DNA of 64,000 nucleotides from a virus: the IMG/VR virus record IMGVR_UViG_3300030118_003002, positions 1-64,000 of that record; one strand, written 5' to 3'. Under the pieces are notes generated by a model. It saw nothing but the letters and a program-made list of their open reading frames with translations, did not search any database and was not told the origin of the DNA. How positions within the stretch are numbered: the first letter of the stretch is position 1; every line of letters begins with the position of its first letter. This document shows positions 1-64,000 of the stretch, in pieces. A program made the translations under genes and the position numbers.

Positions 1-6
1 AAGAAA

Positions 7-219
7 ATGAAATCTGATTCTCAAATAGAAAAGGAGATACTTGCAGAAATTAAAAAAGAAGGTGGGGCATTAGGAATGAAAAACCTAAAAGCAATTGCGC
101 CTAGAAAAGATTTACTAAGAATATTGAATGCTATGCTAAGAAAGAAAGTAATATATCAGCATAATGACGGAGACATTTATACTCATAAACCAAGTAAAGG
201 TAGGGGATTCACTGCATAA
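7..219 (+). CDS. small winged-helix-like protein
   Basis: This 70-residue basic protein has no certain family. Its pattern is helix, helix (residues 24-45), then a short beta-like C-terminus (YQHNDGDIYTHK), which fits a minimal winged helix-turn-helix domain. That would suggest DNA binding, but this is inference. It is the first complete gene at the left edge. The region upstream, where a terminase would normally sit before the portal, lies outside the window. A small packaging subunit is an alternative. Confidence 0.55.
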   Translation: MKSDSQIEKEILAEIKKEGGALGMKNLKAIAPRKDLLRILNAMLRKKVIYQHNDGDIYTHKPSKGRGFTA

Positions 220-247
220 ATTGGGAAGAATAAACTGAGGTGATAAT

Positions 248-649
248 ATGGGTTGGCAAATTATCCTCAAACAATTGGCTTGTCCTAGAGCAACTCAAGA
301 TTTGATGCTTAATACTAAAAATAGAGATGCCGCAGTTAAAAACCCTAACATTAGATATGGCCCACTTAATCTAGAAGATGAAGAATATTGGGAAGAATAT
401 GCTGAAAGATGGAATACTACTGCTGATGTAGCAAAAGAATCTAATTGTAGTAATTGTATTGCATTTGATATATCCCCAAGAATGGATGATTGTATGCCTT
501 TAACTACCGATGAAGATGGTCGCTTAGGATATTGTTGGATGCATCATTTCAAATGTCATTCTGCTAGAACTTGTTATACTTGGGCTAAAGGTGGTCCAAT
601 TGATGATGATAAAACTTCTAAAGAAAATCAAATGAGGGGTGAAAAGTAA
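248..649 (+). CDS. cysteine-rich accessory virion-region protein
   Basis: The product is 133 residues with an acidic, aromatic middle and a cysteine cluster: CSNC near residue 67, then one Cys in MDDC, GYC, FKC and RTC. This suggests bound zinc or an iron-sulfur cluster. Similar short Cys-rich proteins occur near head genes of marine phages (from memory, unverified). It begins M-G-W-Q-I-I-L-K, the terminal W motif shared by several genes in this module. The start has a GAGGTGAT Shine-Dalgarno site, and the stop overlaps the next start (TAATG). Confidence 0.7.
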   Translation: MGWQIILKQLACPRATQDLMLNTKNRDAAVKNPNIRYGPLNLEDEEYWEEYAERWNTTADVAKESNCSNCIAFDISPRMDDCMPLTTDEDGRLGYCWMHHFKCHSARTCYTWAKGGPIDDDKTSKENQMRGEK

Positions 650-1134
650 TGACTTTACAACAAAGATATGATAGTCTTGATAGACATGGCAAAAAACTCT
701 TTGATTATTTACGAGCCATGAATGGGACAAGAGTAACTGATTATAAAAAATTGACTGAAAAACAAATGTTAGATGAAGTTGATAAAAAAATGAGAGTTAG
801 AGATAATCAAGAAGAAGCAAATCGAATATTTTCAAAACCACGAATGTTAAAATGGCAAGAAGTTCTAAAGAAGAAAAAGAAACCATTCAAAGGCTACAAT
901 AAAAAGATTCATGCAAGAACGGGTGGGCTAAGTGCTAAAGGTCGTGCTAAGTTTAAGCGTGAACAAGGCTCTAATCTAAAAGCCCCTGTTACTACTAAAC
1001 CAAGTAAATTGAAGCGTGGTAGTAAAGCCGCTAAAAGACGCAAATCTTTTTGTGCAAGGTCAAGAGGATTTAAGCGTGATGATGGGACATACAGTGAAAA
1101 AGCAAAAGCCGCTAGAAGAAGGTGGAATTGTTAA
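649..1134 (+). CDS. basic protein, DUF6321-like C-terminal domain
   Basis: The product is 161 residues and very Lys/Arg-rich. The C-terminal half (about residues 85-161) contains HARTGGLSAKGRAKFKRE and KAAKRRKSFCARSRGF, which resembles a short conserved domain of phage and environmental proteins that I associate with DUF6321. Function is unknown, but its charge suggests DNA or RNA binding. Residues 69-74 read W-Q-E-V-L-K, matching the W motif seen at the ends of neighbouring proteins. It is coupled to both neighbours by TAATG overlaps. Confidence 0.7.
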   Translation: MTLQQRYDSLDRHGKKLFDYLRAMNGTRVTDYKKLTEKQMLDEVDKKMRVRDNQEEANRIFSKPRMLKWQEVLKKKKKPFKGYNKKIHARTGGLSAKGRAKFKREQGSNLKAPVTTKPSKLKRGSKAAKRRKSFCARSRGFKRDDGTYSEKAKAARRRWNC

Positions 1135-1601
1135 TGTGGAGAGATTTGCTAAAGGCTGATTTTGTTGTTAAAACAAATTACCCCGAAGCGGATTTTTGGC
1201 TACAAAAAAGAGGTTCTGAACAGAATGTCGGAAAGCCCATGAGAAAATTTAGTGAGGTTCAAGGTAAATACAACATAGGAATTAAAATTCCTGAAGGAAT
1301 GAATAAAGAATATGTGTATGCACAATTAGCCGCTTTGTTCAGAAAAGGATATTGGAGAACACATTCTTATGGAACTTTGAATTTGCAACATATTAGAACA
1401 GATGATGTTAAGAAGATTTTAGAATCATTTGAAGATAAAGCAGACTACAAAGATACTACATCAGATAAAATAGAAAAGATATATGATAAATGGTTGAAGG
1501 ATTCTAAATTAGTTAGTCAGTTATTAATGTCAAGTAACTCTCTAATTAGAGAGGGTCGAGAAATTAAAAGGTTCTTACAGAAAATGGAGGACATGAGATG
1601 A
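1134..1601 (+). CDS. hypothetical protein upstream of portal
   Basis: The product is 155 residues and not recognised. The longest reading frame opens at a GTG at 1122, but the ATG at 1134 overlapping the preceding stop (TAATG) is the better start and places M-W-R-D-L-L-K at the N-terminus, a form of the module's W motif. The middle contains aromatic-rich segments (FRKGYWRTHSYGTLNLQH) and the C-terminus is helical and charged. It overlaps the next gene by ATGA. Its position next to the portal gene suggests a head or packaging role, but nothing else supports that. Confidence 0.7.
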   Translation: MWRDLLKADFVVKTNYPEADFWLQKRGSEQNVGKPMRKFSEVQGKYNIGIKIPEGMNKEYVYAQLAALFRKGYWRTHSYGTLNLQHIRTDDVKKILESFEDKADYKDTTSDKIEKIYDKWLKDSKLVSQLLMSSNSLIREGREIKRFLQKMEDMR

Positions 1602-1747
1602 AATACAAAGACTATCAATGGTGTGGTCGTTGTTATTGTGAACGGAATGATAGACCATACGGTTTCTGCGAATCATGTTGGATAAAGCATGGTCGCCCCA
1701 AACACATGAAAGCATCTATAAGAGAGTCCAAATCTAATGAAAACTAG
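1598..1747 (+). CDS. zinc-ribbon mini-protein
   Basis: This is a 49-residue protein with C-G-R-C-Y-C near residue 9 and C-E-S-C near residue 30, a plausible four-cysteine zinc knuckle. The C-terminus is basic. It overlaps the upstream stop by ATGA and ends 11 bases before the portal gene. It is one of several tiny zinc-ribbon proteins in this genome. Its function is unknown. Confidence 0.65.
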   Translation: MKYKDYQWCGRCYCERNDRPYGFCESCWIKHGRPKHMKASIRESKSNEN

Positions 1748-1758
1748 GGGTGTAATTT

Positions 1759-3408
1759 ATGGCTGATGGCAAGAGGCGATTTTCGTTTAGGCAATTATTT
1801 AGGCGTTCAACTCCCAAACCTGCTGATAGACAGATATACAACATGGGTATTCAAGAAAGACAGAATAACTACATGATGACTGCGCCTATCATTTATTCTA
1901 TGGTTCAACAATCAGTTATTGTTAGAACCTGTATTACTCAATTGAAACAGGAAGTGTATAGGAGAGGATATGTTTGGGAAAAGGCATACGATTCTATATG
2001 CAAAAGTTGTGGTAAAAAACACAACAGACCTGTAACTCAATGCTCAAGATGTGGTTCAGAAGATTTGAAGATGCCCGATGTAAAGCAATTAGAATATGCT
2101 GAAAAGTTCCTAGAAGGATATGTTAACCCATCAGAACAATTATTCATAGATGTATTGAAAGAATTAGAAGACGATTTGAATACTATGGATGATGCATATA
2201 TTGTTCTTGTTAAAGAATACTTTATTGACGGTAATGGTAAAATTAGAATGCACCGTATCAAAGAAGTATTTAGAGGCGACCCTGTAACCATGTTTATCTA
2301 TGCAGATGAAGATGGAGTAAAGGGAACAAAAGGATTTACTTGTATTAATCATAGAGATGTATTGCATACTGAACCTCATCATTCTTGTGAACAGTGCGGA
2401 GGCAATTTATATCCTGTTCATTATGTTAATAGAGCGAATGGTGACGACCAATATTTCTTAGAAGGGGAAGTATTACACTTTAGTAAATACAGTCCTAGCC
2501 GTCTTTATGGTTTCTCTCCTGTAATTACATTATACAATCATATTATGACTCTTATTGCTATGGAGAATTATGTCAATTCAGCATATACTAAGAGCAGAAT
2601 GCCAAGAGGATTGTTGGCAGTTCAAACTCGTAATTTAGATTCAATGAGAGCCTTTTGGCGTGGTGTTAAAGAGAAGATGGAGTCCGACCCTCACTTTATT
2701 CCTGTTATGGGTGTTGAATCAGATAGTGGCGGTAAAGGTGCTATTGAATGGATTAAGTTCATGGACAGTCTGAAAGAAATGGATTATATGTCTGTAAAGG
2801 ATGATTTAAGAGATAGGATTTCAGCATTCTATGGTGTCAGTAAAGTTTTCATGGCTGATAACACTACAAGCGGTGGTTTGAACAATGAAGGTATGCAGAT
2901 TCTAGTTACTAATCGTGCAGTTCAAATGGCGCAGAATGTGTATAATAATTATGTATTCCCTTACTTAGTTAAGCAATTTGGAATAACAGATTGGGTTCTA
3001 AAACTTCCTCCATCAGAAGAAGAAGATGAAATTGCTGAATTAAGGAAAAGAGAAATAGAAGTCAATATTGCGGCTTCTATTAAGAATTTAGGATTTGAAG
3101 TTGATATGGATGAAGAAGGTAACTTTACCTTTGAAAAACCAGAACCCGTTGAAGGTGAAATGGGAGAAGGCGGTAAAGAAGATAAACCGGCTGAAAAAGA
3201 CCCATATGCGGGAACAAACATTGATGCATCACAATTAGGACAAATGCAAGAACAGGCATTAGCGGCAGGTTCTAAACCACAGGAAAATCCCCCAGCCACA
3301 AGGAATAAAGCCTCAATGAATGTAGGGCCAGATAAGCGAATGTCAGGATTACCAGCAGAAGCAGGTAATCAAAATGTGGATAAAAGAACAGAAAGGAGAG
3401 TTGGTTGA
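1759..3408 (+). CDS. portal protein with zinc-ribbon insertion
   Basis: The 549-residue portal would form the ring at the unique capsid vertex through which DNA passes. The portal core is recognisable: an N-terminal segment with MVQQSVIVRTCITQLKQEV, a central region LYGFSPVITLYNHIMTL, and ISAFYGVSKVFMADN followed by NNEGMQILVTNR, as in phage portals. Residues about 80-98 hold CKSC and CSRC and a further CEQC follows near residue 215, indicating zinc ribbons inserted in the wing region, unusual for portals. The acidic, Pro-rich C-terminus is probably disordered. It lies upstream of protease and capsid genes in canonical head order. The start has a GGGGTG site. Confidence 0.9.
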   Translation: MADGKRRFSFRQLFRRSTPKPADRQIYNMGIQERQNNYMMTAPIIYSMVQQSVIVRTCITQLKQEVYRRGYVWEKAYDSICKSCGKKHNRPVTQCSRCGSEDLKMPDVKQLEYAEKFLEGYVNPSEQLFIDVLKELEDDLNTMDDAYIVLVKEYFIDGNGKIRMHRIKEVFRGDPVTMFIYADEDGVKGTKGFTCINHRDVLHTEPHHSCEQCGGNLYPVHYVNRANGDDQYFLEGEVLHFSKYSPSRLYGFSPVITLYNHIMTLIAMENYVNSAYTKSRMPRGLLAVQTRNLDSMRAFWRGVKEKMESDPHFIPVMGVESDSGGKGAIEWIKFMDSLKEMDYMSVKDDLRDRISAFYGVSKVFMADNTTSGGLNNEGMQILVTNRAVQMAQNVYNNYVFPYLVKQFGITDWVLKLPPSEEEDEIAELRKREIEVNIAASIKNLGFEVDMDEEGNFTFEKPEPVEGEMGEGGKEDKPAEKDPYAGTNIDASQLGQMQEQALAAGSKPQENPPATRNKASMNVGPDKRMSGLPAEAGNQNVDKRTERRVG

Positions 3409-3409
3409 T

Positions 3410-3739
3410 ATGACTTGGGAAAATATATTGAGAATTGAAAAGTTTAGAAATCCTTTTAAATCACAAAAAAAGGGAAGAGAAAAAATGCCTATCGAACTTT
3501 TTCAACGAAGGCATAGATTAAGTCCCGAAGTTATGAAAGAAGTTAGACAAAAAATACGACCATTAACCAATTTATACAAACAAAAAGTTCCTGAATTTGA
3601 GGCTAATGAAGAAAGCACACTTTGGATAATTTCTAAACATTTGACGGGCAAACAATCAAGAAATCCTGATGCTGATACTATTAATACCATAGATGAAATT
3701 ATTAGGAATTTAACAGATATGATAAATAGAAAAAGGTGA
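3410..3739 (+). CDS. small head-module protein with N-terminal W motif
   Basis: The product is 109 residues and not recognised. The frame extends upstream to 3374, but the ATG at 3410, one base after the portal stop and preceded by GGAGAG, is the better start. It begins M-T-W-E-N-I-L-R, the shared terminal motif of this module. The rest is basic and helical (LSPEVMKEVRQKIRPL). A scaffold, inhibitor or packaged protein is possible; none of these can be shown. Confidence 0.7.
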   Translation: MTWENILRIEKFRNPFKSQKKGREKMPIELFQRRHRLSPEVMKEVRQKIRPLTNLYKQKVPEFEANEESTLWIISKHLTGKQSRNPDADTINTIDEIIRNLTDMINRKR

Positions 3740-3743
3740 TTAA

Positions 3744-3971
3744 ATGTCAGAAGATTTGAAACAAAAAGAAATGAGACTGAAAAAAGAACTAGCAAAGGTC
3801 AGAACGCAGAATGCGGCAGATAATCGAAAGGTAACAGTTAGCCGTGATTATTCCGTTGGTGGACTTCCACCGGACACTTCACACAAACCTATCAATTCAT
3901 CTAACGATGTTCCTGATGTGGTTCTTTTACCAAAGCATAAAAGAGGAAAAAAAGAGAATATACCTTTCTGA
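3744..3971 (+). CDS. small hypothetical protein
   Basis: The product is 75 residues: a charged N-terminal helix (residues 3-21), then a Pro/Ser-rich, probably disordered stretch (GGLPPDTSHKPINSSND) and a basic tail. It is not recognised. The start has GGTGATTAA just upstream. It sits in the run of charged genes between portal and protease, so a structural or assembly role is likely by context only. Confidence 0.6.
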   Translation: MSEDLKQKEMRLKKELAKVRTQNAADNRKVTVSRDYSVGGLPPDTSHKPINSSNDVPDVVLLPKHKRGKKENIPF

Positions 3972-3980
3972 TGTGATAAT

Positions 3981-6900
3981 ATGTCATGGAAAGCGGTTTT
4001 GGCAGGGCGTGAAAACGACCCATCCTTTTTACTCAAATCATTAGTTGAGGATATAGAAAAGGCTATGGAAAGACAACCAAGACCTAGCCCATACCCTGCC
4101 GGTATGGGAGAAGGAAAGAATATAGAGGGAGGTATTAATGACATTAATGATTTCGCTAATAGAGCATTGTATCTTTACTTCAAAGGAAGACCTAAAGCAA
4201 AAGACGGATATGGCAGACCTAAAGACAAACCTAAGTTATCCCCCGAAGACAGCAGAAAGTTGAGAATACAAGTAAAAGAAGGTATCAAAAAAGATATTGA
4301 GAATTATTACGAAGAACTGAAAAAGAAAGTTAGTTCTGAAAAAATAGATTGGAAAGAACTGAAAGAAGAATGGTTAATTGATAATTTTTATTTCAGTGTT
4401 CCTAAAGGTGAAAAAAGAACAATTAATAGGAAATTTTTTGATGATAAAACTGCTGAACTCCCAAAGAAATTAAAACCTGAAAATTTAGACCCTTTATCCC
4501 AACCTATTAGGCAAAATATCATTAGAGTGTTAATTGTAGGAGATAGAGAACTACAACCCGAATACAAAAAAGCAAAAGAAGTTTTAGCAGAAAGAAAAAA
4601 AGAGTTAAAACAATGGGAAGATAGAGAAAAGGGAATCCGAGATTCTGACCTTGAAGATTATAAAAATACGCTAAGTAGGAAAAAATCAAATGTTATGTTG
4701 GCTACACAAGATGTTAAATGGTTAGAAGGCCAAATTGCAGAAGTTAAAAGTAAGCAATTTTCTAAAAAGCAATTATTTGCACAGTATGGTGGAGAGGCTA
4801 AATTCAAAAAAATAATTAAAGATTCTAAAAAAGCATTTATTGATAAAATGAAAGAACAAGAAATCAAAGTAATTGATGATGCTATCGAAAAAATACAAAA
4901 TGAAGTTGTAAGGTGGGTAACATCTTCCGAAAGAGATAACATTACCTTTATGGAAATTTATTCTGACCTTGAAGGAAAATCAGAATTGAAACAATTAAAG
5001 AAATTACTTCAAGATGAAGAAATGAAATCATTCTTTAATTCTCTTGAGAAGGTTAGATACGAACTCCCTAAAAAATGGAAGAAAATGACACCGAAGGAAA
5101 AGAATGATTGGAAACTTCAAAACAAAAGAAAATTCCAAGACAGTTATCAAAGAATACTCAAGAACTTAAAGGCTCTTAAAAATAAGTATTCTAAAATGGA
5201 AAGTAACACAACGATTAAAAGAAAGATTGATAACATAACTTCTGTCATTAATACTCTTGTTAAAAGATTCGATATGAAAAATTGGTCTAAAAGCGATAGA
5301 GAAGCAGAAGAAACAAAAAGAGAAAGAGGAACTTCTTTCAGAAGAACTAGCGATAGATTAACTGATGCACAAAGAAAAGAAAGTGAAAAATTTGAATTAA
5401 CTGCATTATACGAAGTCTTATTTAGTGACCCTGAATTGCTAGATAAAGGCAACATTAAAAGCAAATTTAAATCTTTTCTCTCTAGCGGTGATGTTGATGT
5501 GAGCGCACCAACTAAAAAATTATGGAAAGATTTCACTAGTAAATTAGAAGTATTTACTAAATCCCAAAATCCAGAAAAAGATTTTGTTAAGTTTATTGCT
5601 TCCAATGAATTATATCTTATTGATGTGGTTAATCTTCTTCAAACTAAAAGAAATAAAACGAAGATACCTGCAAAGAAATTAGTTCTTCAAAAACCTAAAA
5701 AAGAGAAAAAAGAAGAGATTGCAAGATTACCTCCAAGTAAGCGTAGGAAAGAAAAAGACCCTTTCAAAAAATCATATGTTCCTAGAGAACATGGAAGGAT
5801 GGGAGAATTAGCCTCACTTGGACAAGGCACAGGTTATGTTCCTAGAGCGCATGGCGCAAAACAAGAAGTCACCATAGCAGGGAAAAAAGAATCAAAGCCA
5901 ATTGGTAGCAATACAAAGGCTATGGAAGAAAGAATGAAGAAGTTAGGCAGACAATATAAACAAAAGATGCGAACTGATTTCAAAAAATTAAAAGAAAAAA
6001 TGAATACAATCAACACAGATGAATTTGATAAATATTTTAGTGAAGCAAAATCTGTCATGGATGCTGATTTATTTGCTTGGATTGACAAAACCAATAAAGG
6101 TATAGGATTACGGCCTTTTGCTTATGATAGTGAAGATAAAGGTTTTTCTGAGATTGAAGAATCTTCTAAAAAAATAATGAAGTTATTGAATAGCAAAATG
6201 CAATATGAAGGGGAAGAAATTAAAGTATTGAATTTAATCAATAAATTGGCAAGAAAGGTTTACAAAAAACAAGCAGGTGCGATTGTGTCTGCAAAAAGAA
6301 AGAGGATTTCTGAAGGATTGAAAGAAATTAAAGAATCAACAATTAGAAATATACAAAATCAAAAGAAAGTCGATTTCGAAATTCCTAGATTATTAAAATT
6401 AAAATTCAAGCAAGAAGGAATAAAACTTAAAAAATATTTCTATAATATTTTTGAAGCAACAGATACAAAAGATGGATTTGAGATAGATTTGCCTGAATTT
6501 AATTCCGGTAAAGCAAATAATTTTATTCGAATATCAGAAAATCTTAGTAACGAATTAACTGAAATTGAAAAGAAGTTATTTGATAAATGGAAAGAAATAT
6601 CTGAAAAACTAACGGAAGAATCAAAAGAAGAAGATGAAGCGAAAGAAAAAAGAACTGTTGGTCAAAGAGTTGGAGCATTATATATCGCAACGAGAGAATT
6701 AAACAAAATAGAAGATAATATCTATGAATATGATGAATTAATAGATAAAACTATGAGGCAAATCGGAATATTAGAAGTTGAAATTGAGGCTTTTATAGAA
6801 TTGTTTGAAAAAGCACAGAAGAAAGGGTTTATATCAGTAGCAACTAAAAGAACTTTACCCGACAAAGAACAGAAAGCATTAGCAGCCAAATATAATGAAA

Positions 6901-7049
6901 AAATACAAGATGCTAAAAGAAGCATGAAAAGAAAACTCAAGTTAATTCCTAACTTTAAAAAAGCAATTAAAAAATTAGATAAGTTAGGCGAAGGATGGAA
7001 AAAATCTCTTGAAAATATTAAAGAATCAACTAGGGGGAAAGAAGAATGA
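3981..7049 (+). CDS. giant Lys/Glu-rich coiled-coil head-module protein
   Basis: This 1022-residue protein is extremely rich in Lys and Glu, with long stretches of predicted coiled coil and no recognised enzyme motif. It starts M-S-W-K-A-V-L-A, the shared N-terminal motif. Around residues 590-630 a short motif occurs twice: YVPREHGRMG and YVPRAHGAK, with a Gly-rich spacer between. Placement between portal and protease suggests an internal virion or ejected protein packaged with the genome. That is inference from position, size and composition. It overlaps the next gene by ATGA. Confidence 0.75.
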   Translation: MSWKAVLAGRENDPSFLLKSLVEDIEKAMERQPRPSPYPAGMGEGKNIEGGINDINDFANRALYLYFKGRPKAKDGYGRPKDKPKLSPEDSRKLRIQVKEGIKKDIENYYEELKKKVSSEKIDWKELKEEWLIDNFYFSVPKGEKRTINRKFFDDKTAELPKKLKPENLDPLSQPIRQNIIRVLIVGDRELQPEYKKAKEVLAERKKELKQWEDREKGIRDSDLEDYKNTLSRKKSNVMLATQDVKWLEGQIAEVKSKQFSKKQLFAQYGGEAKFKKIIKDSKKAFIDKMKEQEIKVIDDAIEKIQNEVVRWVTSSERDNITFMEIYSDLEGKSELKQLKKLLQDEEMKSFFNSLEKVRYELPKKWKKMTPKEKNDWKLQNKRKFQDSYQRILKNLKALKNKYSKMESNTTIKRKIDNITSVINTLVKRFDMKNWSKSDREAEETKRERGTSFRRTSDRLTDAQRKESEKFELTALYEVLFSDPELLDKGNIKSKFKSFLSSGDVDVSAPTKKLWKDFTSKLEVFTKSQNPEKDFVKFIASNELYLIDVVNLLQTKRNKTKIPAKKLVLQKPKKEKKEEIARLPPSKRRKEKDPFKKSYVPREHGRMGELASLGQGTGYVPRAHGAKQEVTIAGKKESKPIGSNTKAMEERMKKLGRQYKQKMRTDFKKLKEKMNTINTDEFDKYFSEAKSVMDADLFAWIDKTNKGIGLRPFAYDSEDKGFSEIEESSKKIMKLLNSKMQYEGEEIKVLNLINKLARKVYKKQAGAIVSAKRKRISEGLKEIKESTIRNIQNQKKVDFEIPRLLKLKFKQEGIKLKKYFYNIFEATDTKDGFEIDLPEFNSGKANNFIRISENLSNELTEIEKKLFDKWKEISEKLTEESKEEDEAKEKRTVGQRVGALYIATRELNKIEDNIYEYDELIDKTMRQIGILEVEIEAFIELFEKAQKKGFISVATKRTLPDKEQKALAAKYNEKIQDAKRSMKRKLKLIPNFKKAIKKLDKLGEGWKKSLENIKESTRGKEE

Positions 7050-7411
7050 CATGGGATTATTATGATGAACAGGAAGAATATATTCTAAAGGAGAAAAAAT
7101 CTCCGGAAAAAACTATTCTTAATAGTTTAGATAGCAAGCAAACTAAGAAACTAAAAAAGACTTTACAAGCGGCAGAACCTACTGAATTTTTTGGACAGGA
7201 CTTCACTAAAATGGGTGAACTGATAGATGTTCTAAAAGAATTAGATTTTATGAAGTCGGACAAAAAACTCAACAAGCGCATGAAAAGCATGGATGAGCGT
7301 AACCTTGATATTGTAGCCACTGCTACCAAACTCCGTAAGGATTACGAAACCTTGTATCGTCAATTGCGAGAAATGATTTATCCAAAGAAAAAAGGTGGAA
7401 AAAATGAGTGA
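7046..7411 (+). CDS. charged small head-module protein
   Basis: The product is 121 residues, highly charged and probably all-helical. It begins M-T-W-D-Y-Y, a looser version of the module's N-terminal Trp motif. The middle has a repeated Lys/Met pattern (KKLNKRMKSMDERN). It overlaps the upstream 1022-residue gene by ATGA and the downstream gene by 8 bases, so it is translationally coupled. Function is unknown. Confidence 0.65.
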   Translation: MTWDYYDEQEEYILKEKKSPEKTILNSLDSKQTKKLKKTLQAAEPTEFFGQDFTKMGELIDVLKELDFMKSDKKLNKRMKSMDERNLDIVATATKLRKDYETLYRQLREMIYPKKKGGKNE

Positions 7412-7643
7412 ATTAAATGAAGATGTATTGGCGATTTTGAAAGCCTTAACTGATAAAATAGAACAACTAGAACAGACCGTATATCATAAGGACAACCTTT
7501 TGATGAAATCCGGTCTTGTAGTTACAACAAGTCCAAGCCCTAAAATGAATAATACCATTGGTAGTGCTTCTGCTATTGGTGATGTTTCAAGCATGGATTG
7601 GTCAGATATTCATAAAATGATGGAAAAGGTAGGTGGACAATAA
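7404..7643 (+). CDS. scaffold-like mini-protein with C-terminal WSDIHKM motif
   Basis: The product is 79 residues. The frame opens at a GTG (7395), but GGTGG upstream fits the ATG at 7404. An N-terminal helix (residues 3-24) is followed by a Ser/Gly-rich linker and the C-terminal motif S-M-D-W-S-D-I-H-K-M. The prohead protease/scaffold gene at 11106 ends with nearly the same motif (S-M-E-W-S-D-I-H-K-M). This suggests both proteins dock to the same capsid or portal partner during assembly. The domain plan resembles a minimal scaffold, but the assignment is inferred. Confidence 0.65.
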   Translation: MSELNEDVLAILKALTDKIEQLEQTVYHKDNLLMKSGLVVTTSPSPKMNNTIGSASAIGDVSSMDWSDIHKMMEKVGGQ

Positions 7644-8113
7644 TGCCGGAAAGAGTAACTAAAGAAGAAAGAATTGTTAGTCTTGCAATTGAAAAAGCAA
7701 GAAGGGCAAAGGAATTATTGCAACAAGAAAGTGTTCACGAAAGGCTTCCTCTTGATGATGAAATAGAAGTTGAGAAAATTAAAAGACCTAAAGTAACTAA
7801 TGTAAAGCCTAAGAATCAAACCCAAAAGAAAGAAGGGTATGGTCTTGCTGGCGAAACTACTGAACATAAAATCAAAAAGGCTGAATCAAATTTACCGGAT
7901 GAAGTAAAAAAAGCGTTAGATAAAGTGGCCGAAGAAATAAGAAAGGCTTTTGACGATGTTGACCTTAAATCTTTATTACCGCTTGTAGCACCTCAAGGAA
8001 GGGCAAGGCAAAGGTATTTTGATAAAGAAGAAATGATTGAGACATTGGTTAAAAAAGCGATTGATGCACTAAAAAAACAAAAGAGAACAAGCCGTTTTGA
8101 TGGGAAATTGTGA
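7643..8113 (+). CDS. charged hypothetical head-module protein
   Basis: The product is 156 residues with two helical, charged segments (1-45 and 85-150) joined by a Lys/Pro-rich linker; not recognised. A TAATG overlap couples it to the upstream scaffold-like gene. The C-terminus is strongly basic (KKAIDALKKQKRTSRF). A role in procapsid assembly or internal packaging is possible from context only. Confidence 0.65.
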   Translation: MPERVTKEERIVSLAIEKARRAKELLQQESVHERLPLDDEIEVEKIKRPKVTNVKPKNQTQKKEGYGLAGETTEHKIKKAESNLPDEVKKALDKVAEEIRKAFDDVDLKSLLPLVAPQGRARQRYFDKEEMIETLVKKAIDALKKQKRTSRFDGKL

Positions 8114-8119
8114 TGACCT

Positions 8120-11059
8120 ATGCCTAAATCCGGCCTTCTATTTGAGAAGAAGGGTAACGCTTCTAATCAAATACTTCAATTGTTTGAAAGAGTTAGGGTT
8201 GCCTATCTTTCTGCAAGAACCGACCCGAAAGAGTATGGTTCAAAATGGAGAAGTGCTATTGAATACATCAAAGAAGAATATGATGATTCGGGGAAGTTTG
8301 GAGAAGAATTGAAACGCTACATTGATGATAAGGATTTGAATAATGAAGATGCTTCCGATGTAACTACTACTATTGCTGAAAAGATATACGAAGCAGTAAA
8401 AAAACTTCGATATGCTTCTGATGAAGTTTCTGACCCTTTTGCTAAACACTTCAAAGATAATGTTCTTGAAGCGTTATTAGAATCACCGGAAACAATGGTT
8501 AAATTCTTGCATTATGCTATGAGAAATGACAATAAAGCACTTAATCCATCCATTTACAGCGTTAAAGACATGAAACCTGACACCATTACGGATGGTCTTA
8601 TGGGACTTGACCTAGAAGTGGATGATATTCCCCTCTATATTATTGAGCATTATGGGGATGGAAAAGACTCAAAGAAGGTGGAAAAGAAAGTTAAGTCTGC
8701 TATGGCTATGTTAGAACTATTATTCTTTTCTAAACACAATGAAGAAGATTGGGAAGAGTTAGAAGATATTGACATGGAAACTGATACACCTAAAAAAATG
8801 ATTGAAAAATCAGAAACAGAAAAGGGTAAGACAGATTTCATTACTCCTAACAAACCTATGTATAGAATATTTGACATTGAAGACATGGAAGAGTTAAAAG
8901 GATTTAGCGGTGAATATATTGTTCAAGAAAAATATGACGGTATGAGAATACAGGTTCATAAAATAGACAACAAGATTAAAGTTTATTCCTATAATGAAAA
9001 AGATATTACTGATAAATGTAAAGAAATTGTTGAAGAAATGAAGAAGAAACACTTTGGGGATTGTATTCTAGATGGTGAATTAATATTATTTGATGGAAAG
9101 GATGCACTACATAGAGCAGACACTATTGCTCATGTGTTTAAGGGTAAATATCCCGATGCTAAACTAAAAGCACATATGTTCGACATTATGCGACACAATG
9201 ATAAAAATATTGCAGATGAACCTTTGAGTGATAGATTGAACACAATGTTCAATAATTATTCTGTTCATTCGAGTGAATATCTAAACTTCCCTTCTAAGAA
9301 AGATACTCGATTAGCGGATTCGATTAAAGAAGTTGAACAGTATTCAAAAGAAATAATGGATATGCCTACTGCCGAAGGTGTAGTCATTAAAGATTCAACT
9401 TCCACATATTACATAGGGACTAAGAAAAATCCTAAATGGATTAAATGGAAGAAATTTGTTGATTTAGATTTAATTGTATTAGATAAAAAGAAAACTAAAT
9501 CTAAACTTTATTCATATACATTAGGGGCTGGACCGGCTGATGAAGGACAAGAAATTAATGGTCTTAAATATATGAATGTAGGAAAAGCATTGAATACTAA
9601 AATATCTGTTGATATTGGAGATATTGTTCGTGTAAAAGTTGATGAGGTAAAAAAGAAAGGAGATGCTTATTCGATTTATTCTGCTAAAGTAATAGAAGTT
9701 CCGGAAGTGGAATATCCTGATAAATTGGTCACACTTGAGTTGTTATCTAAAGATACAAAGAAATCTTTGAATTACGATGTAAAAGCATTAGAAAAGGGAG
9801 TAAGTGTTACTGATTATATTCACGGTGAAACTAATGTTATTATTAAAGGTGACATGGATGGGTTTACTATTTACGGGTTTGATGAAAGTAACTTAATGTC
9901 TAAAAATGCTTTAGCGAATTTAGATGAATGGAAAAGTCAAGCAGAAGCGATAATGAAAACAAAACAGTCTAGATTAACTGTTGCGGCTTTTCAACATCTA
10001 AAAGAAAGAGGTGCAAAAACCCCTAAAGAGTTACATGATTTCTTAGTTAAAAATCATTCTAAAATATATGAAGATATTTTAGAAAGTAAAATGAATAGAC
10101 TTTCTAATTGGATGGATGAAAGAGATGGTATTTCTTTTGATAAGAAAGAAAAGAAATTAATTGCAGACCCCGATAAGATTATGCAAGATGAAGAAGAAAT
10201 TAAAAAATCCTTTTTACTCAAAAATCAAAGACTTCTCCAAGAAGCAAAAGAATTAGAAGAAGAAGTTACTATTAGTGCTGATGCTGATATGGAAGGAGAC
10301 TGTTGTTCTAAACTTAAATCAGACTATTTATCTATACTTAAAGAAAGTTTAGATACATTAGTAAAAGAGTATGGTGGTTATAAAAAATATGTTAAAGCAC
10401 GAAGCAATCCTTCAAACACATATGATTATGCCCCGACATTAGAAGAAGAACATGAAGAAATGGAAACAACTGTTTTAGACTTGTCTTGTGAAGAATTAGT
10501 CAAGGAATTGACTGAATTCTTTGAAGAAGAAGGCTATGAAGACATAGGACAACTTCTCGATGAATATAAAAATTGTCAGTTCGGAGAAGGATTCTCAGAT
10601 AAATATGCTATGTTAAAAGCATATAAGACTCCAAAAAAACTTCAAGAGGGTAATTTCAAATTATATCTAAGGGATGATGAAAACTTAAACTTAGTAATTA
10701 AGTTAGAAGATGAAACACTTAATTGGTTAATAGACTTAGAAAAAGACGATGATATATTCAGATTGTTTGGAAAGGCGAATAAATACCCTGCCCAAATAGC
10801 AACTAACATTTCCAAGAAGAAAATTATAGATTCTGGAGAAATAGGACTCGGTGTTCAGAAAGAAGGCTATCACGAATATTTCTTGAGAGGTAATAAGTTT
10901 GAAACTAAACTGCACTTTAGAGTAATAGAAGTGGATGGAAAGGAAATGTGGTTGGCTTGGACAGGGTATAAACAGAAGCCAGCAGATAAAGACACTGATG
11001 CTGGATTATGGAATATTTACGAAGATAAGTATAAAAAATTGCCACTTCCACCTAAATGA
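8120..11059 (+). CDS. large protein with internal ATP-dependent DNA ligase core
   Basis: This 979-residue protein carries a complete nucleotidyltransferase core in the middle. Motif I is EKYDG (Lys271 would be adenylated), followed by LDGE at 317-320, EGVVIK at 419-424 and KWIKWKK near 439-445, then an OB-fold-like region to about residue 560. Residues 1-240 are a charged domain of unknown type. The last 400 residues are unassigned; their final 110 faintly resemble LigD-type 3'-phosphoesterase folds, which I cannot confirm. It lies between portal and protease genes, not with replication genes, and a second canonical ligase is encoded at 54672-56201. It may be packaged and repair nicks or ends after entry; that is inference. 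Confidence 0.85.
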   Translation: MPKSGLLFEKKGNASNQILQLFERVRVAYLSARTDPKEYGSKWRSAIEYIKEEYDDSGKFGEELKRYIDDKDLNNEDASDVTTTIAEKIYEAVKKLRYASDEVSDPFAKHFKDNVLEALLESPETMVKFLHYAMRNDNKALNPSIYSVKDMKPDTITDGLMGLDLEVDDIPLYIIEHYGDGKDSKKVEKKVKSAMAMLELLFFSKHNEEDWEELEDIDMETDTPKKMIEKSETEKGKTDFITPNKPMYRIFDIEDMEELKGFSGEYIVQEKYDGMRIQVHKIDNKIKVYSYNEKDITDKCKEIVEEMKKKHFGDCILDGELILFDGKDALHRADTIAHVFKGKYPDAKLKAHMFDIMRHNDKNIADEPLSDRLNTMFNNYSVHSSEYLNFPSKKDTRLADSIKEVEQYSKEIMDMPTAEGVVIKDSTSTYYIGTKKNPKWIKWKKFVDLDLIVLDKKKTKSKLYSYTLGAGPADEGQEINGLKYMNVGKALNTKISVDIGDIVRVKVDEVKKKGDAYSIYSAKVIEVPEVEYPDKLVTLELLSKDTKKSLNYDVKALEKGVSVTDYIHGETNVIIKGDMDGFTIYGFDESNLMSKNALANLDEWKSQAEAIMKTKQSRLTVAAFQHLKERGAKTPKELHDFLVKNHSKIYEDILESKMNRLSNWMDERDGISFDKKEKKLIADPDKIMQDEEEIKKSFLLKNQRLLQEAKELEEEVTISADADMEGDCCSKLKSDYLSILKESLDTLVKEYGGYKKYVKARSNPSNTYDYAPTLEEEHEEMETTVLDLSCEELVKELTEFFEEEGYEDIGQLLDEYKNCQFGEGFSDKYAMLKAYKTPKKLQEGNFKLYLRDDENLNLVIKLEDETLNWLIDLEKDDDIFRLFGKANKYPAQIATNISKKKIIDSGEIGLGVQKEGYHEYFLRGNKFETKLHFRVIEVDGKEMWLAWTGYKQKPADKDTDAGLWNIYEDKYKKLPLPPK

Positions 11060-11067
11060 ACCGTGTC

Positions 11068-11076
11068 TTTAATATA
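11068..11076 (+). promoter_or_regulatory. candidate TATA box before protease/capsid genes
   Basis: The sequence TTTAATATA lies in a 46-base gap, 30 bases before the protease ATG. It matches archaeal TATA-box composition. This is one of the few gaps in the left arm and precedes genes needed in high copy, so a promoter is plausible. No BRE or start site can be proven by eye. Confidence 0.35.
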
Positions 11077-11105
11077 GTGAAAGAAATTACAAGGGGTTGA
11101 AGAAC

Positions 11106-12344
11106 ATGAGCATTAGTGTCATGGCAACAAGGAATGATGATTTCAGAATTCTAAAAAGCGATGATTTAATGATTGGAGGATATGCAAGTATTGAAATCGT
11201 GGATAAACAAAACGATTTAATTACATTAAATGCATTAAAAACCGCAGTTACAAAATTCATGGAAGATAAAAAATTCAGAAATGTAATGACAAATCATTCA
11301 AATGTTCAAGTTGGAGAAGTTGTGGACTCTTATAGAGATAAAACCGGAAAACTATGGAAATCGGAAGTTGATGATGTAGGATTCTTTGTAGTAATTAAAT
11401 TAAGAGATGACATAGAAAAAGCCAAAGAGGTTGGGAGAGGTATTCGCAAAGGCACATTAAGGTCTTTTAGCATAGGTGGACAGGCATTACAAAAAGTAAA
11501 GAAAAGCCACGGTGAATTAGGGGAGTATAACGAGATAAGCAAATTAGAACTCCATGAAGTAACAATATGTGAAAAAGGCATTAATCCCGAAGCGAAGTTT
11601 GATATTCTGAAACAAGATATTGGAGATGAAAAAATGAGTGATAAACTAGAAAAAGCACTAAATGAATTAGATACTCTTCTAAAAGAAGTTGAGAGTCTAA
11701 AGGGAGATGATGAGGAGTCTATGGATTCCAATTCTGAAATGATGGAAGAAAATGCTGAATACATGGAAATGGCTGATGATGGCGATATGGAGAGAGGCGA
11801 TTACATGAAAGGCGATGATGAAGATGATGAGAAAGAAGGAACACACCCTTCTTACAAGGATGATGCAGAAAAAGCATACCTAAGAACACTTGATGGAGCA
11901 GGTAATCAAATTGGTGAACCAGCAGATAGAATCGTCATTAACAACGGAAAGCCAACTGCTTCCGATATGCCGGTTGTAAAAGCATTTGAAAACAATGAAT
12001 TTGATACACTAAACCTATCAAATGCAAACATTGAGAAGGCTTACGAAGCATTCCGTCAAGAAAAACTTGAGGAACTAGCATACGATAACCTTCGCAAGTC
12101 TTTTGAAACTCGCTTTAGCAGTGAAGTTTCAAACCGTGAGAACATTCTCGCAAAGTCACAATATGACGCACAGGCTGAAATTGCTTCCATTAAAGAAGAA
12201 TTTAGCGAACTAAGAAAGTCTCTTACTGCTGAAAAGGAAACTATCCTAAAAGCACAAGAAGAGTCAGTAATTAAAATGCCATCAATTGATGATATTGCAT
12301 CAATGGAATGGAGCGATATTCACAAAATGGTGAACAATATTTGA
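11106..12344 (+). CDS. prohead protease fused to scaffold domain
   Basis: This 412-residue protein would cleave head proteins during capsid maturation. The N-terminal 170 residues look like an HK97/XkdF-type serine protease: MTNHSN (His64), LRSFSIGG (Ser120/Ser122) and LHEVTICEKGINPEAKF. The rest is acidic then helical, typical of a fused scaffold. The C-terminus ends S-M-E-W-S-D-I-H-K-M, the motif also ending the 79-residue protein at 7404. The frame opens at TTG 11097, but AAGGGG places the start at ATG 11106. The major capsid gene follows after 10 bases. Confidence 0.88.
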   Translation: MSISVMATRNDDFRILKSDDLMIGGYASIEIVDKQNDLITLNALKTAVTKFMEDKKFRNVMTNHSNVQVGEVVDSYRDKTGKLWKSEVDDVGFFVVIKLRDDIEKAKEVGRGIRKGTLRSFSIGGQALQKVKKSHGELGEYNEISKLELHEVTICEKGINPEAKFDILKQDIGDEKMSDKLEKALNELDTLLKEVESLKGDDEESMDSNSEMMEENAEYMEMADDGDMERGDYMKGDDEDDEKEGTHPSYKDDAEKAYLRTLDGAGNQIGEPADRIVINNGKPTASDMPVVKAFENNEFDTLNLSNANIEKAYEAFRQEKLEELAYDNLRKSFETRFSSEVSNRENILAKSQYDAQAEIASIKEEFSELRKSLTAEKETILKAQEESVIKMPSIDDIASMEWSDIHKMVNNI

Positions 12345-12354
12345 GGTGATTAAG

Positions 12355-13689
12355 ATGACAGGATATATTAACACAATAGCAGATTTAGAAGCACAAACAT
12401 ACGGAATGAATCTTCCAGCCGGAAATGCCTTGCTAAAGCAAGCAGGTATGGTTGGTGGAATACACACAGGACATGACGGTTCTCCGTCATTTAGCGGTTC
12501 AGCCGTTTCTGATGTGTCAGCACTATACAATGTCGTTTATGGACAAAAAGTTTGGTCTATGCTAAACCGTGAAGTAAACGCACTTTCAATGATTTCAAAG
12601 AGACCATACACTTCAAGCGGTTGGAGAGTATTAAAGAGCAGACCTGCTGGTGGTAGCGGTAATCTATTTACTGTTGATAAAGCAAATGTTTCCCTAACAT
12701 TGGGAGAATTGGGTTCAGACACACCAAGAGCAGATTCTATTGGTGGTGTTCCAGAAAATGCTGGACTTTCAACTGCACAAGATGGATTAGGGCCAATTGC
12801 GCCAACATACGCTCAATTGAACATGAGTCCTAAAGTCGTTGCACATCAATTTGATTTCAGCGAATTGGCTATGGAAATGGCACAGATTGATGATGGAATT
12901 GGCGATATTAGAGCGCAAATGCGTGAAGATATGGGTAAGCACCATGCTGAAGTGCAGAACAAAATGCTTGTAATGCCACTAGAGTTTTATGGTGAATCAG
13001 CACTATTGCCAAATATTGCTAACAATTACACTTCGCTATTGAAGGTTATTACTTCAAAGGCTGAATTAGACCTATTGGATGCACAATCTTCTCTAATGAC
13101 AGATGGTGCTACTGCAACAAATGTAAGCCACATTTACGGAACTAACCGTGATAGTGCTTCTTTCCTTGATGCAGAAGTGGATGCAGGTTCAACTTATGCG
13201 GCAACAGGAGTTAGAGCATTAACTCTAACTTTGCTAAATAACATGGTTCGAAATCTAAGACTTGCTGGTGGTTCACCAAAGGTTATTCTAACCGGATATG
13301 ATACCATTCAAGCACTTGCAGACCTATTGCAGAGTCAAGAAAGATTTATGGATAGAAAGGAAATTGTTCCAACAGTGAACGGTGTTCGTGGAACAAAGGG
13401 TCAAGAAGTAGGATTTAGAGTAGCAACATACTACGATATTCCGCTAATTCCTGTAAAGGACATGACAACTACCGGACTAGCATCATCTAAACTATCAGAC
13501 CTACTATTCCTTGATACAGACCATCTATGGCTATCAGTTATGAAGCCAACTCAATACTTTGAAGATGGTATCGCTAATGGAAACCCATTCGGTGTAGGAA
13601 CATTAGGTAACAGGGCTTTGTATAGAACAATCGGTGAAGTCGGTTGTTCTTTCTTCAAGGGTCAAGGAAAAATTACTAACATACAGTGA
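12355..13689 (+). CDS. major capsid protein, HK97 fold
   Basis: The 444-residue major head protein directly follows the protease/scaffold gene. It has the features of tailed-archaeal-virus capsid proteins: a mobile N-terminal arm, the segment MLNREVNALSMISKRPYTSS, a long spine-helix region (QMREDMGKHHAEVQNKMLV) and a C-terminal domain with PKVILTGYDTIQALADLL and VKDMTTTGLASSKLSDLLFL. The frame opens at GTG 12346, but GAGGTGAT fits the ATG at 12355. The assignment rests on family resemblance plus order. Confidence 0.85.
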   Translation: MTGYINTIADLEAQTYGMNLPAGNALLKQAGMVGGIHTGHDGSPSFSGSAVSDVSALYNVVYGQKVWSMLNREVNALSMISKRPYTSSGWRVLKSRPAGGSGNLFTVDKANVSLTLGELGSDTPRADSIGGVPENAGLSTAQDGLGPIAPTYAQLNMSPKVVAHQFDFSELAMEMAQIDDGIGDIRAQMREDMGKHHAEVQNKMLVMPLEFYGESALLPNIANNYTSLLKVITSKAELDLLDAQSSLMTDGATATNVSHIYGTNRDSASFLDAEVDAGSTYAATGVRALTLTLLNNMVRNLRLAGGSPKVILTGYDTIQALADLLQSQERFMDRKEIVPTVNGVRGTKGQEVGFRVATYYDIPLIPVKDMTTTGLASSKLSDLLFLDTDHLWLSVMKPTQYFEDGIANGNPFGVGTLGNRALYRTIGEVGCSFFKGQGKITNIQ

Positions 13690-13709
13690 GGAAATAAGGA
13701 GAGGATAAT

Positions 13710-13973
13710 ATGGCATTTGCAACAGAAATACATTTAGAAATGAATTTAGAAGGAAACAGGAGAATTGTTTGTGGTCAAACCACTAGCGATTCAACAGACG
13801 GAAATATCGAAACAGGGCTTTCAAGCGTTGATTCTCTAGTATTCACCCATAAGGGTTCTGCTGAAGAAGCAGCCGCAGCAGTAATTAACGCTGATTTGCC
13901 ACTTGCAAGCGGTGATGTAGCAATACATTGTGTTAGCGGTGATGTAGTATATTTCATGGCTATTGGTCAGTGA
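13710..13973 (+). CDS. small virion protein, possible capsid decoration
   Basis: The product is 87 residues, Ala/Ser/Asp-rich and beta-like (VDSLVFTHKG, DVAIHCVSGDVVYFMAIG), directly after the capsid gene. Its size and position fit a decoration or head-stabilising protein. The segment AIHCVSG resembles TIHCVSITG of the next gene, so the two may be related. Not otherwise recognised. Confidence 0.6.
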   Translation: MAFATEIHLEMNLEGNRRIVCGQTTSDSTDGNIETGLSSVDSLVFTHKGSAEEAAAAVINADLPLASGDVAIHCVSGDVVYFMAIGQ

Positions 13974-13983
13974 GGTGTTTTAA

Positions 13984-14343
13984 TTGGCACTAGAATATAC
14001 AGTAACTCTTTTGGGCGACCATAAAGGTATTACTCGCCCTAAAGTTAGTGGTGATGAATATGTGGTTGACGCACTATTAGATGTGACTTCTCATGTGCAG
14101 GCAGGGGCAGAAATCCCTGCTTCTGCATTTGGTCTATCAACAATACATTGTGTATCAATTACCGGACATGAGGGTGCTAACGATGTTTACCCACAGATTC
14201 TAACTTCAACAGGCGGTCTTTATGAATCAGACAGTTCTTTCTTGATTATATTTACTAATCTAGACGGAACAAACGCTACTGCGGCTTCTGATGATGGCGA
14301 CCCAACTTGTGCAACAAGACTTAGAATTTGGGGCAATCTTTGA
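13984..14343 (+). CDS. small virion protein, possible second decoration protein
   Basis: The product is 119 residues, beta-rich and acidic, likely a head surface or fibre-like subunit. It uses a TTG start: GAGGTG lies seven bases upstream and no ATG fits. The motif STIHCVSITG is shared in part with the upstream 87-residue protein, suggesting duplication and divergence. Function is inferred from its location between capsid and small head genes. Confidence 0.55.
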   Translation: MALEYTVTLLGDHKGITRPKVSGDEYVVDALLDVTSHVQAGAEIPASAFGLSTIHCVSITGHEGANDVYPQILTSTGGLYESDSSFLIIFTNLDGTNATAASDDGDPTCATRLRIWGNL

Positions 14344-14353
14344 GGTGAATTAA

Positions 14354-14701
14354 TTGGTTAAACTTAAATTAACCCCTAATTCAACAATAGGATTACTACA
14401 AGTTACACCAAACGATACTATCACAAGAGAAAAAGAAATAGAAGTTAGCGTTGCCTTTGCGATTAATCGCATTGGCGACCCTAACTATCTATTCACTTTT
14501 GAAGAATGTGACCGTTTGGATTTAGAAAAAGCCGATGAAAAATTATTGGCTAGTGCTTGTTCGGGATTAGGTAAAGACGAATTAACGGCAGAAATGCTGG
14601 TAAAAACTCTATTACCGCCTAAAGTAGTCCCTAAGAAAAAGACTACTACCAAAAAGACTACTGCTAGTAAATCTTCTAGCAAATCAAGTCTTACGGAATA
14701 A
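14354..14701 (+). CDS. small head-module protein with Lys/Thr/Ser tail
   Basis: The product is 115 residues. The first 95 form a compact domain (LQVTPNDTITREKEIEV, then FTFEECDRLDLEKADE), followed by a low-complexity tail of Lys, Thr and Ser. It starts at TTG with GAGGTGAAT upstream. The tail resembles that of the 44-residue protein at 23366. The position just after capsid genes suggests a head-completion role. Not recognised. Confidence 0.6.
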   Translation: MVKLKLTPNSTIGLLQVTPNDTITREKEIEVSVAFAINRIGDPNYLFTFEECDRLDLEKADEKLLASACSGLGKDELTAEMLVKTLLPPKVVPKKKTTTKKTTASKSSSKSSLTE

Positions 14702-14713
14702 TAACAACCGGCA

Positions 14714-14722
14714 TATTAAATA
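14714..14722 (+). promoter_or_regulatory. candidate TATA box in 61-base gap
   Basis: TATTAAATA lies in the longest gap of the head region, about 41 bases before the next ATG. It is followed by a short hairpin (CAGCG, 7-base loop, CGCTG, 14725-14741). The arrangement could be a promoter with a structured leader. The evidence is sequence resemblance only. Confidence 0.35.
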
Positions 14723-14762
14723 GTCAGCGTTAGCCTCGCTGTATTTAGAAGGGGTGATGAAC

Positions 14763-15062
14763 ATGGGTTATTCATGCAGGTCAAGCGGTGTTTTAGGTGC
14801 TAGCAAATTAATTGTTACAGGAAGAACAAAACTAGTTAGCGTTCACGCTGCTCTTTTTGTTACGGGCGGAGACGCAGTAACCATTAATGTATTCGATGGA
14901 ACTGATAATACAGGAACTAAAATAGCCATGATTTCAAGTGCAACCAACGGTTATCATAATTTAGAATATGATATGCATGGTGTTCTGTGCAATACAGGAT
15001 TATTCCTAGAAGTAGCAGAAGCCGGTTCATCCACCGTTAATGTTTCTATTGAATTTAACTGA
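14763..15062 (+). CDS. small beta-rich virion protein
   Basis: The product is 99 residues, mostly alternating hydrophobic strands (LIVTGRTKLVSVHAALFVTG, AVTINVFDGTDNTGTKIAM, STVNVSIEFN). It resembles the small jelly-roll or Ig-like subunits used as head decoration or fibres in tailed viruses, but no family is certain. The frame has GTG and ATG codons upstream, but GGGGTGATGAAC fits the ATG at 14763. Confidence 0.6.
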   Translation: MGYSCRSSGVLGASKLIVTGRTKLVSVHAALFVTGGDAVTINVFDGTDNTGTKIAMISSATNGYHNLEYDMHGVLCNTGLFLEVAEAGSSTVNVSIEFN

Positions 15063-15071
15063 GGTGGTCGG

Positions 15072-15461
15072 ATGGCGGCACTAAATCAAGATACTAGACT
15101 AATTATGACTATACTATTCGTTGGCACTGTTAGCGGTGCTAATGTATATTTTTATGCTAACTACGGAGTCAATTTCCCATACACTACATTAGCCCATGCG
15201 ACACTGTTTGGTCTAATTACTGTTGGTGGAATTATGTGCCTAAAGGCTATCTTTGATTTATCACTTAATGATAAGATAGAATTGAGATTGTTAGATAGAA
15301 GAATTAATGCTTATTGGGAGCGCAGGGCGAGAGATGAGCAACAAAGACAAAAACTTACAGAAACTATGAAGCAATACAATACTACTGTTATTGCACCAAG
15401 CACCACAATGTATGAAACCGAAAACACAATTTCAAATGACTTTTTGGCTAAACTACAATGA
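15072..15461 (+). CDS. two-helix membrane protein
   Basis: The product is 129 residues with two predicted membrane helices (about 10-30 and 38-60) and a charged cytoplasmic C-terminal helix (RLLDRRINAYWERRARDEQQ). It has no known family. It is first in a three-gene cluster of membrane proteins that ends with the small GTPase at 15689. A GAGGTGG site overlaps the upstream stop. A holin is possible, but the long charged tail and GTPase neighbour suggest something else. Confidence 0.65.
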   Translation: MAALNQDTRLIMTILFVGTVSGANVYFYANYGVNFPYTTLAHATLFGLITVGGIMCLKAIFDLSLNDKIELRLLDRRINAYWERRARDEQQRQKLTETMKQYNTTVIAPSTTMYETENTISNDFLAKLQ

Positions 15462-15470
15462 GGTGGTTGA

Positions 15471-15686
15471 ATGTTTAATGACATAATGGGTTTTACAGAA
15501 ACCGACTATGTTTATAATCAAAGCAGAGCGCATTCTGCTGATATGTTTTTTATGAAGATGAGAATGTGGTTTTGGGTCACTTGCGCCTCTTTGTCATTTT
15601 TCTTCTTAGGAAACATAATGGGAGTTTTTGACATAAATGTTGTTGGTTGGCTATTAGACAACCTTTGGCATTCTTGGGAGGTTTAA
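15471..15686 (+). CDS. single-pass membrane protein
   Basis: The product is 71 residues with one hydrophobic segment (MWFWVTCASLSFFFLGNIMG, about residues 31-50) and a Trp-rich C-terminus (WLLDNLWHSWEV). It lies between the two-helix membrane protein and the GTPase gene, whose Shine-Dalgarno site GGGAGG is embedded in its last codons. Function is unknown; a small membrane partner of the GTPase is a reasonable guess. Confidence 0.6.
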   Translation: MFNDIMGFTETDYVYNQSRAHSADMFFMKMRMWFWVTCASLSFFFLGNIMGVFDINVVGWLLDNLWHSWEV

Positions 15687-15688
15687 TC

Positions 15689-16351
15689 TTGTCAGTGATG
15701 ACAGGTTTCGCTATTCTTGTTGGAGAAGCGATGATAGGTTTTTGGAAAAAAATACATGCAATTAATTTTGGAGTTTATGGCGCAACAATGGTAGGTAAAA
15801 CAACATTAAGCCATCAATTGAGAACAAGAGGAGAAGTGCAGCAAATTAATGAAAGGACTGTTGGATTACATAGACCAACAAGAAAAACAATTAAGATAGA
15901 TGGAGATATGCACACAATAAGAAGTTCTGATATAGGAGGAGAAGCGATATATTGGAAAGAATGGGCTAAAGACATGAGAATGAGAAAACCCAAATACATT
16001 ATTTTTATGATAGACCATAGACATTTAGATAGCGGAGTTAATTTAGACCATCAAGTAGCGTGGAAGTTTTTGGTTGATGTTATTATTAATCATAGATGGC
16101 CGAATGGTAAAAAGAAAAAAGAAAAGGACTATCCTTTAGCAGTAGGAATATGGGCTAATAAATATGATATATGGGGAGAAAAACATAAATCAGAAAAGTC
16201 TATTGAAAAACATGAAATTTTTGAACCTTTCAAATACGGAATGAGGCAACTAAATGATAAAGGAATACCGACATTCAAATACATAGTATCAGCAAAATCA
16301 GACCCCGAAATGGTGTATAAAGGAATCACTACAATGATAAAGGACTATTGA
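15689..16351 (+). CDS. membrane-anchored Arf/Ras-like small GTPase
   Basis: This 220-residue protein carries the ordered motifs of a small GTPase: G1 GATMVGKT (31-38), a switch I Thr in ERTVG (55-59), G3 DIGG (81-84), G4 NKYD (157-160) and G5 SAK (201-203). The G3 context DIGGEAIYWKEW resembles the Arf/SRPR-beta branch, with Glu in place of the catalytic Gln. Residues 2-18 are hydrophobic, so it is probably anchored to the cytoplasmic membrane. The start is TTG at 15689, eight bases after GGGAGG; the frame opens at 15647 inside the previous gene, without a matching site. Two membrane-protein genes precede it. Its role is unknown. Confidence 0.8.
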   Translation: MSVMTGFAILVGEAMIGFWKKIHAINFGVYGATMVGKTTLSHQLRTRGEVQQINERTVGLHRPTRKTIKIDGDMHTIRSSDIGGEAIYWKEWAKDMRMRKPKYIIFMIDHRHLDSGVNLDHQVAWKFLVDVIINHRWPNGKKKKEKDYPLAVGIWANKYDIWGEKHKSEKSIEKHEIFEPFKYGMRQLNDKGIPTFKYIVSAKSDPEMVYKGITTMIKDY

Positions 16352-16716
16352 TGATTATGTGGAAGATGATTCTAAAAACAAACCATCTAGATAGTATTAA
16401 GGAAACTGCCGAACAATATTTTTTGAAGTTAAATAGTGGGGAGAAAGTAAAGATTTTTTTGACCAAACATTTTAGTGACAATTTACAATCAAGATTCCCC
16501 GATATTAAAATAAAAAGAATCAAAAACGCTATCGAAAGAAAACTTAATCGAGGACAACTACCGGAAAAAACTACAATCATTGTAAAATTAGTTAGGCAGA
16601 AAAAGAAAGACGCATATTTAGTAATTAAAAGATATAGCAGAAATATTCATGTAAAGACAATTAGACATATGCGAGAAGACCAAAAGAAACGATTTTCAAT
16701 AATAGAAGAAAACTGA
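16351..16716 (+). CDS. small basic protein downstream of GTPase
   Basis: The product is 121 residues, strongly basic, starting M-I-M-W-K-M-I-L-K, so residues 3-9 match the module's W motif. A TGATG overlap couples it to the GTPase gene. The middle has a helix-turn-helix-like run (RIKNAIERKLNRGQLPEKTT) and the rest alternates strands and charged residues. It may bind nucleic acid or the GTPase; neither is shown. Confidence 0.6.
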   Translation: MIMWKMILKTNHLDSIKETAEQYFLKLNSGEKVKIFLTKHFSDNLQSRFPDIKIKRIKNAIERKLNRGQLPEKTTIIVKLVRQKKKDAYLVIKRYSRNIHVKTIRHMREDQKKRFSIIEEN

Positions 16717-16725
16717 GGAATAAAT

Positions 16726-17406
16726 ATGGCATATCAACAACCGAACCTAATAGGAACTAATGTTTCAATAACTCCTAATTCAAGCAACCCAAGTCAATTA
16801 AATTCATTTTCTATGAATAAGTTTTTACCTAAACTGCAACAATTTAGAGCAGGTGGAAACATAACAGAATACAAATATGATGCTATTAAACCTAAAAAGC
16901 AACTAAAAGAAATAAAAAAGATTCTATTACCGGAAAAGAAAAGTTTTCTCAAAATAAAATACGGTTATAAATTTAATTTCAAAGATGTATGTATTGTTTG
17001 TGGAACACATCATGTTTGGGAAGCCGGAGATTTTCTAAGACCGCCTATTCCTTTAGATAAAGTTACCAAAGGAAGGCCGATGAGAGGCACTTATTGTCCT
17101 AAACATGCAGCAATACACAAGCAGATGGAAATGCTGCAACAACAAATACTTGCTGATGAACATGGTTTAGACTTCAAGGCGTTTATTCCTAAATTAAAAA
17201 CTCCTCAACTTATGAAGAAAACTCCTCTTGTAACCCTAAGTAAAGAAGATGTTGCTAGTCTCACTTCAACCGGATGGCTTATTAAACCACCCACCTTAGC
17301 GGATAGTGAAACGACTATGGCAGAAATTGTCCGTTTGGTTGTTGAAATAGGATTATCAACGGAAAGATTAAATTATCTTTTAAGTAGCAACAATAAGGAG
17401 GAATGA
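16726..17406 (+). CDS. zinc-binding hypothetical protein
   Basis: The product is 226 residues. A basic first half leads to C-I-V-C-G-T-H-H near residue 87 and Y-C-P-K-H-A near residue 124, a likely Cys/His zinc site. The C-terminal third is helical. It is not recognised. Neighbours on both sides are virion-type genes, so a structural or neck role is possible. It overlaps the next frame near 17403. Confidence 0.6.
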   Translation: MAYQQPNLIGTNVSITPNSSNPSQLNSFSMNKFLPKLQQFRAGGNITEYKYDAIKPKKQLKEIKKILLPEKKSFLKIKYGYKFNFKDVCIVCGTHHVWEAGDFLRPPIPLDKVTKGRPMRGTYCPKHAAIHKQMEMLQQQILADEHGLDFKAFIPKLKTPQLMKKTPLVTLSKEDVASLTSTGWLIKPPTLADSETTMAEIVRLVVEIGLSTERLNYLLSSNNKEE

Positions 17407-17408
17407 AT

Positions 17409-18062
17409 ATGGGATTTTTAGGAACAAGTAATGGGGCAGTAATGGGTGCAGTTCAAGCACAATCAGAACAACAATTCAAAAATGTTAGTAATTTACTTTC
17501 ATTACAAGAAAATCATGTTGAGGAGTTTTTCCAATATCATGGTCAACAATTTTTTGCTGCATTAGAACAATTGATGGAAGATGTAGTAGCAAGGTCGGTT
17601 AGTAAGATGCTAACTCAATTAGTATTTGTTCAAGATTCAACATCGGGAACAATGAAATTACAATCCGGTGCTTTGGCAGAATTTGAAAGAATTACAAAAG
17701 AAAACATTGATTTAGATTTAACAAGACTATTAGATTCAGCAATCAATACAGAAGTTATCAATCAAAGAAAGATGGCAAAACAACAATACCTAGAATCTCA
17801 AGGGTTCTCAACACCAAATGCACAGGTTTCTGCTGGTGCGGCAATTGCTGGTGTAACAGGTAATATGCAACAGTATAACCAAGTAAATAGCGCAGTAAAT
17901 AACGGTTCGGGCTACCCTGTCCCTCCAAATGGAACAGACGGATATGGCAGACCTTATTGGATTGATGCTAATGGTCAAATGTCATATGAACCCCCACAAA
18001 GCGGTTTAGGATTAGGTTCAGCAATACAAAAAGGTGCGGCTTGGGCTAAATGGCTAATGTGA
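17409..18062 (+). CDS. virion-like protein with Gly/Pro-rich C-terminus
   Basis: The product is 217 residues. Residues 15-120 are helical (a Gln-rich bundle), followed by Ala/Gly-rich and then Pro/Gly/Tyr-rich flexible sequence (GYPVPPNGTDGYGRPYW). An in-frame ATG at 17403 overlaps the Shine-Dalgarno AGGAGG, so ATG 17409 is preferred. Its composition suits a virion protein such as an internal or neck component. Not recognised. Confidence 0.6.
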   Translation: MGFLGTSNGAVMGAVQAQSEQQFKNVSNLLSLQENHVEEFFQYHGQQFFAALEQLMEDVVARSVSKMLTQLVFVQDSTSGTMKLQSGALAEFERITKENIDLDLTRLLDSAINTEVINQRKMAKQQYLESQGFSTPNAQVSAGAAIAGVTGNMQQYNQVNSAVNNGSGYPVPPNGTDGYGRPYWIDANGQMSYEPPQSGLGLGSAIQKGAAWAKWLM

Positions 18063-18073
18063 GTTGATTCACA

Positions 18074-19846
18074 ATGGATATTATTTACAGTGGTGCTGGT
18101 GGTAGGTCTATTGATTGGACTACCAAATACGCCACAAGCGAAATGAAGAAATTCATTTTCGGCAGTAAATACTTAGAAACTAGAAAAAAGGACTATAATG
18201 ACATTAAAAATTATATTGAAGGCGTTCCTAAAATAAACGATACTTTAGATAAAAAGGAATTTGATAAAATTAATGATGATGCTATAACTAAAATTAAAGC
18301 AACTAAAATTAAAGATATGGCAGTTCCTTTTGACAATGTTTATTTTCTAGATTTAGTGGGAAAATATACAATACAACAATTAGGAAACGATAGAGTTTTA
18401 GATGAAATTACAGGAGAAACTAGCCGTGTTGATTTTGAAGATGTAATTCAAGATGGATGGCGTGGTGATATGGACACTTACTATAATGAATTATGGAAAA
18501 GTGGAAAGGTTAGTGAAAAAACTAGCAAAAATAAAGAAGTAAAAACTATTATTTTAGATGAAACAGATTTAGAATCAGTTACACCAAATGTAGGAAAACC
18601 TAGAACTAAAATAGAAAAAATCAGTAGTTTAGGTTTTGAGTATATTTATGGTGATAAAATAAATAGAAATATTAATTTAAGAGAAAAGGGTTTAGGAAAG
18701 GAAGGACAATCAATAAAACCTGCACAAAAATTTGGACTAGAAGGGAAAAAAGTTATCCCTGATGATTTAATGCAATCTTATGATAAGTTTTATCAAAGAG
18801 TAAAAATCAGTGATGAGGGAAAGGTAAAACGCACTACTTTTGACATACCTTATATTTTTACTAGAAGTCTTTATTTTGCAGAAGAAATGAAAGAATCTGT
18901 GGAAGAAAAAATATCCAAAGTAAATAAAATAATTAAGGATTTCAATATTACCTTTACAGACAAAGATGAAGATAAAACATATGAACAAAAAAAATTAGAA
19001 TCTTTAACTAAATCTCTTAAAAATGCAAAAAAATATTTAAGAATGACAGCCAATTTGCGAAAAGAAATAAAAGACCAAATGAAAGTTTATAATAAAACTG
19101 ATGATTTGCTAGATTCTGTTAGGGAAAAAATAGAAAATGCTGAACAATTAACAGATGAAGAATTAAACAGTATTAGCGAAATAGGTGAATTAGAAAGATT
19201 AATGGGTAAAAAGAAAGTAAAGATTAACTTTAAAGATGAATATCTTAAATTTACTGATAAAAAAACTATGCCCGAAGATGAATATTTGTTAGAACTTTTC
19301 GATGAATTAACTGATGTTTATGATAATGTAATTAATAAAAGAGTAGTTGAATGGTTGGAAAAATATGAGGAATTAGGTCTTAAACTTAATAAAGAATTTG
19401 AAAAGAATATGCCTGAATTACCTAAAACAAAATTAACTTCGAAGGAACAAAGAGAAGCATTTAATAATCCTAAATCATTTATTAAAAACGATAAAGACAT
19501 TATAAGAGCATTAAATGATTTAAAGGTAGTATATAGAATAGAATTAAAAGTTACTAAAGAAACAAAGAAAAACAAAGATAAAGAAGTAACTACCTACACT
19601 GTCAATACATTCATGTTAACTATGAAAGAAGAATTAGTTCCTCCTATTGTTCCTAAAGGAACGGGTGGGGGTTCAGAAGCCTCACCATTTAGACAAAGAG
19701 GCGTAACAAGGAGAGCCTCACCTAGTAAAGAAACCCCTAGTCCTTTAGCAATAGAAGGAAAAAAATCTTACGAAGTAAAAAACGATATTAATTTATTTGC
19801 AAAAAGAATTAATAAAAAATTAAGACAATTGGAGTTAGTGATATAA
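18074..19846 (+). CDS. Lys/Glu-rich coiled-coil virion protein
   Basis: The product is 590 residues, dominated by charged helices with likely coiled coils (about 270-450), resembling the 1022-residue protein at 3981 in composition. A Gly/Ser/Pro linker near residue 530 (GTGGGSEASPF) precedes a basic C-terminal helix. No enzyme motif is visible. It precedes the head-tail connector gene, with TAATG coupling. An internal or ejected virion protein is the best guess. Confidence 0.65.
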   Translation: MDIIYSGAGGRSIDWTTKYATSEMKKFIFGSKYLETRKKDYNDIKNYIEGVPKINDTLDKKEFDKINDDAITKIKATKIKDMAVPFDNVYFLDLVGKYTIQQLGNDRVLDEITGETSRVDFEDVIQDGWRGDMDTYYNELWKSGKVSEKTSKNKEVKTIILDETDLESVTPNVGKPRTKIEKISSLGFEYIYGDKINRNINLREKGLGKEGQSIKPAQKFGLEGKKVIPDDLMQSYDKFYQRVKISDEGKVKRTTFDIPYIFTRSLYFAEEMKESVEEKISKVNKIIKDFNITFTDKDEDKTYEQKKLESLTKSLKNAKKYLRMTANLRKEIKDQMKVYNKTDDLLDSVREKIENAEQLTDEELNSISEIGELERLMGKKKVKINFKDEYLKFTDKKTMPEDEYLLELFDELTDVYDNVINKRVVEWLEKYEELGLKLNKEFEKNMPELPKTKLTSKEQREAFNNPKSFIKNDKDIIRALNDLKVVYRIELKVTKETKKNKDKEVTTYTVNTFMLTMKEELVPPIVPKGTGGGSEASPFRQRGVTRRASPSKETPSPLAIEGKKSYEVKNDINLFAKRINKKLRQLELVI

Positions 19847-20961
19847 TGCCCGTAGCATCCTCCCCTAGTGACTATACCGCAATCAATGTTGACTATTCAA
19901 CAGGTAATGGATTTTATACAGATAAGGATGCCGTTTCTGATATGCTACAAGTTCCAGCATTTTCTTCTTCCACATATCCTTCTCAAGCACAAGTCGGTGC
20001 TATTATCAAAAACATAGAAGGTATTGTTGATGATAAAGTAAAGAGGTCATACAGACCAATTATTTATGAAAACGAATTCCATAACTTTGAGTTTATTCGT
20101 CATCCTATGCAATCTTATTATGGTGGCTATGTTGGATTCATTCAGTTAGATACTATGAAAGTTAAGAAGATTATTTCTCTAAAGGTTTGGCAAGGAAATC
20201 AATATCAAGAGTTAGCATCGGCTTCCGCATCTATTACATTAGACAGTAGCGGATATAATAATCTAAGAAGCATTACATTACAATTACCTAATAGTGGTGA
20301 TTCGTGGGTATTGTATCATCATGCAGAAGGAAGTTTAGCGGCACATAATACATTCCATAATGGCTTCGGTTCTAAAACAACCGCAAAGGAAATATGTCAT
20401 TTGATTAATGAAGAATACCCTGCTAGCACTGCACAATTTACAGGAGCAACAAGAGACAAAGTATTGACTTCTTCACCTAATGGTCTAAACATAAGTGACT
20501 TCTTTTATGCTAGCACAGACCCCGATAACAGTAATAAAATCAACATTTCTAGCCTTTTATCCGGTGAAGACGGTTCGGCTTGCACTCTTACAATAGCAGA
20601 TAAAGCAGGTCAAGATTCAAGCACTACATCAACGCCATTTACTGATATGCAAGATATGAAAAGACTTGGTTCTTTTTGGACTATTGGGGATGAAGGTCGA
20701 GTATTCTTCCTTAGAGATTATCCTTACCATACTCAAAATTCAATCATTGTGACCTATATTGCTGGCAGTAGCCGTGTTCCTTCCGCTATACACAAAGCAA
20801 CAACAATGTTAGTAGCGGCTGAAATATTACGACATGACGACCAAACAATAATGATTGCTGAAACAGGCGGTAATATTAGCACTAAAGAGAAATATGATAT
20901 TCTGACAAAAGAAGCGATGGATATACTGAAAGGTAAAGGTGACTTAGTGTTCTTACTTTGA
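19846..20961 (+). CDS. head-tail connector protein
   Basis: The product is 371 residues. The ends resemble a gp6/gp15-type connector: YPSQAQVGAIIKNIEGIVDD near the start and AIHKATTMLVAAEILRHDD near the end form the helical adaptor core. A central insertion (about 120-260) is Ser/Thr-rich and beta-like, making it longer than usual connectors. It is followed by short neck genes and then the tail tube. It would seal the portal and provide the tail docking surface. Confidence 0.65.
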   Translation: MPVASSPSDYTAINVDYSTGNGFYTDKDAVSDMLQVPAFSSSTYPSQAQVGAIIKNIEGIVDDKVKRSYRPIIYENEFHNFEFIRHPMQSYYGGYVGFIQLDTMKVKKIISLKVWQGNQYQELASASASITLDSSGYNNLRSITLQLPNSGDSWVLYHHAEGSLAAHNTFHNGFGSKTTAKEICHLINEEYPASTAQFTGATRDKVLTSSPNGLNISDFFYASTDPDNSNKINISSLLSGEDGSACTLTIADKAGQDSSTTSTPFTDMQDMKRLGSFWTIGDEGRVFFLRDYPYHTQNSIIVTYIAGSSRVPSAIHKATTMLVAAEILRHDDQTIMIAETGGNISTKEKYDILTKEAMDILKGKGDLVFLL

Positions 20962-20973
20962 TTAGGTGTTATT

Positions 20974-21192
20974 ATGGCAAGAAGCATGGCGGTTTCACTT
21001 AAAGACTTCAATAGGTATTTAGCCATTGAAAAGGAAAGACAAGCCGCTTTACAAGAGGTATCAGAAATATTAGGATTCGATATTAGTTTCAGCGAAGAAG
21101 AAATGATTAACAATGCTAGTGAAAGTTACTCAAAAGCAGTTAGTGAACAAATAAAAAAGGAGGCGGCTGAATGGATGAAGTTTCGCTTTTGA
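20974..21192 (+). CDS. small neck-region protein
   Basis: The product is 72 residues, helical and charged (LKDFNRYLAIEKERQAALQE). Its position between the head-tail connector and the putative tail terminator fits a small neck or head-closure subunit, but no family is recognised. Its 3' end overlaps the next gene by 22 bases and contains that gene's GGAGG site. Confidence 0.6.
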   Translation: MARSMAVSLKDFNRYLAIEKERQAALQEVSEILGFDISFSEEEMINNASESYSKAVSEQIKKEAAEWMKFRF

Positions 21193-21680
21193 TTGATTTA
21201 GTTAGCACTAATTGGGCTAGTTCCGCTACTACTTTACAAAGTGCTGGCACTATTTCAGCAGACCACGCTGGAACTCCTAACTTTGTTGATGTTAGAACAT
21301 TACAAAAAAATAGAGGAGTTAGGTATGATTTAACCGCTAAAGATGTAATTATATTCTTTGAGGATGGACAAAACCTAGAATATCCTACTACTCATTTTGA
21401 TGTTAGACATGAGACATATACATTTACTATGCACATTCGAACAATACATGATGAAAGGGCTGGAACTGACGCTGCATTTGGCAAAGATAGGCTAAGGGCT
21501 TTATACTTGATTGCTCGTCATGCAATTGAACGGGGGCGAAGGGGCTATACTGCAAGTGATGGTTCTAAGTTTAATCAAATATTTATTGGTTCTAGAAATG
21601 AAAGTAATGACCGTTCAAAACGATTATTTGGATATAAAGTAAACATTGAAGCAAAAAGATTCGCATTAACACTCCCTTAG
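21171..21680 (+). CDS. putative tail completion/terminator protein
   Basis: The product is 169 residues with an alpha/beta pattern: an N-terminal helix, a strand VRYDLTAKDVIIFFEDG, a central strand YTFTMHIRTIHDER and a helix LRALYLIARHAIERGRRG. This and its place immediately before the tail tube gene match tail terminator proteins that cap siphovirus tails. The start ATG at 21171 is set by GGAGG seven bases upstream. Confidence 0.55.
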   Translation: MDEVSLLIDLVSTNWASSATTLQSAGTISADHAGTPNFVDVRTLQKNRGVRYDLTAKDVIIFFEDGQNLEYPTTHFDVRHETYTFTMHIRTIHDERAGTDAAFGKDRLRALYLIARHAIERGRRGYTASDGSKFNQIFIGSRNESNDRSKRLFGYKVNIEAKRFALTLP

Positions 21681-21710
21681 TAAGTTTGTAAAGGAAAGGA
21701 GAGATTAATT

Positions 21711-23360
21711 ATGTCAGCAGAAGATATATTTTTAGGAAGTCAAGCAAGTTTAACGATGATTCCCGAAGTGGATTTATACATACCGTTAGACCATAGCAAT
21801 AGCACAGGAAGCGGAGAAAATTCAGGAAACACAAATACCATAAGAGCGCATAATGATTGGGAAGCGCACTTTTTGATGGTAAATAATTTATACACAGGAT
21901 GCACTGTTGAATTATATGCAACAGGCGCACCAACAACTGTAATTTCAACTCATACTATTTCCTCAAATACTGAAAAAGACATAGTTCTCTCTCCCGACCC
22001 AAGAACAATCGTTTCGGGTGATTTCATCCATATTAGAGGATATGGTGCGCCATGTGTCGGTTTATACACAGGCTCAACTAAAAGATTGAATGCTGATAAT
22101 TGGCTAGGTCTATTAGAAACAGGAACATTCCCTAATCTTGAAGTGGAAATGAAACAATTGAATCTTTCACTTGGAGGTTCAAGAAATTTTACTCATCAAT
22201 ATAAGGGAGTAAAAACTGCTTCCGGTGGTAATTTAGCAGTGATGGCTAATCATGGTGCTTGGCTTTACTATGCTTTAGGTAAATGCACAGAAATTACTGC
22301 TACCTTTGAGGCAAGTAATCCCGCTAACAAACTAACAGGTCATGGTGCAAATACAACAAAAGATGATAGAAGGAATGTTTATCTTGATACTACTAATGGC
22401 GGTGCTGAAACAGGAACGATTACTTCAAGCGAATTTTTGGAACAAGGGCCAATTTTCTATAAAACCGCAAGAGGTTCAAATACATTAGTTCCTCCTTTAC
22501 TACACGGTTTTGATTTGAACACTAATATGGAATTATTGAACAGACCTACATCATCTGCAACAAATGTAGCAAATCCTATCACATATAAGTTTGAAGAAGC
22601 AAACGGGGAAAAACTTCCTTCTTTTGCTCTTGAACAAACATTGGCTAAATCTAGCACATTGACTACTAGAACTTCTCCAAGCGGGGCTTCGGAAGATACT
22701 ACCTTCGTTAGAATTGCTACCGGAAATAGGGTAAATACATTCACTATGACCGCTAATGAAAATGAAGAAGTTAAAATGACTATGGATTTGAATACAAGAA
22801 CAGTTCATAAATTAGACCAAGACGAAAACTATGAAGCAAGGGGCGGGATAACAGATAATCGCCAATTGTTTAATTTCGAACAGGCCAATAATACTAGCAC
22901 AACTGATAAAGACGCTGAGTTTTTAGAGCCGTTTTTCTTCTCAAGTGGTGTGTTTAGTATCTTTGGGCAACAATTCCTAAAGGTTACTAACCTTACTTTA
23001 ACTATCAATAACAACTTACAAGATAAAAGATATATTGGTATTGGTAACAAAGACATAAAAGAAGGTATTCCCGCACAAAGAAATTATGAAGTTTCATTTA
23101 CTGCTATGGTAACTGATGATAAACTGTTTGAAGAATTGTTTAATGAAACAGAAACAGATAATACTTCTTCAACTCTTCTTACTTTACAATTTGATAAAGC
23201 AAATGGAGAACAAATACTTATTAAATTAGCAGATTATCACCTAAATGCTGCTAACTTTACTATTCCTGAAGATAAAGGGCCAATTACTGTTGAAGGAACA
23301 GTAATGCCTAGAAGTTTAGAATCATGCACAGTTAAAACTCATTGGGTATTGCAGGGGTGA
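21711..23360 (+). CDS. major tail tube protein
   Basis: The 549-residue product is large for a tube protein but fits one by position (after the terminator, before chaperone and tape measure) and by composition: beta-rich with segments such as YEVSFTAMVTDDKLFEEL and FPNLEVEMKQLNLSLGGSRN. The C-terminal half likely forms the tube domain, and the N-terminal 140 residues may be an extra surface domain. No sheath gene is seen, so a non-contractile tail is suggested. The start has AAAGGAGAG. Confidence 0.7.
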   Translation: MSAEDIFLGSQASLTMIPEVDLYIPLDHSNSTGSGENSGNTNTIRAHNDWEAHFLMVNNLYTGCTVELYATGAPTTVISTHTISSNTEKDIVLSPDPRTIVSGDFIHIRGYGAPCVGLYTGSTKRLNADNWLGLLETGTFPNLEVEMKQLNLSLGGSRNFTHQYKGVKTASGGNLAVMANHGAWLYYALGKCTEITATFEASNPANKLTGHGANTTKDDRRNVYLDTTNGGAETGTITSSEFLEQGPIFYKTARGSNTLVPPLLHGFDLNTNMELLNRPTSSATNVANPITYKFEEANGEKLPSFALEQTLAKSSTLTTRTSPSGASEDTTFVRIATGNRVNTFTMTANENEEVKMTMDLNTRTVHKLDQDENYEARGGITDNRQLFNFEQANNTSTTDKDAEFLEPFFFSSGVFSIFGQQFLKVTNLTLTINNNLQDKRYIGIGNKDIKEGIPAQRNYEVSFTAMVTDDKLFEELFNETETDNTSSTLLTLQFDKANGEQILIKLADYHLNAANFTIPEDKGPITVEGTVMPRSLESCTVKTHWVLQG

Positions 23361-23365
23361 TTAAA

Positions 23366-23500
23366 ATGGTATCAAAATCAGAAAAAGGAATTTTAGTTCG
23401 AGAAAGACTAGAAGAAGCCTCTAAGAAAAAGAAACCTGCTAAAAAAGAAACTACTGAGGTAAAAAAAGAAGAACCTAAGAAGTCTAAATTAGCAGAATAA
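23366..23500 (+). CDS. basic 44-residue protein after tail tube
   Basis: The product is 44 residues, largely Lys/Glu with a repeated KK-P-A-K-K type pattern. It has a GGGGTGATTAAA start signal, so it is probably translated. The tail resembles the low-complexity end of the 115-residue protein at 14354. Function is unknown. A stem-loop follows at 23507. Confidence 0.55.
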   Translation: MVSKSEKGILVRERLEEASKKKKPAKKETTEVKKEEPKKSKLAE

Positions 23501-23506
23501 TATTCC

Positions 23507-23533
23507 ACCAACACCGTTTGTTTGTTTGTTGGT
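23507..23533 (+). terminator. stem-loop, possible terminator or attenuator
   Basis: ACCAACA pairs with TGTTGGT across a 13-base loop and is followed by a short T run. It separates the abundant tail tube transcript from the chaperone and tape-measure genes, where partial termination would help set protein ratios. The stem is short, so the call is tentative. Confidence 0.35.
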
Positions 23534-23549
23534 TTTGAAGGTGGATAAT

Positions 23550-23915
23550 ATGGAAAAGAAAATTATAAGTAATAAAAATGTGCTTTTTGCATTGAACGAA
23601 TCGACACTACATTATGTTAAAGTGTCAGCAGAATTAGACGAATATATCAAGGTATGGGTTAAAGAACCTACTTGGCTTGAAGCCGAAAAAGCCTTGAATT
23701 CCGTCATGAAAATTAACTCTCGCACTCAATCTTTCGACCTTGATATAAATGCCATGTATAGGTATATGGTCGAAAACTTCATTGAAAAGACAGAACCTTC
23801 ATTATCAACAATTGATATGTTGCGTCTTAGCCCTTATGTTGGCAACCAATTAAAAGAAATTCTTCCTAACCCTATGAGTCTGATGCAGGAGGATGAAGAA
23901 AAAAAGGATGATTAA
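23550..23915 (+). CDS. tail assembly chaperone, first frame
   Basis: The product is 121 residues. Position (between tail tube and tape measure), length and an acidic C-terminus (LMQEDEEKKDD) match the gpG-like tail assembly chaperone that binds the tape measure during tail formation. The frame opens at 23526, but GGTGG places the start at ATG 23550. A run of seven adenines near the 3' end forms A-AAA-AAG in the reading frame, a classic slippery heptamer. See the frame at 23893. Confidence 0.7.
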   Translation: MEKKIISNKNVLFALNESTLHYVKVSAELDEYIKVWVKEPTWLEAEKALNSVMKINSRTQSFDLDINAMYRYMVENFIEKTEPSLSTIDMLRLSPYVGNQLKEILPNPMSLMQEDEEKKDD

Positions 23916-24123
23916 GGGTGCGTTTAAGGGAAAAGAAACTGACCCTAAAACAGCATCTTTAGTCACCGTATATATGCTTTCTAAGGCTTTAGCAATAAGT
24001 CCGTTAGAAGTGTATAAAATGCCTGTTAGTCTTGTTAAAGATTTATTACAGGTTCATTCAGTTGTTGAGGAATTTAAGTCAGAAGAAATAGATAAAGCAC
24101 AAAGAAAGGCAAAGGTGAGATAA
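23893..24123 (+). CDS. tail assembly chaperone, second frame
   Basis: This 76-residue frame overlaps the end of the chaperone gene and ends at the start of the tape measure (TAATG), the place of gpT in lambda-like tails. A helical core (SLVTVYMLSKALAISPLEVY) looks real. It may be reached by frameshifting from the upstream gene. A -1 slip ends at once at a TGA, so -2 or +1 slippage would be needed. Independent initiation at ATG 23893 or 23908 is the alternative, although AGGAGG is poorly spaced for both. Confidence 0.65.
   Translation: MKKKRMIKGAFKGKETDPKTASLVTVYMLSKALAISPLEVYKMPVSLVKDLLQVHSVVEEFKSEEIDKAQRKAKVR
23900..23906 (+). other. candidate slippery heptamer A-AAA-AAG
   Basis: Seven bases in frame with the chaperone gene read A-AAA-AAG, immediately before its stop, in the overlap with the second frame. 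The shift needed to join the two frames is +1 or -2. The -2 type is known for the equivalent gene pair in phage Mu. Confidence 0.45.
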
Positions 24124-26300
24124 TGTCTGAGGCCGAGCAAAGCATCAATAATGTTTCACAATCTATTACTGATTTATCTGCAACACTTTCTGAAAATGCT
24201 AAAAGATTCGCATTAAGCAGTAGTAGGATTGTCGAATGGTCTAAATCAACAGGAAAAGCAGGTAAGCGTTGGACTACATTTAGTCGTTTAACTTCCGGAA
24301 CAGGTCTTTGGAAGTTTCAGAATTATTTGCGTGGAACACTAGAAGTTATTGGTGCTTTTGGTGAAAGAACTGATGAGGCTATTAAGGCTCAAACAGAACA
24401 AGAAAAGGCATTGGCTAAAAGTATTCAAGGAGTAAGAAATATCAGAAAAGAATACAATGCTTTAAGTGAAGTAGTTAAAAATCAAACTAATCTCGATAAG
24501 AATTTGATGAATCTTAAAAATAAAGAAGACAAAGAAATTAAAAAACGAAGGACAAACCAAATAAAAACACAAGGCGAAGTGAGAAAACAAAATAAATTGT
24601 TACAGGAAAGATTAGAAAGACAAAAAGAAATCCAAGAAGAGATTGCTAATGTGGAAAAAGGTCGAAATTTTGCAGGTAAAGTAAAGGAACTTAAAGAACT
24701 GAATAAGTTGGAAAAAATGGCAACTGCGCAATTAGAAGAATCAAAAAAATTACTTGAAGAGAAACAACAAAAATTAGATGATATGAAAAGTGTTGAATCT
24801 ATTCGAGAAGAATTTGAAGCACAAAGGCAAAATATTAAGGAATTAGCAAAATATAGTGATGCACAAATACAGGCTTTAGAATCCACCACCGCTTTTAATA
24901 CTGCTATAATTGCAGGGAAAACAGATGCAGAAGCCTATGCTGATGCTTTCAAACAAATAGGTGAAAATGTTGAATTAAACCAAAAATCATTCGATGCATT
25001 TAAGAAAAAGCAACAAGAAGTGTTGAAAATACAAGAAGCGTTTGATAAAGGAACTCAAAGTGCTGAATTTTCTAAGTTAGGAAAAGATGTTAGAGACCAA
25101 CGAGATAAACTCAAAGATACAAGAAAGAAAGAATCAGAAGAGTTTAAACAAAAGGTCGGAGAAGGAGCAAAAGGCACTTTTCAAGTAGCAAAAAAAGGAA
25201 CAGTAGGTCTGCTTAAAAATGTTAATCCTAAAACACTGTTTAAAAATGTTAAAAAATCTGCTAAATTTACAACAGAAACATACAAGAAAATTAGGAAGGC
25301 GGAAAGAATACAAAAAATGAGACTCAAATTACAGATGAAAGCCATAGCATTCCAACAATTTATGAAGCCGATTCTTAACATGGCATTTAAGTTCTTAATA
25401 TTTGGTATATTGGGAATGATTGCGGTGTTAGCAATTGCTAAAGTTGCTTATGATATTATGGGAGTAATGTCTAGTTTTGGAGTATTTGATGATATTAAAG
25501 AAATAATAGGTCATGTGATAACCATAGGAGGGGCAATATTCGGAATTATAGGGTCATTTTTATCTGGTGATTTTGAGTCTATGTTTGATTATTTAGGAAC
25601 TATAATGTCGTCTTTAATGAGTATAGGTTGGAATTTAATAACGATATTTGCAAAAGGGCTTTTCGCAATTGCGGTTGGTTTATTTTATTCTCTTATAGAA
25701 GGAATAACTTGGTTCTTTGGCGGTGGTTGGAAAGTAGCATTACCCGCAATTCTTAAATTAGGATTAATAATACTTGCTTTATACTTCGTAAAGTATCTAT
25801 TAAGTCAAGCATTACTAATAATAGCAATATACGCTTTACCTATTATGATGTGGGTATTGCTTGGTGCGCTCCTCACCGCATTATTTATGAAACTTTACAA
25901 AGAATTTGAAATGATTAGAAATATTGCTGATGGTGCTGTCGCTTATTTGGAAATGGCATGGGATTTTGTCACAGGCATTTGGAAAGCAATAAGAGGTTCT
26001 ATCAACGATGTATTAGATTGGTTCGGTGCAGATAAATTGGCAACGGGAGGTTTAACTGACGGTAATACAACATTAGTTGGAGAAAACGGGCCAGAAAGAG
26101 TAAGATTACCAGCAGGTTCAAGAGTTTATTCTAATTCACAAAGCAGGTCAATGACAGGCGGTTCAACAGTAATTAATAATCATATTACTATTAATGCAAA
26201 AGATACTTCTGATGCAGAATTAAGAAGAATTGCAGAAAAGATAGGCAATATGGTAAACAATAAAATGAACAGAACAGTATCTTCAAGAACATTAGGGTGA
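24123..26300 (+). CDS. tail tape measure protein
   Basis: This 725-residue protein sets tail length. Residues 80-380 are charged coiled coil. Residues about 410-600 contain several hydrophobic helices that could insert in the host membrane at DNA entry. The C-terminus has LATGGLTDGNTTLVGENGPE followed by Val/Asn-rich sequence, a signature seen at the end of many tape measures. It follows the tail chaperone genes and precedes distal tail genes. Its length predicts a tail of roughly 100 nm if about 0.15 nm per residue applies. Confidence 0.88.
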   Translation: MSEAEQSINNVSQSITDLSATLSENAKRFALSSSRIVEWSKSTGKAGKRWTTFSRLTSGTGLWKFQNYLRGTLEVIGAFGERTDEAIKAQTEQEKALAKSIQGVRNIRKEYNALSEVVKNQTNLDKNLMNLKNKEDKEIKKRRTNQIKTQGEVRKQNKLLQERLERQKEIQEEIANVEKGRNFAGKVKELKELNKLEKMATAQLEESKKLLEEKQQKLDDMKSVESIREEFEAQRQNIKELAKYSDAQIQALESTTAFNTAIIAGKTDAEAYADAFKQIGENVELNQKSFDAFKKKQQEVLKIQEAFDKGTQSAEFSKLGKDVRDQRDKLKDTRKKESEEFKQKVGEGAKGTFQVAKKGTVGLLKNVNPKTLFKNVKKSAKFTTETYKKIRKAERIQKMRLKLQMKAIAFQQFMKPILNMAFKFLIFGILGMIAVLAIAKVAYDIMGVMSSFGVFDDIKEIIGHVITIGGAIFGIIGSFLSGDFESMFDYLGTIMSSLMSIGWNLITIFAKGLFAIAVGLFYSLIEGITWFFGGGWKVALPAILKLGLIILALYFVKYLLSQALLIIAIYALPIMMWVLLGALLTALFMKLYKEFEMIRNIADGAVAYLEMAWDFVTGIWKAIRGSINDVLDWFGADKLATGGLTDGNTTLVGENGPERVRLPAGSRVYSNSQSRSMTGGSTVINNHITINAKDTSDAELRRIAEKIGNMVNNKMNRTVSSRTLG

Positions 26301-26304
26301 TTAA

Positions 26305-26943
26305 ATGACATATGTATATTTGAAATTTGGGCAGTATGCTGAACAGGAAACTAATGATTTAACAGTTAATACTATTCCGTTGAATGTTACATCGGTTGGA
26401 GTTTCTGTAAGTAAAACTATTCCTTCTTTTCCTATTCCTTTCTCCGGTGTTGTAACGGGTGAATCTGTAACGGCTGCTTTAGATTTAGGTATGGCTACTA
26501 AGCAAATAGATTTAAGCGGCTTTATTTCTGAAACAACAATCAAGAAAACAAAAACTGCTACTGATACTTCCGCAGAAGATGATGAGACGGCCTTAACTTA
26601 TACTGCTCATGAAATTGCACAAATGATTGCATCAAGTGTTGATTCAACAGGATTACAACCCAACCAAGCAATAAACGAATTAGTTATTCTTTATCCTTCT
26701 AAAGTAGGAAATAACTATGCCGCAAGAACAACAGAAACATTAGTTCCTTTTAATTTCGCATCAAGAGGAGAAGAAGGATTTGGAGACAATTTAGGAGTAT
26801 CATTCAAAGGTTCTGATTTCCCCGATTCTTCAACGGCTTCGGGAGTAGCAGGTTTTATTCGCAGTTTTAGTTTTAATATGGAAGCAGAAACAATTGATAT
26901 TAGTTTTTCAATGCAATTTGAAGTAGCAGTAGTTGGGCCGTGA
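26305..26943 (+). CDS. putative distal tail protein
   Basis: The product is 212 residues, beta-rich and acidic, directly after the tape measure, where siphoviruses encode the distal tail or baseplate hub protein. Strands at both ends (VYLKFGQYAEQ and TIDISFSMQFEVAVV) frame a variable middle. Family membership is inferred from order. Confidence 0.5.
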   Translation: MTYVYLKFGQYAEQETNDLTVNTIPLNVTSVGVSVSKTIPSFPIPFSGVVTGESVTAALDLGMATKQIDLSGFISETTIKKTKTATDTSAEDDETALTYTAHEIAQMIASSVDSTGLQPNQAINELVILYPSKVGNNYAARTTETLVPFNFASRGEEGFGDNLGVSFKGSDFPDSSTASGVAGFIRSFSFNMEAETIDISFSMQFEVAVVGP

Positions 26944-26947
26944 TAAA

Positions 26948-28207
26948 ATGTATGAAGTTTTAACAGGAGAACAACGCTCATTGGTTTTTCCAATAATGTG
27001 TAATGCTTTTGTTAAAATGGATTATACAGATAATATACCAAATACAGGTAATGCAGCAACATTTGATGATGTAGCCTATGGTTTATGGGCGCATGAAGGT
27101 TCTTTTTCTTTTGAAGCATTAATTACTCCTTATGAGATTAATGGTAATAGCACTCATCAGACAGAAGTTGACCATTCTAATACTGCTTTAGGTGTAGGAA
27201 ATACTAGAAATGATAGTAAAAAAATAATGGCTGGTTTGTTACAAGAAACATTTGATTTAGGAGTAAGTGATGCTAATGACAGTGGAGAAATGCAAAATGA
27301 ATTGTATTTATCGAGAGCAAATAGAATGACACATGAAATGATGATTTTCAATAATGATAACTTTACAATATCTTTACTTAATTCAACTTCACATACCCAA
27401 AATAATCCGGCAGAATATAAGATTAAAACTACCGTCAAAATAGGAACTACAACCAAAACTACTACTTCTGATATTGTTATCAAGCCAAGTCAAGGACATT
27501 CTTTCAGATATAATAGCACTAACGGTTCTGATTTATTTGCTGGTTTCAATAAAGCAGGGAGGGTTATGTTTGCTAAAGTGGCTACTTCAACAAGCGCATT
27601 CAATAATGATGTTGGTTTTATTGTGGGAGCGACTAATCCAATAGTTGTCGGAAACGAGTTATTTGTTAAAACTTCTGACACTGATGCAAACGCTAACAAA
27701 GGAGCAGGTCACTTTACTTCTTTTGGCAAAGTCCATTCTTCAAGTAGCGGAGATATTGAAATGGTGAATGGTGTAGGGGTTGATGCTGGCTTTGGTGCTG
27801 GAACGGACATATACATACCAACATACAAACACGCATCATACATAGACCAAATGTTTCATGTGGGTTTTACCTTTAACAATAAAACCAAAAAGATTGGAAT
27901 ATATCTTAACGGAGCATTAATCAAAGAAGATACGCATACTGCAAGTGGAACATTTTCTTTTGCTAGAACAGATACTTACATGGGTTCTAATGGGTTGAAT
28001 GATAGAACAGTAAGCGGTATTAATGATGCACATAGTAGCGGAACTGCTTCGGGTAGTAGTGCCGCTACAACTTGCAAACAGTTTATGGGCGAATTTCACG
28101 AATTAGCAATAGTAGGTAAGGTTAGAAAATTTTCAGAAATAGATAATCTTATGCCTAATTTAGATGATACTTTGCTTTATCTAAGATTTGAGGAGGTGGA
28201 TTTATGA
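26948..28207 (+). CDS. tail protein with LamG/concanavalin-like domain
   Basis: The product is 419 residues. The C-terminal 150 residues resemble a concanavalin A/LamG-type sugar-binding fold: MFHVGFTFNNKTKKIGIYLN, GALIKEDT, then FMGEFHELAIVGKVRKFSE. Such domains on tail tips bind cell-surface glycans. The N-terminus (EGSFSFEALITPYEING) probably forms the other half of the sandwich. The start is ATG 26948; the frame extends upstream to a TTG without a suitable site. Confidence 0.65.
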   Translation: MYEVLTGEQRSLVFPIMCNAFVKMDYTDNIPNTGNAATFDDVAYGLWAHEGSFSFEALITPYEINGNSTHQTEVDHSNTALGVGNTRNDSKKIMAGLLQETFDLGVSDANDSGEMQNELYLSRANRMTHEMMIFNNDNFTISLLNSTSHTQNNPAEYKIKTTVKIGTTTKTTTSDIVIKPSQGHSFRYNSTNGSDLFAGFNKAGRVMFAKVATSTSAFNNDVGFIVGATNPIVVGNELFVKTSDTDANANKGAGHFTSFGKVHSSSSGDIEMVNGVGVDAGFGAGTDIYIPTYKHASYIDQMFHVGFTFNNKTKKIGIYLNGALIKEDTHTASGTFSFARTDTYMGSNGLNDRTVSGINDAHSSGTASGSSAATTCKQFMGEFHELAIVGKVRKFSEIDNLMPNLDDTLLYLRFEEVDL

Positions 28208-31200
28208 GTCGTATTTTTGCCGAAGGAAGCGGAGTAGTTAAAGAAATTACTGAACAAGTTACAACTAATGGAAATAACAGTTTAACAGATGTTGATGGAA
28301 CATATTATATTGGCATGGGAGTTACAGGAACAGGCATTCCCGACAATACATATATTACTGCTACTACATTAGGAAGTAATACATTAACCATTTCTAATAA
28401 TGCTACAACATCGGGACAAACCCCAACTCTTGCATTTAACAAAACTAATTATGATACTGCTACTAATCCTAGATTCAAAACATTTGGAGCATATTCGGGA
28501 AGTGAAAGGTTATACACTCTTGTCTATGAACAACCGCCAAATGGCAGTTCGGAAACATTTGTTCAGCAATTAGCAACAGGAGATAGTGCAGATACAGAAT
28601 ATCTTAATTTAGAAACAACAGAAGGGTATAAAATAGTATCTTATGATTTTAATACAGGGGCGGGTTTAGAGTTATCCCTTAATGCTAACTTTGACTATTT
28701 TGTTTTAGTTCATTCTGATGATTATACCAAACATCACTTTGCTAAAATAACTGATACTATTACAGAAAATAATACTAACTATTTAGGTAATATAGAAAAC
28801 ACTGTTGTAGGTTTTGAATTTGAACCAAAATTAGGAAATGAAATAGAAAGAAATACTAAATTTATGGTTTTTAAAGGGCCACCAAAGACTAATAATCTAA
28901 GAGGTTGTAAATTATTAGCAGTTTCAGCAGGTATTAAAGTGGATTTACAAAATGAATTAGTTTGTGCTAGACCGTTGTTTTATTTCTTTAACGATAACCT
29001 AGATAAAGATAATGAATTAGACCATAATACTAAATATTTTATGGAGTTTATTGGGGCGAATGCTACAACAATAACTCCGAATGTATCTAATACTTTTGTT
29101 ACAATTAATGATAATAAAGAAGTTATTAAAGATTATAGTAAATATACACATACAGTGAAAGTAGTTGATAATCTAAAACAGTTTGATTACCCTGCATATG
29201 CTGAATCTGGTAATCTTCCCTTTTCTTTACCTAATGAATCAAATGGTAGTAATTCCTATCCTCTTACTATACCTACTGTTTTTTCAGATTATAATGATTG
29301 TTTTCCTAATGCAAGAAGGGATAGTGATTTAGATATATCTTCAGTTGCTCATCCGGACTTTTCTCTTGGAAGTTCCGCATTAATTTTTACAGGGCCAAAA
29401 AGATACATTCATTATGATTTTTCACCAACAAGAGCAAATAAAACATACAATCTTTTTGATTTACATGTTTTGGATTCTGCTGATAATAGAGGTTCTTATT
29501 TTGAAGGCAAAATGATTGATAATAAAAATATGTTAGATAAAAAATTAAAAAGGCTAGATAAAGTTAGAGTTAGGCATAGATTACATAAAGGAAGGTTCAA
29601 TGATTGGTTTGCACTAAAAGCAAAAGTAAAATCTTCTTTAGGCTCAAATGAATATAGATTTACCACTGAATATGATTTAAGCACTATATTTAATGTAGGC
29701 GATGAAGTTAAATTAGGAAATTCTTTATTGTCTCCTATTCTGATTGTTGACACAATAGATGCTATCAATAATTTCGGCACTACGGGAAAAGAACAAGATA
29801 TTACCTTTAGAGCAGAAAGTCGAACAGAATTAGCAGAAGCCTTTACTAACACAGGATATACTTTGCCAGAAGGAGATGTTATTTACAGAAGGGCTTGGAA
29901 TACTACCGATGGAACATTATTAACTACTTTTGATATTATAGAAAATAGAAACAACAATTTGTATATTAAATTAATATCCAAAGATTTTGCTTTCTTAGAA
30001 GCAACAGTTACGGCTTCGGATGCAAATAAACAATTATTAACTTTAAGTTTCGGTTCAACCAGCCAAAGTAGCACAGAATCGGCTTTAGATTATATGGAAG
30101 GTTCTTATTACATAGAAGTTGAAAAGTTCACAGGTTCTATCGAAAAAATAGTTAAAGGTAAACAAGATGGACAAACTGTATTTACTATTTCAGGAAGGTC
30201 TGATATTAGGAAATTATTAGGCCCAATTATTAATAAAAATACATTACACTCAGAAGATATTATTTATTCCACAAGTAGTCCTTTTGAAAGATTAGGCCAT
30301 GTTCCTAAATATTCTTCTGTCGCAACAACGGTGGTTTGTTCTTTTGATAGTAAAGTTGTGAGTTTTGGGGCGGCACATAATTTAGCAGTAGGCGACCATA
30401 TTTACGCTAATCATGCTGAACACGGAACTATTTCATATATTGGTGAAGTGGCTTCTTTAGGAGAAATAGATGGTAGTAATGCTGATACGGCAGTTACTCT
30501 AAAGGATTTTTCTTTAGCACAAAGTAGCACTAATCCAACAGCAGAAGACTTCGGATTTGTAGCATTAACTGATTATTATGTTTTTAATAAAGCACTGTCT
30601 TCAAATACTGCAATTGATTCAGCAGCAACATTAGCAGGTGCTTCAACAAAAGGACTTTACTTTACAAGCGGAAAAAAAATATTATCCGATGGTTCAGAAA
30701 GCACTACACTAGTAGGTGCAAGTTGTAGCACTAATCCAAAAGCAGTGGGATATTACATAAGCGATACAGAATCAATTTTATCCGATGCTAAGTTTCAAGC
30801 AAGACTTGATGATAATGCTAGCGGAACAACCACTTCGACAGACAAAACTTACGAAGATTTTGATACGGTAAATACATTATTAGATTTTACAGTATTAAAA
30901 ACCATATCGGATGATAATAGAACTGTTGTTACTTTAGCACCATATATGCCTTTAACTTTAGGAAGAGTGGATATTAATTATGCTAATACACAAGACACTA
31001 CATTCAATGCAACTACTTTAGGCACAATAGATTCTATTCCTGTTAATGGTGATGGATGCAGCACTATTAGCGTAGGAACTTCTAGTTATAATGCTCTAAG
31101 CGGAACAGACCCTTTGAAGTATCATGGTGAACCTGTTTATGCTGATGATACTTTCATAGGAAGGTTTATTTTTTCTAAATTCAAAATGAGCAATAGTCAT

Positions 31201-34200
31201 TGTGAAATACATTTAGATGCTGAAGTTCCTTCTAGTATTATAGGTAAAACTGTTAAAACAATTTCGGCAACAGGAAACTTCGGTGAGACTACTAAACAAA
31301 CACATGAATTAAATTTATTAAATGGAGGACATTTACATGGAGGAAAAACGATAGGTGTTCTTCATCCGATGTATAGAAATCTTAGTTCTTCCGCAACGGG
31401 TAAAAATGAAGTTACTTTAATGAATTATTTATTTAATTATAAAAATGCAAGTAATGGAATAAATCAAGCAAGCGATGATATACAGTCTGTTACTTATATT
31501 GAAAAATTTGGCGCACCGTTGTATAGAATATACAATTTAGAAAAAGGTAATTATAATAGAGTCGGTAATTCTATTGCTATAACATTTAGAAGGGCGAATT
31601 TTCCTCTTAGCAGATATTATACAGAAACTCTCAGCAAAGTTCCCTTTTATGCGTCATCATATAAGATAAACTTTGGGAAAACGATAGATGCAACAAGCGG
31701 GTCGCTTGTTTACGATAGTCATATAACAGGTGTAGGTAAAACAGATAAAAATGCTAATAATCACATTTTACCAGAATCAAGAGGATTAACTAATGTTTTA
31801 GGTTCAAGATTTTTTAATACAGTTACTCGTCATAAGAATGCAAATCGGACAGATGTAGTTTTTGCTCCAGATATATCGCAAGACGGACAATATGGCAATC
31901 CGTTTGTTGCAGAGGCTTTTCTTTACCAAATAGACCCAAAAGTGAATAGAATGTTTTTGTTTGTAAATTCAGATAGGCAGCCCTATTCTGCAACAAGACA
32001 TGATAGCCTAATGTTAGCAGGTAAAGATATTACTAATTATAATTTCTTTGGTCTTCAAAAACCTTCCTTAACAGATATTTCGGAAGCAAAAGAATCAGTC
32101 ATGGGTTCAACAACTACGCTCAATTTAACTGACGATGATTTTATTTCCTCGACCATAGTTTCTTCAAGTAAAACAGTTTCTAGTTTAAGTCGCTTTTCTT
32201 TAATGAGATTAACAGAAGTAGTTATAGATTGGGCTTTTAATCAAATAGACCCCGAAAATATTCCATCTTCGGATAGAGCATTACCTTTCTTTACTTATGC
32301 TTCTTATGATTGGGATTTAATAACAGGCGGTTCGGGCTATTGGACAAGTAGCACAAATAACCAAGTGCAAGTCGCTGATTATTCAGGTGCAACATTAACT
32401 GCTGATGTTGATTTAACACCATTAAGCCTAAAGGAATTTGATATTATAGTTGACTCTAATGGGCGAATGTTAGGTAGGGTTAGTAGTGTAGGAGGGACAG
32501 GAAACAAAGTAATTACATTCAAATCGGATATTAAAAAGACCAACCAAAACGCCTACTTTGTTGGTGATTTGTATAGAATAAAAGCATTAGAAGATGGCGG
32601 CTTCCCTACTGAAAATTCCGCTAGAATATTAGGTCGTGGAAAGAAAACTAGTGCGTTTTTTGACAGCCCAATACATATGCTAAAGTCTATTGTAGTAAAT
32701 GATGTTGATGAATATGGAAAATCAGGTTCTCCTTGGCATGATTACCATAGCCATAGTTTAGACGCAGGTGCAGCAGACCATCACGAATTGAATACAATGC
32801 TTCCAATAGCGGTCTTTTTGAATAATGTAAATGAAGACCAAAGCGGAAATCTCGCAGATGCAGATATTATTAGTGGAACGGCTCATACTAAACACCCATT
32901 TACTTTATTTGCGAATATGGATAACATGGATGATAATACCGCTACTGCTACTATTGATGTTGAAAGCGCACTATACAACGGTTTTCTTCCTTTATTTTTA
33001 GATGATTTTGATATTGAAAACGGAGGGGGTAAGAAACAAAATCCAGCAGAAAAGGGTATGGTTGGACAACCTATTACTTCCACTACTAAGTATGAAATTG
33101 ATGGAGGGCTTTCAGCAGGTGATATTGGTCTATTCGGAATGAGAACATTCTTAAATTATGCTCATTTTGAAAATTCACGAAATGCCGGAAACGCTACAAC
33201 AGGGCAACATAGTTCAGTAAATAAAGAAACGGCTCAAGGAGTTATGTTAAGTTTCAAACCTAGATTGTATTTTGATGAAACCGCTACGGCTGTCAATGCT
33301 GCTGGAAACACATCATTCTATCATTACATTATTGATGTTGATGCTAATAAAACAGTAAATCATTTTGATGATTCAGATTCGGATGATTTAGTGGAGTTTT
33401 CAGGCGATTGGAAAAATTCCTATACTAAAAAATCTAGAGTTAATAGAATGAGTCTTAGACACATGAATGACTTAACAGGGTGTTATTTAGTTTCTGAAAA
33501 AGGCAAATATCTTGAAGAAGGTGCAGTTGTAACAAATAGCCTAGAAGTTGCTACTCCAATATCTTTAGATGAAGTTTCTCCTACCACAATAGCCTATGTT
33601 GTTTCTCACGAAGTTGAAACTACTAACACTAATTTAAGACATAATATAATTACCGATAAAGCCCTACCTAACGGGTTTTATAGAATAATGCAACCTAACC
33701 ATACTTGTTTTTATGACTTTTCACCCAAAGAAATAGTGCTTAATACTTTATCTTCAAAATATACAAAGAAAACGGGAGAAAATGCTTGCTATGCTGATAT
33801 TAATTCTTACATAACAACAGGAGAAAAAGCCCCTAGACAAGTAGGTAATTTCAATAATACAGGAGGTAATGAAGCCGCATTATCTATGTATGTTGTTGCT
33901 GATATTGATAGGCAAAGTAGTAGTTCTAACCATGTAGTATTAAGAGAAGGAAATCATTTTGAAAGCATTTTAGAAACAAAGGCGCATGATATGTGTGTAG
34001 CAGACGGAAATACTCATTTTAGAACTTCAATAGAATATATAGATAGCGGATTAGATATAGGGCATACTCTTAAATTTTCAGAAATGAAAGAACAATTAGG
34101 TGTAGTTTCTATTTCTGAAGTATTTGATTTGACTTTGGCTAAGGAACTAGATATAGATTTAGATAGGGCAACAATAGGAAGCACAGTTATTATCGGTAAT

Positions 34201-35097
34201 GAATCGGAAGATTTAATAAATGATTTATTGGAAGAACAAGGAATTGTGTTCGAAAACACTACTCCAGAATATCCTATATTTGTTGCTCCTAATTATCAAG
34301 GGATTGACTTATTTTCAGCAATTAATTATCTATTAGATAAAAAAGAAAAGGTCATATTTCACGATAATGACAATTTTAAGATAAAAGCAAAAGAAGATTC
34401 ATTCTTCGATACAGGAGTTTTTGTTAGCGATACTTCAGATGTTGAGTTATATGACTATGAAAAAAAGGAAGACTTATTTAATTTGAAAAATGAAATTGTA
34501 GTGTATGGTGCTAGACACAAAGCAGTTAGAAGCAATTTCCAAAGCATAAAAGAAGATGGAAAGAAAACTTTAGAAATATATGATGACAAATTAACAACGC
34601 AAGAAGAAGTTAATACCAGAGCAGACCAAGAATTAGAATTACATACTACTTTGAATGAAAATATAACAATAGAAGTAGGACATAAACATTTATCACAGAT
34701 AAGAGCAGGGGATTCGTTAGAATTAGAAATACCTAGAGAAAATATACCTAGAAATAAATACAAAGTAGTTCAAAATGAACATTTATTAACAGGAAATATG
34801 AGATTACAGTTAGGAAGATATAGTAAAATTTTAGAAGATAGATTTGCAGAATTAGCAATTGAGGCTAGAGAAATAAGAAGTTCTATTAGAGAAAAAAGAT
34901 TTGATGAAAGTAGCGTAGGTTTTGTTGACAATACTAAGGTTAAAATTAAACCTATCCGATTCATTATTAGAGAGAGAAGTAGCAGTGGTGGTGCAGTGTT
35001 AGGTTTTGGAACACATCTAAATACCAACACCCGACCACTAGGACATGAGGATGGACAAGGCGTTACTCACACAATATTATTGGAGGAAGAGTTTTGA
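28204..35097 (+). CDS. giant tail tip/hub protein
   Basis: At 2297 residues this is the largest gene of the window. Most of it is Asn/Thr/Ser-rich beta structure typical of tail tips and fibres. The last 400 residues differ: IDLFSAINYLLDKKEKVIFH, followed by segments such as NEIVVYGARHKAV and IRAGDSLELEIPRE, resembling hub proteins of the gp27/YqbQ type. A composite of hub and central fibre is likely, acting in host recognition and membrane entry. It overlaps the lectin-like gene by ATGA. Confidence 0.7.
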   Translation: MSRIFAEGSGVVKEITEQVTTNGNNSLTDVDGTYYIGMGVTGTGIPDNTYITATTLGSNTLTISNNATTSGQTPTLAFNKTNYDTATNPRFKTFGAYSGSERLYTLVYEQPPNGSSETFVQQLATGDSADTEYLNLETTEGYKIVSYDFNTGAGLELSLNANFDYFVLVHSDDYTKHHFAKITDTITENNTNYLGNIENTVVGFEFEPKLGNEIERNTKFMVFKGPPKTNNLRGCKLLAVSAGIKVDLQNELVCARPLFYFFNDNLDKDNELDHNTKYFMEFIGANATTITPNVSNTFVTINDNKEVIKDYSKYTHTVKVVDNLKQFDYPAYAESGNLPFSLPNESNGSNSYPLTIPTVFSDYNDCFPNARRDSDLDISSVAHPDFSLGSSALIFTGPKRYIHYDFSPTRANKTYNLFDLHVLDSADNRGSYFEGKMIDNKNMLDKKLKRLDKVRVRHRLHKGRFNDWFALKAKVKSSLGSNEYRFTTEYDLSTIFNVGDEVKLGNSLLSPILIVDTIDAINNFGTTGKEQDITFRAESRTELAEAFTNTGYTLPEGDVIYRRAWNTTDGTLLTTFDIIENRNNNLYIKLISKDFAFLEATVTASDANKQLLTLSFGSTSQSSTESALDYMEGSYYIEVEKFTGSIEKIVKGKQDGQTVFTISGRSDIRKLLGPIINKNTLHSEDIIYSTSSPFERLGHVPKYSSVATTVVCSFDSKVVSFGAAHNLAVGDHIYANHAEHGTISYIGEVASLGEIDGSNADTAVTLKDFSLAQSSTNPTAEDFGFVALTDYYVFNKALSSNTAIDSAATLAGASTKGLYFTSGKKILSDGSESTTLVGASCSTNPKAVGYYISDTESILSDAKFQARLDDNASGTTTSTDKTYEDFDTVNTLLDFTVLKTISDDNRTVVTLAPYMPLTLGRVDINYANTQDTTFNATTLGTIDSIPVNGDGCSTISVGTSSYNALSGTDPLKYHGEPVYADDTFIGRFIFSKFKMSNSHCEIHLDAEVPSSIIGKTVKTISATGNFGETTKQTHELNLLNGGHLHGGKTIGVLHPMYRNLSSSATGKNEVTLMNYLFNYKNASNGINQASDDIQSVTYIEKFGAPLYRIYNLEKGNYNRVGNSIAITFRRANFPLSRYYTETLSKVPFYASSYKINFGKTIDATSGSLVYDSHITGVGKTDKNANNHILPESRGLTNVLGSRFFNTVTRHKNANRTDVVFAPDISQDGQYGNPFVAEAFLYQIDPKVNRMFLFVNSDRQPYSATRHDSLMLAGKDITNYNFFGLQKPSLTDISEAKESVMGSTTTLNLTDDDFISSTIVSSSKTVSSLSRFSLMRLTEVVIDWAFNQIDPENIPSSDRALPFFTYASYDWDLITGGSGYWTSSTNNQVQVADYSGATLTADVDLTPLSLKEFDIIVDSNGRMLGRVSSVGGTGNKVITFKSDIKKTNQNAYFVGDLYRIKALEDGGFPTENSARILGRGKKTSAFFDSPIHMLKSIVVNDVDEYGKSGSPWHDYHSHSLDAGAADHHELNTMLPIAVFLNNVNEDQSGNLADADIISGTAHTKHPFTLFANMDNMDDNTATATIDVESALYNGFLPLFLDDFDIENGGGKKQNPAEKGMVGQPITSTTKYEIDGGLSAGDIGLFGMRTFLNYAHFENSRNAGNATTGQHSSVNKETAQGVMLSFKPRLYFDETATAVNAAGNTSFYHYIIDVDANKTVNHFDDSDSDDLVEFSGDWKNSYTKKSRVNRMSLRHMNDLTGCYLVSEKGKYLEEGAVVTNSLEVATPISLDEVSPTTIAYVVSHEVETTNTNLRHNIITDKALPNGFYRIMQPNHTCFYDFSPKEIVLNTLSSKYTKKTGENACYADINSYITTGEKAPRQVGNFNNTGGNEAALSMYVVADIDRQSSSSNHVVLREGNHFESILETKAHDMCVADGNTHFRTSIEYIDSGLDIGHTLKFSEMKEQLGVVSISEVFDLTLAKELDIDLDRATIGSTVIIGNESEDLINDLLEEQGIVFENTTPEYPIFVAPNYQGIDLFSAINYLLDKKEKVIFHDNDNFKIKAKEDSFFDTGVFVSDTSDVELYDYEKKEDLFNLKNEIVVYGARHKAVRSNFQSIKEDGKKTLEIYDDKLTTQEEVNTRADQELELHTTLNENITIEVGHKHLSQIRAGDSLELEIPRENIPRNKYKVVQNEHLLTGNMRLQLGRYSKILEDRFAELAIEAREIRSSIREKRFDESSVGFVDNTKVKIKPIRFIIRERSSSGGAVLGFGTHLNTNTRPLGHEDGQGVTHTILLEEEF

Positions 35098-35447
35098 TAA
35101 CAAATAAATTCAAATCATTAATGGCAGACCAATTAGTTACACTACTAAGTAATGCTAGAATAGGGCAGGGTGGTAATTCAACAAGCCCTGCCGCAACGGA
35201 TTTAGATGTTGATATAGAGGCGGCTGATGGAGCATATACTAAATCAGCAATTAAATCCGGTGAAAATACTGTTGAGTATAGTTTAAGAATAGCAGGTTCT
35301 AATACTAATTTAACAGGTAAAAGTATTAGAGAAGCAGCCTTTTTCGATTCAAATGATAATATGTTGGCTAGATTAAATTTTAATGCAATCGGGCCAATAT
35401 CAAATACTAGTGATTTAGAAATATTTTTTATATTAGAGGTGGAATGA
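35094..35447 (+). CDS. small tail-associated protein
   Basis: The product is 117 residues. The start is TTG, overlapping the stop of the giant tail gene, with GGAGG seven bases upstream. After an N-terminal helix (FKSLMADQLVTLLSNARIG) the rest is beta-like with KSIREAAFFDSNDNMLARL, a pattern seen in short phage tail or baseplate proteins. It could link the tip to the fibre encoded next. Confidence 0.6.
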   Translation: MITNKFKSLMADQLVTLLSNARIGQGGNSTSPAATDLDVDIEAADGAYTKSAIKSGENTVEYSLRIAGSNTNLTGKSIREAAFFDSNDNMLARLNFNAIGPISNTSDLEIFFILEVE

Positions 35448-35448
35448 A

Positions 35449-37923
35449 ATGGCAATAGAAAACCCGCACCATTATAGCACTACATCAGGAGTAACTACAA
35501 CAACGCAAATATCTGACGATATTGATTATCCGCATTCTGGATTAATCAAAGCATTAAGTCAAGGTATTAGAGGAAACTATGCTATTAAGGGAAGTGCTAC
35601 TGATTTTGATATTACATTAACTTCTAGCACTTATACACAAATAGCAGTAACAACAGGTAAAGCATATAGGGATGGTAAATTAGTTACAATAACACAATTA
35701 AGTGCTACTAATTTAACAGGTGTCCATGCAACAGAAGATGTTTACCAATTGTTAGTTGCTCAAGCAAATAATACAATGACATTAAGAGGTTCTAATTCAG
35801 TTACTAACAGAATACCAGATTTAACAGATGGCGATATTCCTATTGCAGTGATTAAATTAGTTGCAGGTTCGGCTCAAGGTTCTAATGCTACTACTGATAG
35901 ATTAGTGCAATTTTTAACTACAAGTAAAGTTAGTAATGATTTAAGCATTGGCTATGATAATTCGGGATATACTGAAATGTCTAAAATAAGTGCTGCTTCT
36001 GGCGGAACAACCGTTGAAGTCCCTACTGCTGGTGGAGATTTTATTATTGATAATACAGATGCGGATAAAAAAATTGTAGCGAGATTAGGAAGCGATACTT
36101 CCGCTACTGCTTTTGAAGTTAGAAATAATTCTGATGCGGCTAAATTAACCGTTGGTGGAGATGGATTAGTAGCCACTGCTGGTAACATTAAAGTCGGTGG
36201 AAATGTAATTCAAGCATCTGACGGTGGTTCAACAATTACAATGGACACTTCTGATAATGTGACTATTGGTGGTGGATTAACCACTACAACCACTGCTACT
36301 GTTGGAACTGATTTAACAGTTACAGGTGGAGATATTAATTTAGGTAACGGGCAAGATGGAACAATAAATGTTAATGCTCTTGGTGCAGGTAATAATGCTA
36401 GAAACTTAACAATAACAAGCGGTAATGTTACTGCTGGTTCGGGAACTGCTGATAGAACAGGTGGTGATTTAACTTTATCTTCCGGTGCTGGTTCGGGAAC
36501 AGGGACTTCATCAATGATATTCAAAACTGCAATAGCAGGTTCTAGCGGAACTTCTGCTACAACGCCAGCAGAAAGAATGAGAATACATACTAATGGTAAT
36601 GTTGGTATTGGAACTGCTTCTCCTTCTGCGGAATTACATATTGAAGCGGCTTCTAATCCTACATTAAGAATACAAGAAACAGGGCAAACAGGCTATTTAG
36701 AATCCACTTCGGTAGTTGATTCACAAGCAAGAATAAAAGCAATTAATAATACTGCATCTGAACCTGTAACATTGGATATAAGCCCTGTTACGGCTTCAAC
36801 AGGAACAGAACAAAATATAAGAGTATTTAGAGATTCAGATGCAGCAGTTGATGGTAATTTTAGAATTCTTAGAGTCGGAACTACTGATTCTGTTGTTCAT
36901 GTTTATTCTGATAAAGATGGAACGGCACATACTATGACAGTGAACGGTGCAACAACAATTGAAACTGATTTGAAATTAAGCACTTCTTCTGATAATGCAA
37001 TTATCGAAAATGTAACTCAAGATAAAGATATTATATTTCAAGTAAATGATGGGGGTTCTGCAAATACAGAAGTAATGAGAATTGATGGTTCGACTTCAAG
37101 CGTAGGTATTGGCGAAACTTCTCCCGATGCACCACTTCATGTTACGCACTCAGGAACTACTAATTCAATGATTATTGAGTCAACAGACGGTAGTGCTACT
37201 TCTGCACCTGACTTAGTTTTGTATAGAAATAGTTCAACCGAGGCTGATAATGATGTATTAGGCGTTATAATTTTTAGAGGTAATGATTCTAACTCCGAAG
37301 AAGATTATGCGGCAATACAAACACAAGCAGCAGATGTTACCGATGGTTCAACGGATGCAAGAATGAAGGTTTATCTTAAAAAGGGCGGGACTAGTAGCAA
37401 TCATTCTTTTGAATTAGTAGGTCAAACACTTGGAATTAGGGAAACTAGTTCTGTTGATTCTTTACAAGCCAATGCGGGACACGGCAGAATATGGGTAAAA
37501 AATGATAATCCTAATCATTTATATTTTACAAACGATGCCGATGATGATATTAAACTATCAGAAGAAATTATTATTATTTCATTATCAGATGAAACAACTG
37601 CTTTGTCAACAGGAACAGGAAAAGCCTCTTTCCATATGCCTTTTGCTATGGATTTAACCGCAGTTAAAGCATCTGTAAATACTGCATCAGCAGGTCAGAC
37701 AATAACTGTTGATATTAACGAAGGCGGTTCAACAATATTAAGCACTAAATTAACAATAGATGCGGGAGAAAAAACATCTTCAACTGCTGCTACGGCTGCG
37801 GTAATTAGCGATGCGGCTTTAGCCGATAATGCAGAAATTACTTTTGATATAGACCAAGTGGGAAGTTCTGGTAATGAAGGAAAAGGGCTTAAAGTTACAT
37901 TGTATGGATATAGGACTTCGTGA
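35449..37923 (+). CDS. tail fibre with GNVGIGT-type repeats
   Basis: The 824-residue protein is a probable receptor-binding fibre. It is Gly/Thr/Ser/Asn-rich with beta-helix-like repeats in residues 180-370. Two copies of a marine-phage fibre motif occur: MRIHTNGNVGIGTASPS, and later MRIDGSTSSVGIGETSPDAP, each followed by a L-H-I/V beta segment. The N-terminal 100 residues would attach to the tail. The same motif is common in cyanophage and pelagiphage fibres, suggesting exchange of fibre parts between viruses of different hosts. Confidence 0.8.
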   Translation: MAIENPHHYSTTSGVTTTTQISDDIDYPHSGLIKALSQGIRGNYAIKGSATDFDITLTSSTYTQIAVTTGKAYRDGKLVTITQLSATNLTGVHATEDVYQLLVAQANNTMTLRGSNSVTNRIPDLTDGDIPIAVIKLVAGSAQGSNATTDRLVQFLTTSKVSNDLSIGYDNSGYTEMSKISAASGGTTVEVPTAGGDFIIDNTDADKKIVARLGSDTSATAFEVRNNSDAAKLTVGGDGLVATAGNIKVGGNVIQASDGGSTITMDTSDNVTIGGGLTTTTTATVGTDLTVTGGDINLGNGQDGTINVNALGAGNNARNLTITSGNVTAGSGTADRTGGDLTLSSGAGSGTGTSSMIFKTAIAGSSGTSATTPAERMRIHTNGNVGIGTASPSAELHIEAASNPTLRIQETGQTGYLESTSVVDSQARIKAINNTASEPVTLDISPVTASTGTEQNIRVFRDSDAAVDGNFRILRVGTTDSVVHVYSDKDGTAHTMTVNGATTIETDLKLSTSSDNAIIENVTQDKDIIFQVNDGGSANTEVMRIDGSTSSVGIGETSPDAPLHVTHSGTTNSMIIESTDGSATSAPDLVLYRNSSTEADNDVLGVIIFRGNDSNSEEDYAAIQTQAADVTDGSTDARMKVYLKKGGTSSNHSFELVGQTLGIRETSSVDSLQANAGHGRIWVKNDNPNHLYFTNDADDDIKLSEEIIIISLSDETTALSTGTGKASFHMPFAMDLTAVKASVNTASAGQTITVDINEGGSTILSTKLTIDAGEKTSSTAATAAVISDAALADNAEITFDIDQVGSSGNEGKGLKVTLYGYRTS

Positions 37924-37927
37924 TAAA

Positions 37928-38350
37928 ATGGGAGTAATAATAATTAATTCTTATACAGGAGGAGGTTCAGCCCCTTTAGCGGTTTCTATTGATGAAGGTT
38001 CTATACAAGAATTAGCGGTAAATCCAGCACCAGCGACAGGTAGCCAAACTTCATTTACAACGGCTCAAGGAGATTTAAGTGCTACGGCAGTTGCAACAGG
38101 AGGAAGTGGAGTTTATACTTATACTTGGTCTGTTCTAAGAAAAGTCCTTGACACTTCCGGAAGTGGTTTTTCAGTTAATTCAACAGGAACTACAAATGCT
38201 GCAACATGGAATACTTTAACAATTGATGGTGTAAGACCCGCATCAGCAGGTGTTTTTGATGCAGTATTTGAAATTCAGTGTGTAGTGAATGATGGTTCTA
38301 GTAATGCTGCCGTTGTTAGAGACTTTATAGTTGTTGGAGAAGCATTGTGA
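37928..38350 (+). CDS. fibre-associated protein with Ig/PKD-like fold
   Basis: The product is 140 residues and the last gene of the left arm. Its composition (VSIDEGSIQELAVNPAPATG, YTYTWSVLRKVLD, VFDAVFEIQCVVNDGSSNAA) resembles PKD/Ig-like beta-sandwich domains found on phage tails. The start is ATG 37928; an upstream in-frame start lies inside the fibre gene. A terminator hairpin overlaps its stop. Confidence 0.6.
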   Translation: MGVIIINSYTGGGSAPLAVSIDEGSIQELAVNPAPATGSQTSFTTAQGDLSATAVATGGSGVYTYTWSVLRKVLDTSGSGFSVNSTGTTNAATWNTLTIDGVRPASAGVFDAVFEIQCVVNDGSSNAAVVRDFIVVGEAL

Positions 38351-38374
38351 ATACTCCAATTTAGAGTATTTTTT
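38350..38374 (+). terminator. terminator of the virion gene arm
   Basis: AATACTC pairs perfectly with GAGTATT across a seven-base loop and is followed by six T residues. It begins at the last base of the final left-arm gene and would end rightward transcription. Confidence 0.75.
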
Positions 38375-38399
38375 CAAGAAAAAAAATGACAAAAAAAAT

Positions 38400-38432
38400 G
38401 GGGGAAGTAGCCTATTAAAGACTACCTCCCCC
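38400..38432. terminator. bidirectional hairpin at the convergence point
   Basis: GGGGGAAGTAG pairs with CTACCTCCCCC (one mismatch) around an 11-base loop. On the minus strand it is followed by two T-rich runs, and on the plus strand by TTTAGTTTT. It therefore can end leftward transcription and back up the rightward terminator. The last minus-strand gene stops inside the loop. Confidence 0.7.
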
Positions 38433-38573
38433 TTTAGTTTTGTTAGACCAAATGCCGCCACATTCTCGGCATTCCCACAATTTAATTTTATCATTAGAAC
38501 CTATGTAAAATCCTAATATACGCTTCGCTAATGTAGGCGTATTACAATACTTACAAGTTTGCTTTAAACTCAT
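38415..38573 (-). CDS. zinc-ribbon mini-protein
   Basis: The product is 52 residues with C-K-Y-C near residue 7 and C-R-E-C near residue 35, a treble-clef or zinc-ribbon pattern. It is the last gene of the right arm; its stop lies in the terminator loop. Its start overlaps the previous stop by ATGA. Function is unknown. Confidence 0.65.
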   Translation of the reverse strand: MSLKQTCKYCNTPTLAKRILGFYIGSNDKIKLWECRECGGIWSNKTKGGGSL

Positions 38574-38725
38574 TTATTGTTGTCACCTTCTTTTTCTCCT
38601 ACTAATCTTCTCATATACTCTTCAACACTTTGGTCTGTAATATTATTACCACCAAAAGCAGCAAAGAACAATAATGTGATGACTACTAGGAAAATAAGTA
38701 GGCCAAACCATTCTGCTGTTGACAT
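38570..38725 (-). CDS. single-pass membrane mini-protein
   Basis: The product is 51 residues with one hydrophobic helix (FGLLIFLVVITLLFFAAF, residues 7-24) and an acidic cytoplasmic tail (SVEEYMRRLVGEKEG). ATG 38725 overlaps the upstream TAA; a further ATG lies six bases upstream. It could be holin-like, but nothing in the sequence proves this. Confidence 0.6.
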   Translation of the reverse strand: MSTAEWFGLLIFLVVITLLFFAAFGGNNITDQSVEEYMRRLVGEKEGDNNK

Positions 38726-39318
38726 TACCATTCCACTCCTAATTCCACAAATTCTTCTTTTTCAATAGAAAACGCTTTAACAATACCATTATCCTGTCCA
38801 TACTTCCAAAGGTCATATACTAATTGAGTATCTTTCATGCAATACTCAACGACTTCATCGTATCTTCCCATTTTCCATAATTTAGGTGCATCAGCACTTT
38901 CCATTAGTTTAGCATCATCTAAAGAACATTTTACAAGGTTCTTTAATTGTATTCTTTCACCGTGTTCTTTGAGAATATATTTACTTGTATCAATATATTT
39001 TTCTTCATTTAGATATTTATGAATGCAATAAATATCCATAGAGTCTCTAAGAATAGGTAAATCAAAGGCCACTATATTATGACCTAGCACACTTCCTCCT
39101 TTTTGCAAATGATTATCTAAATCATATTTTAATTCAGAAAGAGGTTTAATTACATGACCAGACTTAGCAAAAGAATCAACAGGTTCATCAACATAAACAG
39201 TGCCATTTGAACCATCCCAAGTGGCAACAGTTGATACTTGAAACATGTGGGTATTACCAAACCCACCTATGTCATGTGACATATTCTTTGTTTCAATATC
39301 TAACGCTAATACAGACAT
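38725..39318 (-). CDS. DEDDy 3'-5' exonuclease
   Basis: The product is 197 residues with an RNase H-like exonuclease fold: LALDIET (Asp and Glu of motif I, residues 6-8), GHNIVAFDLPIL (motif II) and EYCMKDTQLVYDL (motif III, Tyr with Asp four residues later). It resembles the stand-alone proofreading or repair exonucleases of tailed viruses. The frame opens at GTG 39327, but the ATG at 39318 is better placed after GTGATTATA. The PolB N-terminal part carries its own exonuclease motifs, so this is an additional nuclease. Confidence 0.8.
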   Translation of the reverse strand: MSVLALDIETKNMSHDIGGFGNTHMFQVSTVATWDGSNGTVYVDEPVDSFAKSGHVIKPLSELKYDLDNHLQKGGSVLGHNIVAFDLPILRDSMDIYCIHKYLNEEKYIDTSKYILKEHGERIQLKNLVKCSLDDAKLMESADAPKLWKMGRYDEVVEYCMKDTQLVYDLWKYGQDNGIVKAFSIEKEEFVELGVEW

Positions 39319-39323
39319 TATAA

Positions 39324-39554
39324 TCACTCAGAACCATTAGACCACAGTTTAGAAATCTTCTTTGCTTCTGCATCTTCAACAGGTTCATTGTCGCCAATTC
39401 TTCTTTTTAGAAACGCAACAATGTTTGTCCCTGCAATACTTAGCATAGAACAGCATTCCCAGCCTTCATCTCCATATGTGTCTAAAGTCTCAATAATTAC
39501 TTTTGGCCCTTTAGTTACATCAAACACTACATATTGGTTTTCCCATTTTGTCAT
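39324..39554 (-). CDS. small hypothetical protein
   Basis: The product is 76 residues. It has a compact alpha/beta core (YVVFDVTKGPKVIIETLDTY, then GWECCSMLSIAGTNIVAFLK) resembling short DUF4177-like proteins, with an acidic C-terminus. It is coupled by ATGA to the helicase gene upstream. No function can be stated. Confidence 0.6.
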   Translation of the reverse strand: MTKWENQYVVFDVTKGPKVIIETLDTYGDEGWECCSMLSIAGTNIVAFLKRRIGDNEPVEDAEAKKISKLWSNGSE

Positions 39555-41089
39555 TTTTTACCCTCCTTTAATCTAATAAATACAGACCTTCCCATTTTAT
39601 CTGTTTCAAAGTGATGTTCATTCTGATTCCACAATTCATATATTCTAGCCTTTTTAAGACCTACTTTATTCATAAGAGTATCAAGGAATAGTTTTTTACT
39701 AACATAACCTTCTTCATCTTTATCCATTTCTGTGAATACTTTAATAAATTGAGGTTCTTGTGCTTTTTCAGCCATGCCCCTTCGCCTTACTCTTAGGCTT
39801 CGTTCTAACCAATCCACAAGTGTCATATAACATTGTCGCACGATGGTAGCGGCTTGACGGACATTATAGCCGGTCACTAGGAAACGGTCTTGTTCTTTAG
39901 CAATAGACCGGCTTTGCGCTACGCTACAAAGAACAGACATTTTAATTAGAATTTTAAGCAAACGGGTAGTAAAATTAGATGCAATCTTTCTAACTTCGGG
40001 TGAAGCAGATTGAATATACAATTCCATACCTTCGTATTCTAATTCTAATACATCATTAAATTCAGGTGAAAACTTCATAACTTTAAGCCCGTTTTTATCC
40101 ACAGACTCCCATCTTTCTTTTACCATACAATATATCTTAAAGAACGCATTTGCGTGTTTTTCAATTGGCATGTCTGTATTCATAATTTTACCAGCATATG
40201 ATATTTGCTTTCTTCTCATTTTATCTTGAATAAAGTGAGGAACATCCCAAATAAACAGAAGCATTCTTTGAAGAACACCTTTTTCTGTCATTACTGATTC
40301 TAATTCATGTGGTGGATAAGTCATAGCCAAAACAGAACGCTCGCAAAAACACATCATTGTATCGCCTTCTTTCAACTTTTTAGATACAACCCAATTTTCA
40401 CCGTGTAATGTATTCATAAAAGTATTAAGCATTACAATAGCATCTTGTTTATGCTGGCTTTCCTTAAACACACCAGAATATTCGAATTCATCCCAATGCG
40501 CTAAACCACTACCTTCTAATTCACCTGCAACTCTTTTTTGTCTAAACTCACCCTTAGTTTCGCTATCTTCTTCTCTATCTAACTCTTCTTTGTAATGCCC
40601 AATTAATGCAGCATCGGTATAAAGAGTGGTTGAAAAGACATTAAAATTCTTAGGTTTCTTAGGCACAAAATCACCTTCGTATTCAGCAGGTATCAATTCT
40701 GCTAAAGGGTGGCTATTAGTGTCATTAATCTGCTTAAATACTCTATTAGCAACAGGGCCAACAAAATTGTATAATGTTGATTTACCCGTTCCAGAAGTTT
40801 GAATTTGACAGAAATGAACTCTTGAATCTTCAATACTGAAACCATTAGGAATACTAATATAATCTTTACATATTTGCCCTAAGATTACAAAGTAGCAAAT
40901 TGCCGCAGGTATTTCATTATAATGCGCTACATTAGTAGCATCTTTTTGAAACTCTTGAACAATTGCAGGTAATTGACCCGCAAAGAACTTTGTATTTTCT
41001 TCATACTGTTCCATGTATTTTTCTTCATTTTCGCCTTCATACATCAAGGCAGTTTTAACATCTTCAATTTTAATTATTTCATCATTCAT
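39551..41089 (-). CDS. DUF3987-like primase-helicase ATPase
   Basis: The product is 512 residues with a P-loop ATPase core: GTGKST at 100-105 (Walker A) and HWDEFE at 198-203 (Walker B), preceded by a helical domain (HYNEIPAAICYFVILGQICK) as in DUF3987-type phage helicases. The C-terminal 70 residues look like a winged helix (KKLFLDTLMNKVGLKKARIY). With primase, PolB, clamp and loader nearby, it is the best candidate for the replicative helicase of this virus. Confidence 0.7.
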   Translation of the reverse strand: MNDEIIKIEDVKTALMYEGENEEKYMEQYEENTKFFAGQLPAIVQEFQKDATNVAHYNEIPAAICYFVILGQICKDYISIPNGFSIEDSRVHFCQIQTSGTGKSTLYNFVGPVANRVFKQINDTNSHPLAELIPAEYEGDFVPKKPKNFNVFSTTLYTDAALIGHYKEELDREEDSETKGEFRQKRVAGELEGSGLAHWDEFEYSGVFKESQHKQDAIVMLNTFMNTLHGENWVVSKKLKEGDTMMCFCERSVLAMTYPPHELESVMTEKGVLQRMLLFIWDVPHFIQDKMRRKQISYAGKIMNTDMPIEKHANAFFKIYCMVKERWESVDKNGLKVMKFSPEFNDVLELEYEGMELYIQSASPEVRKIASNFTTRLLKILIKMSVLCSVAQSRSIAKEQDRFLVTGYNVRQAATIVRQCYMTLVDWLERSLRVRRRGMAEKAQEPQFIKVFTEMDKDEEGYVSKKLFLDTLMNKVGLKKARIYELWNQNEHHFETDKMGRSVFIRLKEGKK

Positions 41090-41781
41090 ATTTTCACCTT
41101 ATCTTCACTGTTTAATGTGTCTAAAATTCTTTTAGCAGTTTTTTCTCCTATACCATCCATGTGACACAATTCATGGACAGACTGCTCTCCTATTTCCATA
41201 ATACAACCATACTCTTTAATTAGAGCCTTTGCTTTTTTATAGGAAACACCTTTAATGCTTGTTAAAACATCTAATCTTAAATCATCGGTAGTGATTCTTT
41301 TGAATACTTCCGGCCTAATTACATCTCTAATAATAGGTTTCATTTTACAAATAGCGGATATAATTAATGCCGCTTCTTCTTCAGAAGAAACCCAAAAAGC
41401 CTTTACATCAGTATCTAATGTAATTCTTCCTATTGCTCCTAGAAATTTATTATTTAACATTATTGTTCTAGCAGGTTCTTGAATCTTAGATTTTGTATGC
41501 CTTTTAACATTATAAATCGCTTCATCTAAAGAACCATAAATAATGACTATATTTGTTTTGTAGTGTCTATCCATATTATCTATCTGAGTCCATATTCTTT
41601 TATTCATTACTGAACCTAAAAAATCTGTTGATGATTTTGCTTCAAAACAAACATCATCAAAAACATAGTCTCCAATCTCAAGCCACTTTTTTTCTGTTTT
41701 GATTCCTAAACTCCTACATTTAGTCTCAACTAAATGCACTAATTTAGAACCTTGTCTTTCTCGACTATCTATTATCAACAT
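41086..41781 (-). CDS. XPF/ERCC4-family nuclease
   Basis: The product is 231 residues. It opens with MLIIDSRERQ, the first ERCC4 motif, followed by EIGDYVFDDVCFEAKSS, equivalent to GDxxxxxxxxERK with Ala for Arg. The C-terminal 60 residues hold two helix-hairpin-helix segments (LTSIKGVSYKKAKALIKEYG and CHMDGIGEKTAKRIL). Archaeal XPF/Mus81-type enzymes cut branched DNA, so a role at forks or recombination intermediates is likely. The frame starts at a TTG, but ATG 41781 fits the family N-terminus. It overlaps the next upstream gene by 17 bases. Confidence 0.85.
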   Translation of the reverse strand: MLIIDSRERQGSKLVHLVETKCRSLGIKTEKKWLEIGDYVFDDVCFEAKSSTDFLGSVMNKRIWTQIDNMDRHYKTNIVIIYGSLDEAIYNVKRHTKSKIQEPARTIMLNNKFLGAIGRITLDTDVKAFWVSSEEEAALIISAICKMKPIIRDVIRPEVFKRITTDDLRLDVLTSIKGVSYKKAKALIKEYGCIMEIGEQSVHELCHMDGIGEKTAKRILDTLNSEDKVKI

Positions 41782-41944
41782 AATTAACAACCTTCCTTAT
41801 TTCTTCCATACATTCTTTAGCGATATAATATCTTTGTTTATAAGAATTAATAGTCTGTTTTCTATAATATTTAGAAATCTCTAAATCGTAAATATCAATG
41901 TATAATTTAATTTGCTCAAATGTTTTTTGAATATCTTCTTTCAT
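41765..41944 (-). CDS. small hypothetical protein
   Basis: The product is 59 residues, helical and Tyr-rich (LYIDIYDLEISKYYRK). It lies between primase and XPF-like nuclease, overlapping the latter. A GTG further upstream is possible, but the ATG at 41944 begins two bases after the primase stop. Not recognised. Confidence 0.5.
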   Translation of the reverse strand: MKEDIQKTFEQIKLYIDIYDLEISKYYRKQTINSYKQRYYIAKECMEEIRKVVNYVDNR

Positions 41945-41945
41945 A

Positions 41946-42989
41946 TTACTCACCTAAATAATCTGGGTATCTCCAACATTTACCAACACAATAACCATCA
42001 GAAATTAACTTATTACAGAAAGGAGTTTTATAATTCCCAAACACTGTAAATTTAGCATGTTTTCTTGTAGTGGCTTCATCCCAATCTAACCATATTTCGT
42101 CATTAGATTCGGCCAACTGTTTTATTTCAGCAACAACTAAGTCCAATACTTCTTGTTTTTCCTTTAAAGAATTGATAGGTCGTCTCCCTGTTAGCAAGTC
42201 TCTATACCAAGAAACAAGATATGCTCTAGCCATATGCGAAGGATTCTCCGTCATAATAGCACTATGTAAGCAGGGCAATATAGGCAATTTACCTGTGTAT
42301 TTTGCGACACTAATTTCGCCCTCGACTGTATCAATAGGGGGTGCTTTTGGAAAAACTACCTTCTTATTGCCGCCCATCTGAAACCGTAAAAGGCGGGGTT
42401 TGGTTGCTAACTCAAGAATATGCTCAAGATTAAAAGAAAGGTCATCAATAATTAAAGGAATGCAATAATACGGATTACCTTCTTTATCAGAAGATGACAT
42501 ATTAACTGTGTTAGGAACTCTTCTCAATCTTGTTGGTTGTCCTACTCTATCATCTAAAGTATTCTTTCCGCTAAAAGATTGTTTAAGCACTTCTTTCATT
42601 CCTCTAAAGAATGTTTGAATATCTCTAATACTTTCTGTTGGCTCTCCAAATAAAAATAAATGGAAACCTCTCCCCGAAAAGAAGATAGTATGCTTCCAAT
42701 CATTTTGGATAACCTTTTGCATTATCATTTGTAAATCTCTCCATGCTAATTCTAAATCATTATCATGTCCGTCAAAATCTAAAAAAATCCTATCAAGAAT
42801 AACTGATGATTCTATTTTTGCTGTTTCCGAAAAGTGTTCAAAGTCGTAAACGGTTGTATAAACATTTGTCCTATTATTTTGAGCATTAATAAACTTAACA
42901 TATTCATTCCTCGATGAGACTACTTTTCTTTTCATTTGTGGGGCGTTCTTTATGTGACTCCCCGCCCAAACTTCCCTCGGATATTTCAT
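41946..42989 (-). CDS. archaeo-eukaryotic primase with Cys-rich C-terminus
   Basis: The product is 347 residues. The catalytic AEP domain shows FLDFDG (Asp71, Asp73), SGRGFH (105-110) and RLRRVPNTVN (144-153), the metal- and nucleotide-binding set of PriS-type primases. The C-terminus has LPCL and PFCNKLISDGYCVGKC, four cysteines recalling the iron-sulfur domain of PriL, so both functions may be joined in one chain. GGAGGT places the start at ATG 42989. It would lay primers for the split PolB. Confidence 0.82.
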   Translation of the reverse strand: MKYPREVWAGSHIKNAPQMKRKVVSSRNEYVKFINAQNNRTNVYTTVYDFEHFSETAKIESSVILDRIFLDFDGHDNDLELAWRDLQMIMQKVIQNDWKHTIFFSGRGFHLFLFGEPTESIRDIQTFFRGMKEVLKQSFSGKNTLDDRVGQPTRLRRVPNTVNMSSSDKEGNPYYCIPLIIDDLSFNLEHILELATKPRLLRFQMGGNKKVVFPKAPPIDTVEGEISVAKYTGKLPILPCLHSAIMTENPSHMARAYLVSWYRDLLTGRRPINSLKEKQEVLDLVVAEIKQLAESNDEIWLDWDEATTRKHAKFTVFGNYKTPFCNKLISDGYCVGKCWRYPDYLGE

Positions 42990-43278
42990 TATTTTTACCT
43001 CCAAAATTCACTGTTGCCGTATTTAGCATATTTCTAATTACTCCGGCTATTTCACCAGATAGTTTAGCATAAATCGCTTCTCTCATTACATCTTCAAATG
43101 TATGACCTACGAAGTTTTCGTTTATTCTTACTTCTCTAACCAAATCAAATCTTTCAATTAGTTTTGATTCAGAATATATTTCATTACAAAGTTTATTGAT
43201 AGTATCTTTTAGATTAGATATTTCTGTAAATGTCCAATTTCTTGACAATACTTTTTCTTTTATCATATCTTCATTCAT
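42904..43278 (-). CDS. hypothetical protein overlapping primase start
   Basis: The product is 124 residues: a helical body (RNWTFTEISNLKDTINKLCN, then FEDVMREAIYAKLSGEIAGV) with a hydrophilic C-terminal tail that overlaps the primase gene by 86 bases. The overlap is long, but start signals of both genes are good, and the tail is low-complexity as expected for constrained overlapping sequence. Function is unknown. Confidence 0.6.
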   Translation of the reverse strand: MNEDMIKEKVLSRNWTFTEISNLKDTINKLCNEIYSESKLIERFDLVREVRINENFVGHTFEDVMREAIYAKLSGEIAGVIRNMLNTATVNFGGKNNEISEGSLGGESHKERPTNEKKSSLIEE

Positions 43279-43457
43279 TCATTTCCCTCCTTGCGATTTA
43301 AATATTCTTGTATTCTTACAGGAATAACAATATTACTATTGCATTTATCACAACATCTCCCATTTGTTACGGGTTGAGCATTATGTCCACTATCCCAATA
43401 AACTTCGCCATTATGGTATTTCTTTTCTATTTCTTCTTTACATATACTACATTTCAT
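43275..43457 (-). CDS. zinc-ribbon mini-protein
   Basis: The product is 60 residues with C-S-I-C at residue 3 and R-C-C-D-K-C near residue 35, a zinc-ribbon pattern, and a basic C-terminal helix. The start follows GTGATTAA. It is one of several mini zinc proteins interspersed among replication genes. Function is unknown. Confidence 0.65.
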   Translation of the reverse strand: MKCSICKEEIEKKYHNGEVYWDSGHNAQPVTNGRCCDKCNSNIVIPVRIQEYLNRKEGNE

Positions 43458-43461
43458 TTAA

Positions 43462-44367
43462 TCACACCCATGTATCAGTTTGTGCCGCATCACAAATACC
43501 AAAGAAAGAACAATGCGAACAAGTCTTATAGAAAAACTTTGCAGGGAAATGCGAGTTTTCATAAGACCAAATCAACTTAGCAATATTATTCATTACAGAA
43601 GTCATTGTTCTTTTCTTTACGCCTTCCGAAAATACATAATTAGAAACCGGATAATACCAGCCCCAATGAGTTACTTTCTTATTGGGGTCTAATCCGTTTT
43701 TAATCAATACTTCATCTTCTGCGCTTTCAATAAGTAATTGATAGAATGCCATTTCCTTTCTCATGCTTGTTGATTTGTAGTCTTTCCAAGCACCGGTTTT
43801 GTATTCAAAAGGAATATACCCTCCATCTTCTTCAAAGATTCTATCAATAATACCTTGAATATGTATTTTGTAGTCTCGCTTTAGAGGAAACTTAGGGTTT
43901 GTATCTTTATCAATTGTTATATTGGCATCGAATTTTCCTTCGTTACAAACAGGTAAGTATTCATCAATCTTATTTGCATCCCTCGCTTCAATGAACCTCT
44001 CGGCTTCAAACGCTGATTGAGTAATTGAAATATCCAAGTAATCATCAATAGGATGAAGACTTTGACAATACTCATACAACTCATTAGCAGTCATTGATTC
44101 TGCTTTCTTAACATCAAAGTCATTGAAAAAATTCTCTCTTGAATTGTGGCAAATTGTTCCTTTCAACATAGCCTCCGTTTGGTCTTGAGGCAATCTTTGA
44201 ATATAAGAAAAATCATACTTTTTAGCACACCAATCAAAAGAACCTAAAGAAGATTTAGTTATTTTTAATATAGGTTTGCTAGGGTCATCATAATTTTCAG
44301 GCTTCCAATCATAAGTAAAATCCTGCATAGCAGAAATTATTGCATTATATTTTTCATCGTTATTCAT
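43462..44367 (-). CDS. Cas4/RecB-like PD-(D/E)XK nuclease
   Basis: The product is 301 residues. Nuclease motifs: KITKSSLGSFDWC near residue 35, GTICHNSRENFF, then IQGIIDRI (Asp) and IPFEYKTG (Glu-x-Lys). One Cys at about residue 47 and three near the end (KTCSHCSFFGIC) form the 1+3 pattern of iron-sulfur-bound Cas4/AddB nucleases. It likely resects DNA ends in recombination-dependent replication. No CRISPR array or cas genes are nearby. ATG 44367 is preferred over an upstream in-frame ATG, which overlaps the previous stop. Confidence 0.82.
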   Translation of the reverse strand: MNNDEKYNAIISAMQDFTYDWKPENYDDPSKPILKITKSSLGSFDWCAKKYDFSYIQRLPQDQTEAMLKGTICHNSRENFFNDFDVKKAESMTANELYEYCQSLHPIDDYLDISITQSAFEAERFIEARDANKIDEYLPVCNEGKFDANITIDKDTNPKFPLKRDYKIHIQGIIDRIFEEDGGYIPFEYKTGAWKDYKSTSMRKEMAFYQLLIESAEDEVLIKNGLDPNKKVTHWGWYYPVSNYVFSEGVKKRTMTSVMNNIAKLIWSYENSHFPAKFFYKTCSHCSFFGICDAAQTDTWV

Positions 44368-44368
44368 A

Positions 44369-45250
44369 TTACCACCAATCATCTAATTTCTTTTGTATTT
44401 TACCTGTTCTAATACTCGACAAATCCCAATCCATCGCCTTGTAAATAGGTTCGGCTTTCTTTATCACCTGTTCGGCATAATGTCGCCAATCGGGTTCATA
44501 ACTTTCAAGGTCTGCATAAGTAGTTCCGGAAACATATTCCGCTTGTCTTTTTTCTCCTGTTAGTGGATGAATGTATGTCTTATGCAAATTCCTTGCTTTC
44601 ATAAATAAATATGAATCATCAAACTCAGCATTTGTGTTTTGCCAAGCATATAATATACCAGCAATACCCTCACCAAAAGAGGGTTTTGCATTGTCTAATG
44701 TTCTGAATAATTTACCTTCCACACCGCATTTTTTACACCATTTAATGTGTTCTTTTATGCTATGCTTAGTTCCGCAATCCGGACATTTTACAGTAAGTCT
44801 ATTGCTCTTTAGTCTAGACCTTTTAATAATAGAATTAATAGGTATTTCGCCATTCAGAACAGAAGAATAAGTATTGTGTAAATACTTATTTATCTCGTCT
44901 TGAGTATTCTGATTCACCCACATTTTTAATACAGTAGTTTGAACTTCTTTTGCCATCTTAGTCTCACTAACTCTTTTAGCAGTAAAACCTGTCATGGTGA
45001 ATTTGGGTTCATCTAACCATACTCCATCTTCCCAAGATACTAACCCTGCATTACGATTCTTTACCGTTCCTACACCTAAAGCAGAAAAATACTTTTCAAA
45101 CTCTAACTGAACAGGGTGTTCATCTAAACCTAATACATTAGGAAAATGTTCTCTAACACTTGCTTCTATTTCTTTGATAGCAGTTTGAGCCTTTTCAACT
45201 GAATCAATCTGAACATAGATTGAATCCGTATGCCCATAAACTACTTTCAT
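44369..45250 (-). CDS. DNA polymerase B, C-terminal part (motif C, thumb)
   Basis: This 293-residue protein opens directly with motif C, MKVVYGHTDSIYV (catalytic Asp at residue 9), followed by a palm segment (VGTVKNRNAGLVSW) and the thumb. Residues 156-175 carry CPDC and CKKC, a zinc ribbon inserted in the thumb. The rest of the enzyme is a separate gene at 46144-47814. Neither half is active alone by family logic; they would assemble in trans. It is coupled by ATGA to the coiled-coil gene upstream. No intein residues are visible at its start. Confidence 0.88.
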   Translation of the reverse strand: MKVVYGHTDSIYVQIDSVEKAQTAIKEIEASVREHFPNVLGLDEHPVQLEFEKYFSALGVGTVKNRNAGLVSWEDGVWLDEPKFTMTGFTAKRVSETKMAKEVQTTVLKMWVNQNTQDEINKYLHNTYSSVLNGEIPINSIIKRSRLKSNRLTVKCPDCGTKHSIKEHIKWCKKCGVEGKLFRTLDNAKPSFGEGIAGILYAWQNTNAEFDDSYLFMKARNLHKTYIHPLTGEKRQAEYVSGTTYADLESYEPDWRHYAEQVIKKAEPIYKAMDWDLSSIRTGKIQKKLDDWW

Positions 45251-45531
45251 ACTCCGCCCACCTTATCGGGTGCATATATTAGATTATTGAATGTTAATTC
45301 GGGATGCAACTTTTGTAGGTCGTTTTGCATTTCGTGAATCGCTTTTGCTACATTGTATGTTTGCGAATCCTCATTATGTTGCCTATCCAACTCTATTTCC
45401 AATCTTTCAATTGTATTTTGCAATCTTTCAATCTTCTCATCCAATTCATCTATTCTATTAACAAGACCTTCATTTTCCATAGTCAGTCTTTTGATTTCTT
45501 CATTTAATTTATCTAATTCATATCTATTCAT
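45247..45531 (-). CDS. coiled-coil protein between PolB halves
   Basis: The product is 94 residues, almost entirely one heptad-repeat coiled coil (residues 5-50: LDKLNEEIKRLTMENE, IDELDEKIERLQNTIERLE), then a short tail. It is translated just before the C-terminal PolB gene. It might help pair the polymerase halves, but it could equally be an unrelated small factor. Confidence 0.65.
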   Translation of the reverse strand: MNRYELDKLNEEIKRLTMENEGLVNRIDELDEKIERLQNTIERLEIELDRQHNEDSQTYNVAKAIHEMQNDLQKLHPELTFNNLIYAPDKVGGV

Positions 45532-45659
45532 AATATCACCGTTACTATTGTTAAGATGGTTGCTATGTTCACGATATTTACCATCATCAATATCTTATTT
45601 GATTTTGCTATCATAGCCAGCAATTCTTCTAATAATTCATTCGTCTTGTCCATCATCAT
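45528..45659 (-). CDS. membrane mini-protein
   Basis: The product is about 43 residues with three candidate starts in a row (ATG-ATG-ATG) and a C-terminal hydrophobic helix (ILMMVNIVNIATILTIVTVIL). It overlaps the previous gene by 23 bases and the next by ATGA. A tail-anchored membrane peptide is suggested. Role unknown. Confidence 0.5.
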   Translation of the reverse strand: MMMDKTNELLEELLAMIAKSNKILMMVNIVNIATILTIVTVIL

Positions 45660-45807
45660 GGTTAACACCTTGTTCTATTTCGGTAATGATAGCATGACGC
45701 TTCAAGTTATTCATCATTTGAAATATCTCCTTTACTTCTTGTAAAGTAATATTCCAAGTTTCTTCTGTATCATACGATACTTTTACAGTTACATATTTAG
45801 TTTTCAT
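45637..45807 (-). CDS. small acidic hypothetical protein
   Basis: The product is 56 residues, starting with a strand (KYVTVKVSYDTEETWNI) then a helix and an acidic tail. The start has GGAGG and TAATG overlap with the upstream gene. Not recognised. Confidence 0.55.
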   Translation of the reverse strand: MKTKYVTVKVSYDTEETWNITLQEVKEIFQMMNNLKRHAIITEIEQGVNHDDGQDE

Positions 45808-46016
45808 TATCTTTTCCTCCTAGAATAAAGATTTCTGCCATCATGCATTCCTATTACATCACAATTTCTTTTAAGAAAATTAGCAATAGAACCAGAACAA
45901 GGAACGCAGTTAGTTCCATGTTTATCAACAAGCCTCTCTCTTACATGAACCGCAGTAAAGGGTTCATCCCAAAATTCAATCAAATTCATTATCCATTTTT
46001 TACATCTTTGTTTCAT
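45807..46016 (-). CDS. small winged-helix-like DNA-binding protein
   Basis: The product is 69 residues and basic. The pattern WIMNLIEFWDEPFTAVHVRE, GSIANFLKRN, then a beta hairpin (DVIGMHDGRNLYSRRK) matches a winged helix-turn-helix. It may regulate viral genes or act with the polymerase. It lies between the two PolB genes. Function is inferred from fold only. Confidence 0.6.
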   Translation of the reverse strand: MKQRCKKWIMNLIEFWDEPFTAVHVRERLVDKHGTNCVPCSGSIANFLKRNCDVIGMHDGRNLYSRRKR

Positions 46017-46147
46017 TCAAACAACTCCTTATGACCGCAATTATTACATTGTAATTTTGCTTTATCTTTCATTAATCTATAACCTACTTTTGGTTTCTTA
46101 TACCAAACTATTTCCATTTTACCCTTCTTACAATAAATGCATTTCAT
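46013..46147 (-). CDS. zinc-ribbon mini-protein
   Basis: The product is 44 residues with C-I-Y-C at residue 3 and C-N-N-C near residue 34, a minimal zinc ribbon. ATGA overlaps join it to the PolB N-terminal gene upstream and to the winged-helix gene downstream. Function is unknown. Confidence 0.65.
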   Translation of the reverse strand: MKCIYCKKGKMEIVWYKKPKVGYRLMKDKAKLQCNNCGHKELFE

Positions 46148-47814
46148 ATTTTCATCTCCTTTGCTTTGAAGGCAGCCAATCTAATTGCTTCTCTAGCACT
46201 AGCAGTAATACTAGCCGCTAAATCAGCATCAGCCCAACTAAAACCGGTATAGCCAATGATTCCGTAAAATGAAGCCATTAGTCTCTTTACTGCCATTTGA
46301 TTGTTATACCACTTGATATAGTCACTGTTATTATTGTTCTCTCTCGCCTCACGCATAAGTCGCTTATATTCATTTCGGAGTTGCTTTAACTCTAAAACAG
46401 ATTGAGGTAATAAGCCTAGTTTATCAGTTTTATAGAATCTATAATCTGATTCAGTTACTTCCGAGAAATCTCTAGGAGTAAGAAGATTGACCGATAATTC
46501 AGTTACTTCATTAGATTTAGTCTCCCATGAAATGTTTCTAGCAATCATCATAGCAGGGTATAGACCTGCATAATCAAAAGCCGCCACATTAAGATGTAGT
46601 CCGTTAGTGTTTTCACTTAATGGGTCATAAATCATAGCCCCTTGATAGGACTTCTTTTCTGCTTTCTTATTACCTGTTGGTGCTTTCCACCAAGCATTAC
46701 GCATGAAGTAAATAGAACCCATATGACTTGCATAAAAACAAGCATCAAATGGTGCTTTCAGTAATCTTTGTAGTGCAATAATCGCTTCGCTACAATAATT
46801 AGTTTCATCTATTTCAACAATTAATTCAACATCTTTTAGAGCATACTGCAAATAAGTTTCAGTATCTTCTAACCAAGCCCTACGATAGAATTCGTTTGGG
46901 TCGGGAAACTTTTCTGAAACTAACTTCTTCTTGTTAAGTAAAGATTCAGATACATAGTCCAAAGATAAAGAAGGTAATGTTCCTCTTTGCGAGTCATTCC
47001 ATTGTCTTTCAAAAGCCATGTCTAATGAGAGGGTTATGCGACCCCCTATGGGTTGTTCTATTGGTGAGAACCCCTTTTCACCTTTAGTATATTTGAAGCC
47101 CTTCTTAGTCTGTTTAACACCATCTATGCGGTTAATCGGTGACATTCTATTAGGGTTAATTCCTAAAGCACAACACCTTTCAAGCAATTTAGGTATATCA
47201 GCAAAGTTACCGAACCAAGCAATTAGCATATCGGGGTCTTTGTCTATCATTGTATTAATGAAATCTTCAAGCATATGTTTTTCATTACGACAATAATATA
47301 CATTATTTATCTCTAAAGAATTATCAAATATGTCTATTGGACATTTTTCAGTAGGAAACCATACCCATTGATGGTATTCTTCATCATAATTATCATACAT
47401 TACAATAGTAGTAATTTCATTATGGTGTTCTCCTCCTTGTTGCCATTCCATATCCCAATACCATTTACGCATTTTATACTCCGGCATTTCCGAAATACAA
47501 TCAACTGCATATCTAAATGTATATGGAACATCTGCTTCATATGTTTGCTTAAACATTTTTCTAGCAGAAAAAACATCAAAAGAGTTTTCAACATATACTC
47601 TCTTTAATCTATCACCATCTAGATTCACCCATTCTCCTCTTTCATATTCAAACTCTCGTTTGATATACTTAGAAGGAGAATATGTTGTATGTTCCTTTTC
47701 GTTTTCCTTCACATAAAAGTAGGGTCTAAATCTTTCCAATTCGAATTTTTTCTCGTTATTCTCTCTCCAAGATTTGTATATGTGTTTTCCATCTAAACAC
47801 CTACTAATTATCAT
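46144..47814 (-). CDS. DNA polymerase B, N-terminal part (exonuclease, motifs A and B)
   Basis: The product is 556 residues. Exonuclease motifs: WDMEW (Asp121, Glu123), FGNFAD (201-206) and YALKD (324-328). Polymerase motif A is DYAGLYP (414-420) and motif B is AVKRLMASFYG (508-518). The chain ends KAKEMKI, just where intact PolBs continue into motif C. The missing part is a separate gene at 44369-45250, six small genes away. The sequence up to motif C appears uninterrupted, so the split looks functional rather than degenerate. The sliding clamp gene is directly upstream. Confidence 0.9.
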   Translation of the reverse strand: MIISRCLDGKHIYKSWRENNEKKFELERFRPYFYVKENEKEHTTYSPSKYIKREFEYERGEWVNLDGDRLKRVYVENSFDVFSARKMFKQTYEADVPYTFRYAVDCISEMPEYKMRKWYWDMEWQQGGEHHNEITTIVMYDNYDEEYHQWVWFPTEKCPIDIFDNSLEINNVYYCRNEKHMLEDFINTMIDKDPDMLIAWFGNFADIPKLLERCCALGINPNRMSPINRIDGVKQTKKGFKYTKGEKGFSPIEQPIGGRITLSLDMAFERQWNDSQRGTLPSLSLDYVSESLLNKKKLVSEKFPDPNEFYRRAWLEDTETYLQYALKDVELIVEIDETNYCSEAIIALQRLLKAPFDACFYASHMGSIYFMRNAWWKAPTGNKKAEKKSYQGAMIYDPLSENTNGLHLNVAAFDYAGLYPAMMIARNISWETKSNEVTELSVNLLTPRDFSEVTESDYRFYKTDKLGLLPQSVLELKQLRNEYKRLMREARENNNNSDYIKWYNNQMAVKRLMASFYGIIGYTGFSWADADLAASITASAREAIRLAAFKAKEMKI

Positions 47815-48609
47815 TCAGTCAACTCCTGTAAAGGGTGCTTTTACAATCATCTTATTTTCCCCAACAATCAAAAGAGGAAACTCATCCTTTACATAAAAGT
47901 TAAGCAATCCTTGTCCTCTCAAGAATCTATGAAGTGGACTTGAATACTGCAAAGTAGCAGCATCACCTATTGATTGAGTCGGGTGTAAAACCTGTTCATA
48001 ACTATTAGCAGTTCCATTTTCACTGCTAATCTGAACCGTAGCATGAACACCTGCGTCATTATCAACAGGTAAATAATTCAAAAGATAGACACCGCTTTTA
48101 ACCAATTCACAACCACTAACTGCTTCATCAAATGATATATCAGTTATTTGAAATGCACCTTCAAAGTTTGAAGAACCAAACTTCCATAGATTATTAATCA
48201 CAGGTTCATATGTTACATCAGCAACCATTTGTTTGATTCTTTCAATAGCATCAATGTTAGGATGATTAACTGCGGCTGGAATAGAAGCGGATTTATTTCC
48301 GCCACTAACTCCCAAAAAGTCACCATAACTAAGAGTAATAATACCATTAAACTTCTTCAAGTAAGGTATAATCATAGCGGCATTACCAATAAATGTGCCT
48401 TCTTCTAATGTTTCTTCAACAGGCAAAGATACCGTTAACCCAAATGTAGTGTCACCATTCCATAGGGTTAAGGTATCGTTTGCCAATTCCATTAAAACAT
48501 ATTCTCCTAACTTAGAGTTAGTTAAACCACTGTCTCCTAAATACATTCCTTTTCCTTGTATATCTTCTAATCCTTTTATTAATATCTTTGGTGTTATTCT
48601 AAACTTCAA
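47815..48609 (-). CDS. sliding clamp (PCNA-like)
   Basis: The product is 264 residues, the usual size for a trimeric PCNA or gp45-type clamp. It is divergent, but LLNFYVKDEFPLLIVGENK near the C-terminus and the two-domain strand pattern match the fold. It lies between PolB and ATPase/clamp-loader genes. The start is TTG at 48609, six bases after GGAGGG; it overlaps the upstream stop. It would tether PolB and ligase to DNA. Confidence 0.75.
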   Translation of the reverse strand: MKFRITPKILIKGLEDIQGKGMYLGDSGLTNSKLGEYVLMELANDTLTLWNGDTTFGLTVSLPVEETLEEGTFIGNAAMIIPYLKKFNGIITLSYGDFLGVSGGNKSASIPAAVNHPNIDAIERIKQMVADVTYEPVINNLWKFGSSNFEGAFQITDISFDEAVSGCELVKSGVYLLNYLPVDNDAGVHATVQISSENGTANSYEQVLHPTQSIGDAATLQYSSPLHRFLRGQGLLNFYVKDEFPLLIVGENKMIVKAPFTGVD

Positions 48610-49415
48610 ATGTTACCCTCCTTTAATTCAGGAATACCGTTCCAAACGATATTAGGCGGTGTGCCTTGTCTAATAGTCCAAGTAGTGCCAACCAAATTAC
48701 CATTTGTTCGGCTACCAACTAATTCAGCCAAATAGTGCATTTCGCCTTTTATTTTCTTTCTTGAACAATGTATTTCTTGTTCTAGTTTTCCTCCCCAATC
48801 TTTCCAATTAGCAATCATACCAATCGGAGAGCCGTCTTGATACTTTTCTGTTTCATGAGTAATATAAATTACATCACAATCAAGAAGATATATCGAATCT
48901 AATAGGTGATAGAAAGTCTTGTTTCTAGCACCATACTGATACGGCATAACCTTTGTGACTAAAGTAGGATTAGGGTTAATTTTCAATATACATGAATCTA
49001 ACCATGTATCAACACCGTCTAATACAAAAACGGGTCTTTCTCCTTCTTCAATCTTAGACCTAACATATTTGATAAACATATGCGAATTGTCTTCGCTCTT
49101 TGTTATATCAATTACATTGTCTTTATTCATTTCAATGGGACAGAACACTTGTATGCGCTCAGTCGCTTCGTGATGTTCACGCCATGTTGATTCAACACCT
49201 TTATCCCAATCTAAAACATAAATTGGTCTATCGGGGAAATCTAAAGCAATTCCTGTCTTTCCTGTTTTGGGATGACCCCAAATACCTAATACTAATCTTG
49301 AATTAACTTGCTTTCTTTTTTCAGCCATCATTTGCTGAAACTTGTTGTTAAAATCTTCTTGCGCTTTTCCAAAACTCATATTACTAGCATTACCTTGTCT
49401 GTTCGTTAAACTCAT
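48606..49415 (-). CDS. Sak4/RecA-like AAA_24 ATPase
   Basis: The product is 269 residues. Walker A is GHPKTGKT (47-54) and Walker B is VFVLDGVDTW. The short RecA-like core and surroundings resemble phage Sak4/AAA_24 proteins, which act in single-strand annealing and recombination. A putative SSB gene lies just upstream, as expected for a partner. AGGTGAA fits the ATG at 49415; the frame extends to GTG 49424. Confidence 0.75.
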   Translation of the reverse strand: MSLTNRQGNASNMSFGKAQEDFNNKFQQMMAEKRKQVNSRLVLGIWGHPKTGKTGIALDFPDRPIYVLDWDKGVESTWREHHEATERIQVFCPIEMNKDNVIDITKSEDNSHMFIKYVRSKIEEGERPVFVLDGVDTWLDSCILKINPNPTLVTKVMPYQYGARNKTFYHLLDSIYLLDCDVIYITHETEKYQDGSPIGMIANWKDWGGKLEQEIHCSRKKIKGEMHYLAELVGSRTNGNLVGTTWTIRQGTPPNIVWNGIPELKEGNI

Positions 49416-49665
49416 CTTCTTCACCTAATTCATCTATATCTATTTCTATTTTATTTCCATGAACCTTAGTCCATTCTTCTATTATTACTTTAAGTTCTTC
49501 TCTAGAGCAAACATATCTTGCTTCTTTCGAACCTATGTGCATCTTTAGCCAATAGGTTTCATATTCTGTTGCATTCTCTTTCCAAGTTAGGAAGTCAACA
49601 TTTATCAAATCAATGATATAACTATTACCCTTGATTAGAAACCTTCCTTCTAATATTCCATTCAT
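49390..49665 (-). CDS. small hypothetical protein
   Basis: The product is 91 residues: an N-terminal beta-rich half (ILEGRFLIKGNSYIIDLINV) and acidic C-terminus (IDIDELGEEDEF) that carries the Shine-Dalgarno site of the Sak4-like gene. GAGGT places the start at ATG 49665. A 100-base gap (49666-49765) upstream holds only a doubtful 28-codon frame. Not recognised. Confidence 0.6.
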   Translation of the reverse strand: MNGILEGRFLIKGNSYIIDLINVDFLTWKENATEYETYWLKMHIGSKEARYVCSREELKVIIEEWTKVHGNKIEIDIDELGEEDEFNEQTR

Positions 49666-49765
49666 TTTAATACCTCTTAAATCTAAACAGGGCTTCGCAC
49701 CCATTTGAGCATCTATTTCTCCACAAGTTTATGCTTACACTTGTATGCCTCATTTGGAGTTAAAT

Positions 49766-50980
49766 TCAATAAGTTTCAAACCAATCAAAATCGGTTTCAA
49801 CCGGTTGGTTCACTTCAACAGGTGAACCTCTCTTTTCTGTTACATATAGTCCGGTAACATTAATTGTTACAGGGTCAGCCCCTTCATCAGTTATTCGCTG
49901 TGAAGTTCTTCCTACAATAATAACAGAAGAACCAATACCAAAGTCCAACTCAACATTAGACGGAATCCAACAAGTAGTCATATTGTTATCGTTATCATAG
50001 TCGAATTCAGCATTTAGGTCAGTTATATTCAAAATACGATTACCATTCTTTGTAGGCATCATATTCATATTACAGACTGTTCCATCAGTAATAACGAAAC
50101 GCTCACTAGTAGGTAGTGTCTGCCTAAGAATGTGCGCTCTATCAATTTCAACCAATGGTGTTAAATGGCTACCAAAGTTATTTGCTAGACATTCTTCGAA
50201 ATCGTAATTATCCATATTTCTATAATCAGAATTGTCTGGATTTAAGTCAGCATTTCTAATTAGACTTGCTTTAGTCACATCAGTCATACCATACAAATTA
50301 TTACCATCATCACTAGGAATTGCTACAAAGTGAACAAAATCATAGGTATTTGGAGTAAAGTCAACTCCACCTTGATTCTTATATGAGAAATTATATTTCT
50401 TCATTTCTCCACCTTCAACACTTCCATAAAATACCCCGCTTCTTCTAAATTGCTCCAAAGGAAGCGGCTTACCGTAGTTACGGTTTTCTCCGCCATTTTG
50501 GTATCTTTCTGTATTATCTAAAGGAATAACCCATACACCATCTTCCATTTCTTCAGCAGTGGCAGGTCTTTCAGTTACAGTCTTTTGTTGTAGTTCCCCT
50601 TTGTAGTAGCGGGTAATTTGCCAGCCCGTAGCAGTTTCTTCAACATTAGCAACAATACCTTCTTGCAAAGCATTATCGGCATCTCTCCTGTATTCTTCCT
50701 TAGCCTTATTTCTGTTCCAACTCATCATGTCTCTCGGTTCTTCAAGAGCCACAAAGAAACCAAATGCTTTCTTTACAAGTGAACCACTTGATGAATTGTT
50801 TGGTTTATTAGCCCTTTTACTTTGAGCAACATAATTACGCCAAAGTCCCTTTGCCAAAGGGTCGTCTGTTCCTATTCCATTTTCTGCACAAATGCTTTCA
50901 AATTTAGCAATTGCATCTTCAACGCTCATATCAATATATTGCACAGATTTTTCTATTTCATTCTTCATTTCTTCATTCAT
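49766..50980 (-). CDS. putative single-stranded DNA-binding protein
   Basis: The product is 404 residues. The C-terminal part (about 270-385) is beta-rich with an OB-like pattern (FVITDGTVCNMNMMP, SSVIIVGRTSQRI), and the chain ends in an acidic aromatic tail (VETDFDWFETY), the arrangement by which phage SSBs contact partner proteins. The N-terminus is helical (residues 1-100). The gene sits between RFC and Sak4-like genes. The SSB call rests on this context and tail, not on a recognised family. Start ATG 50980 follows GAGGGAAAA. Confidence 0.5.
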   Translation of the reverse strand: MNEEMKNEIEKSVQYIDMSVEDAIAKFESICAENGIGTDDPLAKGLWRNYVAQSKRANKPNNSSSGSLVKKAFGFFVALEEPRDMMSWNRNKAKEEYRRDADNALQEGIVANVEETATGWQITRYYKGELQQKTVTERPATAEEMEDGVWVIPLDNTERYQNGGENRNYGKPLPLEQFRRSGVFYGSVEGGEMKKYNFSYKNQGGVDFTPNTYDFVHFVAIPSDDGNNLYGMTDVTKASLIRNADLNPDNSDYRNMDNYDFEECLANNFGSHLTPLVEIDRAHILRQTLPTSERFVITDGTVCNMNMMPTKNGNRILNITDLNAEFDYDNDNNMTTCWIPSNVELDFGIGSSVIIVGRTSQRITDEGADPVTINVTGLYVTEKRGSPVEVNQPVETDFDWFETY

Positions 50981-51000
50981 ATTTTTCCCTCTTTTTTTTC

Positions 51001-51915
51001 TCAAATTAATTGTCCTACCATCCAAGATAATATTACCTTTGGTGTCATGGTAGTGGAACGCCATTCGCTTTCTCCTATTGTTCTTAGTAACTTAAATTTA
51101 GTTAGATTATCTAATCCTTCTGAATTAATTATTGTATCGTGAATACCAACACAAATCTCTTTTACTGTTCTTCCTTCATAAATTAAATTATGAAGTAATG
51201 TAAGAGATTCATTTGGTTTTTTATCTAGTATTAGCATTAGTATTTTGTTATATTCTTGTAGTGAATTTTCTATTTGCTTTGTTAATGAAAAGCCGGATGA
51301 TTTAGCCGCTTGTAATTCCGTAATCGCCCTACGCATATCACCGTCTAAGGAGGCTATAAAGGGAGTCAACTCATCATCCGAAAAACTAGTCACCTGTTCA
51401 TTTCGAAGTATTTCCTTGATTACTTCTAATACTACTTCATTAGATAGTGGCTTAAAATGATAGTTAGCACACCGGCTTTGTAGTGGGTGAATAATCTTGC
51501 TTTTATCATTACAAGTAATAATGAAACGAATATTACCAGAATATCTTTCCATGATTCTTTTCAAAGCATTTTGAGCATCCTTTGTCATACCATCCATTTC
51601 ATCTAATAGACAAATCCTAAAGGGAACATCTCCAATAGTTCCGCTTTGAGCAACCCTTTTGATAGTGGTTCTAATTACTTCTAGTCGCCTATCATCAGAA
51701 GCATTTACTTCAACAAAATTATCTTTAGCATTTTCACCTAAGATACTTTTTGCCAAAGCCAAACCTGCTCCTGTTTTACCTGTCCCAGCATTACCATAAA
51801 GTAATACATTAGGCATATTTCTTTCTTCAACCCATACTTCCGCATCTAAAACAAAATGCTCTTGTCCTTTGATATTTCGCAAAGTCTTAGGTCTATATTT
51901 TTCAGTCCACAACAT
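51001..51915 (-). CDS. clamp loader small subunit (RFC-S)
   Basis: The product is 304 residues with the full archaeal RFC small subunit pattern: MLWTEKYRPKTLRNIKGQEH, Walker A GNAGTGKT (41-48), Walker B CLLDEMDGM, LKRIMERYSGNIRFIITCN and the SRC motif QSRCANY. It would load the viral sliding clamp. The frame extends upstream, but the family N-terminus and GGAAGAG site place the start at 51915. The overlap with the next upstream gene is 14 bases. Confidence 0.93.
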   Translation of the reverse strand: MLWTEKYRPKTLRNIKGQEHFVLDAEVWVEERNMPNVLLYGNAGTGKTGAGLALAKSILGENAKDNFVEVNASDDRRLEVIRTTIKRVAQSGTIGDVPFRICLLDEMDGMTKDAQNALKRIMERYSGNIRFIITCNDKSKIIHPLQSRCANYHFKPLSNEVVLEVIKEILRNEQVTSFSDDELTPFIASLDGDMRRAITELQAAKSSGFSLTKQIENSLQEYNKILMLILDKKPNESLTLLHNLIYEGRTVKEICVGIHDTIINSEGLDNLTKFKLLRTIGESEWRSTTMTPKVILSWMVGQLI

Positions 51916-52195
51916 TTCTCTTCCTCCAATTTGGTAATACTGTTCCGCCAACTTCTCTCTTTACATCTATGTATTCGTAAGAAGGATTTGTTTTCCAAAG
52001 AGTTACTTTGGCATTTTTCCTTGACTTCACAAATAACTTATTCTTAGAAAGAATACAAGCGATTTGTTGAGTAGTAAAAGACCTACCCCTACTACTATGA
52101 CCGTATTCTTTCAATTCATGTATAATTTCTCCAACTCCTAATTCTCTATCTTGTAAGACATAAAACAAGGAATTTACTAACTGTTTATTTCTCAT
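51902..52195 (-). CDS. small winged-helix-like protein
   Basis: The product is 97 residues. VNSLFYVLQDRELGVGEIIH, RSFTTQQIACILSKNKLF and VTLWKTNPSYEYI give helix, helix, recognition helix and wing. It lies between the RFC gene and a P-loop gene, overlapping both (14 bases and ATGA). A regulatory or replication-accessory DNA-binding role is likely by fold. Confidence 0.6.
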   Translation of the reverse strand: MRNKQLVNSLFYVLQDRELGVGEIIHELKEYGHSSRGRSFTTQQIACILSKNKLFVKSRKNAKVTLWKTNPSYEYIDVKREVGGTVLPNWRKRNVVD

Positions 52196-53043
52196 AAATA
52201 TTCCTCCAATGTATTCATTTTTACTTTTATTTTTTCCGTTCTTTTTCTTCTTTTCTTTTCACCTAAGTTAAGAATCCTACAATCAGCATTGTTAAACTTA
52301 GTTTTAACATACTTTACAAATTCTTCATCATTTTTCATCTGCGTAAAGATTCTTTTATCTCCATTCTTGATACCTATTCTTTTTAGAAGTCTAGGTATCT
52401 TAGAATAACTACCTCTTGATGGCATATTGATTCTTCCATAGACATTACCGCTATGGCAATAAGCCAACATCTCATAGAAATAGTTTTGACTCCATCTTCT
52501 TTTTACTACACCATCAATAAATAATATCTTATTAGGGTGAATGTTTTCAACAAGCCAAGACATAATCTGTGTGTCGGCTGGTTTATTGTGTTTCAATACT
52601 TCCGAAACAATGTCTCTATCAGTTTCTTTTAGATAGAACATAACCAAAGAGTAGGTGTCCATATCTAAAGCAAACGGTTCTTGACAATGCGGTGCTAATT
52701 CTTTGATTGATTCTGCTAAATAGTTATGAGAACCTGCTCTTTTGATTTGGCACTTAGCCTTGATTTCCTTTGGAACATCTTTCTCATTTATCGAAGTTAA
52801 AACTATTTCACCTCTATACCTTCTAATAACATTGAGAATAGAATCTTTATTAGGTTTGTAATGCACATCTTCTATAATAATACCATTCTCTTTAGGTAAA
52901 GAACCTAAATCTTGAATGTTCATTTCGTTTGCATATACAACTAAAGCGTTGGGTAACATACCTTTTGCCTTTGTTGTTTTTCCTGTTCCTGTTTTTCCTG
53001 TTATTAGTATTGGTCTATTGTTATTCAAATTACTCATACCCAT
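52192..53043 (-). CDS. P-loop ATPase, possible second clamp-loader subunit
   Basis: The product is 283 residues with Walker A GKTGTGKTTKA (16-26) and a Walker B-like GIIIEDVH. The middle is helical and the C-terminus is very basic, ending KMNTLEEYL, which loosely recalls a clamp-binding tail. Its location next to RFC-S suggests a role as large clamp-loader subunit or a DnaA/DnaC-like loader. It is too divergent for a firm assignment. TAATG overlap with upstream gene. Confidence 0.6.
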   Translation of the reverse strand: MGMSNLNNNRPILITGKTGTGKTTKAKGMLPNALVVYANEMNIQDLGSLPKENGIIIEDVHYKPNKDSILNVIRRYRGEIVLTSINEKDVPKEIKAKCQIKRAGSHNYLAESIKELAPHCQEPFALDMDTYSLVMFYLKETDRDIVSEVLKHNKPADTQIMSWLVENIHPNKILFIDGVVKRRWSQNYFYEMLAYCHSGNVYGRINMPSRGSYSKIPRLLKRIGIKNGDKRIFTQMKNDEEFVKYVKTKFNNADCRILNLGEKKRRKRTEKIKVKMNTLEEYL

Positions 53044-53447
53044 TATATCAATCCCTTTATACGGAATAATTCTTCCATACCTTCTAGCGTTAAGTGTTTA
53101 TTATCTGAAACTATTCCTACTGCTTTCCTAAACGGAGTCCATAGGTCATTCTTATCAATAAGATGAGGATGGATTAAAACCATCAATCTATACATATTTT
53201 TAATGCCACCAATTTTTAGTATTGGTGCAGGTCTTGATTTAGATTCCTGTTGTATTACAGAAGATTTTATTTCGTGTTGAAGAAGCGTTCTCGACACTGC
53301 TTCAACAAACTTCTCTCTTCCTCTTAACTTAACCATCAATCTAACTCTATAACCTATGTTAGAATTATCATCTCTTATGATTTGTATTTCAGGTTTTCCT
53401 ACACTTAACATAATTCCTACTATCATATCTTTACTATACATATTCAT
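53043..53447 (-). CDS. LAGLIDADG-like protein, probably inactive
   Basis: The product is 134 residues. IVGIMLSVGKPEIQII sits where a LAGLIDADG helix and acidic residue would be, and PILKIGGIKNMYRLMVLIHP plus NKHLTLEGMEELFRI resemble the second half of archaeal LAGLIDADG proteins. The catalytic acid is not seen (Gly-Lys-Pro-Glu instead), so it may be a DNA-binding remnant that was kept for another task. Two ATG starts lie six bases apart. Confidence 0.5.
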   Translation of the reverse strand: MNMYSKDMIVGIMLSVGKPEIQIIRDDNSNIGYRVRLMVKLRGREKFVEAVSRTLLQHEIKSSVIQQESKSRPAPILKIGGIKNMYRLMVLIHPHLIDKNDLWTPFRKAVGIVSDNKHLTLEGMEELFRIKGLI

Positions 53448-53790
53448 TCGCTCCCATAACTCCTATGAAGTCATGCTTTAATCTCAAATATTCTAATCCT
53501 TCTGAAATTGTTGAAGTTATTAATTCTTCAACATCTGAATTGTCTCCTCGAAAAACGACATTGATTTGCGTTCCTCTATATTGCCCTAAAGCATTTGCTA
53601 ATTCCTCATTAATATATTCTTCAATCATTAACATTACATGGTCATGGCCTTTATGCACTAACCTAAGAGTTAGTCCTTGTTGAATCATCATTAAATCTCT
53701 ATTATCAACTTCTCCATAAACAAGATAAGTATAGGAAGTAACCCCTCCATACTCTTTAATCCATTCTTGGATATGTTCATCTTGAAGCAA
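53434..53790 (-). CDS. hypothetical protein, TTG start
   Basis: The product is 118 residues, mixed alpha/beta (YLVYGEVDNRDLMMIQQGLT, INVVFRGDNSDVEELI). It uses a TTG start with GGTGAT upstream, four bases after the stop of the histone-fold gene. It overlaps the LAGLIDADG-like gene by 14 bases. Not recognised. Confidence 0.6.
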   Translation of the reverse strand: MLQDEHIQEWIKEYGGVTSYTYLVYGEVDNRDLMMIQQGLTLRLVHKGHDHVMLMIEEYINEELANALGQYRGTQINVVFRGDNSDVEELITSTISEGLEYLRLKHDFIGVMGANEYV

Positions 53791-53794
53791 ATAA

Positions 53795-54241
53795 TCACCT
53801 TTCCTTTACATAATCTTCCTGTGAAGGCCAATGCCCGTTAGGTTCTTGGGTGTGACTCAACTCCCACCAATACAAATGTTGCGCTGAAATCCTTTGGTGA
53901 TTTTTAGCATTCGCATTATCTTCAGCCCACACTACCATATCGGAAATAGCACTTTCTAACCATTCAGACAATAAACTAACAAAAGACCTACTGACCGGCA
54001 TTTCAGTGCTATTATTAATCAATTGTTTAAGACTGATTCTAGAAGAGTATTTCTTCTTCTCCGGTTGTTTAGGTTCTATAAACTCACCATCTTCTGTAAA
54101 GTATGGAACAAGATGTTGAAGCATCTTTTTTGGTCTGCCTTGTTCGTGAAGAACATTTTTCAAATAAGCATATCCATCCTTTACATCAATGCAAGTATAT
54201 GTCTCCATATCAATAACTGTCAATTGTCCTTTCTGTATCAT
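53795..54241 (-). CDS. histone-fold protein
   Basis: The product is 148 residues. Residues about 67-128 match the archaeal histone plan: a short first helix (RISLKQLINNS), a loop, a long second helix (FVSLLSEWLESAISDMVVWA), a basic loop (NHQRI) and third helix (SAQHLYWWEL). The loop position Arg-Ile before Ser-Ala-Gln-His mirrors the Arg/Lys-Thr-Ile/Val of histones. The N-terminal 66 residues and a short tail are extra. It could compact viral DNA or disturb host chromatin. Divergence means the call needs structural confirmation. Confidence 0.6.
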   Translation of the reverse strand: MIQKGQLTVIDMETYTCIDVKDGYAYLKNVLHEQGRPKKMLQHLVPYFTEDGEFIEPKQPEKKKYSSRISLKQLINNSTEMPVSRSFVSLLSEWLESAISDMVVWAEDNANAKNHQRISAQHLYWWELSHTQEPNGHWPSQEDYVKER

Positions 54242-54672
54242 TCGGGTTCACTCCTTTGTGTTTGTTTTAACAGGTTCAAAATCAAATCATGGTCTGCACC
54301 ATTTTCTAATTGAACAATAGCCATGTTAACAAATGTCTTATGTCTAAGGATTTCTTGATGTTGTATATCTGCCTCTTTTATTTTAGCATGAATATTACGA
54401 AGGTCATCGTTCAATACAAAACCAGCCTCTTTACTAATCTTCTTATCTATTTTTGCCCTTTGGAATGCAGCATCTTTGGGATATTTTTTGCCTATAATAT
54501 CATATATTCTATGATGTAAATGTCTTAGTTTATTAATAGAAATCTTCATTCGTTTCTTGTATAACTCCAACATTCTTTCAGTTTGCCTTTTGTTTAACTG
54601 TTCTATTGAAAATATATTTCCCTTTTCATCTGCAACATATTTATCATGCGGCTTTGCATATTCATCACCCAT
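54238..54672 (-). CDS. helical hypothetical protein
   Basis: The product is 144 residues, mostly charged helices (RQTERMLELYKKRMKISINK, LRNIHAKIKEADIQHQEI), perhaps a helical bundle. It lies between ligase and histone-fold genes. TGATG couples it to the ligase stop; an in-frame GTG three bases upstream is less likely. Function is unknown. Confidence 0.6.
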   Translation of the reverse strand: MGDEYAKPHDKYVADEKGNIFSIEQLNKRQTERMLELYKKRMKISINKLRHLHHRIYDIIGKKYPKDAAFQRAKIDKKISKEAGFVLNDDLRNIHAKIKEADIQHQEILRHKTFVNMAIVQLENGADHDLILNLLKQTQRSEPE

Positions 54673-56201
54673 CACACCATCTCCATTAAATCATCAAATG
54701 TATTAATATCTGCTACAAACTTATCATCTCTAATTCTAACTAGTCTTGGAAACCTTAATCCCCAATTACCTTGAGCATCTTGTGAAATTAAATCAGCAGT
54801 TACTTCAAGGACAATTCTTGGAATAAAGTGATAAGTGCCATTAGAATGACTATCAATATTTCTTCTTAAATCATTTGTCAATCTAACTAACTGCGAATCA
54901 CTGAAACCACTACCAATAGAACCTAAAGGAACATAATCACCATGTTCACTTCTAACTCCCATAGCGAATGAAGCAAATACATTTGCCCTTCTTCCTTCAC
55001 CATACTTTGCACTAAGAACAACTACATCTAGATTAATTCTAGGGGGTTTGTATTTAGCCCAACCAACGCTTCTTTTACCGGATTCATAAGGCAAAGAGGC
55101 ATCCTTAACTATAATACCTTCAAAGCCGTCATTGATTGCTCTATTGTAAAATGCTAAGGTATCTGTTCCTGTCATTCTATGTGCTTGGTCGGGTAATGTT
55201 TTAATCGCTATTAATCTATCAGAATACGGCAAGTCCATAATGGTGTCCTTACCAAACTTTAGACAATCGAAAATAACCCATTTTACTTTGACCCTTTCTC
55301 TTGCTTCTTCGTGATTCTTAGAATGGACTCTTGTTCCCATTAGTTTATGTTCAGCAGGTGAACCATCTTCATTGATAGGATATATTTCCCCATCAAGAAT
55401 ACAAGTGTGAACATTGTATTTTCTAACTTGTTCGACTACATCTTGAAACTGCGGAGTAACAATATTTCCTTTGCGATTAAAGATAATTACACTATCTCCT
55501 TCTTTGTGAATCTGATACCTATTACCATCATATTTGTAATCAACGATTCTATTAACAGGCCATTTGTTCATAGGTATTTCTTTTGCTAACATAGGTGCTA
55601 CAAAAGAACCATGTTCTAGATTAGTAGGTGGTTCAGAATTAGATTCATAATATCTTACCACATCAGAAATATTGTTAAAGTTACAATGCTTCTTAACTTC
55701 TGATACCTTCTTGTTGTAGTGCTTTGCTATTACTTTCTTAACAATACCACTGTTGATTCCGTTGCGTGGTGTCTTTAACCAATAACGGATAAACCAACGA
55801 CATTCTAATGCGCTCATATTAATAATAGCGTGTTGTATAGTTTTGAAAGATTCAGTTTTGATACCATCACAATCCATAGAAAGCAAACTCAATACACTTG
55901 ATAGCGGAGTTTGTTCTTTTGTTTCTGCTGATATATCCAAGTAATAGATAGCATCTCCTAAATCATCATGTGCTTTGTATTCGCTTTCTATTTCATCTTC
56001 AAAAACATCGTATATCTTAGCCATCCACTTTTTTGCTCTTGATAATCCTATGTTATTATTAGGATATTCTCTAGCCAAAATTGCGAATAGTGCTGGTTTA
56101 TTCTTGAATGTTCCCACTTGTTCCGTTATCATCGAAACTTGTTGTGTTGGTGTTTTCTGGTCTGTGCTTTCTAATAGTCTCGCTAGTCTGTTCATTGTCA
56201 T
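54672..56201 (-). CDS. lig: ATP-dependent DNA ligase (archaeal type)
   Basis: The product is 509 residues, close to the usual archaeal ligase length. The DNA-binding domain covers 1-200; motif I is DYKYDGNR (Lys223), motif III LDGE, motif IIIa VIFDCLKF, motif IV EGIIVKD and motif V WAKYKP, followed by an OB domain. It seals nicks between Okazaki fragments and after repair. It is complete and canonical, unlike the ligase core fused in the head-module gene at 8120. GGAGATGAT sets the start at 56201. Confidence 0.92.
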   Translation of the reverse strand: MTMNRLARLLESTDQKTPTQQVSMITEQVGTFKNKPALFAILAREYPNNNIGLSRAKKWMAKIYDVFEDEIESEYKAHDDLGDAIYYLDISAETKEQTPLSSVLSLLSMDCDGIKTESFKTIQHAIINMSALECRWFIRYWLKTPRNGINSGIVKKVIAKHYNKKVSEVKKHCNFNNISDVVRYYESNSEPPTNLEHGSFVAPMLAKEIPMNKWPVNRIVDYKYDGNRYQIHKEGDSVIIFNRKGNIVTPQFQDVVEQVRKYNVHTCILDGEIYPINEDGSPAEHKLMGTRVHSKNHEEARERVKVKWVIFDCLKFGKDTIMDLPYSDRLIAIKTLPDQAHRMTGTDTLAFYNRAINDGFEGIIVKDASLPYESGKRSVGWAKYKPPRINLDVVVLSAKYGEGRRANVFASFAMGVRSEHGDYVPLGSIGSGFSDSQLVRLTNDLRRNIDSHSNGTYHFIPRIVLEVTADLISQDAQGNWGLRFPRLVRIRDDKFVADINTFDDLMEMV

Positions 56202-56331
56202 TTATAATCATCTCCATATTTTTATTTACTGTCTTAACCAATTCTTTTAGAAGGCGGCTAATTTTACCTTCGTGCTTTTCAGCATAAGTCCACATAGCAT
56301 TTGCTAAGTAAATCCATTCATTCTTCTTCAT
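56098..56331 (-). CDS. small hypothetical protein overlapping ligase start
   Basis: The product is 77 residues: a helical first half (WIYLANAMWTYAEKHEGKIS) and a Thr/Asn/Ser-rich tail overlapping the ligase gene by 104 bases. The start lies in a GATGAAGAAGAATGA junction also seen elsewhere in this arm. The long overlap with low-complexity tail makes it slightly uncertain. Function is unknown. Confidence 0.55.
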   Translation of the reverse strand: MKKNEWIYLANAMWTYAEKHEGKISRLLKELVKTVNKNMEMIINDNEQTSETIRKHRPENTNTTSFDDNGTSGNIQE

Positions 56332-56686
56332 CAGAAGCCGCCCCTTGTTCTATACTATTCATCATTCTAACATAATTAATCATCATAGTCTGCATTACTG
56401 CTGACTCTTCATTTTTATTTTGTTCCATTAAACGATGTAGCATATGAATCATCGAGGCTTGACTGATAGCAGGTGCTAATCTAGCCAAATTGTCGGAATT
56501 AAACATTTCCCAATACATCACAAATGATGCTCTTGGTAAGAACATACCATTCCTAACTACGGCATAATTGCTCTCAAAATGACCCAATGCCGCAGGGTTG
56601 TTCTTAATTTTCTTTTTCATGGCTTTTGCCCATTCAATAAATCTTTTATCATTCGTTACATCTAAAAATATCTTATTCAAATTCAT
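56318..56686 (-). CDS. helical hypothetical protein
   Basis: The product is 122 residues and Met-rich, with helices such as RFIEWAKAMKKKIKNN and VMQTMMINYVRMMNSI. It ends DEEE because the next gene's start signal is coded there. Not recognised. Coupled by ATGA to the gene before it. Confidence 0.6.
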   Translation of the reverse strand: MNLNKIFLDVTNDKRFIEWAKAMKKKIKNNPAALGHFESNYAVVRNGMFLPRASFVMYWEMFNSDNLARLAPAISQASMIHMLHRLMEQNKNEESAVMQTMMINYVRMMNSIEQGAASDEEE

Positions 56687-56964
56687 TCTTCTTCATCTCC
56701 AAATAGTCTATTCAATAATAATAATTTCAACATATGTCCTTGAAACTTACTCCAAGATTTATCAATATGTTCCTTAGTTACTCTCGAACCCCTTCCTTCA
56801 CCCGCACCAACGGGCATTTCTAATTCTATGAATGCAGACCATAAATCAATCAATTCAGTTGAATATCTTCTATGTCTATCTAAAGCACCCATTTCAAATT
56901 GCCTATGCTTATTCGCTTTTCTAACGCTCGCTTTCGCTTGCACTTCACTAATTCTAAATTTCAT
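56683..56964 (-). CDS. helical hypothetical protein
   Basis: The product is 93 residues, basic in the first third and helical after (YSTELIDLWSAFIELEMPVG, VTKEHIDKSWSKFQGHMLKL). It ends GDEEE, coded by the Shine-Dalgarno junction GGAGATGAAGAAGAATGA. I considered a histone fold and rejected it because the middle helix is broken. Function is unknown. Confidence 0.6.
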   Translation of the reverse strand: MKFRISEVQAKASVRKANKHRQFEMGALDRHRRYSTELIDLWSAFIELEMPVGAGEGRGSRVTKEHIDKSWSKFQGHMLKLLLLNRLFGDEEE

Positions 56965-57158
56965 TCTAATTCCCTCTTTAATATGTTCAGTAATGTTTTG
57001 GCTTCCTCTATATTTAGACGAATACCTTTTGTTGGTTTGTCATTCTTATACCATCTAATATCCATAACTTCTATGTTCCAATAAATTCCTCTTTTAACAA
57101 GAACTTCATCATTGGCATTTCTAACAATTCTTCCTTTTATTTCCATTGGTTCACTCAC
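56961..57158 (-). CDS. PC4-like ssDNA-binding/transcription coactivator
   Basis: The product is 65 residues. The C-terminal half, with VMDIRWYKNDKPTKGIRLN followed by EEAKTLLNILKRELE, closely follows the PC4 signature: DIRxW/Y, a short basic loop, KGIxL and one helix. PC4 folds dimerise and bind single-stranded DNA or melted promoters. In a virus with its own TFB this suggests help in viral transcription, or protection of replication forks. The start is GTG 57158, eight bases after GGAGGG; ATG 57146 is the alternative. Confidence 0.7.
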   Translation of the reverse strand: MSEPMEIKGRIVRNANDEVLVKRGIYWNIEVMDIRWYKNDKPTKGIRLNIEEAKTLLNILKRELE

Positions 57159-57552
57159 TAAACCATCCCTCCTTGAATTTCTCTAACTCCTTTCTTGAAG
57201 TAAAGTATCTCGGTGTATCTAATTCATCTAAACGATTAACAACCCAACAAGCACCACCTAAAGATGATACCTGAACTATTTCATATTGGCCTTCATTTAT
57301 TTCAATGACCTCGATAGTATTCACTTCGGGAACTAAGCCATAATTTCTAGTTATTTCGTTAGCAACATCATGTATATTCTCAATGACATATTTGATAATA
57401 TGCGCTCTTTGAATCGGTATCTTTGGTGCTACTTGAATAGATAACTTTCCGGTCATTTTACAAACCTTACACTTATTACCTTCACAAATAGGACATTTAA
57501 CCTCTGCCGCATGAGGAGCAGGTAAAGTTACAGTTACGGCTCTTTTCTTCAT
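57151..57552 (-). CDS. zinc-finger protein downstream of GroEL
   Basis: The product is 133 residues. Residues 19-35 read KCPICEGNKCKVCKMTG, resembling one DnaJ-type CxxCxGxG repeat pair. The rest is alpha/beta (AHIIKYVIENIHDVANEITR, then a beta segment). It follows the GroEL gene with overlap, so a co-chaperone-like partner is possible. The Shine-Dalgarno GAGAGG fits ATG 57552 better than the ATG six bases upstream. Confidence 0.6.
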   Translation of the reverse strand: MKKRAVTVTLPAPHAAEVKCPICEGNKCKVCKMTGKLSIQVAPKIPIQRAHIIKYVIENIHDVANEITRNYGLVPEVNTIEVIEINEGQYEIVQVSSLGGACWVVNRLDELDTPRYFTSRKELEKFKEGWFSE

Positions 57553-57554
57553 AT

Positions 57555-59072
57555 TCATTCCTCTCTCAAAACTGCTACTTCGGTAGTTAGGAAAAGTTTT
57601 GCTATTGACATAGCCGCAAGGAAACTGTTTCTAGTTACCTTTACAGGGTCAACAATACCCAATTCAAACATATTTCCCACTTCACCTGTCATAGCATTTA
57701 TTGATTCATTTGTTTCTAAAGGAAGATAATGCAAATCATCAACACTACTGTTATCACATAAAGTAATAAACGGTGCAATTAACGATTCATACACTACATG
57801 ATGACCCTTCTTTGCTACATCTAAAGAATCTCTAGCATTAAGAAGTGCCTTACCTCCACCAATAACAATACCTTCGTCAAGTGCTGCTTTAGTAGCATTA
57901 AGCGCATCATCTAATCTTTCTTTAGTTTCACGCATTTCCATTTGTGAAGATGCACCAACTTGAATAGTAGCAATACCGCCATTCAATCTTGCTATCCGCT
58001 TTTTGTATCGCATCTTGTCATACTTGTCATCTGTTGATTCATACAACTCTTTCAATGAAAATACTTTGTGCTTCTTAGAATCTGAATCAGCATTACCTCC
58101 ACCGATGATAACTGTATTATCTTTTGAAATAATTACTCTATCAGCAGTTCCCAATTCATCTAAAGTAGCCATTGAAGGTTCATCTTCGCTTTCTTCGTTA
58201 AACATTTTACCGCCACAAACAGTTACAATATCGTCTAACTCATCTAATTGAGCATCACCGAAGTTTGGTGCTTTTACCACTGCTACTTCAATTGTCTTTT
58301 GAAGAACATTCATAATTACATTACTTAGTGCAGTGCCTTCCATACCACGACAAATGATTACCAATGGTTTCTTATTCTTAGCACATAATTCTAGCAACGG
58401 AAGTATTTCTTGAAAGTGTCTAATGTTCAGGTTAGATGAAAAGATAACGGGATTATCAAAGGTTACTTTGCCGTCTTCTCCATTACACATCATATGACTT
58501 AGATAGCCTTCATCAAACTCTAAACCGCTTCTTGTGACTATTTGTGTTTTATGAGTTTTAGATTCTTCAACAGTGATGATACCATCACGCCCTACCGCAC
58601 TGATAGCCTCTTGAATTAGAGAACCTAACTCATCATCATTATTAGCCGCAATAGTAGCAACATTCAGAATATCATCATCAAGAATAGGTATTGCGTTATC
58701 TATTAGATAAGAAGCAATAATTTCTTGAGCCTCTTGTAATTCATTTTGAAGCACTCTAATGTTATAATTCTCTTGTTTCTGAATATTCTCAACAAGTGCT
58801 TGAGCAATAATACAAGCAGTTGTTGTTCCATCGCCAGAATTATCTTGTGCTTTGCTTGCTAAGTTTTGCACCATTTGGACTCCCATTTGAACATAAGGGT
58901 CATTACTTGATACATACTTAGTAATTGTAACTCCGTCATTAATTATAACAGGAGGATTACCTTGCAAAATAACTGTTTTTGCTTGTGGCCCTAATGTTGG
59001 TTTAACGGTATTTGCTACTAAATCAATTCCTTCTTTCAATTTCTGTTTTACTTCTTCTCCATTAATTATCAT
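57555..59072 (-). CDS. groEL: group I chaperonin (GroEL-like)
   Basis: The product is 505 residues, about 40 shorter than E. coli GroEL, without the Gly-Gly-Met tail. Group I features are clear: VKPTLGPQAKTVILQ, INDGVTITKYV, NSGDGTTTACIIAQALV (ATPase Asp-Gly-Thr-Thr-Thr) and VKVTRNSFLAAM near the end, as in GroEL rather than in thermosomes. It probably folds capsid or tail proteins. A GroES-like gene lies two genes upstream and a zinc-finger gene in between, all with TAATG or ATGA overlaps. Confidence 0.93.
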   Translation of the reverse strand: MIINGEEVKQKLKEGIDLVANTVKPTLGPQAKTVILQGNPPVIINDGVTITKYVSSNDPYVQMGVQMVQNLASKAQDNSGDGTTTACIIAQALVENIQKQENYNIRVLQNELQEAQEIIASYLIDNAIPILDDDILNVATIAANNDDELGSLIQEAISAVGRDGIITVEESKTHKTQIVTRSGLEFDEGYLSHMMCNGEDGKVTFDNPVIFSSNLNIRHFQEILPLLELCAKNKKPLVIICRGMEGTALSNVIMNVLQKTIEVAVVKAPNFGDAQLDELDDIVTVCGGKMFNEESEDEPSMATLDELGTADRVIISKDNTVIIGGGNADSDSKKHKVFSLKELYESTDDKYDKMRYKKRIARLNGGIATIQVGASSQMEMRETKERLDDALNATKAALDEGIVIGGGKALLNARDSLDVAKKGHHVVYESLIAPFITLCDNSSVDDLHYLPLETNESINAMTGEVGNMFELGIVDPVKVTRNSFLAAMSIAKLFLTTEVAVLREE

Positions 59073-59218
59073 TATAATCTCTCCAATCCATAATATCCTT
59101 CTTCTTGAACAGGCATAGCATTAAAGTTAGCCCAGCATTTTTCGCTACAAAAATATCTCCAACCGGTAGCACCAAACGCTTTGTATCTAATTGCACTTTG
59201 TCCACAATTATCACACAT
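59072..59218 (-). CDS. zinc-finger mini-protein inside chaperonin operon
   Basis: The product is 48 residues with M-C-D-N-C-G at the start and F-C-S-E-K-C-W near residue 24, a four-cysteine zinc finger resembling MYM/FCS-like knuckles. TAATG overlaps on both sides lock it between the GroES-like and GroEL genes. It may adapt the chaperonin to viral substrates, or be a separate regulator; its role is unknown. Confidence 0.7.
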   Translation of the reverse strand: MCDNCGQSAIRYKAFGATGWRYFCSEKCWANFNAMPVQEEGYYGLERL

Positions 59219-59433
59219 TATACCACCGCCAAAATAAACTCATAGGGAATAAACAGAATATCGTTCTGCCTTGTATATTCTCTTTTATCATTAAAAAGAA
59301 CAACCTTATCTCTAAGGCTGGTATCAACCTTACAATCTATTACTCTCCCTTGATTAGCGGCTTTAGTCAAAATACCGCTTTCGCTTTTTGTTTCTTCTAT
59401 TTTCACAATTACATATTCTCCTACTGCTTTCAT
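59218..59433 (-). CDS. GroES-like co-chaperonin (short)
   Basis: The product is 71 residues, shorter than host GroES (about 95). Recognisable parts are VIVKIEETKSESGILT, the region of the mobile loop, GRVIDCK, then KVVLFNDKREYTRQNDILFI and FILAVV, matching the GroES beta-barrel order. It would cap the viral GroEL. It lies directly upstream in the same operon. Length resembles the short viral co-chaperonins, suggesting an enlarged or altered cage. Confidence 0.78.
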   Translation of the reverse strand: MKAVGEYVIVKIEETKSESGILTKAANQGRVIDCKVDTSLRDKVVLFNDKREYTRQNDILFIPYEFILAVV

Positions 59434-59609
59434 TCCGCATCACCTAAAGGGGTTATTTCAAATGGCAACTGCCAAATTGTTTTTGTTCTGTTATTTAGCA
59501 AAAACTGAATAGCGTCATATTCATCTTGATGATGTTGACTATTCTCTCTCATAATATCCAAATAACTTATTATTTCATCTAATACTTCTGCCTTTATTTT
59601 TGTATTCAT
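59430..59609 (-). CDS. small hypothetical protein
   Basis: The product is 59 residues: two helices (KAEVLDEIISYLDIMREN and QDEYDAIQFLLNNRTK) then a short strand. ATGA overlaps at both ends place it as the first gene before the GroES-like gene. Not recognised. Confidence 0.6.
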   Translation of the reverse strand: MNTKIKAEVLDEIISYLDIMRENSQHHQDEYDAIQFLLNNRTKTIWQLPFEITPLGDAE

Positions 59610-59878
59610 TCTTCTTCACCTTTGAATTTATTATTTCTCGCCACTTGGCAACATACTCTAATTTTCTGTGTTGACTGCAATCCCCAAAAAGAACCTTCAT
59701 CCCAGCCGAACTTAAATTCAACATAATTACATAATTCTCTTCTTGTCATTCTTTGAAAATCATCATCAATCTTAATACCTAAGATTTTATCATTATCTTC
59801 ATACTTTACAAACTTGTCTAATGTAACATAAACAAGACCCATAAACCATATTGTCTTTTTAAGCATCCATTGTATCAT
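59606..59878 (-). CDS. small hypothetical protein ending GEEE
   Basis: The product is 90 residues. The first third is hydrophobic (IQWMLKKTIWFMGLVYVTLD), possibly membrane associated; the rest is charged with WDEGSFWGLQSTQKIRVCC. The end G-E-E-E is coded by the start signal of the next gene. Function is unknown. Confidence 0.55.
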   Translation of the reverse strand: MIQWMLKKTIWFMGLVYVTLDKFVKYEDNDKILGIKIDDDFQRMTRRELCNYVEFKFGWDEGSFWGLQSTQKIRVCCQVARNNKFKGEEE

Positions 59879-60189
59879 TCTTCTTCACCACTGATGTTAA
59901 CCCATCCCTTATTCATATCAGCATCAATATATGTCCAAATATGATTCTTATGGAATTCCATTAAGTCTTTGTAAGAATTACCTTTCTTACCCCAATAAAC
60001 TCCCTTCTTTGGATTAGTAGTATTTTTATCATTAGGGTGTTTTGACATATGCCTTCGCTTTCTTTCACTTAGAGTTATTCTAGTGACTGCCTTAGCATCC
60101 GATTCGCCATATTGTGTTTCTTTATTGAACGGCTTTCCTTTGTATTGTCTAATTGCATTATTTCCACTTTTAATTTTTCTAAATCTCAT
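59875..60189 (-). CDS. basic hypothetical protein ending GEEE
   Basis: The product is 104 residues, basic in its first 75 residues (RKIKSGNNAIRQYKGKPF, ITLSERKRRHMSKHP) with a Trp-rich end (NHIWTYIDADMNKGW). It might bind nucleic acid. The JAMM gene directly precedes it with an ATGA overlap. Not recognised. Confidence 0.55.
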   Translation of the reverse strand: MRFRKIKSGNNAIRQYKGKPFNKETQYGESDAKAVTRITLSERKRRHMSKHPNDKNTTNPKKGVYWGKKGNSYKDLMEFHKNHIWTYIDADMNKGWVNISGEEE

Positions 60190-60731
60190 TCTTCTTCATC
60201 TCCTTTTCTAACCCAAACTTGGGTTCTTTCATATTCATGGTTACGGTATATATCTAATAGATAAGGTTCTTTTTGACTCCAAGAACCATAATGCCCATCT
60301 CCACCTAACACATAAGCAGTCTTCATTAATGGTTGCCAAATACTAACTGTTCTAATATCAGTTCCACTGAAATAAGCACTACCGAATGGGTGTGTGTGAA
60401 TCCAGCACTTAATCGGCAATTTCATTCCAACAGGGTCAATTTGAAAATCAACATAACCGGCTGAACCTGACGAAATATGAATAGCATCATTAGAATCAAT
60501 AACAACTTGAACCTCTAAACCATTCAGTATTTCTGTTGAAGCAAACCAAATATGTTCAAATAAATCTTTTATTTCCATACCTTGTTTATAATAAGCATCA
60601 ATATGATTCTCCGCTTCTGCTCTTGCTATTTCTAAATCAGTTTCTAAATCAACCTTACAATCACACTTACCACCATAATATACTAAATTACCACAATCCA
60701 TGCACTGTTCCGCACTCCAATTTTTTCCCAT
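60186..60731 (-). CDS. JAMM/MPN+ metalloprotease with zinc finger
   Basis: The product is 181 residues. The JAMM signature is complete: H-T-H (112-114), then Ser122 and Asp125 (HTHPFGSAYFSGTD), the zinc-binding set of deubiquitinase-like and CBASS Cap3-like peptidases. A zinc knuckle with C-M-D-C and C-D-C lies in the first 25 residues. Such enzymes remove ubiquitin-like proteins. An E1-like gene lies two genes upstream. No ubiquitin-like gene is visible in the window, so host conjugates may be the substrate. Confidence 0.8.
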   Translation of the reverse strand: MGKNWSAEQCMDCGNLVYYGGKCDCKVDLETDLEIARAEAENHIDAYYKQGMEIKDLFEHIWFASTEILNGLEVQVVIDSNDAIHISSGSAGYVDFQIDPVGMKLPIKCWIHTHPFGSAYFSGTDIRTVSIWQPLMKTAYVLGGDGHYGSWSQKEPYLLDIYRNHEYERTQVWVRKGDEEE

Positions 60732-61814
60732 TTATTTCATCTCCATTTTCTTTAATTTTCTTTGGGTCTTTGCTAATTTCTTCTCTAACCGCTTTTGCTT
60801 TTTAGCGTTTCTCTTATCTCTCCAACGCTTCCTAAGCGAAGGTTTTCTTTCTGCTAACTTATTAGCCTCTAACTGTTTCTTGATACCTGCGGCCTCCATA
60901 AGCAACGATTTACTTTCAGCATATGTAAAGTCAAAATGCTTCTCGATATGTTTTGCTATTACCCAATATGGGCGACCAAACTTTTCTCTCGCATCATCAA
61001 TTGACATAGAATGCCACATTACCAACGCTTCTAATGATTCATCATATGTCCAAGGTTTGTTAGTATTAGGATATTCAATACTTTCATTATTCAAGCGAGT
61101 CCAATTTTTAGGTAATTTTCTTGTCGCTGACTCAGGTGCTTCGTGAGAGAATAATGTTCTCTCCGTAGGTATTTCATTTTGAAGAGTATATGTGCCATTC
61201 TTTCTAACTGTCTTAATAGAAGGCGTTAGATGTTTTAGGCTTCTTAACCATCTTTCACGACACGCTCTATGTGTTCTATTCAAATTAGGAGGAAAGCCTT
61301 GTTCTCCATCTTTATGTTCATTCATCCAATTAACCAAAAGAGCATCTTCTTTTGGAGTCCAACGGGTTGAATTACCACTGTATAACAAGTTGGTATTATT
61401 CTTCGCTTTAACATTAAAAGATTGAGTCTCTAATAGTGTAGTCTCTAATAGTTTAATCTGCTCATTAGCGGCCTCTTTATCGAATTCGCCACGCTTTGAG
61501 GCTTCTATTAACTCATTTGTTAATTTAGTAATTTCGCTAGTTTTAGCGTCAGGCAGTGTCATAGAAGCAATATACTTGCATTGTTTTCTTGTGGCAGGGT
61601 CACTTCTCCAATCACTTGTTTTAGGTTCATCATCAAAAGATATGTTATATTGATTGATACATCTTCTAATAGTAGCACCATAATTATCCACTGTTCTATC
61701 AGGATAGCCTTCTTTATCCATTTGAGCCTTAATTTCAGGCCAAGTTCTTTTTTCCACTAAACGCAAATATGCGCCTCTCATTATTTGTTCTGTTGTCCAT
61801 TTCTCTCCTTTCAT
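60732..61814 (-). CDS. three-repeat Myb/SANT-like DNA-binding protein
   Basis: The product is 360 residues. Three Trp-led helical repeats occur: KWTTEQIMRGAYLRLVE (5-21), RWTPKEDALLVNWMNEHKDG with RTHRACRERWLRSL (about 150-195), and PWTYDESLEALVMWHSMS with REKFGRPYWVIAKHI (about 255-300). The second is a typical Myb/SANT repeat. Between the first two lies a segment like a DUF3072 tail (RKQCKYIASMTL). The C-terminus is a very basic helix. It probably binds DNA and may regulate transcription with viral TFB. Myb-type proteins are rare in archaea. The start follows GGAGG. Confidence 0.7.
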   Translation of the reverse strand: MKGEKWTTEQIMRGAYLRLVEKRTWPEIKAQMDKEGYPDRTVDNYGATIRRCINQYNISFDDEPKTSDWRSDPATRKQCKYIASMTLPDAKTSEITKLTNELIEASKRGEFDKEAANEQIKLLETTLLETQSFNVKAKNNTNLLYSGNSTRWTPKEDALLVNWMNEHKDGEQGFPPNLNRTHRACRERWLRSLKHLTPSIKTVRKNGTYTLQNEIPTERTLFSHEAPESATRKLPKNWTRLNNESIEYPNTNKPWTYDESLEALVMWHSMSIDDAREKFGRPYWVIAKHIEKHFDFTYAESKSLLMEAAGIKKQLEANKLAERKPSLRKRWRDKRNAKKQKRLEKKLAKTQRKLKKMEMK

Positions 61815-61825
61815 TTTTATTCCTC

Positions 61826-62386
61826 CTATACATTAATTACCATAAAGGATTTTACATCTTCTTTGTTAAACCATCTTTGAATCCATTGTGCGCCAATACC
61901 TGCAATAACAACTTGCATGAAATGAACGCCACTATTACTTCCATCCCATGAATCTCCTTGACAAGAAAATGAACCATCTGGCCCTGCTAATAAAGAATCA
62001 TACATTTTAGGGTCTGCATCAGAAGTAACAAAAGCCCCATTACGACCTTGCGCTCTTAAATCCAACCATTTAATATTTGAATTATACAATGTTCTTCTAA
62101 CTGATAAATTATCAACACAACATACAACTAAATCATATCCTTGCATTTGTTTAGCAGTTAGGATAGGAAACTTGCTTGCATTATTAACACTATTATATCG
62201 AGCATTCATCCTACTTACTTTGTGAAAATTAACATCTTCTTCTGTAAAGTTTTGATATGTTAAATTCTTAGTTTCGACCTTATCGGGGTCTGCTACTGAA
62301 ATATCATACATTCCTACTTTATCTAATAGTGGCACTAGGAAACTCCCAATACCACCTACTCCTATAATCAATATTTTTCTTTTCAT
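61826..62386 (-). CDS. E1/ThiF-like adenylation protein
   Basis: The product is 186 residues. The nucleotide-binding fold starts at once: ILIIGVGGIGSFLVPLL (GVGGIG at 9-14), then VADPDKVETKNLTYQNF (the D-x-D-x-V-x-x-x-N-L-x-x-Q pattern) and CVDNLSVR, as in MoeB/ThiF/E1 enzymes. The usual Arg of NL-x-RQ is Tyr. A Cys at about 132 could be a thioester site. E1-like enzymes activate ubiquitin-like or sulfur-carrier proteins; the JAMM gene nearby removes them. ATG 62386 overlaps the upstream stop. Confidence 0.82.
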   Translation of the reverse strand: MKRKILIIGVGGIGSFLVPLLDKVGMYDISVADPDKVETKNLTYQNFTEEDVNFHKVSRMNARYNSVNNASKFPILTAKQMQGYDLVVCCVDNLSVRRTLYNSNIKWLDLRAQGRNGAFVTSDADPKMYDSLLAGPDGSFSCQGDSWDGSNSGVHFMQVVIAGIGAQWIQRWFNKEDVKSFMVINV

Positions 62387-63018
62387 TCTAATCTCTCCAA
62401 TTTTGCATTCCATTTTTTATTATAATTATCTATTTCTTCGTTGTATTTGTTTTTGTAGTGGTCTTTAGGCCACCACTTTGGCATTCTTTTTGCCCTCCAT
62501 TCAGCAAACCTCCATTTACCTTGAAGGTAATAGTGTCTGTAACTATTAATTACGAAGTCCCAATCGGGAATCCTGTTATCTTTAACTAATCTATACTTAT
62601 CATCCATAGCAATAGTTACAGGTGTAGCAAACGACCAATTAGAATCTTCATCAATCGTATATGCTATATCTAGTATTCTAGATTGCGAACCATGAACCTT
62701 ACCGTAGCGATAGGTATATTCTTCACATAATGCTTTACCATGTTCATATAACCATCGAGTATTATGAGGGTTCTGTCTAGCCCATATTGTTGAAGGATGA
62801 TTCAACATAGCAGGTTTCATTAGTCTTGAATTAATATCTCTATGAAACTGCTTTACTTGTGCTAAAGTAGGTTCTTCACCATAATGTTCAATGTAGTCAA
62901 AATACAAAACATTTGTATGTAACATTTGACAAGTTTCCGTTGGCATTTTAACTATGTGTTTGTCTAACATTTCTAGTGCCGCTTCTTGCGGATTTCTTGA
63001 TAGTGCAAATATATTCAC
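62383..63018 (-). CDS. conserved phage protein, pyrimidine-dimer-glycosylase-like
   Basis: The product is 211 residues. MNIFALSRNPQEAALEMLDK, then HIVKMPTETCQMLHT, and later NHPSTIWARQNPHNTRWLYE with CEEYTYRYGKVHGSQ, match a family frequent in cyanophages and marine phages that I associate with pyrimidine-dimer glycosylase-like proteins; the exact activity is unproven. A DNA-repair role would suit a virus of sunlit waters. The start is GTG 63018, eight bases after GGAGG. It overlaps the E1-like gene by ATGA. Confidence 0.65.
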   Translation of the reverse strand: MNIFALSRNPQEAALEMLDKHIVKMPTETCQMLHTNVLYFDYIEHYGEEPTLAQVKQFHRDINSRLMKPAMLNHPSTIWARQNPHNTRWLYEHGKALCEEYTYRYGKVHGSQSRILDIAYTIDEDSNWSFATPVTIAMDDKYRLVKDNRIPDWDFVINSYRHYYLQGKWRFAEWRAKRMPKWWPKDHYKNKYNEEIDNYNKKWNAKLERLE

Positions 63019-63194
63019 TTAAATTTCCTCCTTGCTTCTTCAAATATATTATAGTGGTCTTTACGACCAGAAATAATTTGCTTTTTGCAATATTCCTTTC
63101 TTTTATTATTAGTAGTCACATAAGTATTTAGAAAATCCTTTTTCCAATATCTATGCTCGCTTGTCGGTATTACATCTCTCATTCTTATTGTCAT
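63015..63194 (-). CDS. small basic hypothetical protein
   Basis: The product is 59 residues, basic (TSEHRYWKKDFLNTYVTTNN, KRKEYCKKQ). It overlaps the end of the TFB gene by 44 bases, with GGTGAT upstream of the ATG at 63194; a second start at 63182 is possible. It carries the Shine-Dalgarno site of the next gene. Function is unknown. Confidence 0.55.
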   Translation of the reverse strand: MTIRMRDVIPTSEHRYWKKDFLNTYVTTNNKRKEYCKKQIISGRKDHYNIFEEARRKFK

Positions 63195-64000
63195 TTATAT
63201 CACCATATTCTATTATATCTCGCCCTTTAATTTCGGACATTCTATTAAATCCTAACATTTGGATTAATTTTTTACTTGTCTTTCCTATTGCTGATAAGGA
63301 AATATCTGTGCTTTCAGAAATATCATTCTTAGTTACACCATAATATCTAAACATATTTGTCGCCACCCAGCATACACTTGCGTAATATGCCTTTGATTTA
63401 TGATAACAATGGTCTTCTATGATAGGTTCTAACTTTAACATCAAATCCATAGCATTAGAATAAAACATCACATCATCTGTTATTCTAGAACAGGTCTGCT
63501 TTAACATAAAAGAAGGGTCTGCTCCGTAAAGTATATTCTTACTCTTAAAGTGGTGAATCATTTTACGCACTAATCTATTCACTACTTTAGTTGAACATGA
63601 ATATTCAGAACATAATTCTTTCATAGGAACAGGTGTTCTATTTTCTTTCAGAACATAAAAGACAACAGCAGTGCATCTAGCCTCTAGTTTGATTTTACCA
63701 AACAAACCTTTCTTCTGTGCTTCTAAGTAACATTCCTTAACTCTATCTTTAAGAGGGTGGTTTATTTGAATAGAAGATAGAATCATATTACAGGTCTGCA
63801 AACCAGCAGTAATATGTCTAGGAATAACATTATTGTTTCCTCTCCTATTAAACTTAAATGAACCCTTTCCTGTTATTATAGAACCCAATTCTCCTCTTTC
63901 AGCAGAATGAACAACCTTTCCGTCATCTATCATTCTGACACTTTCTTCAAACAAATCTGTTACGACCACTAATCCGCAATCGCTACATTCTGTTTCTCCT
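63151..64000 (-). CDS. tfb: transcription factor B (TFIIB-like), 5' end outside window
   Basis: At least 283 residues are visible. The reading frame continues past the right edge, because the last visible codons give E-C-S-D-C-G-L-V-V-V, the second half of the TFIIB zinc ribbon. Two cyclin repeats follow (GLQTCNMILSSIQINHPL to RLVRKMIHHF, and MLKLEPIIEDHC to SKKLIQMLGF). It should recruit host RNA polymerase to viral promoters. The first zinc cysteines are not seen. An internal GTG at 63969 is not the start. Confidence 0.88.
   Translation of the reverse strand, partial: GETECSDCGLVVVTDLFEESVRMIDDGKVVHSAERGELGSIITGKGSFKFNRRGNNNVIPRHITAGLQTCNMILSSIQINHPLKDRVKECYLEAQKKGLFGKIKLEARCTAVVFYVLKENRTPVPMKELCSEYSCSTKVVNRLVRKMIHHFKSKNILYGADPSFMLKQTCSRITDDVMFYSNAMDLMLKLEPIIEDHCYHKSKAYYASVCWVATNMFRYYGVTKNDISESTDISLSAIGKTSKKLIQMLGFNRMSEIKGRDIIEYGDINDNKNERCNTDKRA

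What the first reader, a model, noticed from the sequence alone, without database searches (positions are those of the whole stretch)
248..16716. Shared terminal short motif M-x-W-x-x-I/V-L/H-K/R across head-module proteins
At least seven different proteins in the portal-to-GTPase block carry the same short pattern at one end. N-terminal: M-G-W-Q-I-I-L-K (248), M-W-R-D-L-L-K (1134), M-T-W-E-N-I-L-R (3410), M-S-W-K-A-V-L (3981), M-W-K-M-I-L-K (16351). C-terminal: S-M-D-W-S-D-I-H-K-M (7404) and S-M-E-W-S-D-I-H-K-M (11106). An internal copy W-Q-E-V-L-K lies in the 649 protein. The proteins are otherwise unrelated. A docking peptide that brings proteins into the procapsid, like a cargo-loading tag, would explain this. 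That function is inference.
Basis: partly seen in the sequence, partly recalled or inferred. Interest (0 to 1): 0.85.

Follow-up and report, generated by a model that had tools for sequence, protein, structure and literature searches.

The report
Shared peptide tag, likely head-loading
Uncultivated viruses of marine archaea carry the same roughly eight-residue peptide at one end of many otherwise unrelated proteins, most likely an address label that loads those proteins into the virus head so that they can be delivered to the next host cell.

Summary
The window is a magrovirus-like archaeal tailed virus (96-kb record). The peptide M-x-W-x-[DEN]-I-L-K stands at the N terminus of 110 of 581 late-strand genes and 0 of 516 opposite-strand genes in nine such records (eight of the nine were picked because they hold the pattern). 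In loci picked by portal or capsid homology, 244 of 2417 plus-strand ORFs carry it, against 0.9 in shuffles. With tags removed, 833 tagged ORFs form 307 sequence clusters. Tags lie mostly upstream of the capsid gene: 94 of 323 late genes there, 5 of 172 on the tail side. Tags also occur at C termini, and one homologous family has it at either end. Codon choice indicates that the peptide is conserved. Prohead protease and a 79-aa protein share a similar but distinct C-terminal tail. Best reading: a capsid-targeting signal working like that of T4 internal proteins, loading probable injected effectors. Packaging, receptor and injection are inferred; I saw no particle data. The paper searches made listed no description.

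The parts
248..271 (+). N-terminal tag MGWQIILK of gene 248-649 (133 aa; related to phage proteins annotated 'high potential iron-sulfur protein')
   Evidence: 24 of 25 distinct homologues N-tagged; phage match starts at residue 11, after the tag
844..870 (+). Internal tag MLKWQEVLK in gene 649-1134, directly before the DUF6321 part; in 19 of 26 homologues the protein is N-tagged instead
1134..1154 (+). N-terminal tag MWRDLLK of gene 1134-1601 (Pfam DUF6943, borderline)
   Evidence: 5 of 5 distinct homologues tagged
1759..3408 (+). Portal protein gene (untagged)
   Evidence: phrog_18178 4.2e-67
3410..3433 (+). N-terminal tag MTWENILR of gene 3410-3739
   Evidence: 2 of 2 distinct homologues tagged
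3981..4004 (+). Variant tag MSWKAVLA of gene 3981-7049 (1022 aa); family keeps W..[VI][LI][ASV]GRE, not the strict pattern
7404..7643 (+). 79-aa protein: predicted N-terminal helix, linker, C-terminal tail helix with MDWSDIHKM at 7593-7619; candidate small scaffold
   Evidence: alignment; model (mean pLDDT 63); tail in 77 of 79 distinct homologues, the other two with L for M
11106..12344 (+). Prohead serine protease (S78) with C-terminal tail MEWSDIHKM at 12303-12329
   Evidence: PF04586 1.3e-8; tail in 88 of 90 distinct homologues, the other two with L for M; alignment
12349..13689 (+). Major capsid protein gene (untagged; one candidate receptor)
   Evidence: PF17236 9.5e-7, phrog_24667 1.4e-23
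16357..16377 (+). N-terminal tag MWKMILK of gene 16357-16716; no homologue in the loci compared
7..219 (+). ORF that looks like the 3' part of a tagged gene beginning MSWKDILK at 95962 of the record
   Evidence: gene at 95962-96234 ends in the same peptide; the window's first 30 bases recur 99 bases before the record's end, though the repeat is not exact to the end; 38 of 40 distinct homologues tagged

Best explanation
The peptide is a portable capsid-targeting signal of magroviruses. A short stretch, W-x-[DEN]-I-L-K, at either end of a late protein binds a component of the assembling procapsid, so the protein is enclosed before DNA packaging and later ejected into the next host with the genome. 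The prohead protease and a 79-aa protein enter by a similar C-terminal tail (W-x-[DE]-I-[HND]), as a scaffold and its protease would. The tagged set is a large, fast-changing repertoire (7 to 20 N-tagged genes per record by the caller), probably including counter-defence and early-takeover proteins. Shown: a conserved terminal peptide, its portability, its late-strand and head-side location, conservation at protein level. Inferred: packaging, receptor, ejection, effector function, and a common site for the two patterns.
For: Enrichment over shuffles. 110 of 581 late genes against 0 of 516 on the other strand. 94 of 323 late genes within 40 kb upstream of the capsid gene against 5 of 172 within 26 kb downstream, those five within 7 kb of it. 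833 tagged ORFs in 307 clusters; in the window's record 19 tagged proteins in 19 clusters. C-terminal copies at otherwise variable ends. One N-tagged protein matches 11 of the 12 C-tagged members of its family, E 2e-62 to 3e-8. The four phage homologues of two tagged domains that I read lack the tag, and the best phage match to gene 248 starts after it. All six Leu and all three Ile codons are used in the tag. Protease and 79-aa protein share a tail that varies by lineage. [quoted passage not shown] PMC9026906, passages).
Against: I saw no virion proteome; the described family is known by metagenomics only (PMC10768690). 23 of 79 capsid loci have no tagged gene in the 9-10 kb upstream. Some tails score poorly under the tag matrix (DWSEIDE is reached by 195 of 1612 background 7-mers). 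Gene 3981's family lacks the K (0 of 7). No T4-type L/I-x-E site directly follows most tags: E at +6 in 26 of 319. No receptor is identified. The 79-aa model is of low to middling confidence and that of gene 248 is unusable (pLDDT 44). Ser-2 is AGT in 123 of the 250 starts compared, with few other Ser codons; untagged genes share the preference less strongly (45 of 78), which leaves room for some spread by DNA copying. Ile is ATA more often than in these genes at large. Eight of the nine records were chosen because they hold the pattern, so counts per record are biased upward.
Confidence: 0.66

Rival explanations
1. The tag is an address for another place: host membrane, replication site or the virus-encoded chaperonin. 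Tagged proteins act in the producing cell and are not packaged.
For: Short Trp/Ile/Leu/Lys peptides can bind membranes or chaperones (general knowledge); a GroEL-like chaperonin is encoded at 57555-59072 (my reading of the translation); no particle data were seen.
Against: Tags concentrate on the head side, 94 of 323 against 5 of 172; none of 516 opposite-strand genes; a similar tail is on the prohead protease, which has to enter the procapsid.
Confidence: 0.17
2. The peptide is mainly a recognition site of the prohead protease, removed at maturation, and not itself the targeting signal.
For: In T4 the targeting peptides are cut off by the prohead protease (PMC9026906, passages); this virus has an S78 protease.
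Against: The T4 site L/I-x-E is seldom present right after the tag: E at +6 in 26 of 319. The protease itself and the 79-aa protein carry a similar tail. The cleavage rule of this protease is unknown.
Confidence: 0.1
3. The pattern is a DNA element at gene starts (translation or recombination signal) and the peptide is a by-product.
For: Most copies are at start codons; AGT at codon 2 and ATA for Ile are over-used.
Against: All six Leu codons and three Ile codons occur. The same peptide occurs at C termini. Bases beyond the tag carry little information apart from a ribosome-site-like G-rich stretch at -12 to -7.
Confidence: 0.03
4. The cargo tag is a targeting signal, but the W..IH tails of protease and 79-aa protein are an unrelated motif with another partner.
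For: Tails score far below tags in the matrix test; position +4 is H in 2 of 319 N-terminal tags but H, N or D in the tails.
Against: Shared W, acidic +2 and I/V +3 in the lineages seen.
Confidence: 0.5

Closest known systems
Capsid-targeting sequence (CTS) of phage T4 internal proteins
   Same: A short terminal peptide is the only thing shared by unrelated accessory proteins; in T4 it directs packaging and the proteins are injected (PMC9026906 and PMC12373910, passages).
   Different: Virus of archaea; much larger repertoire (307 clusters, against at least 10 internal proteins reported for T4 relatives); occurs at either terminus; T4-type cleavage site absent directly after most tags. Packaging not shown here. 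Similarity of the two peptides was not computed.
Herpesvirus protease and scaffold sharing one C-terminal capsid-binding tail (recalled, no call)
   Same: A prohead protease and a second head-block protein end in the same short tail.
   Different: Two separate genes here, and the second protein has only 79 residues. Binding to the capsid protein not shown.
Scaffold-derived cargo loading in P22-like particles, and cargo-loading peptides of encapsulins (both recalled, no call)
   Same: A short peptide is thought to suffice to bring unrelated proteins into an HK97-fold shell.
   Different: Here the tags are natural, many per genome, in a tailed virus with portal, protease and a terminase-like gene.

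Membership tests
T4-type capsid-targeting sequence | Short terminal peptide shared by otherwise unrelated proteins | tested here: met
   307 clusters after trimming; consensus of 71 representatives is MSWxxILK with three scattered majority residues after it
T4-type capsid-targeting sequence | Carried by late, accessory genes | tested here: met
   Late strand and head side; 223 of 307 clusters have a single member. Lateness itself is inferred from the shared strand with structural genes
T4-type capsid-targeting sequence | Tagged proteins are inside the head and are injected | not testable with these tools
   No particle data available
T4-type capsid-targeting sequence | Peptide cut off by the prohead protease after L/I-x-E | tested here: not met
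   E at +6 in 26 of 319; only the position directly after the tag was tested
T4-type capsid-targeting sequence | Sequence homology of the peptide to the T4 CTS | not tested
   No comparison made
Herpesvirus-type protease/scaffold pair | Protease and scaffold share their C-terminal tail | tested here: met
   20 residues, 55%, E 7e-5. That the 79-aa protein is a scaffold is inference
Herpesvirus-type protease/scaffold pair | Nested in-frame genes (recalled) | tested here: not met
   Separate genes at 7404-7643 and 11106-12344
Magrovirales (the virus itself) | Own archaeal-type replication genes and chaperonin, two opposed gene clusters, 90-100 kb | tested here: met
   Record of 96234 bases, strand switch, gene set read by me translations; description in PMC10768690. 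A reference genome was not held, so no phylogeny

The most novel reading that the evidence does not exclude
An archaeal-virus packaging code: a peptide address that works at either end, recognised in the procapsid at the same site as the tails of the protease and a small scaffold, and that turns any gene into virion cargo by adding about eight codons. It would mark hundreds of families of injected effectors of ocean archaeal viruses.
Probability: 0.4. Interest if true: 0.92.

Novelty: new variant of a known kind. Interest (0 to 1): 0.82.

Why it matters
If right, a simple sequence rule lists the injected proteins of uncultivated archaeal viruses; few of those scanned have a recognisable domain. 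In T4-like phages ip genes were found by the same kind of signal, and Ip1-3 proved to block host restriction enzymes (PMC12373910, passages). It would also offer a natural peptide for loading proteins into an archaeal-virus shell, and it makes the question of what archaeal tailed viruses inject directly testable.

Tried and rejected
Rejected: chance; one ancient family (307 clusters, though blastp at 1e-3 on short proteins overstates the number of independent families); a purely DNA-level element. A general cellular feature is unlikely: the DNA pattern for M-S-W-K-[DE]-I-[LF]-K has 12 single matches in the genome collection of 257 billion bases, in scattered taxa (not read further). My own rough estimate from base frequencies, made in no call, is a few by chance.

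Controls: haloarchaeal HVTV-1 and HCTV-1 (stretches of 47 and 45 kb) and vir519 (whole record), which have related capsid proteins, have 0 of 57, 0 of 51 and 0 of 59 tagged genes.

Led nowhere: model of gene 248; solved structures for protease and capsid (none); PADLOC on 98 representatives (none). Pfam was run on 71 and 98, together 169 of 307 cluster representatives; 9 of the 80 representatives listed were not put in.

Rows set apart: of the 80 loci listed, 50 were asked for a capsid gene and 32 of the 50 records had one. Eleven of those 50 records were then fetched whole and G000 completed. G007, G044 and G045 (no capsid match, one tagged gene each, the same 74-aa family) are left out of the nine; G041 (71 kb, no capsid match, 11 tagged genes) is kept because its genes resemble the magrovirus tail and replication genes and it stops before the head block (my reading). 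Records were read in 20-kb pieces, so genes across the cuts are missed or split. I first took the portal of G014 for a split gene; it lies across such a cut and that reading is dropped.
Full report
What the window is. The window is the first 64,000 bases of a 96,234-base virus record. The plus strand carries portal, S78 prohead protease and SU10-like major capsid protein and what I read as tail genes. The minus strand carries genes that I read from the translations as PolB, sliding clamp, clamp loader, transcription factor B, ligase and a GroEL-like chaperonin. This set, the two opposed gene clusters and the size fit the order Magrovirales as described in PMC10768690 (whole text). A reference genome was not held, so I made no phylogeny. 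In the phage collection the best capsid matches are haloarchaeal viruses such as HVTV-1 and HCTV-1, about 25% identical.

The observation. The enrichment is large: 244 of 2417 distinct plus-strand ORFs against a shuffled mean of 0.9, and 1 of 1858 on the minus strand. Position counts over 319 N-terminal copies give M-[STNKDE]-W-[KQEF]-[DEN]-I-L-K, with K at the last place in 315. Homologues of window genes taken without regard to the tag carry it in 24 of 25 (gene 248), 19 of 26 (649), 5 of 5 (1134) and 2 of 2 (3410). Gene 3981's family shows 0 of 7 by the strict pattern.

Whole records. I examined twelve records: the window's own and eleven of the fifty that one search had asked for a capsid gene. 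These eleven had been found by the DNA pattern itself, so their counts are biased upward. Nine magrovirus-like records (eight of 91-99 kb and one of 71 kb) have 110 N-tagged genes of 581 on the late strand and 0 of 516 on the other; shuffles give 0.05 to 0.3 per record. The other three gave one tagged gene each. In the eight records with a located capsid gene, tags are on 94 of 323 late genes within 40 kb upstream, 5 of 172 within 26 kb downstream (all five within 7 kb) and 0 of 38 elsewhere. Without choice by the pattern, 56 of 79 distinct capsid loci have at least one tagged gene in the 9-10 kb upstream and 23 have none. In the window's record the tagged genes run from 80.1 to 86.6 kb and from 95.1 kb round to 16.7 kb, on either side of a terminase-like gene at 92.1 kb (E 1.9e-4, just under the family's cut-off).

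A portable module. With the tag cut away, 833 tagged ORFs (792 N-, 41 C-terminal) form 307 clusters, 84 with two or more members. The number is an upper estimate, because short proteins escape blastp. The consensus of 71 representatives is MSWxxILK with three scattered majority residues after it; that of 98 others is MxWxDILK with one. In the window's record 19 tagged proteins lie in 19 clusters. The tag also ends proteins: members of clusters 5, 10 and 13 end KKSWQDILRW, LKSWMDILRN, FPEWKKILRGD and the like. An N-tagged protein of record G041 matches 11 of the 12 C-tagged members of cluster 10 with E from 2e-62 to 3e-8, so the tag has changed ends within a family. In cluster 5 only two of nine N-tagged members match C-tagged ones directly (E 4e-4 to 4e-6). 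A core protein, gene 7046, starts MTWDYY..ILK in the window and is untagged by the strict pattern in 81 of 81 near homologues, while its relatives in G046, G014 and G039 start MSWKEILK.

Tag added to known domains. Two tagged domains have homologues in 17 and 6 phage records; I read four of these proteins. HTVC033P gp42 begins MAKSKSTVN and Lederberg 52 MPKKSTVN, where the window's record has MTWEEVLKKKKKKSTVN. HMO-2011 gp63 has a longer, different N terminus. Cyanophage S-TIP28 gene 63 has the DUF6321 part without a tag. The best phage match to gene 248 covers residues 11-120. In that phage, DSL-LC01, the gene is next to a capsid maturation protease; its longer N-terminal part was not compared.

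Protein, not DNA. Across 250 cluster representatives Leu uses all six codons and Ile all three. Ser-2 is mostly AGT, more so than in untagged genes (45 of 78), and Ile is ATA more often than in these genes at large. Some spread by copying of DNA is therefore not excluded.

The tails of protease and 79-aa protein. 88 of 90 distinct protease homologues and 77 of 79 distinct 79-aa homologues match M.W..[IV][HND] near the end; the other four have L for M. In more distant records both tails differ: MSWGDIHN and MEWDDIHK (G046), MTWDDVHS and MAWEDIHE (G014, G039), MSWEEIND or MSWDEIND and MDWSEIDE (G023, G022). The model of the 79-aa protein has helix 2-26, a loose linker and helix 66-77 with the tail, mean pLDDT 63; this layout recalls small scaffolding proteins (from memory). 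Likeness of tails to the cargo tag is only suggestive.

Cargo. At most 9 of 71 and 7 of 98 representatives match Pfam at 0.001; 138 of 307 were not scanned. Matches include PAP2 phosphatase (5e-15), CCA tRNA nucleotidyltransferase (4.2e-17), pentapeptide repeats (1.7e-10), a tRNA-ligase phosphodiesterase domain (2.2e-6), and weak matches to S-adenosylmethionine lyase (5.9e-4) and the HsdM N-terminal domain (2.7e-4), which would fit anti-restriction roles but prove nothing. PADLOC, run on the 98 only, gave none.

Mechanism. The best reading is a capsid-targeting signal. In T4-like phages internal proteins share only an N-terminal leader that directs packaging, are injected with the DNA, and Ip1-3 each block certain restriction enzymes (PMC12373910, passages; PMC9026906, passages). 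The magrovirus tag meets the sequence-level features of this arrangement, but no T4-type cleavage site directly follows most copies. I give targeting 0.66, another cellular address 0.17, a protease site 0.10 and a DNA element 0.03. Whether the protease and 79-aa tails use the same site is a separate question, about even.

In print. No paper of the library holds any of six tag strings. Searches on magroviruses and on capsid targeting listed none that describes this, judged by titles and starts of abstracts. In two magrovirus papers looked at by passages the word 'motif' does not occur. Another magrovirus paper was not held. Most subscription papers and bioRxiv are not covered.

Noticed in passing
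record G033 56918-60859 (L422-L423): Six neighbouring tagged genes share starts such as MKWKDILKNVITQGRV and MSWQDILKETIAQNRV: a duplicated cargo family.
   Followed up: no
record G039 64616-66290 (L408): The portal gene appears in two pieces with a gap of about 470 bases, as by an intron, intein or frameshift. A like appearance in G014 is an artefact of my cut at 40 kb.
   Followed up: no
window 15647-16351: A possible small Ras/Arf-like GTPase with a hydrophobic N-terminal stretch between capsid and tail genes (weak Roc match, E 0.0042, below the cut-off).
   Followed up: no
window 8120-11059: A 979-aa protein with an ATP-dependent DNA ligase domain (residues 259-444) lies inside the head block, untagged; between portal and protease HVTV-1 has a gene annotated zeta toxin.
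   Followed up: no
L162 9230, 13623 and 17557 (HVTV-1 genes 113, 115, 116): Three head-block proteins of HVTV-1 share VY[IV]x[ST][LP][DQ]EAPE, perhaps another lineage's shared head motif.
   Followed up: no
record G000 95962-96234 (L389) and the start of the window: The window's first 30 bases recur 99 bases before the end of the record, so the ends probably overlap; a tagged gene with weak EF-hand matches spans the join.
   Followed up: partly
window 3981-7049 and its homologues: Proteins of about 1000-1300 aa whose first 25 residues are well kept while the rest differs (down to 26% identity): W..[VI][LI][ASV]GRE, perhaps a second class of tag.
   Followed up: partly
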